Positions 1-39,448 of a stretch of 39,448 nucleotides of DNA are shown here, piece by piece. Below the pieces are notes generated by a model that saw only the letters and a program-made list of their open reading frames with translations, had not been told where the DNA came from and made no database searches. Origin of the DNA: an uncultured Clostridia bacterium. Its GTDB lineage: Bacteria; Bacillota; Clostridia; Oscillospirales; Acutalibacteraceae. The position numbers and the translations under genes are program-made. The DNA is taken from NCBI GenBank assembly GCA_947628665.1, contig CANRAU010000018.1:1-39448 (forward strand), given 5' to 3'. Numbering within the stretch: position 1 is the first letter of the stretch; every line of letters begins with the position of its first letter.

Positions 1-104
1 GGCTGCGATGAGGGCGCCGCCCCTCAACCCCGCCGCCTTTTGAAAAAGGCGGGCGAAAACTTTTGGTTGTTTTGCTACCGCAAAACAGTTTATCGACAGA
101 CTGA
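1..104. repeat. Dispersed hairpin repeat, left window copy
   Basis: This stretch matches, as an ungapped inverted copy, bases 39332-39435 at the other end of the window, with three differences by eye in 104 bases. It contains several palindromes: GAGGGCG/CGCCCcTC, the CCGCCTTTT-ga-AAAAGGCGG core that recurs at about 3452, 24230 and 24765, and TTTTGC/GCAAAA. No reading frame is evident. It looks like a genome-wide intergenic element, and both window ends lying in it suggests that the contig broke at a repeat. Confidence 0.75.
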
Positions 105-130
105 AACCTCCCTTTTTGGGGGAGGTTTTT
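104..130 (+). terminator. Intrinsic terminator hairpin
   Basis: A 9-bp stem AAACCTCCC / GGGAGGTTT with a 7-base loop is followed by a T-run on the plus strand. It would stop transcription entering from a plus-strand gene left of the window. The A-rich left arm lets it act weakly on the minus strand too. Confidence 0.7.
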
Positions 131-155
131 GCATGAAAATACGTGACCTGTGAAT

Positions 156-192
156 AACGCCCGCAGGCGGTCGAAGCCGCTGCGGGCGTTTT
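156..192. terminator. Strong hairpin terminator downstream of the surface-protein gene
   Basis: A 10-bp arm AACGCCCGCA pairs with TGCGGGCGTT, with a nested GCGG/CCGC stem inside. A short T-run follows on the plus strand. On the minus strand it lies about 75 bases past the stop codon of the 888-residue surface protein and is its most likely terminator. The weak minus-strand U-tract makes the direction uncertain. Confidence 0.6.
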
Positions 193-265
193 CCGAAACC
201 GAGAGAAAAAATCCGTCTTGCCCTTTTGGGCGCGAACGACGCAAGCGGCAAATGCCGCCGACTGC

Positions 266-2932
266 TTACTCCCCAAAGGGGGACGCGGCCAAATAGGCGG
301 AAACGATGTTGTCGTAATTTGCAGAAAGCAAAGCTGTGCCTGCCGTTTCATAAAACGCATAGGCTTCTTTGCCGTCCGCATCCAAATACTTGACGAACGC
401 GATATAGGTCACGTCGCTGTTGGAAGCAAGGCTCGTGATCTCGATGCGCGCGGCGAATTCCGCGTCAGACCCGTCGATGTGCCGGATATAATTGGTGGTC
501 GCTACCGTGTAGTCCCCCTGATCATGTCCGGCCTTGGCTGCCGCCCGCGCCGTCTCCATGTCGAAGCCTTCTATCCCTTTATAGGCCACAAAGCCAAGCT
601 CGGTGATGGCGTTTTTTTGCGCGGCTTGCGGGTCGTTCGAGCCGGTATTTGCAAAATAGGCGTTCCAGTCGGCGTCGCTGATTTTGGAGATCACGCGGAA
701 TTGGAAGCGTTCCGCAACGGCGGTCGCACTCGTGCGCGTCATTTTGACCTGTGCTTTCGATTTCTCAACGACAGGACCGTCGGCATGCGCGAGTTCTCTG
801 TCGGTGTACAGGGTCAGATTCGCGGTGACCGGGGTGCTGAAATCGAATGGCGCGCCCCCTATGTCGGTTGCCCATGTCCCGTCGCCCGAACCGAGCGACC
901 ACGGCGAAGCCGTACCGTTATAGCCCACGAACTGTTCGCCCAGCGTTTGCGCGTTCTTATCTTTAAACGTCACATGGTAGCCGAACCAGGCTTCCCCGTC
1001 CGACCCCGTTCCCACGCCGCAGTTTCCGTTGCTTTCGGCGTTGTCGTAGAAGAAATATTGCCCCGCGTCGTCGGTGTGGAAATCGCCGTAGCCCGCAGTC
1101 AGGACAGGTGTTTGCTTCACGTCCGTGAGACGGTTGACGCCGAGCTTCGCGCCGTCGGTGAGTTCCCCTGTCACATGGATATACTCCGTCTCTTTGACAA
1201 GGCAGACGTTGCTTTCCGTCCCGTCGTCCGTAAGCGTATTGCCTGTTATGACGGGCGCGCCCGAAACGCCGAACGTACCGCTGTACACGGCTATACCGCC
1301 GCCGTAAGACTGCGCCGTATTGCCGGAGATCGTACCGCCTTCCATAGTAAAGGTACTCATCACATGTACACCACCGCCATAGGTTGCACGATTGTCGGAA
1401 ATCCCGCCGTTTTTCATGGTGAATGTCCCGTTACCCACAGCTACGCCGCCGCCATAGTTCGCATCGTTGCCGGAGATCGTACCGCTTTCCATAGTAAAGC
1501 TGCCGCCGTTCTTATCTGCTGCACCGCCGCCGGCCACATATACACCGCCTCCGAAGCCGTATGGAGAGGTTACGCTGTTATCGGACAGCTCGCCGCCTTT
1601 CATGGTGAAAACGCCGCTTCCCATATATACGCCGCCGCCCGAACTGCCTGTGTTGCGGGAGAGGACGCCGTTCTCCATAATGAAGCTGCCGCTGCCTACA
1701 TATACGCCGCCGCCCTGAGCCTGCGCTGTATTGTCGGAGACCGTGCCGCCGTTCACGTTGAAGACGCCTTCGTCTACATATACACCGCCGCCGGTACCTG
1801 TTGCGCTGTTGCCGGAGATCTCGCCGTTTTCCATCGTAAAGTCAGCAACGCTGCGTCTGACGTATACCCCGCCGCCATCGGCTGCACGGTTGCCGGAAAT
1901 TTTTCCGTTTTCCATTGTAAAGCCGTTACGCTCCACATACACGCCGCCGCCTTTGTACATTGCCTCGTTGTCGGAGATTTCGCCGCCTTTCATTGTAAAA
2001 CTGCTGCCCCATGTCATGTATACGCCGCCGCCCCCGGTGTTTACGACGCTGTTTGCGGAAATCACGCCGTTTTCCATCGTGAAGCTGCTTTTATTCATCA
2101 TATATACGCCGCCGCCGGCAAATTGTGCGTCGTTGCCGGAAATCGTGCCGCCTTTCATAAGAAAGACGGAATCGCCCGTCAAGCCGTTCATATGCACGCC
2201 GCCGCCTTGGGAGCTTGCATGGTTATCGGCAATCGCGCCGTTTTCCATGGTGAAGGTACTGCCGCTTCCTATCCACACGCCGCCGCCGTTGCCTGTCGAC
2301 GTGTTTTCGGAAATTGTGCCGCCTTTCATAAGGAATTCGCCGCTTTCCACATATACACCGCCGCCGGTGGTTGCGGTGTTATTGGAAATGGAGCCGCCTT
2401 CCATAGTGAAGGTACCGCTCGCCATATAAACGCCGCCGCTATATGTTTTGCTTGTGCTGCTTGCCTGGTTGCCGGAGATCGTACCGCCTTGCATAAGAAA
2501 AGCGCCGCCTTTCACAAGGACAGGGGTGTTTGTACCCCCGGTAATTACACCTGCGCCGCAATCGGTCAGGGTCAGCGTTGCACCGCTGCTTACGCTGATC
2601 GAACTGTCCCCGCTTGTGAGGGTATGTCCGTTGAGACAAAGGGTGACCTCGCCCGCATCCACATAGTATAGCGTTTTGGTAAGGGCTATATCGTCTTCCA
2701 AGTAATAATTTCCGCTCGCAATGTACTGTGAGGCGGTCGGATTGAACACTGCCCAGTCGGTATGGTCATGCTCGATCATCGGTTCCTGCGGGGCATCCGC
2801 CGCGGCTTGCACAGAATCAGCCGCCCCGTCGGTCGCCCGAACCTGCTGCGCGCCGAAAACACAGGTGCTTAAACACATACAAATGCATAGCGTCCATGAA
2901 AGCAAGCGTTTCAGACCCATTCCCTTTTTCAT
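266..2932 (-). CDS. Secreted right-handed beta-helix repeat protein (putative adhesin)
   Basis: An 888-residue protein. Residues 1-33 form a signal peptide: basic MKKGMGLKR, then a hydrophobic core, then a small-residue site near VRA. From about residue 150 to 545 there are about 15 copies of a 22-30 residue repeat of the form FTMENGxISGNxAxxxGGGVYV, typical of parallel beta-helix, polymorphic-membrane-protein-like surface proteins. Around 630-700 a stretch beginning YHVTFKDKN resembles an InlB/Listeria-Bacteroides repeat. The last 180 residues form a globular domain seen in clostridial exported proteins. I see no LPXTG, SLH or C-terminal membrane segment, so it may be released or held non-covalently. 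The start is fixed by AAGGAGG 8 bases upstream, and a good sigma-A promoter lies further upstream. It diverges from an XRE regulator gene. A substrate or host receptor cannot be inferred. Confidence 0.8.
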   Translation of the reverse strand: MKKGMGLKRLLSWTLCICMCLSTCVFGAQQVRATDGAADSVQAAADAPQEPMIEHDHTDWAVFNPTASQYIASGNYYLEDDIALTKTLYYVDAGEVTLCLNGHTLTSGDSSISVSSGATLTLTDCGAGVITGGTNTPVLVKGGAFLMQGGTISGNQASSTSKTYSGGVYMASGTFTMEGGSISNNTATTGGGVYVESGEFLMKGGTISENTSTGNGGGVWIGSGSTFTMENGAIADNHASSQGGGVHMNGLTGDSVFLMKGGTISGNDAQFAGGGVYMMNKSSFTMENGVISANSVVNTGGGGVYMTWGSSFTMKGGEISDNEAMYKGGGVYVERNGFTMENGKISGNRAADGGGVYVRRSVADFTMENGEISGNSATGTGGGVYVDEGVFNVNGGTVSDNTAQAQGGGVYVGSGSFIMENGVLSRNTGSSGGGVYMGSGVFTMKGGELSDNSVTSPYGFGGGVYVAGGGAADKNGGSFTMESGTISGNDANYGGGVAVGNGTFTMKNGGISDNRATYGGGVHVMSTFTMEGGTISGNTAQSYGGGIAVYSGTFGVSGAPVITGNTLTDDGTESNVCLVKETEYIHVTGELTDGAKLGVNRLTDVKQTPVLTAGYGDFHTDDAGQYFFYDNAESNGNCGVGTGSDGEAWFGYHVTFKDKNAQTLGEQFVGYNGTASPWSLGSGDGTWATDIGGAPFDFSTPVTANLTLYTDRELAHADGPVVEKSKAQVKMTRTSATAVAERFQFRVISKISDADWNAYFANTGSNDPQAAQKNAITELGFVAYKGIEGFDMETARAAAKAGHDQGDYTVATTNYIRHIDGSDAEFAARIEITSLASNSDVTYIAFVKYLDADGKEAYAFYETAGTALLSANYDNIVSAYLAASPFGE
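1290..2500 (-). repeat. Tandem beta-helix coding repeats
   Basis: Imperfect DNA repeats of roughly 66-90 bases encode the FTMENG...GGGVYV units. On the plus strand they show as recurring TATACxCCGCCGCC and GTTGTCGGAGAT-like blocks. Such an array is prone to unequal recombination, so copy number may vary between strains. The bias also keeps several antisense frames open. Confidence 0.8.
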
Positions 2933-2991
2933 GTCGAAGTCCTCCTTCGCGTGAAGTGTGGGGGTGACGAACTTCTGTTCCCTTTATAAAT

Positions 2992-3021
2992 ATTATAATG
3001 TGCTGATCTTGGGCTTGTCAA
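2992..3021 (-). promoter_or_regulatory. Sigma-A type promoter of the surface-protein gene
   Basis: On the minus strand a perfect TTGACA (3016-3021) and a perfect TATAAT (2992-2997) are separated by 18 bases. Transcription would start near 2985, leaving an mRNA leader of about 50 bases with the AAGGAGG ribosome site at its end. Confidence 0.8.
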
Positions 3022-3033
3022 CCCTTTTGCGTT

Positions 3034-3059
3034 AAGTTTAACTCAAAATGGTTAAACTT
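3034..3059. promoter_or_regulatory. Inverted-repeat operator, probable XRE site
   Basis: AAGTTTAAC (3034-3042) and GTTAAACTT (3051-3059) are perfect inverted arms separated by 8 bases. The site lies 12 bases upstream of the -35 of the surface-protein promoter and overlaps the likely -35 region of the XRE gene (TTAAAC at 3052-3057, with TATGAT at 3076-3081). That position suits autoregulation plus control of the divergent gene. The binding protein is inferred from adjacency. Confidence 0.6.
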
Positions 3060-3104
3060 TTTAGGGTTGAATCGCTATGATTTTATGTGCGGGAGGTGAT
3101 ACCC

Positions 3105-3347
3105 TTGAACATCGGAGAAGCCGTCAGAGAGCGGATATTGGAGCTGTGCCGAGAGCGAAGTATATCTGTCAACAAGCTGGGCACGATGAGCGGCGTTACG
3201 CAGTCCACGCTCAACAATATCGTTAGCGGCCGCAACAACAGCACCACGATCTCCACGATCAAAAAGCTGTGCGATGGGCTGGGCATCCCGATCGAGACCT
3301 TTTTCAATTCCGAGCTGTTTCGTGATTTGGAACAGGAACTCAAATAA
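3105..3347 (+). CDS. Small XRE-family (Cro/CI-type) transcriptional regulator
   Basis: An 80-residue protein that is almost entirely one helix-turn-helix domain. The sequence reads NIGEAVRERILELCRERSIS, then NKLGTMSGVTQSTLNNIVSG (the recognition helix region), then an ISTIKKLCDGLGIPIETFF tail typical of HTH_3 proteins. I take TTG at 3105 as the start because GGAGGTGAT sits directly upstream with 8-base spacing from GGAGG. A GTG at 3087 in the same frame would lie upstream of that ribosome site. There is no effector or dimerisation extension, so it probably acts as a homodimer on the adjacent operator. It is the only plus-strand gene in the left half, lies divergent to the surface-protein gene, and is followed by its own terminator. 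Confidence 0.85.
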   Translation: MNIGEAVRERILELCRERSISVNKLGTMSGVTQSTLNNIVSGRNNSTTISTIKKLCDGLGIPIETFFNSELFRDLEQELK

Positions 3348-3360
3348 ACCGACAAACCAT

Positions 3361-3406
3361 AAAACGGCTTGAGACGCTGCACAAAGCAGGTTTCAGGCCG
3401 TTTTTT
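3361..3406 (+). terminator. Terminator of the XRE gene
   Basis: The arm AAAACGGCTTGAGAC (3361-3375) pairs with GTTTCAGGCCGTTTT (3390-3404), with two wobble or mismatch positions and an inner CTGC/GCAG stem. A T-run follows. It starts 13 bases after the stop codon. Confidence 0.85.
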
Positions 3407-3445
3407 CCGTTCCGCCCTTTCCCTCCCACTTTCAAGGAGACAAAA

Positions 3446-3482
3446 CAAAAGTTTTTCGCCCGCCTTTTTTCAAAAAGGCGGT
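3446..3482. repeat. Dispersed repeat, truncated copy
   Basis: CAAAACAAAAGTTTTTCGCC runs into CGCCTTTTTTcaAAAAGGCG. This is the same core and left flank as the copy at the right window end, which has CAAAACAACTAAAAGTTTTC before the same hairpin. It lacks the outer TTTTGC/GCAAAA palindrome arm. It ends 14 bases before the parS site. Confidence 0.65.
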
Positions 3483-3496
3483 GGGGCGCGTCCGGA

Positions 3497-3512
3497 TGTT
3501 TCACGTGAAACC
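3497..3512. promoter_or_regulatory. parS centromere-like site 1
   Basis: TGTTTCACGTGAAACC matches the bacterial parS consensus TGTTTCACGTGAAACA at 15 of 16 positions. It lies in the intergenic space downstream of parB and about 8.5 kb from the presumptive origin. This is where ParB/Spo0J-type proteins load and from which SMC is recruited. Confidence 0.9.
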
Positions 3513-3769
3513 TTTCGGCGGCGAGGGCGGTTCTTCTTTTTGCCGCGGCAAAATTAACCCCTTGTTTTCTTCGGAAAAAGCGAAACAGCGGCCGGATGGG
3601 GGTCCGGTCGCTGCTCCGCTGTGGATGTGGGGTGTGAAAGAGAAGGATATGGATATTTAAAACGGGAATGGCAATAGGGGTGATCGCCGTCCCACGTTTT
3701 ACAAAGTCATGTGCGCCGCGTATCGGCGCAAACGGCGTGTCCGCCGTCGAAGCCGCGTAAAAGGGCTTC

Positions 3770-4603
3770 TTAAACCGCCTCGCTGTCGGAGGGAAGCGGG
3801 AGCTTGATCTGTTCGAGCTTCGGGATCCGCACAACATATTCGATATATTCGGGCGTTTCGCTTTTGGCGGCGTCTGCGTCCACGCCCGCGCGGCGAATGG
3901 TATCTACCGCGTGATTCAGCGTATTGATAAACACGCGCACGTCGCGAATGCCGCGCAAATTGTTGCGCGTCTTGCCCTCCTTCGAGAGCATTTGCTCGAT
4001 CAGCCGTTCGCTTTCCGCCACCGTCAGATGACGGTCGATCATAATGCCGAGCGCACGGTCACGGCGCGCGTCGTCCTCCAAAAGCAGCAGGGCGCGCGCA
4101 TGGCGTTCGGTCAGTCCCGCACGCGAAATCCGATACCGCATTTCTTCGGAAAGCTGCAACAGCCGCAGTTTATTGGAAATGGTGGACTGCGCCCTGCCGA
4201 GCTTTTTGGCTAGCTCGTCGCGGCTCAGGCCGTAGTTGTCGATCAGGCGTTCGATTGCCTCGGCCTCTTCAAAAAAGCTCAGATCCTGCCGCTGTAAGTT
4301 TTCGATCAGAGAATAGACCGCCGAGTTTTTGTCGTCCGTCTCGGTCACGATGGCGGGGATCTTCGTCAATCCCACCAGCCGCGCGGCGCGCAGTCTGCGT
4401 TCGCCCGTGATCAGTTCAAAGGTGTTCTCGTCGGTCGGGCGCACCGTAATAGGCTGTAAAATCCCGTTTTGGCGAATGCTCTGTGCAAGACCCTCCAGCT
4501 CGTCGTAATCAAACCGCTTTCTCGGCTGGTTGGGGTTCGGCACGATCTGCTCCTGCGGGATCAGGAAAATCTGCCCCGTGCTTTTGATTTTCGGTGTACG
4601 CAT
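3770..4603 (-). CDS. ParB/Spo0J/Noc family chromosome-organising protein
   Basis: A 277-residue CTP-switch DNA clamp protein. The N-terminal ParB/sulfiredoxin-like domain has PNPNQPRKRF (22-31), the GERRLRAAR motif (67-75) and ENLQRQDL (101-108). A helix-turn-helix follows, around LAKKLGRAQSTISNKLRLLQL (131-151). The C-terminal dimerisation part ends in IEYVVRIPK. It sits beside rsmG where Bacillus has noc, and no soj/parA gene follows. The residues Q139, K145 and R167 match the Noc type rather than the ParB type at positions reported to set site specificity. The amphipathic N-terminal membrane helix of Noc is absent. I start at ATG 4603, preceded by GGAAAG. An upstream in-frame GTG at 4720 would add 39 atypical residues and would begin at the promoter. 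Which role it plays, segregation or nucleoid occlusion, is open. Confidence 0.85.
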   Translation of the reverse strand: MRTPKIKSTGQIFLIPQEQIVPNPNQPRKRFDYDELEGLAQSIRQNGILQPITVRPTDENTFELITGERRLRAARLVGLTKIPAIVTETDDKNSAVYSLIENLQRQDLSFFEEAEAIERLIDNYGLSRDELAKKLGRAQSTISNKLRLLQLSEEMRYRISRAGLTERHARALLLLEDDARRDRALGIMIDRHLTVAESERLIEQMLSKEGKTRNNLRGIRDVRVFINTLNHAVDTIRRAGVDADAAKSETPEYIEYVVRIPKLEQIKLPLPSDSEAV

Positions 4604-4643
4604 CCGTCTTTCCGTGATACCGCTTTCGGGTATCGTTCCTTTC
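4604..4643 (-). promoter_or_regulatory. SD-hairpin leader of the parB-like gene
   Basis: On the mRNA, GAAAGGAAC is followed by GATACC (plus 4629-4634), a 7-base CGAAAGC loop, and GGTATC (plus 4616-4621). Then come ACGGAAAGACGG and the ATG. It is the simplest member of the family of seven leaders described in the findings. Confidence 0.6.
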
Positions 4644-4721
4644 TCCGATGATGGGCAGGAACAGCTTCCCGTCACGGACTCTCCGTTCAAAAAACCGCCC
4701 GTCGGCTTGTCCTGTGACACA

Positions 4722-4751
4722 AGGATAGCACGGTCGGGCGGGATTTGTAAA
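4722..4751 (-). promoter_or_regulatory. Probable promoter of the parB-like gene
   Basis: Minus-strand TTTACA (4746-4751) and TATCCT (4722-4727) are separated by 18 bases. They sit directly after the rsmG terminator, so the gene is probably a separate transcript with a leader of about 110 bases. Confidence 0.55.
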
Positions 4752-4792
4752 GAAAAACCGTTCGCCCAAAAAGGCGGCGTTTTGGCGGTTTT
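4752..4792 (-). terminator. Terminator of the mnmG-rsmG transcript
   Basis: On the minus strand AAAACCG pairs with CGGTTTT around an inner GCC/GGC-rich helix, followed by a T-rich tract. It starts shortly after the rsmG stop codon. Confidence 0.65.
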
Positions 4793-4797
4793 CCCTT

Positions 4798-5514
4798 TTA
4801 TTTTAATGGATTTTTGGCGATTTTTGCTGAGGGACGCGGATATTTTGGCGGGGTTTGCGATATTTTCCGCACCGTAACGATGCGTCTGGGCATATTTTTT
4901 GCCAAATCGAACAGAAAATCGGACTCGACTTGGCCGCCGAGCAGGTGTATCGCCCCGCGCGCCTTGTCGATCTCTTCCTCGGCGGCGGCGGATTTCATGG
5001 CGAGGAACGCGCCGCCTTGCTTTACAAAGGGCAGGCAGTATTCCGACAAAACGGGCAGTGCGGCAACGGCGCGTGCAGTCGCAAAATCAAAGCGTTCCCG
5101 AAATTGCGCGTCCTGCCCCGCCTCCTCGGCGCGCGCGTGTACGGTCTCGCCCGTCAGCGAAACCGCCGCAAGCACGTTTTCAATAAAGCCGAGCTTCTTT
5201 TTGGTGCTGTCCAAAAACGTAACGGAAAGGTCGGGGCGCACGAGCTTTAATACAAGCCCCGGGAAGCCCGCGCCCGTGCCGACGTCGATAACCGACGCGT
5301 TTTGCGGAAATTCGACATAGGAAAACAGGGAGAGGCAGTCCGCAAAATGCTTGATGGTGACCTCGTCCGGCTCTGTAACGGCGGTCAGATTAAACTGTCG
5401 GTTCGTCTCGGCAAGCAGGTCGGCGTATCGGTCGAGCCGCGCAAGGGCGTCGTCGGGAAAGCGAAGCTCCAAAGCGCAAAGTGTATCCAAAAGCAACGCA
5501 CGGTTCAGCGGCAT
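4798..5514 (-). CDS. rsmG: 16S rRNA (guanine527-N7)-methyltransferase RsmG
   Basis: A 238-residue class I SAM-dependent methyltransferase that modifies G527 (E. coli numbering) of 16S rRNA. The SAM-binding loop VIDVGTGAGFPGLVLKL is plain near residue 70. FLDSTKKKLGFIENV follows (motif II), and FDFATARAVAALPVL is the family-typical catalytic core. The extra C-terminal tail KISQTPPKYPRPSAKIAKNP is the usual basic RsmG end. I use the ATG whose last bases overlap the mnmG stop (ATGTGATG junction), with AAGGAGG inside the mnmG end at 7-base spacing. A GTG one codon earlier is also possible. Translation is probably coupled to mnmG. Confidence 0.95.
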   Translation of the reverse strand: MPLNRALLLDTLCALELRFPDDALARLDRYADLLAETNRQFNLTAVTEPDEVTIKHFADCLSLFSYVEFPQNASVIDVGTGAGFPGLVLKLVRPDLSVTFLDSTKKKLGFIENVLAAVSLTGETVHARAEEAGQDAQFRERFDFATARAVAALPVLSEYCLPFVKQGGAFLAMKSAAAEEEIDKARGAIHLLGGQVESDFLFDLAKNMPRRIVTVRKISQTPPKYPRPSAKIAKNPLK

Positions 5515-7385
5515 CACATCCCCTCCTTTGCGAGATAGACGAGCAGCACCGAAATGTCCGCAGGGGACACGCCGCTGATGCGCGACGCCTGCCCGACGCT
5601 CTGCGGGCGAATTTTGCCGAGCTTTTCGCGCGCTTCGAGCCGCAGCCCTTCGATTTGGTCATACCGAAGCGTTTCGGGAAGCCGCTTGTTCTCCAAACGG
5701 CGCATTTCGTGGATCTGCGCCTGCTGGCGGCGGATATAGCCGTCGTATTTCAATTCGATCTCGACCTGCTCAAAAATCTCCGACGGCCAATCGGGACGCG
5801 TCGAGTCAAAAGGCGCAAGCGCCGCATAGTCGATTTGCGGACGCTTGAGCAGTTCCGCAAGCTTCACGCCGTTTTTGAGCGGCGATGTTTCACGTGAAAC
5901 CAAAAGCGCCTGCAAGGCATCGGTCAGCGGGATCGTGGTCTCCTCCGCGCGGCGGCGTTCGGCGGCGATTTGCGCGGTTTTCTCTTGGAATCGGGCATAA
6001 CGCGCCTCCGAAATGAGGCCGATCTCGTACCCGAGCGGCGTTAAGCGCAGATCGGCGTTGTCCTGCCGAAGCAGTAAGCGGTATTCCGAACGCGAGGTCA
6101 TCATGCGGTACGGGTCGGAACAGCCCTTGGTCACAAGGTCGTCGATCAGCGTGCCGATATAGGAGGATGCACGGTCTAAAATGAACGCAGGCTTACCCTG
6201 CACCTTGCGCGCGGCGTTGATCCCCGCAATCAGCCCCTGCGCGGCGGCTTCTTCATAGCCCGAAGAACCGTTGAACTGCCCCGCGCCAAACAAGCCGTCG
6301 AAATCCAAGAATTCCAAAGACGCTTTGAGCGCGAGCGGATCAACGCAGTCATACTCAATGGCATACGCCGTGCGCATGATCTCGACGTGTTCGAGACCCT
6401 CTATCGTGCGCAAAAATTGTAGCTGCACGCTTTCGGGCAGGGACGAGGACATCCCCTGCAAATACATTTCCTCGGTGTCCAGGCCGCACGGCTCCAAAAA
6501 CAGCAGGTGGCGGGTCTTATCGGGAAAGCGCATGATCTTGTCTTCAAAGCTCGGGCAATAGCGCGGCCCGACGCCGTGAATTTTGCCGCTGTACAGCGGG
6601 GAAGTGTGGATATTCTCCAAAATCACGCGTTTGGTGTCCGCATTGGTATAGGTGATGTAGCAATCCGCTTTGTTTTCGGGCGGATCGGCCGTTTCAAACG
6701 AAAAAGGCACGGGGTGCTCGTCGCCCTTTTGCACCTCCAGCGTTGAAAAGTCCACACTGCGGCGGTTGACGCGCGCGGGTGTGCCGGTTTTGAAGCGACG
6801 CAACGGAATTTGTAGGCGTTTGAGCGCTTCCGACAATGCGGTCGCGGGAAACATCCCGTCCGGCCCGCTCGCATACGAAACGTCGCCGACATACACCCGT
6901 CCGCCTAAGAATGTGCCTGTCGCGAGGATGACGCACGGCACGGTATAGATCGCGCCCATTTGCGTCGTCAACTGCCAAAGTCCCTGCTCGTTCCGGCAGA
7001 GATCGACGACTTCCGCCTGTTTGACGTCCAGATTCGACTGCTGTTCGAGGGTGTGTTTCATCACCTTGGCGTATTCGCGGCGGTCGATCTGCGCGCGCAG
7101 GGAATGCACCGCAGGCCCTTTGCCGCGATTGAGCATGCGCGACTGGATCTGCGTTTTGTCCGCCGCCCTGCCCATTTCGCCGCCGAGCGCGTCGATCTCG
7201 CGCACCAAATGCCCCTTAGACGTCCCGCCGATGGAGGGGTTGCACGGCATATTGCCGATCCAATCGAGCTGTACGGTAAACACGACGACCGAACAGCCCA
7301 GCCGCGCGGCGGCAAGGCTCGCTTCAATGCCGGCGTGTCCCGCGCCGATCACCGCAACATCATATTGTTTTGCGAAATACTCCAT
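5514..7385 (-). CDS. mnmG: tRNA uridine-5-carboxymethylaminomethyl modification enzyme MnmG (GidA)
   Basis: A 623-residue FAD protein that works with MnmE to place the (carboxymethyl)aminomethyl group on wobble U34 of tRNAs. The N-terminal Rossmann motif VIGAGHAGIEASLAAARLG lies at about residues 10-28. The signatures MPCNPSIGGTSKGHLVREID and RMLNRGKGPAVHSLRAQIDR follow, and the C-terminal helical MnmE/tRNA-binding domain ends in VYLAKEGM. The length equals the family norm when started at MEYFAKQYD (7385). An in-frame ATG 11 codons earlier falls inside the structured leader. It overlaps rsmG and follows mnmE by 97 bases, so the two partner enzymes are co-transcribed. A parS site is embedded in its coding sequence near the codons for LLVSRETS. 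Confidence 0.96.
   Translation of the reverse strand: MEYFAKQYDVAVIGAGHAGIEASLAAARLGCSVVVFTVQLDWIGNMPCNPSIGGTSKGHLVREIDALGGEMGRAADKTQIQSRMLNRGKGPAVHSLRAQIDRREYAKVMKHTLEQQSNLDVKQAEVVDLCRNEQGLWQLTTQMGAIYTVPCVILATGTFLGGRVYVGDVSYASGPDGMFPATALSEALKRLQIPLRRFKTGTPARVNRRSVDFSTLEVQKGDEHPVPFSFETADPPENKADCYITYTNADTKRVILENIHTSPLYSGKIHGVGPRYCPSFEDKIMRFPDKTRHLLFLEPCGLDTEEMYLQGMSSSLPESVQLQFLRTIEGLEHVEIMRTAYAIEYDCVDPLALKASLEFLDFDGLFGAGQFNGSSGYEEAAAQGLIAGINAARKVQGKPAFILDRASSYIGTLIDDLVTKGCSDPYRMMTSRSEYRLLLRQDNADLRLTPLGYEIGLISEARYARFQEKTAQIAAERRRAEETTIPLTDALQALLVSRETSPLKNGVKLAELLKRPQIDYAALAPFDSTRPDWPSEIFEQVEIELKYDGYIRRQQAQIHEMRRLENKRLPETLRYDQIEGLRLEAREKLGKIRPQSVGQASRISGVSPADISVLLVYLAKEGM
5886..5901. promoter_or_regulatory. 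parS centromere-like site 2, inside mnmG
   Basis: TGTTTCACGTGAAACC is identical to site 1, including the single departure from consensus. It is read through by the mnmG codons for VSRET. Two copies 2.4 kb apart within 9 kb of the origin are good evidence of a real ParB-parS system. Confidence 0.9.
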
Positions 7386-7454
7386 ATCAATGCCGTCCGA
7401 TACGTTTTTGCACATCATGTCTAAAAGCGTTTGCGTGCCGTACCGTTTCCTCTC
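7386..7454 (-). promoter_or_regulatory. SD-hairpin leader of mnmG
   Basis: GAGAGGAAA precedes CGGTACG (plus 7439-7445), which can pair with CGTATCG (plus 7398-7404) through one G-U wobble. An inner GCAC/GTGC stem lies at plus 7435-7438 and 7410-7413. GACGGCATTGAT then leads to the ATG. The closing stem differs in sequence from the GATACC/GGTATC form but keeps pairing. Confidence 0.5.
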
Positions 7455-7481
7455 TTTTTCTATGCGATACCGTGCTTGTCC

Positions 7482-8843
7482 TTATTTGCCCACGCAAAAT
7501 CGGGAAAAAATTTCATTGACGACCGATTCCGTGGCGCGCGCACCCGTAAGCGTATCCAAATCCTCAATCGCCGCGTCGATGCTGACGTTTACCGCATCGC
7601 GCGTCAACCCGCCGTCCAGCGCGGCCTTTGCCTCCTGCAAATTTTGCAGCGCCGCACGACAGCAGGCAAGCTGGCGTTCGTTCATCAGCGTTGCGGCGGA
7701 CGGGTCAAAGTCCGCCGTTCCCAAAATATCGGCAATCGCCGTTTCCAAAGCGTCCAAGCCTGTCCGCGCCTTGGCGGAAACGCATACCACATGGGAAAAC
7801 GCCGCGTCGAGCGCGGCTTTGCCGAACGCCTGCGGCAAATCGCTTTTGTTGAGCAGGGCAACGGCTTTTTTGCCCTTGCAAAGCGCGATTAAGGCTTCAT
7901 CCTCTTGTGTAAGCGGAACGGAGGCGTCGAAAACCGCCAAAATCAGCGCCGCGCGTTCGATTTTTTTCCGTGCGCGCGCCACGCCGATGCGCTCTACCGA
8001 ATCGGTCGTTTCGCGAAGCCCCGCCGTATCCGAAAGCCGCAGTGTAATGCCGCCCACATTTGCCGTTTCCTCTACGACGTCGCGGGTCGTCCCCGCAATT
8101 TCGGTCACAATGGATTTTTCCGTTCCTGTCAAAAGATTCATCAGCGTGGATTTCCCGACGTTCGGCTTGCCGACGATGGCGGTATCCACGCCCTCCAGCA
8201 CCGCGCGGCCGCTGTCAAAGCGCGAAATGAGCTGTTCCAATGCGGCGGTTGAGCCATCGAGCGTTTTTGCAATGGTTTCGTCCGACAAATCCTCGATCTC
8301 CTCATCGGGGTAATCCACCCATGCCGCCAGCGCGGCGGAAACCGCTTTCAGGTTTGCGGAAATTTCGGCGATCCTTTGGGATAGGAGCCCGTCGAGCGCG
8401 CCGAGTGCGGCAAGGCTTGCCTGCTCGCCCTGCGCACCGATCAGCTGCATCACGGCCTCGGCCTCGGTCAAATCCAATTTTCCATTTAAAAAGGCGCGTT
8501 TGGTGAATTCCCCCGCCTCTGCCGGGACTGCGCCGCTTTGCAATACGGCGCGCAGCACCTGCCTTGTCACAAACAGCCCGCCGTGGCAGGAAAGCTCCAC
8601 GACGTCCTCGCCCGTATAGCTTTTCGGCGCGCGGAAAACCGTGGCGATGGCCTCGTCAACCGCGACGTCCCCCGCCATGACCGTGCCGAGCGCCGCGCGA
8701 TAGCCGCCGAGCGTTTGCAGAGATTTGCCCGAATGGGCGCGGAAAACCGCATCGGCAATCGGCAGGGCGTTCTCGCCCGATATGCGCACGATGCCGATGC
8801 CCCCTGCCGCTTGGCCTGTGGATATTGCCGCGATGGTAGACAT
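7482..8843 (-). CDS. mnmE: tRNA modification GTPase MnmE (TrmE)
   Basis: A 453-residue potassium-activated GTPase, partner of MnmG in U34 modification. The N-terminal folate-binding domain (residues 1-120) contains GIGIVRISG and the SYTGEDVVELSCHGG motif. The inserted G domain shows GKPNVGKST (G1), AGTTRD (G2), DTAGLRET (G3) and NKSD (G4). The C-terminal FCVGK motif is intact. I start at MSTIAAIS (8843), preceded by AAGGAGGAAACT. The frame is open for 41 more codons upstream, but these are low-complexity and lie past the jag terminator. A promoter for mnmE-mnmG-rsmG should lie within the 113 bases upstream, but I see no clear one. Confidence 0.96.
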   Translation of the reverse strand: MSTIAAISTGQAAGGIGIVRISGENALPIADAVFRAHSGKSLQTLGGYRAALGTVMAGDVAVDEAIATVFRAPKSYTGEDVVELSCHGGLFVTRQVLRAVLQSGAVPAEAGEFTKRAFLNGKLDLTEAEAVMQLIGAQGEQASLAALGALDGLLSQRIAEISANLKAVSAALAAWVDYPDEEIEDLSDETIAKTLDGSTAALEQLISRFDSGRAVLEGVDTAIVGKPNVGKSTLMNLLTGTEKSIVTEIAGTTRDVVEETANVGGITLRLSDTAGLRETTDSVERIGVARARKKIERAALILAVFDASVPLTQEDEALIALCKGKKAVALLNKSDLPQAFGKAALDAAFSHVVCVSAKARTGLDALETAIADILGTADFDPSAATLMNERQLACCRAALQNLQEAKAALDGGLTRDAVNVSIDAAIEDLDTLTGARATESVVNEIFSRFCVGK

Positions 8844-8956
8844 AGTTTCCTCCTTGCCGCGCTTTCCGATCTTGCCGCGCTTTTCGTATGCGGCCGAAGC
8901 CGACCGCGCCGCTGTTTGGTTTTGCTGTATTTCCTTTGCCTGCGCGGCGGCCGTTT

Positions 8957-8991
8957 GAAAAAACAAGGCGAGGAATGCTCCCCGCCTTGTT
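8957..8991 (-). terminator. Terminator after jag
   Basis: AACAAGGCG (8962-8970) and CGCCTTGTT (8983-8991) form a stem. On the minus strand it is followed by a run of Ts. It ends four bases from the jag stop codon and closes the rpmH-rnpA-yidD-yidC-jag transcript. Confidence 0.85.
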
Positions 8992-8994
8992 CCT

Positions 8995-10038
8995 TTATTC
9001 CTCCGTCGTTTCGGGTGCGTCCTTTTTCACTTCGATCTTGCCGTAACGGGAAACGCCTGCGGCGTCGCTGTGCTTTTCGCGATCCGCCGGAATTTCGGGC
9101 ACATACGGCTCGCGCTTCGGACGGTCATGACGGTCGCGTCTGTCCCCGCGATGGTAATCGTTCTTTGGGGGACGTGCATTTTTCGGCGCGCCCTCGGGCG
9201 CTATGATTACGCGGCGGCCGAAATCGACGCCCGTCGAATAGGAAACCACGCCTTCCACTTCCTGAATGGCCGTGTGGATGATGCGGCGTTCAAACGGATT
9301 CATCGGTTCGAGCGCGATGCTGCGCCCCGTGCGCAGTACCTTGGCGGCGTTGCGCTTCGCAAGCCCAACGAGCGCCGCTTCGCGCTTTTCGCGGTAATTG
9401 CCGACGTTGATCGACACGCGCTTATAGCTTTGATTCGCGTGGCTTTCGACCGTGCGCGCAAGATATTGGATGGCGTCGAGCGTCTCGCCGCGGCGGCCGA
9501 TCACAATGCCGTAATCCTCGCCGCATTCCAGCTCAAACAAAACCTCTTCTTCGTTATCAAACGCGTGCACCGTGCAGGTCTCTACGCCGAGCGCCTTCAC
9601 AATGGACACGATATACTGCGCCGTCGCCTCGTGCGCGTCAGACGGGTGCAGATCCGCCTTTCTCGGTGCGGGCGTCGGTTCGTCGTCCTTTTTCGCCGGT
9701 TCGCCGTGCGGATTTTGCGCGTCATGCATGGGCTTCCCGGGTTTTCTGTCCGCCTTTTGCGCGGGTTTTGCGGGGGCTTTCCCCTCTTGCGGCGCCTTCG
9801 CAGGGCGTGGCGGCCGCTCTTTTTTCGGCGCGGGCGCTTTCTTCTCTGCGGGATTGGGCACCTCTACGGACACCTTGACCTGTGCGTCCGAACCGCCGAA
9901 CAGACCGAGTACCTTTTTCGTCGGCATTTTCAGAACTTCATAATGAAAATCGTCATCCTCCGTAAGTCCGAGCTGCTGCAAGGCGGCGGTTTTCGCCTCT
10001 TCTATGGTTTTGGCGGTACAAATGGTCTCTTTTAACAT
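8995..10038 (-). CDS. jag: Jag/KhpB RNA-binding protein (Jag_N, KH and R3H domains)
   Basis: A 347-residue cytoplasmic RNA-binding protein, known in Firmicutes as Jag, EloR or KhpB, that acts with KhpA in control of cell elongation. The Jag_N domain covers about residues 1-65 and includes KKVLGLFGG. A long Pro/Lys/Ala-rich linker covers about 70-150. The KH-II domain has the IGRRGETLDAIQYL loop. The R3H domain contains RRIIH within NPFERRIIHTAIQEV. The C-terminal tail is basic and repetitive (RGDRRDRHDRPKREP). The start MLKETICTAK (10038) matches family N-termini. The frame runs upstream into the hairpin leader. It follows yidC, the standard Firmicutes arrangement. The linker is longer than in many homologues. 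Confidence 0.92.
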   Translation of the reverse strand: MLKETICTAKTIEEAKTAALQQLGLTEDDDFHYEVLKMPTKKVLGLFGGSDAQVKVSVEVPNPAEKKAPAPKKERPPRPAKAPQEGKAPAKPAQKADRKPGKPMHDAQNPHGEPAKKDDEPTPAPRKADLHPSDAHEATAQYIVSIVKALGVETCTVHAFDNEEEVLFELECGEDYGIVIGRRGETLDAIQYLARTVESHANQSYKRVSINVGNYREKREAALVGLAKRNAAKVLRTGRSIALEPMNPFERRIIHTAIQEVEGVVSYSTGVDFGRRVIIAPEGAPKNARPPKNDYHRGDRRDRHDRPKREPYVPEIPADREKHSDAAGVSRYGKIEVKKDAPETTEE

Positions 10039-10115
10039 AGTTTTCACCGTGCGATACGCCGTTTGCACGAACGGAAAGTTCTGGATTCCGTTTGTGCGCG
10101 GTATCGCTCCTTTCT
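10039..10115 (-). promoter_or_regulatory. SD-hairpin leader of jag
   Basis: AGAAAGGA is followed by GCGATAC (plus 10101-10107), which pairs perfectly with GTATCGC (plus 10051-10057). Inside is a long second stem, plus 10086-10097 with 10065-10076, 11 of 12 paired. After the hairpin come ACGGTGAAAACT and the ATG, with GGTGA as a proximal SD. This is the most stable-looking member of the leader family. Confidence 0.65.
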
Positions 10116-10128
10116 GTTTTTCGTTCGA

Positions 10129-11097
10129 TCAAGCCTGTTCGTCTTCGTCCGCCGTGTTTTGCATCGCTTTGATCTTCTTGGTGTTTTCCTCTCTGGAACG
10201 GCGGTAGATCGTCTCGTCGATCATCACTTTGGCAAGAACCTTTTTTGGGGCGTAAATTTGGTTGAGAACGATCATTTGCACGAAGGAAAGTACCGTAGAC
10301 ATAATGGTATAAATGCCGACGCTGATGGGGAACAGGAAGGCGAAAAAGATCTGCATGGCGGGCATATACAGCGTCATACAGCCCATCATCGGATTTTTCC
10401 CCATTTCGGGATTGGTTTTTTTCTGCCGAAACTGGGAATACAGGCTCATGGCCAGCGCCAAAAGGCCGGAGACGATGGGTACGACCCAATACACGCTGAA
10501 ATCCTTGTAATTCGGGGTGACGGAAAGATCCAGCCCGAACAGAGAGAACCGCTCCATAAACAGCTCGATTTTGGCGACCATTTCCCCCGTAAGCCCCGGA
10601 ACGGTCGTGCTGCTTATGATCTCGCGGAAATGCTCGAGCGCGTACAGCTCCATACGGAAAGAGTTGTTCTGCCCCGACGTGACAAACGGCGCGGCGGCGG
10701 CTTTAAGCGCTTCCACAACGCCGGAATCGATGCGCAGCACCATGGAAAACGGGTGATAGTTCACCTGAAACAGCCCGATCATGATCGGCAGCTGGATGAG
10801 CATGGGCAGACACCCCGAGGTCATGGCGGAAGTCCCCTCGCGCTGATAGAGCGCCTGCGTCTCTTCCTGCAGTTTTGCGCGGTCATTCTTATATTTTTCC
10901 TGAATTCTTCTGAGCTTCGGCTGTAAACGCGCCTGCTTGGCCATTCCCTTTTGCTGGCTGATGGCCGAAGGAAGCAGACAGAGCCGCACGATCACGGTCA
11001 GGAAAAAAATAGAGAGCAGATAATGGCCCGTCAGCCCGTAAAACAGGGAAATGACGAACCCGAACGGGATTCCCAAGATTTCATACAGTCTTTGCAT
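10129..11097 (-). CDS. yidC: Membrane protein insertase YidC/SpoIIIJ
   Basis: A 322-residue polytopic membrane protein that inserts proteins into the cytoplasmic membrane alone or with SecYEG. The hydrophobic segment LLSIFFLTVIVRLCLLP carries the conserved groove arginine. It is followed by the cytoplasmic coiled helical hairpin QKGMAKQARLQPKLRRIQEK. Further membrane segments lie around LPMLIQLPIMIGLFQV, VYWVVPIVSGLLALAM and ILFAFLFPISVGIYTIMST-like stretches. There is no long periplasmic domain, as expected for Gram-positive YidC. The C-terminus is basic. GGAGGAACATAC precedes the ATG. It sits between yidD and jag. Confidence 0.93.
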   Translation of the reverse strand: MQRLYEILGIPFGFVISLFYGLTGHYLLSIFFLTVIVRLCLLPSAISQQKGMAKQARLQPKLRRIQEKYKNDRAKLQEETQALYQREGTSAMTSGCLPMLIQLPIMIGLFQVNYHPFSMVLRIDSGVVEALKAAAAPFVTSGQNNSFRMELYALEHFREIISSTTVPGLTGEMVAKIELFMERFSLFGLDLSVTPNYKDFSVYWVVPIVSGLLALAMSLYSQFRQKKTNPEMGKNPMMGCMTLYMPAMQIFFAFLFPISVGIYTIMSTVLSFVQMIVLNQIYAPKKVLAKVMIDETIYRRSREENTKKIKAMQNTADEDEQA

Positions 11098-11127
11098 GTA
11101 TGTTCCTCCGAAATAAGGGAGTCGCCC

Positions 11128-11361
11128 TTATTTTGTGTGATTTTCTTTCTTTTCGGGAACCGGGTCGTAGCCGCCCGGAAACAGCGGATTGCACCGCAGA
11201 AGCCGTAAAGTTCCCATAAGTCCGCCCCGCAAAACGCCGAACCGCTCAATGGCGGTCAGCATATACTGCGAACAAGTCGGATAATATCTGCACCGCGGCG
11301 GAAAAAGCGGAGAGATCTTTTGCTGATAAAATCGGATACCGCGCATCAAAAGCTCTTTCAT
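11128..11361 (-). CDS. yidD: Membrane protein insertion efficiency factor YidD
   Basis: A 77-residue protein with the complete YidD signature. It starts [20 protein letters not shown], then [21 protein letters not shown], then [20 protein letters not shown]. Members are thought to be amphipathic, membrane-associated helpers of YidC. I choose the ATG at 11361, one base after the rnpA stop codon, because homologues begin there. A GTG four codons earlier overlaps rnpA and is possible. No strong SD is visible, so translation is probably coupled to rnpA. Confidence 0.93.
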
Positions 11362-11362
11362 T

Positions 11363-11695
11363 TCAAACGGCACCCGCTTTTTTTAACATGCCGAGCATAA
11401 TTCTTTCCACATCCGTGCTTTTCAAAGCCTTGGTTCTCGCGCGCGCTACAAAGACAAAATCGTAATTACCCGAAATGCGCGGCTCTATTGCCCGATACGC
11501 GGCGCGGATGATGCGTTTACAGCGGTTGCGCTCTACGGCGTTGCCGACTTTTTTGCTCACGGTAATACCGATACGACAAATTCCCGCACGGTTTTTTTGC
11601 AAATAAACAACCAGTGCAGGATTTGTATAGGTCTTTCCGCGGTGATAGAGCCTTCGGAAATCCCCGTTTCGGTTTAGTGTAGCCGTGTTTTTCAA
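11363..11695 (-). CDS. rnpA: Ribonuclease P protein component
   Basis: A 110-residue basic protein that binds the RNase P RNA and helps process the 5' ends of tRNA precursors. The signature [18 protein letters not shown], containing the RNR motif, is present. So are the N-terminal [15 protein letters not shown] and the central ITVSKKVG strand. The start is TTG at 11695, with AAAGGG nine bases upstream. Length is normal. It lies between rpmH and yidD in the conserved operon. Confidence 0.95.
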
Positions 11696-11710
11696 AACGA
11701 ACTGCCCTTT

Positions 11711-11845
11711 TTAATAAGAAAGCTGTTTTCTACCCTTTCTTCTGCGGCGAGCAAGGACCTTTCTGCCGTTCGTGGTCGCCATTCTTTTACGGAAGCCGTG
11801 TTCCATTTTGCGATGACGCTTTTTGGGTTGATAGGTTCTTTTCAT
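11711..11845 (-). CDS. rpmH: 50S ribosomal protein L34
   Basis: A 44-residue very basic protein, [20 protein letters not shown] continuing into [20 protein letters not shown] and ending QLSY, which is full-length L34. GGAGGTGGAAGC precedes the ATG. It is the first gene of the leftward rpmH-rnpA-yidD-yidC-jag transcript and faces dnaA across the presumptive origin, as in most bacteria. Confidence 0.97.
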
Positions 11846-11888
11846 GCTTCCACCTCCGTTTCTGTCCAAAAATGATCTGCGGAAAGTT

Positions 11889-11918
11889 ATTATATACTAC
11901 AGTTCATACCTTTGTCAA
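11889..11918 (-). promoter_or_regulatory. Sigma-A type promoter of rpmH
   Basis: Minus-strand TTGACA (11913-11918) and TATAAT (11889-11894) are separated by 18 bases. The mRNA leader would be about 35 bases and end in the GGAGGTGG ribosome site. Confidence 0.85.
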
Positions 11919-12055
11919 TGTTTTTGTTGGATTTTTGCGCTTTGTGCCGCTTCTCCCTTTCTATATTATAATAGTATAGGAAAAACGCGGCCGCTCTGCT
12001 TTCCGTATTTTCCGGGCAAAGTCCAAAATCTCTCCCCCAATGGGGCAATATGTGG

Positions 12056-12084
12056 TTGAAAAATTTTCCGAAACGTGATATGAT
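12056..12084 (+). promoter_or_regulatory. Sigma-A type promoter of dnaA
   Basis: TTGAAA (12056-12061) and TATGAT (12079-12084) are separated by an optimal 17 bases. Transcription would start near 12091, giving an unusually long leader of about 265 bases before the dnaA ATG. Confidence 0.75.
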
Positions 12085-12135
12085 AATACATGTATAGGTA
12101 GAAATTTGCCCTTGCGCGCCGTTTTTGCCGCTTTG

Positions 12136-12201
12136 CCCCGTTTGCGGGGTCGGTATACGTTTTTGGGCAAACCGCCTTTTGGCTTTGTTCTGGCGGTTTT
12201 T
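12136..12201 (+). terminator. Terminator-like hairpin inside the dnaA leader
   Basis: AAACCGCC (12169-12176) pairs with GGCGGTTT (12192-12199), followed by a short T-run. Just upstream is CCCCG-tttg-CGGGG (12136-12149). The arrangement resembles an attenuator between the promoter and the dnaA ATG. Whether it terminates transcription is untested. Confidence 0.45.
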
Positions 12202-12357
12202 AAGGTGATCCCGAAAAGAATTCCGTATCTGCGGCGGCTTTTTGAAACGAATCGGGGCATGGTGATAAAACGAAAGGTCGGCGTCGGCCGCTCTTTCAAA
12301 ATCTGCCATTTTCGGAATCTTGATTCTGTCGAATTTTATGTTGATTGGGGACGTACT

Positions 12358-13689
12358 ATGAATTCGCTGTCTGAATTGTGGGAAGCGGTCTGCACCTATG
12401 TAAAGACCGAAGGCGGTCTTACAAATACGGTGTTTACGGTTTGGATAGAGCCTTTGCATATTGAGACGTTCGACGGAGAGACCGTCGTGCTCGGGATGGA
12501 TAACGAATTTCGTTACGGGATCGTGGAGAAAAAATTCACGCCGCTTTTGAAAGAGGCTTTTTTCGGTGTGCTGGGCTTTGAGGTCGATGTGAGAATCGAG
12601 CTTTTGGAAAAGAAAAAAGAGCCTGCCCCTGCACCCGCCGCGCCGGTCGAAAAGACGGACGCTCTGCTCATCAACAATCCCGACAACAGCTTTGAAAATT
12701 TTGTGGTCGGCAAATCCAACAATTACGCCTACGCCGCGGCGAAAAAGGTTGCGGAAAACCCGGGCAAGGCGTATAATCCCTTATTTATTTACGGCAAAAG
12801 CGGCCTTGGAAAAACGCATCTTTTAAAGGCAATCGAAAATTATATGCGCCGCCAAAACGCCGATGCGTCCATTATATACGTCACGAGTGAAAAATTCACC
12901 AACGACATTATTGAACATATCCGCAATTCCAACACCTACGAATTGCGCGAAAAATACCGTCGGGCGGACGCCCTTTTGGTGGACGATATTCAGTTTATTG
13001 CGGGCAAAAATTCGATTGAAGAGGAATTTTTCCACACCTTCAATTCGCTGACCGAGGAGGGCAAACAGATCGTCCTGTCCTCCGACAATCCGCCGCAGGA
13101 GATTCCGAAGCTCGCAGACCGCCTGAAAAACCGCTTTGTTTGGGGGCTTACCGCCGACATTCAACCGCCGGATTTTGAAATGCGCATGGCCATCATCAAA
13201 AACAAGGCGGAAGCGATTTCGTTCGATATTCCGGATAACATCGTGGAATTTATTGCCGAGCAGGTCATCCACAACGTGCGTGAGCTTGAGGGCGCGGTCA
13301 AAAAATTACAGGCTATCTGCTCGCTTTTGGGTACGCCGCCGACCATTGAGATCACCAAAGACGCCATTAAGGAATTGATGAACACCACACAGCCCGTTTC
13401 GGTGGTGCGCGAAAAGATTTTAGAAAACGTCGCGGCCGTCACGGGGGTGTCCGTTGCCAACATCGTCTCGGACAAGCGCGACAAAAATATCAAGGACGCA
13501 CGCCAGACGGCTATGTATATCATCCGCGAAATGACCGGAATGTCTTTGGAAGAGATAGGCGAAGCGTTTAACGGCAAAACGCATTCCACCGTCAAGCATT
13601 CCATCGACTGCGTGGCGGAACGTATGGATCGGGACAAAGACTACCGCACGCTCGTGGAAAACATTATCAAAAACGTACAGGAGATTTAG
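12358..13689 (+). CDS. dnaA: Chromosomal replication initiator protein DnaA
   Basis: A 443-residue AAA+ initiator that binds and opens oriC. Domain I begins NSLSELWEAVCTYVKTEGGL and is followed by a short Pro/Ala linker near 90-100. The AAA+ core has Walker A GKSGLGKTHL at about 146 and Walker B ALLVDDIQFI. Domain IV ends the protein. Its recognition motif reads NGKTHSTVKHS (KTHSTV at 407-412) where most bacteria have GGRDHTTVxHA. This replaces Arg-Asp of the DNA-reading loop with Lys-Thr. I start at ATG 12358, which gives the family length. The frame is open 84 codons further upstream from a TTG, but that stretch is the structured leader and is not DnaA-like. The SD is weak (GGGG, 9 bases). 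Confidence 0.96.
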   Translation: MNSLSELWEAVCTYVKTEGGLTNTVFTVWIEPLHIETFDGETVVLGMDNEFRYGIVEKKFTPLLKEAFFGVLGFEVDVRIELLEKKKEPAPAPAAPVEKTDALLINNPDNSFENFVVGKSNNYAYAAAKKVAENPGKAYNPLFIYGKSGLGKTHLLKAIENYMRRQNADASIIYVTSEKFTNDIIEHIRNSNTYELREKYRRADALLVDDIQFIAGKNSIEEEFFHTFNSLTEEGKQIVLSSDNPPQEIPKLADRLKNRFVWGLTADIQPPDFEMRMAIIKNKAEAISFDIPDNIVEFIAEQVIHNVRELEGAVKKLQAICSLLGTPPTIEITKDAIKELMNTTQPVSVVREKILENVAAVTGVSVANIVSDKRDKNIKDARQTAMYIIREMTGMSLEEIGEAFNGKTHSTVKHSIDCVAERMDRDKDYRTLVENIIKNVQEI

Positions 13690-13908
13690 ACAAGTTTTCG
13701 TTTTCGTCAGGCAAGTTTTGAACATTGCATTTTCAGTTAAAAAAGAACTGTTGAAAAACCATTTTTTTCTACAAGTTTTCTTCACGGCGAAAAGCCCTGT
13801 AAGCCCTTTTGCTTGGGAGTTTTCGGGCGTTTTCAAACATTTCGACTGTGTCTACTGCTAATCCTATTATTTATATATTCTTTTGTTTTTTAAGAAAGGA
13901 AAATTTTT
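13690..13908. promoter_or_regulatory. dnaA-dnaN intergenic region with CAAGTTTT repeats
   Basis: This gap has no gene. ACAAGTTTTC occurs at 13690-13699 and 13771-13780, and GCAAGTTTTG at 13711-13720, all in the same orientation. Related AGTTTTC and GTTTTC(A) strings occur near 13818 and 13830. The 3' third is AT-rich (around 13861-13890) and could be an unwinding element or the dnaN promoter (TATTAT at 13865-13870). No canonical DnaA box is seen. Confidence 0.45.
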
Positions 13909-15012
13909 ATGAAGTTCGTTTGTGACACCGCAAAGCTCTCGGAAATTTGTTCAAATGTGCAAAGAGCGGTTTCTTCCAAATCTTCGATTCCGGCCATCGA
14001 AGGCATTTACATTGAAGCCGGAGACGGAAGGCTTACTCTGACGGGGTACGATCTCGAAGTCGGCATCATCTCGTCTATGGAAGCGCGTGTGGAAGAGAGC
14101 GGCAGTATTATTTTGAATGCGCGTATTCTCTGCGATATTCTCCGAAATCTCCCCTTTGAAACCGTGCGCCTGGAATCGGATGAGCGGTTTATCTGCCGCA
14201 TACGAAGCGGCGACGCGGAATTTTCGCTGATCGGAATTTCTCCGTCGGAATATCCGGAGCTTCCGTCGGTGGAGAGCGGCTTCCCAATCGTCATAGACGG
14301 CGAGCTTTTAAAGGATATGATCCGCAAAACGATTTTTGCCGCGGCGGAAAGCGATGTCAAAGTGGTGCATACGGGCGTGCGCTTTGAAATCGGCAACAAG
14401 CAGATTCGTTTGGTCGCGGTAGACGGCTTCCGTCTTGCGATCCGCAACGAAATGATCGACTATGAGGGCGAGGAAAAAATCTTTGTCGCGCCGAAAAAGG
14501 CTTTAAACGAGGTCGTCAAGCTGACGGATGCCGAACAAACCGTTTCCATGAACGTCGGCAGGCGCTTTATCGTGTTTGAAATCGGCAATTACCACATCGT
14601 TTCGCGCCTTTTGGAAGGCGAATTTTTGAACTATCAGGCGGCGATCTCGGGACATACGACCGCGAGCATTCGCGTCAATACCCGCATGCTTATCAACAGC
14701 ATCGAGCGCACGTCGCTGATCATCACCGACCGCGCCAAAAGCCCGATCCGCTGTATATTCGATAACGAAATGATCCGCATTTCCAGCACCACCGCGCTCG
14801 GCACGGCGAACGACAAGCTGCCCTGCACGGGTTCGGGCAATAAAATGGAGATTGGCTTTAACAACCGCTATTTGCTGGACGCGCTGCGCGTATGCGACGC
14901 GGACGAGGTGGAAATTCGGCTCGGCAGTCCCGTTTTGCCGATTTTGATTTTGCCCACCGAGGGCGAAGGCTTCTTATTCCTTGTGCTGCCCGTGAGGCTG
15001 AGAAACGAATGA
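13909..15012 (+). CDS. dnaN: DNA polymerase III beta subunit (sliding clamp)
   Basis: A 367-residue ring-forming clamp that tethers replicative polymerase to DNA. It begins MKFVCDTAKLSEICSNVQRA, has LTLTGYDLEVGI in domain 1, and ends with PVLPILILPTEGEGFLFLVL, matching the clamp C-terminus that ends in the conserved LPVR-like strand. Length is normal. AAGAAAGGAAAATTTTT precedes the ATG. Its stop overlaps the next gene (ATGA), which begins the dnaN-S4-recF-remB-gyrB co-transcribed block. Confidence 0.96.
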   Translation: MKFVCDTAKLSEICSNVQRAVSSKSSIPAIEGIYIEAGDGRLTLTGYDLEVGIISSMEARVEESGSIILNARILCDILRNLPFETVRLESDERFICRIRSGDAEFSLIGISPSEYPELPSVESGFPIVIDGELLKDMIRKTIFAAAESDVKVVHTGVRFEIGNKQIRLVAVDGFRLAIRNEMIDYEGEEKIFVAPKKALNEVVKLTDAEQTVSMNVGRRFIVFEIGNYHIVSRLLEGEFLNYQAAISGHTTASIRVNTRMLINSIERTSLIITDRAKSPIRCIFDNEMIRISSTTALGTANDKLPCTGSGNKMEIGFNNRYLLDALRVCDADEVEIRLGSPVLPILILPTEGEGFLFLVLPVRLRNE

Positions 15013-15287
15013 GCGTCATTAAAATTAAAGCAAAGCAGGCAATAAGTAAGAAAAAAACCGTAAACATTACGTCGGATTTTATCCGTCTTGACGCGGCGCT
15101 CAAGCTCTGCGGCGCGGTACAGACGGGCGGGCAGGCCAAAATGCTGATCGGGGACGAGCAGGTGCGCGTCAACGGCAAAATCTGCATACAGCGCGGCAAA
15201 AAGCTGCGCGAGGGCGACCGTTTTTCCTTCGGCGATACGGAATATACGATTGCGAACCCTTCCGACAACGGCGAAAAACAGGTATAA
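15009..15287 (+). CDS. S4-domain RNA-binding protein YaaA-like
   Basis: A 92-residue protein with a single S4 fold: FIRLDAALKLCGAVQTGGQA, then KMLIGDEQVRVNGKICIQRGKKLREGD, then FSFGDTEYTI. This is the small RNA-binding protein normally found between dnaN and recF in Firmicutes (yaaA in Bacillus, sometimes annotated YlmH- or RlbA-like). Its role is not well settled; it may be involved in ribosome assembly. I start at the ATG that shares bases with the dnaN stop. Longer in-frame extensions lie inside dnaN. The 25 residues before the S4 fold are Lys-rich, which is a little unusual. Confidence 0.88.
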   Translation: MSVIKIKAKQAISKKKTVNITSDFIRLDAALKLCGAVQTGGQAKMLIGDEQVRVNGKICIQRGKKLREGDRFSFGDTEYTIANPSDNGEKQV

Positions 15288-15290
15288 GAT

Positions 15291-16382
15291 ATGCTTGTCA
15301 AACAGCTAACCGTGAAAAATTTCAGAAATATCGATGAAGCGTGCATAGAACCCGCCGAAGGCGTCAATGTGATTTTCGGCGAAAACGCGCAGGGCAAAAC
15401 CAATTTGCTGGAAAGTATTTGGCTGTTTACGGGCTGTAAGAGTTTTCGCAGCAAGCGCGATCGCGAGTTGGTGGGATTTTCGCGCGATTTTGTCAAAAAC
15501 GAGCTGACCTTTTTGGCTTCGGGGCGCGAACAGACCGCGTGTCTGTATGTCGATACGAAGCGTACCGCCATGAAAAACGGCGTGACGCTGCAATCCCCCG
15601 CCCAACTCATCGGCAGCTTTAACGCGGTGATTTTCGCACCGACGCATTTGACGCTCGTGAAGGAAGGGCCTTTGAACCGTCGGCGGTTTTTGGACACCGC
15701 GCTTTGTCAGATTCGGCCGCAGTATGCGAAAGCGCTTGCGCGGTATAACCATACGCTTGCCCAGCGGAATGCGCTGTTGAAGGACGTCGGTTTGCATCCC
15801 GAGCTTTTGGACACGCTGGAAATTTGGGATGAACGGCTTTCGGATTTCGGCGCGTCGGTCGCGGCGGGGCGGCTTTGGTATACCGAACAGATCGGCCAAA
15901 CGGCGGACTCAATTTACGCGGGACTGTCGGGCAATCGGGAAAAGTTAAAAATTGACTATGTCAACAACATCGGCGCGTACACGCAGGACGTCGCGGAAAT
16001 TAAGGCGCTTTTAAAGGAAGAGCTTCAAAAAAGCCGACGCGACGATATTTTTAATAAAATGACCACAACAGGGCCGCACAGGGACGACCTGCACATTCAA
16101 ATCGACGGGCTTTCGGCGCGCACCTTCGGTTCGCAGGGGCAGCAGCGCTGCGCCGCGCTTGCCATGAAATTGAGCGAGGCGGAAATTTTGAAGGAGCAGA
16201 CCGGCGAAGAACCCGTCATACTTCTGGATGATGTGATGAGTGAATTGGACGAGAGTCGGCAGGATTACATTTTGAACCATATCGGCGGCAGGCAGGTTTT
16301 TGTGACCTGCTGTGATCCGACCGCCGTTTTGCGGTTGTGCGAGGGCAGAACCTTTCACATGGAGAAAGGCAGGGTGCTTTGA
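15291..16382 (+). CDS. recF: DNA replication and repair protein RecF
   Basis: A 363-residue SMC-like ATPase that loads RecA at gaps with RecO and RecR. It has MLVKQLTVKNFRNI, then Walker A GENAQGKTNLLE (30-41), the ABC-type signature region GSQGQQRCAALAMKLSEAEI, and Walker B EEPVILLDDVMSELDESR. All hallmarks are intact and length is normal. It follows the S4 gene by three bases and overlaps remB by one base (TGATG), so it is translated from a polycistronic message. Confidence 0.95.
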   Translation: MLVKQLTVKNFRNIDEACIEPAEGVNVIFGENAQGKTNLLESIWLFTGCKSFRSKRDRELVGFSRDFVKNELTFLASGREQTACLYVDTKRTAMKNGVTLQSPAQLIGSFNAVIFAPTHLTLVKEGPLNRRRFLDTALCQIRPQYAKALARYNHTLAQRNALLKDVGLHPELLDTLEIWDERLSDFGASVAAGRLWYTEQIGQTADSIYAGLSGNREKLKIDYVNNIGAYTQDVAEIKALLKEELQKSRRDDIFNKMTTTGPHRDDLHIQIDGLSARTFGSQGQQRCAALAMKLSEAEILKEQTGEEPVILLDDVMSELDESRQDYILNHIGGRQVFVTCCDPTAVLRLCEGRTFHMEKGRVL

Positions 16383-16642
16383 TGTACTTGGACGTCGGCG
16401 GCGAGACGCTCGTGCGCGCAAAGGATATTCTCGGCGTTTTTGATTTGGATACGACGACCGTCAAAAAGGCGACGCGCGACTATTTAAAGGACGCGGAGCA
16501 AACGGGATTTTCCAAAACGGTCTCTTATGATCTGCCGAAATCCTTTTTGGTCGTTGCGAAACAAAACGACAGATTTGTCTATATCTCCCCCTTGGGGACG
16601 AATACCATTTACAAGCGGCTGAAGGTACGGCCTGCGGAATAA
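16382..16642 (+). CDS. remB: DUF370 regulatory protein, RemB (YaaB)-like
   Basis: An 86-residue DUF370 protein that starts MYLDVGGETLVRAKDILGVF and ends NTIYKRLKVRPAE. In Bacillus the paralogue RemA activates matrix genes; RemB, located between recF and gyrB, is less understood. The start overlaps the recF stop. A longer in-frame version begins inside recF and can be set aside. It lies 12 bases before gyrB, whose own SD lies in that gap. Confidence 0.87.
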   Translation: MYLDVGGETLVRAKDILGVFDLDTTTVKKATRDYLKDAEQTGFSKTVSYDLPKSFLVVAKQNDRFVYISPLGTNTIYKRLKVRPAE

Positions 16643-18607
<1,965 letters not shown>

Positions 18608-18621
18608 AGCGGAAATAAAGC

Positions 18622-18697
18622 GAAAGGAAAGATACCGAACGCGAAAGCCGTCAAAAGCGGCGTTTTGGGTGCATTCTGTATCGTATGGCGGTGAATT
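18622..18697 (+). promoter_or_regulatory. SD-hairpin leader of gyrA
   Basis: CGAAAGGAAA is followed by GATAC (18631-18635), pairing with GTATC (18678-18682). The helix continues as GAA/TTC and GC/GC with single mismatches. An inner AAAGCCG/CGGCgTTT hairpin sits inside. GTATGGCGGTGAATT then leads to the ATG, with GGTGA as a proximal SD. Confidence 0.6.
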
Positions 18698-21229
18698 ATG
18701 AAAAAACAGCAAAATGAGCATCAAGCGGAATACATTCCGTTTGATCAGCAAAAAATCATCAATGTAGAGATCAATCGGGAAATGCGCAAATCCTTTTTGG
18801 ATTATTCCATGTCGGTCATCATTTCCCGCGCCCTGCCGGATGTGCGCGACGGCTTAAAGCCCGTGCATCGGCGCATTCTCTACACCATGTTTGAAAAAAA
18901 TCTGTACCCCGAAAAGGCGTACAGAAAGTGCGCCGATACCGTCGGTTCGGTGCTGGGGCGGTATCATCCCCACGGCGACGCGTCCGTTTACGACGCCATG
19001 GTGCGTTTGGCGCAGAGCTTTTCCATGCGCTATATGCTCGTGGACGGACACGGCAACTTCGGTTCGGTGGACGGCGACCCGCCCGCCGCTTATCGATATA
19101 CCGAGTCGAGAATGAGCAAAATCTCCATGGAGATGCTCACCAATATCGACAAAGATACCGTCGATTTCATGCCGAACTACGACAACCGCTTAAAAGAACC
19201 GACCGTTTTGCCGTCGCGTTTCCCGAATTTGCTGGTCAACGGCTCTACGGGCATTGCGGTGGGCATGGCGACCAACATTCCGCCGCACAATATGGGCGAG
19301 GTGATCGACGGCATCACCGCGCTCATCGACAATCCCGAGCTTTCGCTTGAGGAACTCATGGAGCATATCAAAGGTCCGGATTTCCCCACGGCGGGCATCA
19401 TTATGGGACGTGCGGGCATCCGTGCGGCGTATGCCACGGGGCGCGGCAAGATCCTCCTGCGCGCGCGTGCCGAAATTGTCGAAAACGAGAAAAACGGACG
19501 TTTTTCCATTGTCGTAACGGAATTGCCGTATCAGGTCAACAAGGCGCGGCTCATCGAATCCATTGCAGATCTCGTCAAGGAAAAGCGCGTCGAGGGCATT
19601 GCGGTCATCAACGACTATTCCAGCCGCGAGGGCATGCGCATGGTCATCGACTTAAAGCGCGACGCGAACCCGCAGGTGGTGCTCAACACCCTGTACCAGT
19701 ACACGCAGCTGCAAATTTCCTACGGCATTATTCAGCTCGCCATTGTGAACGGCGAGCCGAAGGTTCTCACGCTCAAGGAGATTTTGGAAAATTACATCCG
19801 CTTCCAGTGCGAGGTCATTACGCGCAGAACGCAGTACGATCTCAAAAAGGCGCAGGACAGAGAGCATATTTTGGAAGGGCTTGCGCGCGCCATTGACATT
19901 GTGGACGACATTATCGCGACGATTCGCGCCTGCAAGGGCGGCATTCCCGAAGCCAAAGCCGCCATTATGGAAAAATTCGACTTTGACGATGTGCAGGCGG
20001 CAGCGATCGTGGCGTACCGCATCGGGCAACTGGCGGGACTGGAGATCAAAAAGATTTTGGAAGAGCGCGACGAGCTGCTTCGCAAAATCCAAGAATATTT
20101 GGAAATTCTCGGCTCCGAAGCGCGTATTCTTACCATTGTAAAAGACGAATTGACCGCCATCGGCCAAAAATTTGCGGACGAACGCCGCACCGAGATCGTC
20201 AGCGTCAGCGGCGAGGTGGATATCGAGGATCTCATTCCCGAAGAGACCTGCGTATACACGATGACCGAAATGGGCTATATCAAACGCCAGCCCGCCGACG
20301 TTTACCAGGCACAGCGGCGCGGCGGCAAGGGCATTCGCGGCATGACCCGCCGCGAGGAGGACGTCGCCGAAACAATGTTCACGGCCTCTTCCCACGCGTA
20401 TATTATGTTCTTTACCTCCCTTGGGCGCGCCTACCGCTTAAAGGGCTATGAAATTCCCGAGGGAAGCCGTTCGAGCAAGGGCATGAACATCGTAAACCTT
20501 CTCCCGCTTTCGGCGGACGAAAAGGTGACGGCCATGCTGTGCGTACCCGATTTCGGAGAATCGCAGGCGTATTTGTGTATGCTCACGAAAAACGGCGTGA
20601 TCAAGCGCACGGAGCTGGACGCATACAGAAACATCCGCAAGAGCGGCATTACCGCCATTCATTTGGACGAAGGCGACGAGCTCGGCTGGGTCAAGCTGAC
20701 CGACGGCAGCCGCGATCTGCTCGTCGCGACCAAAAAGGGCATGTGCATTGCGTTCAATGAACAGGACGCGCGCTCCATCGGCCGTACCGCGCGCGGCGTG
20801 AAGGCCATTACGCTCGGCGCGGGCGACTTTGTTACGGGTATGTGCGTGCTTGACCCGCAAAAGAAGGTGTTGACCGTGTCCGAAACAGGCTACGGCAGAC
20901 GCTCCGACTGCGGGAATTACCGCATACAGTCCCGCGGCGGCAAGGGGCTTGTCAATTACCATACCGCGCAGTACGGTGACGTTGCCGCCGTTGCCATGGT
21001 AGACGAAGACGAGGACGTCATCCTGATCTCCTCCGACGGCATCATTATCCGCATTTCCGCCGGAGACGTCAGCGAATTTGCCCGTCCCTCCAAGGGCGTG
21101 CGCGTCATGCGCATTTCCGAGGGCGAGAAGATCATGACGCTTTCCGTGACAGAACCCGCGCCCGCCGAGCCGCAGAACGCGGACAACGATGAAAAAGACG
21201 CGGAGAACGCGGAAACCACAGAAAGTTAG
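18698..21229 (+). CDS. gyrA: DNA gyrase subunit A
   Basis: An 843-residue breakage-reunion subunit. The winged-helix region has [18 protein letters not shown], and the catalytic tyrosine is in AAYRYTE (about Tyr134). The gyrase-specific GyrA box QRRGGKG in [14 protein letters not shown] identifies it as GyrA, not ParC. The beta-pinwheel continues to [15 protein letters not shown], followed by a short Asp/Glu/Asn-rich tail. At the position of E. coli Ser83 it has Ala (Ala95 here), followed by Ser. It is co-transcribed with gyrB through a hairpin leader. Confidence 0.97.
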
Positions 21230-21337
21230 CAAAAGCATAACACTTTCTTAACTTTTTTGAACTATTATATCGAAAGCGTGAGCGGCAAAAGCCGCGTTTC
21301 CGGGAAAAAGGCAGAATGGCAGAAAAGAGAACGACCA

Positions 21338-22816
21338 ATGGATAACAACAACAGCAACGCTTACGACGACAGCCGGCAGAATGCGCCGTCGCCTGCGCCC
21401 GCGCAGGCGGAAGCGACGCATGCAGACGCGTCCGAGCCGAACGCGCCGCAAAGGGACGGCAACGCAACCGCACAGCGCGAAACGGGTGCAGATCCGTATG
21501 CGCAGAATCCGCCTTACGGGCAGAATCCGTATGCGGGGAATCCTTACGGTGCAAACGGACGTGGGCAAAATCCCTACGCGCAGAACCCGTATGCGGGGAA
21601 TCCTTACGGCGCAGACGGACGCGGGCAAAACCCTTATGCGCAGAACCCCTATGCGCGGAATTCTTACGGTGCAAACGGGTACGGGCAAGACCCGTACACG
21701 CAAAACCCGCCGTATGGGCAGAACCCGTACTATGGCGCTTCGCCTCATTACGGGCAGAACCGCTATGCACAGCCGCAAGCACAGCCGTACACGCCTCCCT
21801 ACGGACGCACGGCGCGGCCGCCGTTCCGACCCGACGCTTCTGCGGCGAACAACCTTGCATTCGCGCAAAAGCTGAAGATCCGTGATAAGATCCATACGCT
21901 GAGCCTGGCGCACGGCCTTGCTTTGCTGGGCTTTAGCGTGTTCGCCGTTGTGTTGAGCGGGCTTTTGTTCATGATCCCGAATTTTCAGAACGTTTTCACG
22001 GAAAATCAACTGTTCAGCAACGCGTTGAACATGGTGTATTCCATTGTGATCATTTTTGTGCCGTTTGCGCTTGCGGCGCTGTTTTTAAGAAAACGCGGCG
22101 CGATGGGCGATCTGCCGCTGGGAACGGCTTATCACCCGAAAGCGGCGGTGTTGCTCGTGGTCATTGGGGTCGCCTGCTGTTTGCTGGGCAACTTTGCGAC
22201 GAATATTTTGGGCTCGATGTTTGAAAGTATTTTCGGCGTCACCTTTACCATGCCCCCCGACGATACGGTGATCGACAGCGTGCCGATGTTTTTCTTATCC
22301 GTACTCGGCGTGGCGGTCGTTCCCGCGCTTGTGGAGGAATTTGCCATCCGCGGGGTGGTCATGCAGCCGCTGCGCAAATACGGCGATAAATTTGCGATCA
22401 TCATGTCGGCGGTCGTATTCGCGATCATGCACGGCAACATGGTGCAGATCCCGTTTGCATTTATCGCGGGGCTTGCCATCGGCTATGCCGTGACGGCGAC
22501 GGGTACGATGTGGACAGGGATTGCGATCCATTTCCTCAACAATTTGGTGTCCGTGCTGATGCAGACGGCGGCGGATAACCTCCCCGAGAACATCGCTTCG
22601 GCCGCGATCTTAGGGGCGGAAGTTGTGATCTTTGCGGCAGGCGGCATATGCGCGGTTCTTTATTGCAAGCGGTACGCGCGCACAGTCTCCCTTTCCAAGG
22701 GCGAGACCCTTTTGCCGACGGCGGAGAAGAACAAAGCCTATCTCTGCACCGTGCCGATGATTCTTGCAATTTTGTATTTTGTGGCGGAGACAGCGCGGTA
22801 TGTCGAGCTTGCATAA
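21338..22816 (+). CDS. CPBP-family intramembrane metalloprotease with repetitive N-terminus
   Basis: A 492-residue protein in two parts. Residues 1-170 are low complexity, with an acidic Ala/Glu stretch and then Asn-Pro-Tyr-Gly-Gln repeats built on QNPYAQNPYAGNPYGANGRG. Residues about 180-490 form a multi-spanning membrane domain. It carries the CPBP (Abi) motifs EEFAIRG (E333, E334, R338), the His of AIMHGN (about 365) and HFLNN (His about 398). Enzymes of this family, like Rce1, cleave membrane proteins, and several bacterial members process bacteriocins or anti-sigma factors. The substrate here is unknown. I use ATG 21338 (MDNNNSNAYDD), preceded by AAAAGAGA. A TTG at 21257 would add 27 basic residues. 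It overlaps tadA by 17 bases. Confidence 0.8.
   Translation: MDNNNSNAYDDSRQNAPSPAPAQAEATHADASEPNAPQRDGNATAQRETGADPYAQNPPYGQNPYAGNPYGANGRGQNPYAQNPYAGNPYGADGRGQNPYAQNPYARNSYGANGYGQDPYTQNPPYGQNPYYGASPHYGQNRYAQPQAQPYTPPYGRTARPPFRPDASAANNLAFAQKLKIRDKIHTLSLAHGLALLGFSVFAVVLSGLLFMIPNFQNVFTENQLFSNALNMVYSIVIIFVPFALAALFLRKRGAMGDLPLGTAYHPKAAVLLVVIGVACCLLGNFATNILGSMFESIFGVTFTMPPDDTVIDSVPMFFLSVLGVAVVPALVEEFAIRGVVMQPLRKYGDKFAIIMSAVVFAIMHGNMVQIPFAFIAGLAIGYAVTATGTMWTGIAIHFLNNLVSVLMQTAADNLPENIASAAILGAEVVIFAAGGICAVLYCKRYARTVSLSKGETLLPTAEKNKAYLCTVPMILAILYFVAETARYVELA
21480..21780 (+). repeat. 60-bp tandem coding repeat in the CPBP gene
   Basis: About three imperfect 60-base units encode the NPYAGNPYGANGRGQ-type repeats, flanked by degenerate half-units. 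Adjacent units share long near-identical runs such as CCGTATGCGGGGAATCCTTA, so recent duplication is likely. Confidence 0.8.
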
Positions 22817-23321
22817 GGATACGCCGCCGGAAAGCGCGGATTTCATGCGACTGGCGCTTGCCGAAGCCCAAAAAAGCGCTGAGGAGGGCGAAGTCCCCGT
22901 CGGGGCGGTGATCGTGCGGCGGGGCGAGGTCGTGGCCGTCGGCAGAAATCGCCGTGAACTTGCGCGCGACGCGCTTTCGCACGCGGAGCTGGAAGCCATC
23001 CGCAGTGCGTGCGCCGTGTTGGGCGGCTGGCGGCTTTGGGAATGCGAAATGTTCGTGACGTTAGAACCCTGCCCGATGTGCGCGGGCGCGATCCTCAACG
23101 CCCGCCTGCAAAAAGTGACGTTCGGCGCATACGACCCGAAAAACGGCGCAGTGGAAAGCGTACTGCGGTTATTCGATCATCCGTTTACGCACAAGCCGCT
23201 TTACGAAGGCGGAGTCTTGGAGACCGAATGCGCGGCGATGTTGTCCGACTTTTTTAAAAATTTGCGCAACGGTGCGGTGACGCTTGCGGCTTCGGCCGAA
23301 ACGCCGCCGCAAGACCGATAG
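22800..23321 (+). CDS. tadA: tRNA-specific adenosine deaminase TadA
   Basis: A 173-residue zinc deaminase that converts A34 to inosine in tRNA-Arg(ACG). The zinc and catalytic motifs are HAE (His61, Glu63) and EPCPMCAGA (Cys91, Cys94). GAYDPKNGAVESV and a C-terminal helix complete the fold. I use ATG 22800 with GGAGA ten bases upstream. An ATG at 22845 with GGAAAG is a fair alternative and would remove a non-conserved 15 residues. It overlaps the CPBP gene, so the two are probably co-translated. A Pro/Ala tail extends the C-terminus. Confidence 0.93.
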   Translation: MSSLHKDTPPESADFMRLALAEAQKSAEEGEVPVGAVIVRRGEVVAVGRNRRELARDALSHAELEAIRSACAVLGGWRLWECEMFVTLEPCPMCAGAILNARLQKVTFGAYDPKNGAVESVLRLFDHPFTHKPLYEGGVLETECAAMLSDFFKNLRNGAVTLAASAETPPQDR

Positions 23322-23343
23322 AATCCAAAAAGGAGAGAAAAAC

Positions 23344-24153
23344 ATGTCTACTACAGGTTGTTCCGGCGATTGCAGTTCCTGTTCGTCGAACTGTGAACAG
23401 AGAGATCTGCATTTTCCCGAAAACAAATACAGCACGATCAAAAAGGTGATCGGTGTCGTCAGCGGAAAAGGCGGCGTAGGCAAAAGCCTTGTCACCTCTC
23501 TGCTTGCGGTGGCGGCGCAGAGCGAGGGCAAGCAGACCGCGATCATGGACGCGGACGTGACAGGGCCGTCCATCCCCAAGGCCTTCGGCCTGCACGGACG
23601 TGCCGAGGGCGACGAGGACGGCATTTACCCGATGCTGACCAAAACCGGCATACGCGTTATGAGCGTCAATTTGTTGCTGGAAAAGGAGGACGCGCCGGTG
23701 ATTTGGCGCGGCCCTGTGATCTCGGGCATGATCCAGCAGTTTTGGCAGGAGGTCGTTTGGGGTGACGTGGACTATATGTTCATCGATATGCCGCCCGGCA
23801 CGGGCGACGTGCCGCTGACGGTGTTCCAAAGCCTGCCGCTGGACGGGATCGTCATTGTGACCACGCCGCAGGATCTGGTTTCGCTGATCGTCAAAAAAGC
23901 GTACAACATGGCGAAAATGATGAACATTCCCGTGCTCGGGATCGTGGAAAATATGAGCTATTTTGAATGCCCCGACTGCAAAGCGCGCCACGCGGTATTC
24001 GGGGAGAGCAAAATCGACGAGGTCGCCGCCGAAATCGGCGTGCCGGTGCTCGCGCGCCTGCCCATTGACCCGAAAACCGCCGCGCTGGTCGATAAGGGCG
24101 CGGTGGAGCTTGCAAACACCGACACTCTGCGCGGCATTGTGGAGAAGCTGTAA
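23344..24153 (+). CDS. mrp: Mrp/NBP35-family Fe-S cluster carrier ATPase
   Basis: A 269-residue P-loop NTPase of the Mrp/ApbC/NBP35 type that binds and transfers 4Fe-4S clusters. The N-terminus has a Cys cluster GCSGDCSSCSSNC (about residues 5-17), as in NBP35-like clostridial members. The deviant Walker A is GKGGVGKS (41-48). Then come DADVTGPSIPK, DYMFIDMPPGTGD, and the Cys pair in ECPDCKA that holds the bridging cluster. AAGGAGAG precedes the ATG. A longer frame from 23284 overlaps tadA. A strong terminator follows, ending the transcript that probably begins upstream of the CPBP gene. Confidence 0.92.
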   Translation: MSTTGCSGDCSSCSSNCEQRDLHFPENKYSTIKKVIGVVSGKGGVGKSLVTSLLAVAAQSEGKQTAIMDADVTGPSIPKAFGLHGRAEGDEDGIYPMLTKTGIRVMSVNLLLEKEDAPVIWRGPVISGMIQQFWQEVVWGDVDYMFIDMPPGTGDVPLTVFQSLPLDGIVIVTTPQDLVSLIVKKAYNMAKMMNIPVLGIVENMSYFECPDCKARHAVFGESKIDEVAAEIGVPVLARLPIDPKTAALVDKGAVELANTDTLRGIVEKL

Positions 24154-24158
24154 AGAGG

Positions 24159-24193
24159 GACGGGTGATCAGACAAGATCACCCGTCTTTTTTT
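24159..24193 (+). terminator. Terminator after mrp
   Basis: GACGGGTGATC (24159-24169) pairs perfectly with GATCACCCGTC (24176-24186) across a 6-base loop, followed by seven Ts. It starts five bases past the mrp stop codon. Confidence 0.95.
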
Positions 24194-24219
24194 CCGCACT
24201 TTCCAAAAAAGCCAAAGCG

Positions 24220-24794
24220 AAGTTTTCGCCCGCCTTTTTCAAAAGGCGGTGAGGTGTCGGAGCGAAGCTCTGACTCGCCCCTCGCAAGGGGCGAAACACT
24301 TAAAGCGTCAGCGAAGCGCAGGAGGGGAAGAAAAACGTCCCGGTGGGACGTTTTTCGCGGGGATTCTCGCCTGCTGGCTCGGTCGGCGCTTTTGCGCCCA
24401 TGGCGCAAAGGTCGCCACTGGCGACCCGCGTTCTCGCCTGCCGGCTCGGTCGGCGAGATATGGCACGGCGCAAGACGTGACGAAGGGAGAGAAAAATCGA
24501 AAATCTCTCCCTCAGTCGCCTACGGCGTCAGCCCCCTCGTCAGAGGGGGCAACTTGCTTACACAACTTTCTGCGAAAAAATTTACTCTATAAAAACAGAA
24601 ATTCTCTGCCAAATGCGCCGCTGTGCGGCGCATCGGGAAACCCCTTGATAGGGTTTCCCACGGCAAAACAGTCCACCGGACTGTTTTGCCTACCTTCCTG
24701 ATCTCGCTGACGCTTTGGAATTTCGCGTCCTGCGGGACGCGAGGAGGGCGTTGCCCTCCACCCACCGCCTTTTGAAAAAGGCGGGCGAAAACTT
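24220..24794. mobile_element. Hairpin-array element with perfect 32-bp terminal inverted repeats (MITE-like)
   Basis: The ends 24220-24251 and 24763-24794 are perfect inverted copies over 32 bases, starting AAGTTTTCGCCCGCC. Each is itself a CCGCCTTTT/AAAAGGCGG hairpin. Between them are serial palindromes with mostly 3-4 base loops: 24276-24293, 24331-24355 (11-bp stem), 24385-24398, 24410-24426, 24433-24457, 24485-24511, 24517-24527, 24531-24550, 24613-24633, 24635-24659, 24662-24690 (13-bp stem), 24723-24742 and 24743-24759. Stem sequences are unrelated to each other. There is no transposase and no obvious target-site duplication. The terminal repeat also occurs alone at 3450 and at both window ends, so this may be a composite of smaller repeats rather than one transposed unit. 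Confidence 0.6.
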
Positions 24795-24892
24795 TAATGA
24801 ATGGGCGGCGAAAAGCGAGCGAAAACCTTTGCTTGGCTTTGCGAGAGCGCGTGAAAAACGGCGAAAAGTAGGTTCGATAAGCAAATAATACA

Positions 24893-24923
24893 AAAACACC
24901 TGTGCGCGGCATGGGTGTTTTTT
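24893..24923. terminator. Terminator-like hairpin upstream of guaB
   Basis: AAACACC and GGTGTTT form a stem around a 13-base loop, with A-rich and T-rich flanks on both sides. It could insulate the guaB promoter from read-through across the hairpin array. Confidence 0.55.
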
Positions 24924-24935
24924 CCTAAATATGTA

Positions 24936-26463
<1,528 letters not shown>

Positions 26464-26480
26464 GGGATAATCGAAAAGAG

Positions 26481-26520
26481 AAGAAAGGATCTCGAGCGAC
26501 GCTCGAAACAGGTGAACAAT
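26481..26520 (+). promoter_or_regulatory. SD-hairpin leader of glyA
   Basis: AAGAAAGGA is followed by a short perfect hairpin TCGAGC-gac-GCTCGA (26492-26506). Then comes AACAGGTGAACAAT before the ATG, where AGGTGA is a proximal SD. It lacks the GATACC sequence but has the same order of parts as the other leaders. Confidence 0.45.
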
Positions 26521-27774
26521 ATGTACGCAGATTTAATGGATACCATAGGGTTTGTAGCCGGATATGACCCCGAAGTTGGCGAGGCCATGGCCGCCGAGCT
26601 TGCCCGTCAGCAGAGAAATCTGGAGCTGATCGCCAGCGAAAACATCGTTTCCCCCGCCGTTATGGCGGCTATGGGCAGTGTGCTGACCAACAAGTACGCC
26701 GAAGGTTATTCGGGCAAACGCTATTACGGCGGCTGTGAATGCGTGGACGTGGTCGAGGATATCGCCTGTCGGCGCGCGACCGAGCTGTTCGGCGCGAAGT
26801 TTGCCAATGTGCAGCCCCATTCGGGCGCGCAGGCCAATATGGCGGTGTATTTTGCGCTTTTGCAGCCGGGCGACACGGTCATGGGCATGAATCTTGCCGA
26901 GGGCGGTCATTTGACGCACGGCTCGCCCGTGAATATGTCGGGCAAATATTTCCATTTTGTGCCTTACGGCGTGAACGCCGACGGCTATATCGATTATGAC
27001 GAATTCGAGAAAACGGCCAAAGCCTGCTCGCCGAAGCTCATCGTGGCGGGCGCGTCGGCCTATCCGCGCATCATTGATTTTGCGCGCATTTCCGAGATCG
27101 CAAAGTCGGTCGGCGCATACCTCATGGTGGATATGGCGCATATCGCGGGTCTGGTCGCGGCGGGGCTGCACCCCTCGCCCGTCGGCTATGCCGACGTGGT
27201 CACGACCACCACGCACAAAACCCTGCGCGGCCCGCGCGGCGGCCTGATCCTTACCAACGACGAGGATTTGGCAAAGGCCATCAACAAGGCCATTTTCCCC
27301 GGCACGCAGGGCGGCCCGCTCATGCACATCATTGCGGGTAAGGCGGTTTGCTTCGGCGAAGCGCTCTCCCCCGCGTTCAAGGACTATCAGCAGCGCGTGA
27401 TCGACAACTGTCAGGCGCTGGCAAAGGGACTGCTTTCGCGCGGGATCGATCTGGTCTCGGGCGGCAGCGACAACCATTTGCTTTTGGTCGATCTGCGCTC
27501 TGCGGGCATTACGGGCAAGGATCTGGAGCACAGACTCGACGAAGTGTATATCACCGCGAACAAAAACGCCATCCCGAACGACCCGCAGAAGCCTTTTGTG
27601 ACCAGCGGCGTGCGGCTCGGCACACCTGCGGTGACCACACGCGGCCTTGACTGTGCCGATATGGATAAGGTCGCGGAATATATCGCGCTTGCGGCGACCG
27701 ATTTCGATGCCAAGGCGGATTATATTCGCGAGGGCGTCAACGAAATTTGCGCAAGACACCCGTTATATCGCTGA
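26521..27774 (+). CDS. glyA: Serine hydroxymethyltransferase
   Basis: A 417-residue PLP enzyme that interconverts serine and glycine and charges tetrahydrofolate with a one-carbon unit. [20 protein letters not shown] and [17 protein letters not shown] are the N-terminal signatures. [18 protein letters not shown] precedes the PLP-lysine motif [14 protein letters not shown] (Lys233). I choose ATG 26521 because AGGTGA sits five bases upstream. A GTG three codons earlier is possible. It follows guaB by about 60 bases, linking purine and one-carbon supply. Confidence 0.96.
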
Positions 27775-27808
27775 AATCAGCGTAGAATCGGAAGGGACGG
27801 CGGCGGCT

Positions 27809-28345
27809 TTGAGAGATGTCATTTTAGCAAGTCAAAATCCGCAGGCCGCCGACCGTATTCGCGCGGTCTTACAAAGCGGACAGATTTTTGTCGCCGATGT
27901 GTACCGCTCGGGAGCGGAGGTGCTTTCGTTTGCGAGCATCCGTCCCGACGCGGTGGTCATTTGCGGCAGAATGCCCGATATGACGGCGGCGACGCTTGCC
28001 GACACGCTCCCGAACGGCTTTGATGTGATTTGGCTGATGCCGTCGGGCGCGGCGGAATCCGGCTACAGGAGCAATTTGATCGCTTTGCATATGCCGCTCA
28101 ACCGCATGGAGCTTTTGGACACCGTGCGTATGCTTGCCGCCGCAGAGAGCGAGCGGCTCAGTCCGCGCAAGGCGCGCAGCGCCGAGACGGAAGCGGTTTT
28201 GCAGAAGGCGAAGGCGGCGCTTATGGCGCGGTATTCCCTCTCGGAACGGGAAGCGCACAAGCTGCTGCAGCGCCGTGCCATGGGTACGGGGCAAAAGCTC
28301 TTGCAAGCGGCGCAGGCCGTTCTGCGGGAAACAGGCTCCGAATAG
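27809..28345 (+). CDS. ANTAR-domain regulator with degenerate receiver domain
   Basis: A 178-residue two-domain protein. Residues 1-110 follow the receiver fold (RDVILASQNPQAADRIRAVL, then DAVVICGRMPDMTAA), but the phospho-acceptor Asp position is Cys52. The acidic pair is AlaSerGln, and the Lys of KPF is Met. Residues about 115-175 are an ANTAR helix bundle: AETEAVLQKAKAALMARYSL, then SEREAHKLLQRRAMGTGQKL. ANTAR proteins bind paired hairpins in nascent RNA and prevent termination, usually when phosphorylated. This one cannot be phosphorylated in the usual way. I take TTG 27809, with GAAGGGA 11 bases upstream. A longer frame lies inside glyA. Its target RNAs are unknown. Confidence 0.8.
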   Translation: MRDVILASQNPQAADRIRAVLQSGQIFVADVYRSGAEVLSFASIRPDAVVICGRMPDMTAATLADTLPNGFDVIWLMPSGAAESGYRSNLIALHMPLNRMELLDTVRMLAAAESERLSPRKARSAETEAVLQKAKAALMARYSLSEREAHKLLQRRAMGTGQKLLQAAQAVLRETGSE

Positions 28346-28378
28346 TTAATTCTTATCTACAGCAAAATCATGGCTTTC

Positions 28379-28396
28379 CCCGTCTCGATAGACGGG
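28379..28396 (+). terminator. Hairpin after the ANTAR gene
   Basis: CCCGTCT-cgat-AGACGGG is a perfect 7-bp stem in the 139-base gap before dapF. A loose T-rich tract (CCGTTTTTCGG) follows 10 bases later. It could be a weak terminator or an RNA landmark. Further partly paired GGCGT/ACGCC sequence follows before the dapF ribosome site. Confidence 0.4.
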
Positions 28397-28484
28397 CGTG
28401 CTTCCGTTTTTCGGCGGAGACGGCGTTTTCCCGTTAAGACGCCGAACGGCGGCGCGGTACGCCTTAGGAATAGGAGGGAATCGT

Positions 28485-29321
28485 ATGCGTTTTACCAAAA
28501 TGCAGGGCGCGGGCAACGACTATATCTATGTCAACTGTCTGGAGGAAACCGTCAATGACCCAAAAGCGGCCGCGATCAAGGTCAGCGACCGTCATTTCGG
28601 GATCGGCGCGGATGGGCTGGTGCTGATCTGTCCTTCCGAAAAGGCGGATTTCTTTATGGATATGTACAACGCGGACGGCTCGCGCGGCAAAATGTGCGGC
28701 AACGCGGTGCGCTGTGTGGCAAAATATGTGTATGACCGCGGCCTTGTACACCGTGATGAGATCGCAATCGAAACGCTCAGCGGCATCAAGACCATTCAGG
28801 TGCGCGTCGAGGGCGGCAAAGTAGTCGCCGCACGCGTCAATATGGGCGCGCCCGTCTTAAACGCACGCGATATTCCCACCGCGTTTGAGGGGGAAACCGT
28901 GGTTAGTCAAAAACTGACTATCGGAGAAGAGACCCACACCGTGACCTGTGTTTCCATGGGCAATCCGCACTGCGTTGTGTTCGTACAAGACCCGAATGCG
29001 TTGGAGCTTCCTAAAATCGGGCCTGCGTTTGAACGGCATCCGATGTTTCCCGACCGCATCAACACGGAGTTTGTGCATGTGATCAGCCCCACGCATTTGG
29101 AAATGCGCGTTTGGGAGCGCGGCTCGGGCGAGACGCTTGCCTGCGGCACGGGCGCGTGCGCATCGGTCGTAGCGGCGACGCTCAACGGCTTTTGCAGGCG
29201 CGGGGAAACGGTTCGCGTCCGGCTGCGCGGCGGTGAGCTGCAGATCCAATGGGCTGCGGACGGCGACGTGTATATGACAGGCCCTGCCGCAGAGATCTGC
29301 ACGGGGGAGATTGAGGTATAA
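28485..29321 (+). CDS. dapF: Diaminopimelate epimerase
   Basis: A 278-residue PLP-independent epimerase converting LL- to meso-diaminopimelate for lysine and peptidoglycan. It begins [18 protein letters not shown]. The two catalytic cysteines are in [10 protein letters not shown] (Cys71) and [11 protein letters not shown] (Cys220). [11 protein letters not shown] and GNPHCVVFV are further family motifs. Length is normal. GGAGGGAATCGT precedes the ATG. It pairs with the next gene, dapL, to supply the late steps of the pathway. Confidence 0.97.
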
Positions 29322-29464
29322 CAGCGGGGGCGCGCAGAAACGCGAAATGTCGAAAGTCCCCGAACGTCTCAAAAAACGCAAATGGTTCATTTTTATCTAT
29401 CGCGCAAATGCGGGCAGTCCCGTTATGGAGCAGGCGGCGCTTTGCGAAACATTGCGAAATAACA
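29322..29464. other. dapF-dapL gap, upstream part
   Basis: About 140 bases that look neither coding nor strongly structured. I see no clear promoter or terminator. A frame running through to the dapL start exists but has no recognisable protein character. Confidence 0.4.
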
Positions 29465-29542
29465 GAAGAAAGGAACGGTATTGCGCACTACGCCACCCGA
29501 AACGGTGTTTTGCAATTCAATCAGTACCGAAGAAAGGCGCAT
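29465..29542 (+). promoter_or_regulatory. SD-hairpin leader of dapL
   Basis: GAAGAAAGGAA is followed by CGGTA (29476-29480), pairing with TACCG (29525-29529). TTGC (29481-29484) pairs with GCAA (29512-29515), and CACC (29494-29497) with GGTG (29504-29507). AAGAAAGGCGCAT follows before the ATG, giving a second, good SD. The closing stem sequence differs from GATACC/GGTATC but preserves pairing. Confidence 0.45.
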
Positions 29543-30757
29543 ATGCAAATCAACGAAAACTTTTTGAAAATCCAAAGCAGCTATTTGTTTTCCAACATTG
29601 CGAAAAAGGTCAACGCCTACAGCGCGGCGCATCCCGACAAGGAGATCATCCGTTTGGGGATCGGCGACGTGACCCGTCCGCTTGCGCCCGCCTGCATAAA
29701 GGCCATGCATGACGCCGTGGAAGAAATGGCGCATGCCGAGACCTTCCACGGCTATCCGCCCGAGTACGGGCAGGATTTTCTGCTGGAGGCGATTTTGGAA
29801 AACGATTACCGCGCGCGCGGCGTCGATCTCCAAAAAAGCGAAATTTTTGTTTCGGACGGCGCAAAATCCGACTGCGGCAACATCGGCGATATTTTCTCGC
29901 TGGAGAACCGCGTTGCCGTCTGCGATCCCGTTTACCCCGTTTACGTGGACACCAACGTCATGGCGGGGCGCGCGGGCGACAAAACCGAAAACGGCTGGAG
30001 CAACATAATCTATATGCCCTGCACGGCGGAAAATCATTTCCTGCCCGAAATTCCGACGGAACACGTCGATTTGATTTATCTTTGTTTCCCCAACAATCCC
30101 ACGGGGATGCCGATCAAAAAGGCGGAACTGCAAAAATGGGTCGATTATGCCAACCGCGAGGGCGCGGTCATTCTGTATGACGCGGCGTATGAGGCGTTTA
30201 TCACCGAGGCGGATGTGCCGCATTCGATTTTTGAGCTGGATGGCGCAAAGCAATGCGCCATCGAATTCCGCAGCTTTTCCAAAACGGCGGGCTTTACGGG
30301 CGTGCGCTGCGGTTATACGGTCGTGCCGCACGATTTGAAATTCGGCGAGACCGAGCTCAACGCTTTGTGGGCGCGCCGGCAGGCGACCAAGTTCAACGGC
30401 GTTTCCTACATCACCCAGCGCGCGGCGGCGGCCTGCTATACGCCCGAGGGCAAACAGCAAATTCGCGACACCATCGCGTATTATCAAAACAATGCGCGCG
30501 TCATTTACGAGGGACTTCGCGACTGCGGCTTTACCGTGTACGGCGGCACGAATTCGCCGTATGTGTGGCTGAAAACCCCCGACAATATGGGCAGTTGGGC
30601 ATTTTTTGACCTGCTTTTGGAAAAAATACAGGTCGTGGGTACGCCCGGGGAGGGCTTCGGCCCGTCGGGCGAAGGATATTTCCGTCTGACGGCGTTCGGC
30701 TCGGCGGAAAACACGGTTCGCGCCGTGGAACGCATCAAGGCGTACTTCGGCAAATAA
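29543..30757 (+). CDS. dapL: LL-diaminopimelate aminotransferase
   Basis: A 404-residue class I/II PLP aminotransferase that makes LL-diaminopimelate directly from tetrahydrodipicolinate, bypassing the succinyl or acetyl route. It begins [20 protein letters not shown] with [36 protein letters not shown] and [11 protein letters not shown] lead to the PLP lysine in [15 protein letters not shown] (Lys247). The GxPxxVW-like [10 protein letters not shown] and the C-terminal [14 protein letters not shown] are typical. A start at ATG 29543 gives the usual length. The frame runs 45 codons further upstream without homologous content. Confidence 0.96.
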
Positions 30758-30781
30758 ATAGCCTTTTTGGAGGGCAATACG

Positions 30782-31069
30782 ATGCAGATAGACAAAGATT
30801 TGGTGATGTATCTCGAAAAGCTCGGCCGCATCGAGCTTTCCGAAGCACAGAGAGCGGCGACCGAAAAGGATTTGCAGGATATTCTCACCTACATCGACAC
30901 GCTCAACGAGCTGGATACCGACGGCGTTGAACCCGCTTCGCACTCTTTCCCCATTGCGAACGTCATGCGCGAGGACGAGGTCACCAACACCGCAAGGCCC
31001 GAGGCGATCCTGCAAAACGCGCCCAACAGCCGCGACGGGTGCTTTGTCGTGCCGAAAACGGTCGAATAA
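30782..31069 (+). CDS. gatC: Asp/Glu-tRNA amidotransferase subunit C
   Basis: A 95-residue GatC, MQIDKDLVMYLEKLGRIELS with LTYIDTLNELDTDGVEPASH, which wraps GatA and GatB. GGAGGGCAATACG precedes ATG 30782. An in-frame TTG five codons earlier lies at the SD. It is the first gene of gatCAB, implying that Gln-tRNA and/or Asn-tRNA are made indirectly by transamidation. Confidence 0.95.
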   Translation: MQIDKDLVMYLEKLGRIELSEAQRAATEKDLQDILTYIDTLNELDTDGVEPASHSFPIANVMREDEVTNTARPEAILQNAPNSRDGCFVVPKTVE

Positions 31070-31098
31070 GCAGAAGCAGGCAAAGGCAAAAATATAAC

Positions 31099-31168
31099 GA
31101 AAGGAACGATACCCGCAAAAACGCCGGACAGCGGCGTTTGGGTTACGAGGTATCGCAGGCGTAGAATT
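31099..31168 (+). promoter_or_regulatory. SD-hairpin leader of gatA
   Basis: CGAAAGGAA is followed by CGATACC (31107-31113), pairing perfectly with GGTATCG (31149-31155). Inside, AAACGCC (31119-31125) pairs with GGCGTTT (31133-31139). CAGGCGTAGAATT then leads to the ATG. It is a clean two-stem example of the leader family. Confidence 0.65.
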
Positions 31169-32632
31169 ATGGACATTCGGGATATGACCGCGCTGGAGCT
31201 CGGGCGGGCGATCCGAGCGGGAAGCGTCGGGGTGCGCGAAGCCGCCGAAAGCTATTTCGCGGCGATCGAAGCGCATGACGCGCTGTACCATTGCTACAAT
31301 ACCGTTTGTAAGGACGAGGCGCTCGCGCGTGCCGATGAAGTGCAGAAAGGCATTGCCGAAGGGCGCTTTACGGGAGCGCTTGCAGGCGTTCCCATCGGCA
31401 TCAAGGACAATATCTGCACCAAGGGGATTCGCACCACCTGCTCGTCCAAGATTTTGGAGAATTTCGTACCGACTTACGACGCGACGGTCATGCAGCGGCT
31501 CGAAAAAGCGGGCATGGTGATGTTGGGCAAGCTCAACATGGACGAATTCGCCATGGGCAGCACCACCGAGACGTCGGCGACGGGGATCACGCACAATCCG
31601 TGGGACCCCGACCGCATTCCGGGCGGTTCTTCGGGCGGCGCGGCGGCTGCGGTCGCGGCACGGCTCGCGCCCGTTGCGCTCGGTTCGGACACGGGCGGCT
31701 CGATCCGCCAGCCCGCATCCTTCTGCGGCGTTTCGGGGTTGAAGCCCACCTATGGCGCGGTTTCACGGTACGGTCTGGTGGCGTATGCGTCGTCCCTTGA
31801 CCAAATCGGGCCGCTCGGACGCAATACGGACGACTGCGCGGCGTTGTTTGCGGTGATCGAGGGCAAAGACCCCATGGACGGCACGTCCGCCGATCACGAA
31901 ACGTTTTCGTTTGACGCGGCGGCAGCGGGCGAAATTCGCGGCAAAAAAATCGGCATTCCCGCGGATTATCTCGGCGAAGGCATCGCGCCCGAGGTGAAAC
32001 AGGCGGTGCTGGACGCCGCCGAAGTGTATAAGGCTTTGGGCGCGGAGGTGGAGATTTTCCCCATGCCCATTGTCAAATACGCCATTCCCGCGTACTATAT
32101 CATCGCCTGCGCGGAGGCCTGCTCGAACCTTTCGCGCTATGACGGCATCAAATACGGCTATTCAAGCCCCAACGCCGAGAGCCTGCTTGAAACGTATATC
32201 CGTTCGCGCTCCGAGGGCTTCGGCATGGAGGTCAAACGCCGCATCATGCTCGGCAACTTTGTGTTAAGCTCGGGCTATTACGACGCGTATTACAATAAGG
32301 CGCTCAAAGCAAAGCGTCTGATCAGCAAGGCGATGGACGACGCATTCCGGCGCTACGATATGCTGTTAGGGCCTGTCGCGCCGACGGCGGCCATGAAAAT
32401 CGGCGAGAGCCTGTCCGACCCCTTGAAAATGTACCTTGGCGATATTTACACCGTCATGATCAACATCGCGGGCGTGCCTGCGCTGGCCGTTCCCTGCGGC
32501 TTTACTTCCGACGGCCTGCCGCTGGGCATGCAGCTGATCGGCAAGCCCTATGCCGAAGCCGAGATTTTGGCGGCGGCAAAGGCGTATCAAAGCGCGACGG
32601 ACTTTCACAAAAAGTTCCCGACGTTGCAATAA
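31169..32632 (+). CDS. gatA: Asp/Glu-tRNA amidotransferase subunit A
   Basis: A 487-residue amidase-signature enzyme that releases ammonia from glutamine for the amidation of mischarged tRNA. The catalytic triad is at the textbook positions: Lys79 (IGIKDNICT), cis-Ser154 (GGSSGGAAAA) and Ser178 (DTGGSIRQPASF). Length is normal. It is separated from gatC by a 99-base gap holding a structured leader, which is unusual because these genes are usually tightly packed. gatB follows after 12 bases with its own GGAGG. Confidence 0.97.
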   Translation: MDIRDMTALELGRAIRAGSVGVREAAESYFAAIEAHDALYHCYNTVCKDEALARADEVQKGIAEGRFTGALAGVPIGIKDNICTKGIRTTCSSKILENFVPTYDATVMQRLEKAGMVMLGKLNMDEFAMGSTTETSATGITHNPWDPDRIPGGSSGGAAAAVAARLAPVALGSDTGGSIRQPASFCGVSGLKPTYGAVSRYGLVAYASSLDQIGPLGRNTDDCAALFAVIEGKDPMDGTSADHETFSFDAAAAGEIRGKKIGIPADYLGEGIAPEVKQAVLDAAEVYKALGAEVEIFPMPIVKYAIPAYYIIACAEACSNLSRYDGIKYGYSSPNAESLLETYIRSRSEGFGMEVKRRIMLGNFVLSSGYYDAYYNKALKAKRLISKAMDDAFRRYDMLLGPVAPTAAMKIGESLSDPLKMYLGDIYTVMINIAGVPALAVPCGFTSDGLPLGMQLIGKPYAEAEILAAAKAYQSATDFHKKFPTLQ

Positions 32633-32644
32633 GGAGGGCGCACG

Positions 32645-34075
32645 ATGGAATGGGAAATTGTCATGGGGCTTGAGGTACACACCGAGCTTGCGACCAAAAC
32701 CAAGATTTTCTGCGGCTGCTCCACCGAATTCGGGGGCGAGGCGAACACGCACGTCTGCGAAATTTGCTCGGGCATGCCCGGGACGTTGCCGCTTTTGAAT
32801 CGCCGCGTGGTGGAATTCGCGATCCGCACGGGGCTTGCCACGCATTGCGACATCACGCGCAAAAACAAATTCGACCGCAAAAACTATTTTTATCCCGATC
32901 TGCCGAAGGCCTATCAAATTTCGCAGCTGTATTTTCCGATCTGCCGAAACGGCTATATCCCCGTAACGGGAGCGGACGGCGCGCCGAAAAAGATCGGCAT
33001 TCACGAAATTCATATGGAGGAGGACGCGGGCAAGCTCATTCACGACGCGTTCACCGACAGCACGCTCGTGGACTACAACCGTTGCGGCGTGCCGCTTTTG
33101 GAGATCGTCTCCGAGCCGGATTTCCGTTCGGCGGCCGAGGTGATCGAGTATCTGGAAAAGCTGCGGGCGATCCTGCAATTCACGGGCGTTTCCGACTGCA
33201 AAATGCAGGAGGGCTCTTTGCGCGCGGACGTCAACCTGTCCGTGCGTCCGAAGGGGCAGACCGCTTTCGGCACGCGCACCGAAATGAAAAATTTGAATTC
33301 TTTCCGCGCCATTCAGCGCGCCATCGCGTATGAAGCCGAGCGGCAGATCGAGCTTTTGGAGGACGGCGGCGAGGTCGTGCAGGAAACGCGCCGCTGGGAC
33401 GACAACAAGGGCATCTCCTATGCCATGCGCTCCAAGGAGGATGCGCAGGACTACAAATATTTCCCCGAACCCGATCTTCCGCCTATTGAAATTTCGGAAG
33501 AGACGATCGAGCGCATCCGCGCTTCCATGCCGGAGCTTCCCGAACAGAAAAAACGGCGGTATACCGAGGAGTTGGGGCTTCCCGAATACGACACGTCCAT
33601 TCTCACGAGCGAAATGGCGTATGTCAAGCTGTTTGAAGCGACCGTTGCGTTGTGCGACAGCCCCAAGGACGTCGCCAACTGGATCATGGGCGAGGTCATG
33701 AAGCTGTTGAGCGCGACCGCCACGCTACCCGAAAATATGCCGCTGACGCCCGAAGCGCTCGCCGCCGTCATCAACATGGTGCGCGCGGGCAAGATCAATC
33801 GCGGCACGGGCAAAACGGTGCTCGAAAAGGCATTTTGCGACGGGGTCGACCCCGAACAATATGTCGCCGCGCATAACCTTGCGCAGATCACCGACCTGTC
33901 CGCGCTGCGTCCGGTACTCGAGGAGGTCATCGCGGCAAACGAAAAGAGCGTGTCCGAGTACAAGGCGGGCAGAACGCAGGCCATGGGCTATATTATGGGG
34001 CAGGCCATGCGCGCGCTCAAGGGCAAAGCCCCCGCGCAGGAAGTGCAGAAGCTCCTGCACGAAATGCTCGATTGA
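32645..34075 (+). CDS. gatB: Asp/Glu-tRNA amidotransferase subunit B
   Basis: A 476-residue subunit that activates the Asp or Glu carboxylate on the mischarged tRNA with ATP. It starts WEIVMGLEVHTELATKTKIF. CGCSTEFGGEANTHVCEICSG includes the zinc cysteines. RKNYFYPDLPKAYQISQ, GSLRADVNLSVRP and EDAQDYKYFPEPDLPP are family signatures. The C-terminal YqeY-like tRNA-binding domain ends QEVQKLLHEMLD. AAGGAGGGCGCACG precedes the ATG. Confidence 0.97.
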   Translation: MEWEIVMGLEVHTELATKTKIFCGCSTEFGGEANTHVCEICSGMPGTLPLLNRRVVEFAIRTGLATHCDITRKNKFDRKNYFYPDLPKAYQISQLYFPICRNGYIPVTGADGAPKKIGIHEIHMEEDAGKLIHDAFTDSTLVDYNRCGVPLLEIVSEPDFRSAAEVIEYLEKLRAILQFTGVSDCKMQEGSLRADVNLSVRPKGQTAFGTRTEMKNLNSFRAIQRAIAYEAERQIELLEDGGEVVQETRRWDDNKGISYAMRSKEDAQDYKYFPEPDLPPIEISEETIERIRASMPELPEQKKRRYTEELGLPEYDTSILTSEMAYVKLFEATVALCDSPKDVANWIMGEVMKLLSATATLPENMPLTPEALAAVINMVRAGKINRGTGKTVLEKAFCDGVDPEQYVAAHNLAQITDLSALRPVLEEVIAANEKSVSEYKAGRTQAMGYIMGQAMRALKGKAPAQEVQKLLHEMLD

Positions 34076-34111
34076 GTTACAACATGCGGGGACAAAAGGC
34101 GGTGTGACACT

Positions 34112-34684
34112 TTGTACAGCTCTTTTGCACAACTGAAGACCGACTGCCTCGACTGCACGGACTGTCCGCTCGCCGATACGCGCACCCAGGTGGTGTTCGG
34201 CGTGGGCGTCGAGGACGCCGAAGTGCTGTTTGTCGGCGAAGGCCCGGGCGAGAACGAGGATTTGCAGGGCGAACCCTTTGTCGGGCGCGGCGGGCAGCTT
34301 TTAGACAAATATTTGGAGCATATCGACCTTTCGCGCGGCAAAAATATTTATATTGCGAATATCGTCAAATGCCGTCCGCCCAAAAACCGCGACCCGCGCG
34401 AGGAGGAACAGGCGGCGTGTGAGCATTGGCTGCGGGAGCAAATGCGGCTTATTCACCCGAAGATCATCGTGTGTCTGGGGCGCATTGCCGCGCAGAAGAT
34501 CATCAAGCCCGATTTCCGTGTGACCAAAGAACACGGCGTATTTTTCGAGCGCAAGGGCTTTTACCTCATGGGGACGTATCACCCTGCGTCGCTTTTGCGC
34601 AATCCCGCGCAAAAGGGAGATGCGCTCGCCGATTTCGTGTTGCTGCGCGACAAAATCCTGCAAGTTTGTGAAAGAACCTATTAA
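34112..34684 (+). CDS. Family-4 uracil-DNA glycosylase (4Fe-4S)
   Basis: A 190-residue uracil-DNA glycosylase that removes uracil from DNA. The 4Fe-4S ligands are probably Cys15, Cys18, Cys87 and Cys103 (CxxC, then KCRPPKNRDPR, then AC). Motif A is GEGPGENEDLQGEPFVGRGG, and the C-terminal catalytic motif is YHPASLLRNP. I take TTG 34112 as the start, with AAAGGCGGTG upstream, and it begins near the usual family N-terminus. It follows gatB by 36 bases and precedes the glycosidase by three, so it is within the same transcript. Confidence 0.93.
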   Translation: MYSSFAQLKTDCLDCTDCPLADTRTQVVFGVGVEDAEVLFVGEGPGENEDLQGEPFVGRGGQLLDKYLEHIDLSRGKNIYIANIVKCRPPKNRDPREEEQAACEHWLREQMRLIHPKIIVCLGRIAAQKIIKPDFRVTKEHGVFFERKGFYLMGTYHPASLLRNPAQKGDALADFVLLRDKILQVCERTY

Positions 34685-34687
34685 GCT

Positions 34688-36556
34688 ATGTTTGTACCGT
34701 ATCATTCCAGAGACCCCTTTTTCAAAAGCATATTCGGCGCTGTGAAAACCGATGAGCGGTTTCGGCTTCGTCTTTTGCTGCCGCGGTCTTTTTGCGCGTG
34801 CGGCGCGCATTTTCTGCTGCACCGCGACGGCGAGGAAACAAAAGATTTCCCCATGTACTGGGCGGGAATGCACGGTGACGACTGCGAAATTTGGGATTTG
34901 GAGCTTGCCGTTTCCCAAAAGGGACTGTATTTCTATCATTTTGCATATGATTCCTCCTGGGGGCGCGGCGCGGTGTATCACTGCGGCGGCGGTGCGGGCG
35001 CGGTCGCAAGCGGCACACACGCGCAGGATGAATGGCAGCTCACGGTCTACGACAAGAGCTTTACCACGCCCGATTGGCTCAAGGGCGGCGTGATCTATCA
35101 AATTTTTCCCGACCGCTTCTGTAATTCGGGAACAAAAAAGGAAAATGTCCCCGACGACCGCATTCTGCGCACCGATCCCGAAAATCCCCCCTATTGGCGT
35201 CCCGACGCCGACGGGGAGGTGCGCAACAACGACTATTTCGGCGGCGATTTGAACGGGATTCGCGAAAAACTGCCGTATCTCCAAAGCTTGGGTGTGACCT
35301 GTCTGTACCTCAACCCGATTTTTGAAGCGCATTCCAACCATCGCTACAACACGGCGGATTACAGGAGGATCGACCCGCTTTTGGGGAGCGAGGCGGATTT
35401 TCGCGCGCTTTGCAAAGCGGCCGAGGCGCGCGGCATACGCGTGATTTTGGACGGCGTGTTCTCGCATACGGGCGACGACAGCCTGTATTTCAACCGCCAA
35501 AAGCGCTATCCCACGCTCGGCGCGTACAACTCCAAGGAATCCCCCTATTATTCGTGGTATGTGTTTTCGGCATACCCCGATGTGTACCGCAGCTGGTGGG
35601 GCTTTAAGACTCTGCCCGAGGTCAACGAGGAAAGCCCCGACTATCTCGACTTTATTACGGGCGAAAACGGCGTGGCGCGCAAATGGCTGCGCAGCGGTGC
35701 GGCGGGCTGGCGGCTCGACGTGGCGGACGAATTGCCCGACGTCTTTTTGGACACGTTTCGGAAAGCCGTTAAGGCCGAAAATCCCGACGCGCTCGTACTC
35801 GGCGAGGTTTGGGAGGACGCGACCACCAAATGGGCATACGGTGTGCGGCGGCGGTATTTGCTCGGCGAGCAGTTGGACAGTGTGATGAATTATCCGTTTG
35901 CCGAAGCGATTTTGGAGTTTGCCCGCGACGGCGCTGCCGAGGATTTTCAAAACGCGGTGTCCGACATCGTGGAACACTACCCCAAGCCCGTGCTGGATGT
36001 GCTGATGAACCATATCGGCACACACGACACCGAGCGTGCCGTCACGAAAATCGTCGGCGAAAGCGCGCAATTCCATGACCGAGAATGGCAGGCGGCGCAA
36101 ACGCTCTGTGAAGCGGACTATCAAAAGGGAATCGCCCTTGTGAAGTTCGCGGCGACGCTGCAATATACGCTTCCGGGCGTTCCGTCGGTGTATTACGGCG
36201 ACGAGGCGGGAATGCAGGGGTACAAAGACCCGTTTAACCGCTGCTGCTATCCGTGGGGCAGGGAAAATACCGACCTGCTTTCGTATTATCGAAAGCTCGG
36301 CGCGCTGCGCAGCAGCCTACCGTGCCTGAAAATGGGAAATATACACTTTTTGTCTGCGACGCTCGGCTGTGTTGCTTACGAGCGGGAAGGCGAACCCCAA
36401 GACGGTGCGATTTTGGTCATTGCCAACCGCAACGAACAGGAGATCACCTATTATCTGCCCGAAAAATGGCACAGCCGCCGCGAGCTTCTGCACGGCGAGG
36501 CGGCGACGGACTGCGTGCGCGTACCCGCCGCCGGCTGTGTGATCCTCGCGCTTTAA
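34688..36556 (+). CDS. GH13 alpha-glycosidase (neopullulanase/cyclomaltodextrinase type)
   Basis: A 622-residue glycoside hydrolase. Residues 1-125 form an N-terminal beta-sandwich, as in neopullulanase-like enzymes. The barrel begins PDWLKGGVIYQIFPDRFCNS. Catalytic residues are the nucleophile Asp344 (GWRLDVADEL), the acid/base Glu373 (VLGEVWED) and the stabiliser Asp447 (GTHDTER). DGVFSHTGDDS carries conserved region I. YWRPDADGEVRNNDYFGGDL is typical of the cyclomaltodextrinase/neopullulanase subgroup. There is no signal peptide, so it acts inside the cell on alpha-glucans or imported maltodextrins. The SD is weak (GAAAG), three bases after the glycosylase stop, so translation is probably coupled. 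Confidence 0.9.
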   Translation: MFVPYHSRDPFFKSIFGAVKTDERFRLRLLLPRSFCACGAHFLLHRDGEETKDFPMYWAGMHGDDCEIWDLELAVSQKGLYFYHFAYDSSWGRGAVYHCGGGAGAVASGTHAQDEWQLTVYDKSFTTPDWLKGGVIYQIFPDRFCNSGTKKENVPDDRILRTDPENPPYWRPDADGEVRNNDYFGGDLNGIREKLPYLQSLGVTCLYLNPIFEAHSNHRYNTADYRRIDPLLGSEADFRALCKAAEARGIRVILDGVFSHTGDDSLYFNRQKRYPTLGAYNSKESPYYSWYVFSAYPDVYRSWWGFKTLPEVNEESPDYLDFITGENGVARKWLRSGAAGWRLDVADELPDVFLDTFRKAVKAENPDALVLGEVWEDATTKWAYGVRRRYLLGEQLDSVMNYPFAEAILEFARDGAAEDFQNAVSDIVEHYPKPVLDVLMNHIGTHDTERAVTKIVGESAQFHDREWQAAQTLCEADYQKGIALVKFAATLQYTLPGVPSVYYGDEAGMQGYKDPFNRCCYPWGRENTDLLSYYRKLGALRSSLPCLKMGNIHFLSATLGCVAYEREGEPQDGAILVIANRNEQEITYYLPEKWHSRRELLHGEAATDCVRVPAAGCVILAL

Positions 36557-36642
36557 CAGGCGTTGCGGCGAGGAAGATTAAAGATAGACAATTTTTATCT
36601 AATCGGCTTTCATGCCTTGCCGTCGTCGAAAGGAGACGCGAG

Positions 36643-37308
36643 ATGCAAGCAGCCCGTTTACAAAAGGAACAGACGGTTACCGCCGCCGAAAAAGCCGCAA
36701 ACGTCGGGCGCGGCACGCAAGATCCCATGCGCGTCTTTGGCGTTACGGGGCAGACGGGCGCGGGCAAAAGCACGGTTTGTAAGCTGCTTGAAAAACGGGG
36801 CTTTTATCATATCGATGCGGATGCGGTCGCCAAATCCCTGTATTTTAAGGGTGCGCCGATCCTGCAAACGCTCCAAAACGCTTTCGGCGCGCAGATTTTG
36901 CGCGCGGACGGCGCTTTGGACAGAAAAGCGCTTGCCGCCGCCGCGTTTTCCGATCCCGTGCAGACCGCGCGACTGAACGCGATCGTGCATCCCGCCGTGA
37001 CCGAAAAGATCCGCGAAATTTTGGCGGAACAGCGAAAATCGGGTACGCGCGCGGTTTTGATCGATGCCGTTGCGCTTTTTGAGAGCGGGGAGGACGCGCT
37101 GTGCGACCGCACGGTCGGCGTGATCGCCCCCGAAGAAATTCGCCTGTCGCGCATTATGGCGCGAGACGCGCTTACCGAGGACGAGGCGCTGCTGCGCATT
37201 CGTGCGCAACAGCCCGAAGCCTTTTATCGACAGCATTGCGACGCGGTGCTGCGCAATTACCCGCCCTATTCCTTAGAGGCGGAGATACAGAGGGTTTTCT
37301 CGCTATGA
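36643..37308 (+). CDS. coaE: Dephospho-CoA kinase
   Basis: A 221-residue P-loop kinase for the last step of CoA synthesis. The P-loop GQTGAGKS is at about 36-43. HIDADAVAKSLYFKG and VLIDAVALFESG are the substrate and lid regions, and LRNYPPYSLEAEIQRVF closes the fold. AAAGGAGACGCGAG precedes ATG 36643, which leaves about 28 residues before the usual start MRVFGVTG. The latter has no SD, so the extension is probably real. The stop overlaps the next start (ATGA). Confidence 0.93.
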   Translation: MQAARLQKEQTVTAAEKAANVGRGTQDPMRVFGVTGQTGAGKSTVCKLLEKRGFYHIDADAVAKSLYFKGAPILQTLQNAFGAQILRADGALDRKALAAAAFSDPVQTARLNAIVHPAVTEKIREILAEQRKSGTRAVLIDAVALFESGEDALCDRTVGVIAPEEIRLSRIMARDALTEDEALLRIRAQQPEAFYRQHCDAVLRNYPPYSLEAEIQRVFSL

Positions 37309-37898
37309 ACAAACGAAAAACCATTGCAGCCGTAAAAATCACCGTTGCCCTGCTTTGCCTGACGCTGCTGGTCGGCACGGCGCTTTTCTACACGGGCAAA
37401 ACGGTGCTCAAAGCCGTTTACCCCACGGCATACACCGACGAGATCGAAAAGTATGCCGAGGAATACGAGCTGCCGCGCGCGCTTCTCTATGCCGTGATAC
37501 ATACCGAGAGCGGCTTTGATCCCGATGCGGTATCCGCCGCGGGGGCTATGGGATTGACGCAGATCACGCCCGAGACCTTTCGGTGGCTGCAATCCAAAAC
37601 GGGGGAGACGCTCGAGGATGCGCAGTTGCACGATCCGGAAACATCCATTCGCTACGGCGCGCTGTTTTATCACATGTTGCTCGCGGAGTTTGACGGCGAT
37701 ATAAAAACGGCGGCTGCGGCGTATCACGCGGGGCGCGGGCAGGTCAACACCTGGCTTTCGGACGAACGGTATTCCGAAAACGGCAAAACGCTCGACAGCA
37801 TCCCCACGCGCGATACCGCACATTACGTTCGCAAGGTACTGCGGGCGATCAACGTGTATACCAATCTTTATGAAAAGGAGTTTTTAGAAGATGCCTGA
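37305..37898 (+). CDS. Membrane-anchored lytic transglycosylase (SLT domain)
   Basis: A 197-residue peptidoglycan-cleaving enzyme. Residues about 9-30 are a single N-terminal membrane anchor (IAAVKITVALLCLTLLVGTA), with the catalytic domain outside. The SLT/Slt70-like motifs are AVIHTESGFDPDAVSAAGAM (catalytic Glu68), GLTQITPETF and AAYHAGRGQVNTWL. The ATG overlaps the coaE stop, and its own stop overlaps the aminopeptidase start, so the three are translated as a coupled set. Likely roles are wall turnover or opening the wall for large complexes. Confidence 0.92.
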   Translation: MNKRKTIAAVKITVALLCLTLLVGTALFYTGKTVLKAVYPTAYTDEIEKYAEEYELPRALLYAVIHTESGFDPDAVSAAGAMGLTQITPETFRWLQSKTGETLEDAQLHDPETSIRYGALFYHMLLAEFDGDIKTAAAAYHAGRGQVNTWLSDERYSENGKTLDSIPTRDTAHYVRKVLRAINVYTNLYEKEFLEDA

Positions 37899-39297
37899 AG
37901 AAAAAAAGGAAATCGAGCTTTTGAAAGAGAAGCTGTTTTATGCGCGCAAAAACGCCGCTGAAACGCTCGACGCGGACAAAATCGCGGCGGCGGACGCGTT
38001 CTGCGAAGGGTACAAGACCTTCCTAAACGACGCGAAAACCGAGCGCGAAGCGGTGCGCTTCATGGTCGAACGCGCCGAGGCGCAGGGCTTTGTTCCCTTT
38101 GACCGCGACAAGCGGTATGCGCCGGGCAGCAAGGTGTACTTCAACAATCGCGGCAAAGCTCTGGTGCTTTGCGTCATCGGCAAACGCAAGCTGTCCGAGG
38201 GCATTCGCCTGTCGGCGGCGCATATCGATTCCCCGCGGCTCGACCTGAAGCCCTGCCCGCTGTATGAGGACAGCGATCTGGCGCTGTTTAAAACGCATTA
38301 TTACGGCGGCATCAAAAAGTATCAGTGGGCGGCCATTCCGCTTGCGCTGCATGGCGTGATCGTGAAAAAGGACGGCACGAGCGTAACGGTGAACATCGGC
38401 GAAGCGGCGGATGACCCGCAGTTCGTTGTGACCGATCTGCTCCCGCATTTGGCGGGCGAGCAAATGAAGCGCACGCTCTCCGAGGGCATTCGCGGCGAAG
38501 AGCTGAACGTCCTCGTCGGCAGCCGCCCGTTCGCGTCGGATGAAGGCAGCGAAAAGGTCAAGCTGCATATGCTGCAGATCTTATTCCAAAAATACGGCGT
38601 TACGGAGGAGGATTTCCTGAGCGCGGAATTGGAGGTCGTACCCGCGTTCGCCGCGCGCGACATCGGGCTTGACCGCAGCATGATCGGGTCTTACGGCCAT
38701 GACGACCGCGTTTGCGCATATCCTGCGGCACAGGCGATCTTCGCAATAGAAGCCCCCGAATATACGGCCGTTACCTGCCTTACGGACAAGGAGGAGATCG
38801 GCTCGGAGGGCAATACGGGCTTGAATTCTTCCTATCTGAAATATTTCATCGCCGACCTTGCGCATGCCAACGGCGAAAATTACCACACGGTGCTGCGCCA
38901 TACGCAGTGCCTTTCGGCGGACGTCAACGCGGCGTTCGACCCGACCTTCCCCGATGTGGCCGAGAAAATGAACGCGTCCTTCCTCAATCGCGGCGTGGTC
39001 ATCACCAAATACACGGGCGCGCGCGGCAAGAGCGGCACGTCCGACGCTTCGGCGGAATACATGGGCAAGGTTCGCCGGATGCTGGACGACAACGGCGTGG
39101 TCTGGCAGATCGGGGAGCTCGGTAAAGTAGACGCAGGCGGCGGCGGCACGGTCGCCATGTTCCTTGCGGCGCTGGACATCGATGTGGTCGATCTCGGCGT
39201 GCCGGTACTCTCCATGCACGCGCCGTTTGAAGTGGTCTCGAAGCTCGACGTGTACATGGCCTATTGCGCGTTCAAAGCGTTTTTTGAAGATCAATAA
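37891..39297 (+). CDS. M18-family aminopeptidase
   Basis: A 468-residue cytosolic dinuclear zinc aminopeptidase of the M18 (aspartyl aminopeptidase) family. Ligand and catalytic motifs visible are SAAHIDSPRLDLKP, SYGHDDRVCAYP, TDKEEIGSEGNTG, LSADVNAAFDP and the C-terminal VLSMHAPFE. Length is typical. AAAGGAGTTTTTAGAAG precedes the ATG, which overlaps the transglycosylase stop. Substrate preference, for acidic or broader N-terminal residues, cannot be read from the sequence. A GC-rich hairpin follows the stop codon. Confidence 0.93.
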   Translation: MPEEKKEIELLKEKLFYARKNAAETLDADKIAAADAFCEGYKTFLNDAKTEREAVRFMVERAEAQGFVPFDRDKRYAPGSKVYFNNRGKALVLCVIGKRKLSEGIRLSAAHIDSPRLDLKPCPLYEDSDLALFKTHYYGGIKKYQWAAIPLALHGVIVKKDGTSVTVNIGEAADDPQFVVTDLLPHLAGEQMKRTLSEGIRGEELNVLVGSRPFASDEGSEKVKLHMLQILFQKYGVTEEDFLSAELEVVPAFAARDIGLDRSMIGSYGHDDRVCAYPAAQAIFAIEAPEYTAVTCLTDKEEIGSEGNTGLNSSYLKYFIADLAHANGENYHTVLRHTQCLSADVNAAFDPTFPDVAEKMNASFLNRGVVITKYTGARGKSGTSDASAEYMGKVRRMLDDNGVVWQIGELGKVDAGGGGTVAMFLAALDIDVVDLGVPVLSMHAPFEVVSKLDVYMAYCAFKAFFEDQ

Positions 39298-39306
39298 ACC
39301 AAACGC

Positions 39307-39330
39307 CGTCCCGCTGATCTCGGCGGGACG
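39307..39330 (+). terminator. GC-rich hairpin after the M18 gene
   Basis: CGTCCCGC pairs with GCGGGACG across an 8-base loop, nine bases after the stop codon. No T-run follows directly, so it may serve as a 3' end protector as much as a terminator. Confidence 0.55.
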
Positions 39331-39331
39331 G

Positions 39332-39435
39332 TCAGTCTGTCGATGAACTGTTTTGCGATAGCAAAACAACTAAAAGTTTTCGCCCGCCTTTTTCAAAAGG
39401 CGGCGGGGTTGAGGGGCGGCGCCCTCATCGCAGCC
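39332..39435. repeat. Dispersed hairpin repeat, right window copy
   Basis: This is the inverted copy of bases 1-104, with three differences by eye and no gaps. It contains TGTTTTGC-gata-GCAAAACA and the CCGCCTTTT/AAAAGGCGG core followed by a GAGGGGCGGCGCCCTC palindrome. Confidence 0.75.
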
Positions 39436-39448
39436 CGCAGGCTGCGAA

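Follow-up and report, generated by a model that had tools for sequence, protein, structure and literature searches.

Shine-Dalgarno (SD) sequences are generally thought of as continuous and as fixed to the gene that they serve. In the window, by which the whole stretch of 39,448 nucleotides from an uncultured Clostridia bacterium is meant, seven genes are preceded by leaders in which a hairpin stands between an SD-like word (SD1) and the start codon. This raises the question of what these leaders are, and how a ribosome would recognise a start codon placed behind such a structure.

Leaders in the window and their copies

An earlier note on this DNA described seven such leaders, and all seven read as it has them (Table 1). 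Its claim of one recurring pattern holds for parB, jag, gyrA, gatA and mnmG, and dapL fits as well; glyA shares only the order of parts with the others, its hairpin being a different one, and is matched by none of the covariance models.

Table 1. Leaders of the seven genes in the window, with their sequence parts and start codons.
Leader	Positions	Strand	Sequence parts
parB	4604..4660	-	GAAAGGA 4643-4637; hairpin GATACC-CGAAAGC-GGTATC; GG 8 nt before ATG at 4603
mnmG	7386..7457	-	GAGGAAACGGTACG...CGTATCG; GG 7 nt before ATG at 7385
jag	10039..10125	-	GAAAGGAGCGATACCGCGCAC...GTATCGCACGGTGAAAACT; ATG at 10038
gyrA	18610..18697	+	GAAAGGAAAGATACCG...GTATCGTATGGCGGTGAATT; ATG at 18698; 5′-end of insert approximate
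glyA	26472..26520	+	GAAAGGA; unrelated short hairpin TCGAGCG/CGCTCGA; GG 8 nt before ATG at 26521
dapL	29455..29542	+	GAAAGGAACGGTATTG...CAGTACCG, then a second strong SD; ATG at 29543
gatA	31085..31168	+	GAAAGGAACGATACCC...GGTATCGCAGGCGTAGAATT; ATG at 31169

The motif AAAGGA-N0-6-GATACC, found in the parB, jag, gyrA and gatA leaders, has four occurrences in the window, where 0.02 would be expected. Genome-wide it has 17 matches, compared with one for the reversed pattern; 14 of these directly precede a gene start, and the other three (L003, L009 and L012) appear to be chance matches. The stem GATACC-N4-34-GGTATC alone is a weak pattern, with two matches in the window, one of them within gyrA. 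A covariance model (R1) was built from 16 leaders of the same genome, including six from the window, which therefore match it by construction. Its 28 matches in that genome reach down to E=0.76, and the 12 outside the model's own set all likewise end on a start codon. By covariance models, the 2.0 Mb genome carries 28-29 copies of the element, and further copies precede genes in relatives, as the earlier note had led one to expect; the collected set comprises 151 copies from 29 genomes. A model-free scan for the layout covered 348 gene starts in 440 kb of the same genome and found it at 26 of them; the count was 11 when upstream regions were reversed and 2.0 when they were shuffled. Layouts that lack the conserved stem therefore exceed background only in part.

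R1 and a further model, R2, include the start codon. As a check on position, a third model (R3) was therefore also used, which leaves out the mnmG, parB and dapL leaders and contains neither SD1 nor the start codon. The mnmG leader is matched by R3 (E=0.011). Judged by its conserved N-terminus, this gene starts at the ATG at 7385-7383, which corrects a longer ORF start at 7418 that lies within the hairpin. The parB leader, which is part of R1 by construction, is not matched by R3, and since parB has a comparable leader with a different hairpin in three relatives of the same genus, this copy may have an older or a convergent origin. The dapL leader is matched by R1 and R2, both of which contain it, and is missed by R3, so that inspection, together with models that include it, is what supports its membership of the family.

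The genus consensus is approximately (A)GTGTGAAAAATAC-nnn-GAAAGGAACGATACCG-nGCRCAAAA-(variable hairpin)-TTTTGTGC-GAATGCT-GTATCGCATGGCGATT-nnn. Comparison of the copies supports a predicted RNA fold in which the closing stem GATAC/GTATC carries a second, variable hairpin on top. Covariation backs the claim of a structured leader with real pairing: its score exceeded that of all 500 alignment shuffles, controls in which the kinship of the copies remains, for the model-fitted alignment and for two MAFFT alignments. A helix of 6 or more pairs is found in 129/151 copies, compared with a mean of 94/151 when 3′ sides are re-dealt between copies, which still pair often because the closing stems are alike. 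SD1 is among the most conserved blocks, with an exact GAAAGGA in 109/151. No family in Rfam (release 15) matched the window at gathering level, and a search of seven element loci at E<=0.5 returned nothing but an RNase P RNA and, weakly, RsaJ, neither of them lying in the element. This agrees with the earlier note, which knew of no named RNA family of this form; no description of the element was found in a literature search covering few subscription journals.

Insertion directly before start codons

The leaders represent a dispersed insertion, about 90 nt long, whose copies are placed immediately upstream of the start codon in sense orientation. At pgsA, nine relatives lack 88 nt that are found exactly before the ATG in genome G304, the difference being precise to the base. 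At yaaA and jag, inserts of 94 nt (in G302) and 93 nt (in G317) are absent from sister genomes, with ends that agree within a few bases. Native SDs are retained upstream of the insert at all three genes. Similar insertions with less exact ends are found at an apgM-like gene of G304 and at gyrA (G000 compared with G328). Among orthologues of the genes in the window, 14 of mnmG (same genus), 15 of jag and 20 of gyrA, including that of G328, are without the element; the jag gene of G317 has another copy, and gatA in G315 has a plain AAGGAGG leader. A recognisable leftover SD, counted as an SD-like word 14-38 nt before SD1, is present in only 28 of the 151 copies, against 8 and 6 in control windows. 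The 5′ boundary of the element is fuzzy. At the empty sites, neither terminal inverted repeats nor a target-site duplication were evident by eye, and no transposase or source element was found for the copies.

All 151 copies end at a start codon that opens a frame in sense (ATG 147, GTG 4). In 979 kb scanned with R3 there were 24 matches, of which the 18 with E<=0.02 all lie at gene starts. Placement relative to start codons is thus far from random, and the part of the earlier interpretation that tied the element to them stands; that the leaders are dispersed insertions, as the empty sites reveal, had gone unrecognised.

A putative split Shine-Dalgarno sequence

Within the insert, GAAAGGA is followed by the hairpin and then by a GG, which precedes the start codon by exactly 8 nt in 99/151 copies and by 7-9 nt in 116/151. 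A strong SD within the last 18 nt is found in only three of the 151. For comparison, the 84 called genes of the same genome in which the SD reads GGAGG or AGAGG show a spacing peak at 7-8 nt. The earlier note had called the second SD mostly weaker; dapL has a strong, independent second SD (AAGAAAGG) near its ATG, and is the sole leader in the window without GG 7-9 nt before the start. Most simply, the two pieces are two halves of one extended SD. When copies were co-folded with the 16S tail, both pieces paired across the hairpin in 87/151, compared with 38.7 when the last 13 nt were shuffled. The tail was found in G217, an element-bearing genome and the only one of 16 genomes queried to show it; an exact pattern did not find the 16S 3′-end in the assembly that contains the window. 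At the third base of the second piece, C (GGCGA, 46) is commoner than the pairing T (GGTGA, 14), so that only the GG is clearly under pressure. Copies in G289 and some in G014 have a fuller GGAGG in the first piece, and the split is therefore not always needed.

We infer from these patterns that the dispersed element probably replaces the ribosome-binding site (RBS) of the gene that it precedes with a split SD. It would supply its own RBS in two parts, GAAAGGA on the 5′ flank of the hairpin and, on the 3′ flank, GG(Y)GA, whose GG is spaced 8 nt from the start. The 16S tail would pair with both pieces simultaneously while the hairpin stays as a side branch, and the ribosome would see GAAAGGA+GG-N8-AUG, a normal SD at normal spacing, and so the element could land between a native SD and the start codon, even in housekeeping genes, without silencing them. 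After insertion, the split SD and the closing stem would be retained while the interior of the hairpin drifts. The element thus appears to swap the RBS of unrelated, often housekeeping genes for a two-part version bridged by a hairpin. If this is true, genes can routinely be started from a discontinuous SD that the 16S tail binds across a helix junction, and mobile DNA may find a niche at translation starts. Both claims can be tested on the dozens of natural variants and on the sister species whose sites are empty. A more speculative proposal, which we hold only tentatively, is that this RNA element, whether selfish or domesticated, homes to the starts of translation themselves and inserts between native SD and AUG; what it recognises might be the initiation region of the mRNA or the 30S subunit during initiation. 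Such a mobile RBS would survive by restoring a canonical SD, split around the hairpin that it carries.

A folded spacer, in which the ribosome uses the strong SD1 alone and the hairpin does no more than bring it closer to the start, was among the roles proposed earlier. Its layout is that of T4 genes 25 and 38, in which a hairpin between SD and start codon aids initiation (PMC3014915), and both the high conservation of SD1 and the 61/151 co-folds that pair SD1 alone agree with it. However, the spacing without the hairpin is 5 and 11 nt in the T4 genes (PMC3014915), whereas here GTATC lies 14 nt from the start in 10/16 leaders and SD1 remains some 16 nt away once the hairpin is removed. Only the second piece stands at normal SD spacing, and a spacer leaves its position unexplained; this reading is unlikely. 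The T4 cases are, moreover, single phage genes, neither dispersed nor inserted before many start codons, and a second SD piece at normal spacing is not described in the available part of that account. A plain miniature mobile repeat, with a hairpin for DNA mobility only and incidental SD-like words, would fit the patchy gain of copies, the two tandem copies 92 nt apart in G080 and the one decayed copy in G317. It is nonetheless distinctly unlikely, as no significant copy was found away from start codons, either among the 151 collected or in the R3 scan, and diverged orthologous copies keep SD1 and GG despite a changed hairpin.

Ribosome standby or a sensed RNA, both raised by the earlier note, may also describe the role of the leader, but unrelated gene functions argue against a metabolite sensor. 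Control of a regulon by a regulatory RNA that binds a protein or small molecule would account for the conserved two-part hairpin with its internal loop, and for arm sequences that are alike within a genome and different between genomes (G289, G014 and G080), as expected from co-evolution with a binding protein. Against it, the downstream genes look unrelated, many of them housekeeping (gyrA, topA, hisS, gatA, purD, trpB), with lipoproteins and unknowns besides, and relatives manage without the element at the same genes, so that regulon control is quite improbable. A short upstream ORF, its leader peptide coupled to the gene, might be read from the three frames, each of which is open through the element in 90-100/151 copies, compared with about 39 in shuffles, and from an ATG or GTG 12 nt upstream of the start in 64/151. 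These open frames probably reflect the shared ancestry of the copies. No frame is preferred, lengths do not keep to multiples of three (remainders 0, 2 and 1 in 57, 53 and 41 copies) and substitutions follow base pairs; the leader peptide was rejected for its lack of frame preference and is highly improbable.

Known repeats and distribution of the element

MITEs and REP elements are short, non-coding, hairpin-forming sequences with patchy copies. The present element shares with MITEs precise insertion relative to empty sites. Unlike either group, its copies lie at starts in sense and appear to bring their own RBS, with neither terminal repeats nor duplication evident by eye and no correlation with Y1 transposases. 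Mobilisation of the IS200/IS605 type was rejected, as Y1_Tnp gene counts do not follow copy number, with none in G317 (49 copies) and none in G330 (17 copies).

In cluster K mycobacteriophages, the SAS/ESAS sequences place a repeated SD-core sequence just before many starts, about half with upstream inverted repeats whose pairing as RNA the authors considered poorly supported (PMC3203893). In the part of that account available, these belong to phage genomes and have a 13-bp core (GGGATAGGAGCCC), from which the consensus of the present copies differs, and their inverted repeats lie upstream of the SD, whereas here the hairpin lies within the proposed split SD. The TAACTGA repeats of marine Beggiatoaceae are dispersed and mostly end a few nt from starts, with no gene-function pattern (PMC4679880). 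As far as the available part of that source describes them, they differ from the present element in being heptamers repeated in tandem, in having little SD character and in lacking a conserved hairpin, and some of them are located elsewhere (PMC4679880).

Searches of the order (394 genomes) and the phylum (398) gave no match outside the family, viral contigs had 0 matches to two exact patterns, and 80 named mnmG loci (1.47 Mb) had none to R1 (E<=1) or R2 (E<=5). Inspection of the mnmG upstream region in 40 of these 80 showed a look-alike in L073 only. Inside this one bacterial family the element is patchy, being present in 11/39 genomes of the genus and in 15/135 genera, its own included.

Leaders in the source genome and its relatives

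The seven window leaders that the earlier note had described as sharing one layout (parB, mnmG, jag, gyrA, glyA, dapL and gatA) all read as described, glyA with a different hairpin. In this element of about 90 nt, a first Shine-Dalgarno (SD)-like piece, GAAAGGA (SD1), lies 5′ of a hairpin, and a second, GG(Y)GA (SD2), 3′ of it. The pattern AAAGGA-N0-6-GATACC has four matches in the window against 0.02 expected, and 17 in the source genome (2.0 Mb in 35 contigs, the window being contig C18) against one for the reversed pattern; 14 of the 17 are immediately 5′ of a gene, and three (L003, L009 and L012) appear accidental. GATACC-N4-34-GGTATC by itself is less telling, with two window matches, one within gyrA. 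AAAGGA and GAAAGG are enriched 30–90 nt 5′ of 346 starts called with a custom script in 400 kb of the genome plus the window.

Covariance model R1, built from an alignment of 16 leaders of this genome (A2) that match it by construction, found 28 matches there, the weakest at E = 0.76 in a search allowing E ≤ 10. All 12 matches outside the model also terminate at a gene's start codon, the genes, named from their translations, including hisS, aroB, truA, xseB, folE, dxr and a DegV-like gene. Four starts in this genome (contig C1 196396, 176176 (−) and 258801 (−); contig C2 18734), belonging to lysC-like, unknown, chorismate-mutase-like and clpX-like genes, respectively, show the same layout around unrelated strong hairpins of 10–15 bp, out of the covariance models' reach.

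The search of relatives proposed earlier yielded further matches. Model R2 (57 rows, among them the R1 matches plus 27 loci of the family) gave, at E ≤ 0.5, 42 matches in G080, 29 in the source genome, 19 in G289, eight in G014 and seven in G123; within the genus, at E ≤ 0.1, it gave 49 in G317, 24 in G316, 17 each in G302, G329 and G330, 12 in G303 and nine in G304. Searches of more than 40 genomes scored 12–15 candidates per genome, and their counts are therefore lower bounds. R1 matches occur in at least 19 of 300 genomes and at least 15 of 135 genera of the family (Acutalibacteraceae), and within the genus R2 matches occur in 11 of 39 genomes, the source genome included in each case. In the order, R2 matched at least six of 394 genomes, all six from the element's own family (the 394 may include more family members), and in the phylum at least one of 398, the source genome. 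None of 80 named mnmG loci gave an element match; these loci are from Clostridia (e.g., Faecalispora, Anaeromassilibacillus, Ruminococcus), by which the source genome would fall close to the Oscillospirales.

Conserved fold and two SD-like pieces

The fold of the element is conserved: the covarying pairs sought by the earlier note were recovered, with covariation above shuffles on three alignments, in controls that leave the relatedness of the copies in place. In the model-fitted alignment, which has 55 distinct rows, pairing is seen in 88.8% of cells (against 79.7 for shuffles), both sides vary somewhere in 12 of the 14 pairs, and covariation is 0.230, a value reached by no shuffle, against 0.120. 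Two MAFFT alignments made without fitting to the model gave 0.274 against 0.193 (36 rows) and 0.210 against 0.134 (40 rows), and covariation falls when pairing partners are slid; for the 36 rows, one other measure was attained in 1 of 500 shuffles. The exchanged stem pairs include GATAC/GTATC, GGTAC/GTACC and GATTC/GAATC. RNAalifold, applied to A2 only, predicted the outer stem alone, with weak energy.

The two SD-like pieces occupy fixed positions. We collected 151 copies from 29 genomes (42 from G080, 29 from the source genome, 16 from G289, nine from G304 and the rest from 25 further genomes, G315 and G318 among them), a set smaller than the R2 totals, matches without a retrieved locus having been omitted. 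Exact GAAAGGA is present in 109 copies and is the best conserved block in the tabulated groups except G289, which has GAAGGAGG instead. The next fixed feature is a GG precisely 8 nt 5′ of the start (99/151; 116/151 at 7, 8 or 9 nt), and a strong SD falls within the last 18 nt in three copies. Among the called genes of the source genome, GGAGG or AGAGG occurs in 84 of 346, with a peak 7–8 nt before the start. The 16S tail GGATCACCTCCTTTCT, found in the element-carrying genome G217, is complementary to AGAAAGGA followed by GGTGATC. When this tail was co-folded with each of the 151 leaders, both pieces paired with the hairpin retained in 87, SD1 only in 61 and SD2 only in three; shuffling the 13 nt before the start lowered the 87 to 38.7. 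Counting against such pairing, GGCGA (46) is commoner than GGTGA (14), so the second piece beyond its GG is not tuned to the 16S tail. Three orthologous pairs with proteins 91–94% identical retain SD1, the closing stem and the GG; the interior of the hairpin has changed for the most part in ricT of G304/G315 and an M16 peptidase gene of G123/G215, and is mostly retained in uxaC of G123/G215.

Insertion directly 5′ of start codons

The element is a dispersed insertion, in sense orientation, directly 5′ of start codons. Its 3′ end is ATG in 147 of the 151 copies and GTG in four, and information content falls steeply immediately 3′ of this codon. The following frame is shorter than 80 codons in six copies, one of which precedes a 31-codon frame as the first of a tandem pair (L198, G080:C2:42571-42746) whose 92-nt spacing provides a unit length. 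Because R1 and R2 include the start codon, R3 was built without it and without SD1. The earlier note had asked whether matches fall at random relative to starts; they do not, as 18 of 18 R3 matches with E ≤ 0.02 are at gene starts, including a decayed G317 copy ending at the yaaA start. These belong to 24 matches at E ≤ 2 in 979 kb, the six weaker ones being three known leaders, one antisense to a known palindrome, one within recF of G331 and one in G334. On a set of 44 loci selected for the known copies they surround, R3 returned 48 matches, of which two, both weak, are off-start (L258, E = 0.06; L267, antisense, E = 0.28). Sense stops are rare in the element, each frame being open in 90–100 of 151 copies against about 39 in shuffles, perhaps through shared ancestry only.

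The window's leader is absent in same-genus orthologues of gyrA (20), jag (15), mnmG (14) and parB (14). In G304 pgsA, an 88-nt insert lies precisely between ...GGAGAAGTGGT and ATG and supplies a new stop codon for rimO; in nine relatives the two genes overlap at this site as GGAGAAGTTGT-ATG or near variants. Upstream of yaaA in G302, GGTAAGGATGAATTGA and ATG are separated by 94 nt, and the site without the element reads GGTAAGGATGAACTGAAA-ATG in G303, with G316 and G330 alike. In jag of G317, 93 nt follow AAGAGGAAACATC; G316, 95% identical to G317 across the protein start, has AAGAGGAAACAGAAAG-ATG without the element. An apgM-like gene of G304 retains a native-looking GGCGGAG 5′ of the element, and SD-like words occur 14–38 nt 5′ of SD1 in 28 of 151 copies against eight and six in two control windows. 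Two findings argue against simple recent gain: parB of G334, G323 and G322 has a comparable layout with a different hairpin, and 11 of 298 orthologous gene starts of relatives look similar when the layout is tested loosely. The same two genes bear copies in G304 and G315 with differing hairpins, and some copies therefore predate those species. At yaaA, the decayed copy of G317 (L292, ~5755–5818) has an altered SD1 and a shortened 3′ end; this gene has a full copy in G302, a decayed one in G317 and none in G303, G316 and G330.

Proposed working, precedents and other window features

The ribosome would bind SD1 and the second piece across the hairpin, and a gene whose own SD is displaced by the element would for this reason remain translated. 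Selection against other sites may suffice to restrict copies to starts; more boldly, the translation start itself could be chosen as the target. The copy number of the element shows no correspondence with Y1 transposases.

Comparison with Rfam gave no family matching the element, in agreement with the earlier note, which knew of no named RNA family of this form. Nothing similar to a dispersed split SD was found in the literature searched, the coverage of which is incomplete. Every ingredient of the element has precedents; to our knowledge, no kind both inserts at start codons and brings along its own ribosome-binding site. Among the nearest published cases are the split initiation regions of T4 (PMC3014915), the SAS/ESAS of cluster K phages (PMC3203893) and TAACTGA repeats (PMC4679880).

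A second recurring sequence in the window, CGCCCGCCTTTTTCAAAAGGCGG and neighbours with AAAACTTT, differs from the element by eye; its positions suggest a second dispersed repeat at which the assembly breaks.

Further features of the window
Feature	Position	Strand	Remark
Second recurring sequence	1-60, 3445-3490, 24221-24253, 24760-24793, 39370-39448		long non-coding gaps and both contig ends
Two GTTTCACGTGAAAC palindromes	3498-3511, 5887-5900		near parB; in mnmG
888-aa frame	266-2932	(−)	many short repeated units (by eye)

The palindromes resemble parS sites, and the long frame probably encodes a repeat-rich surface protein.
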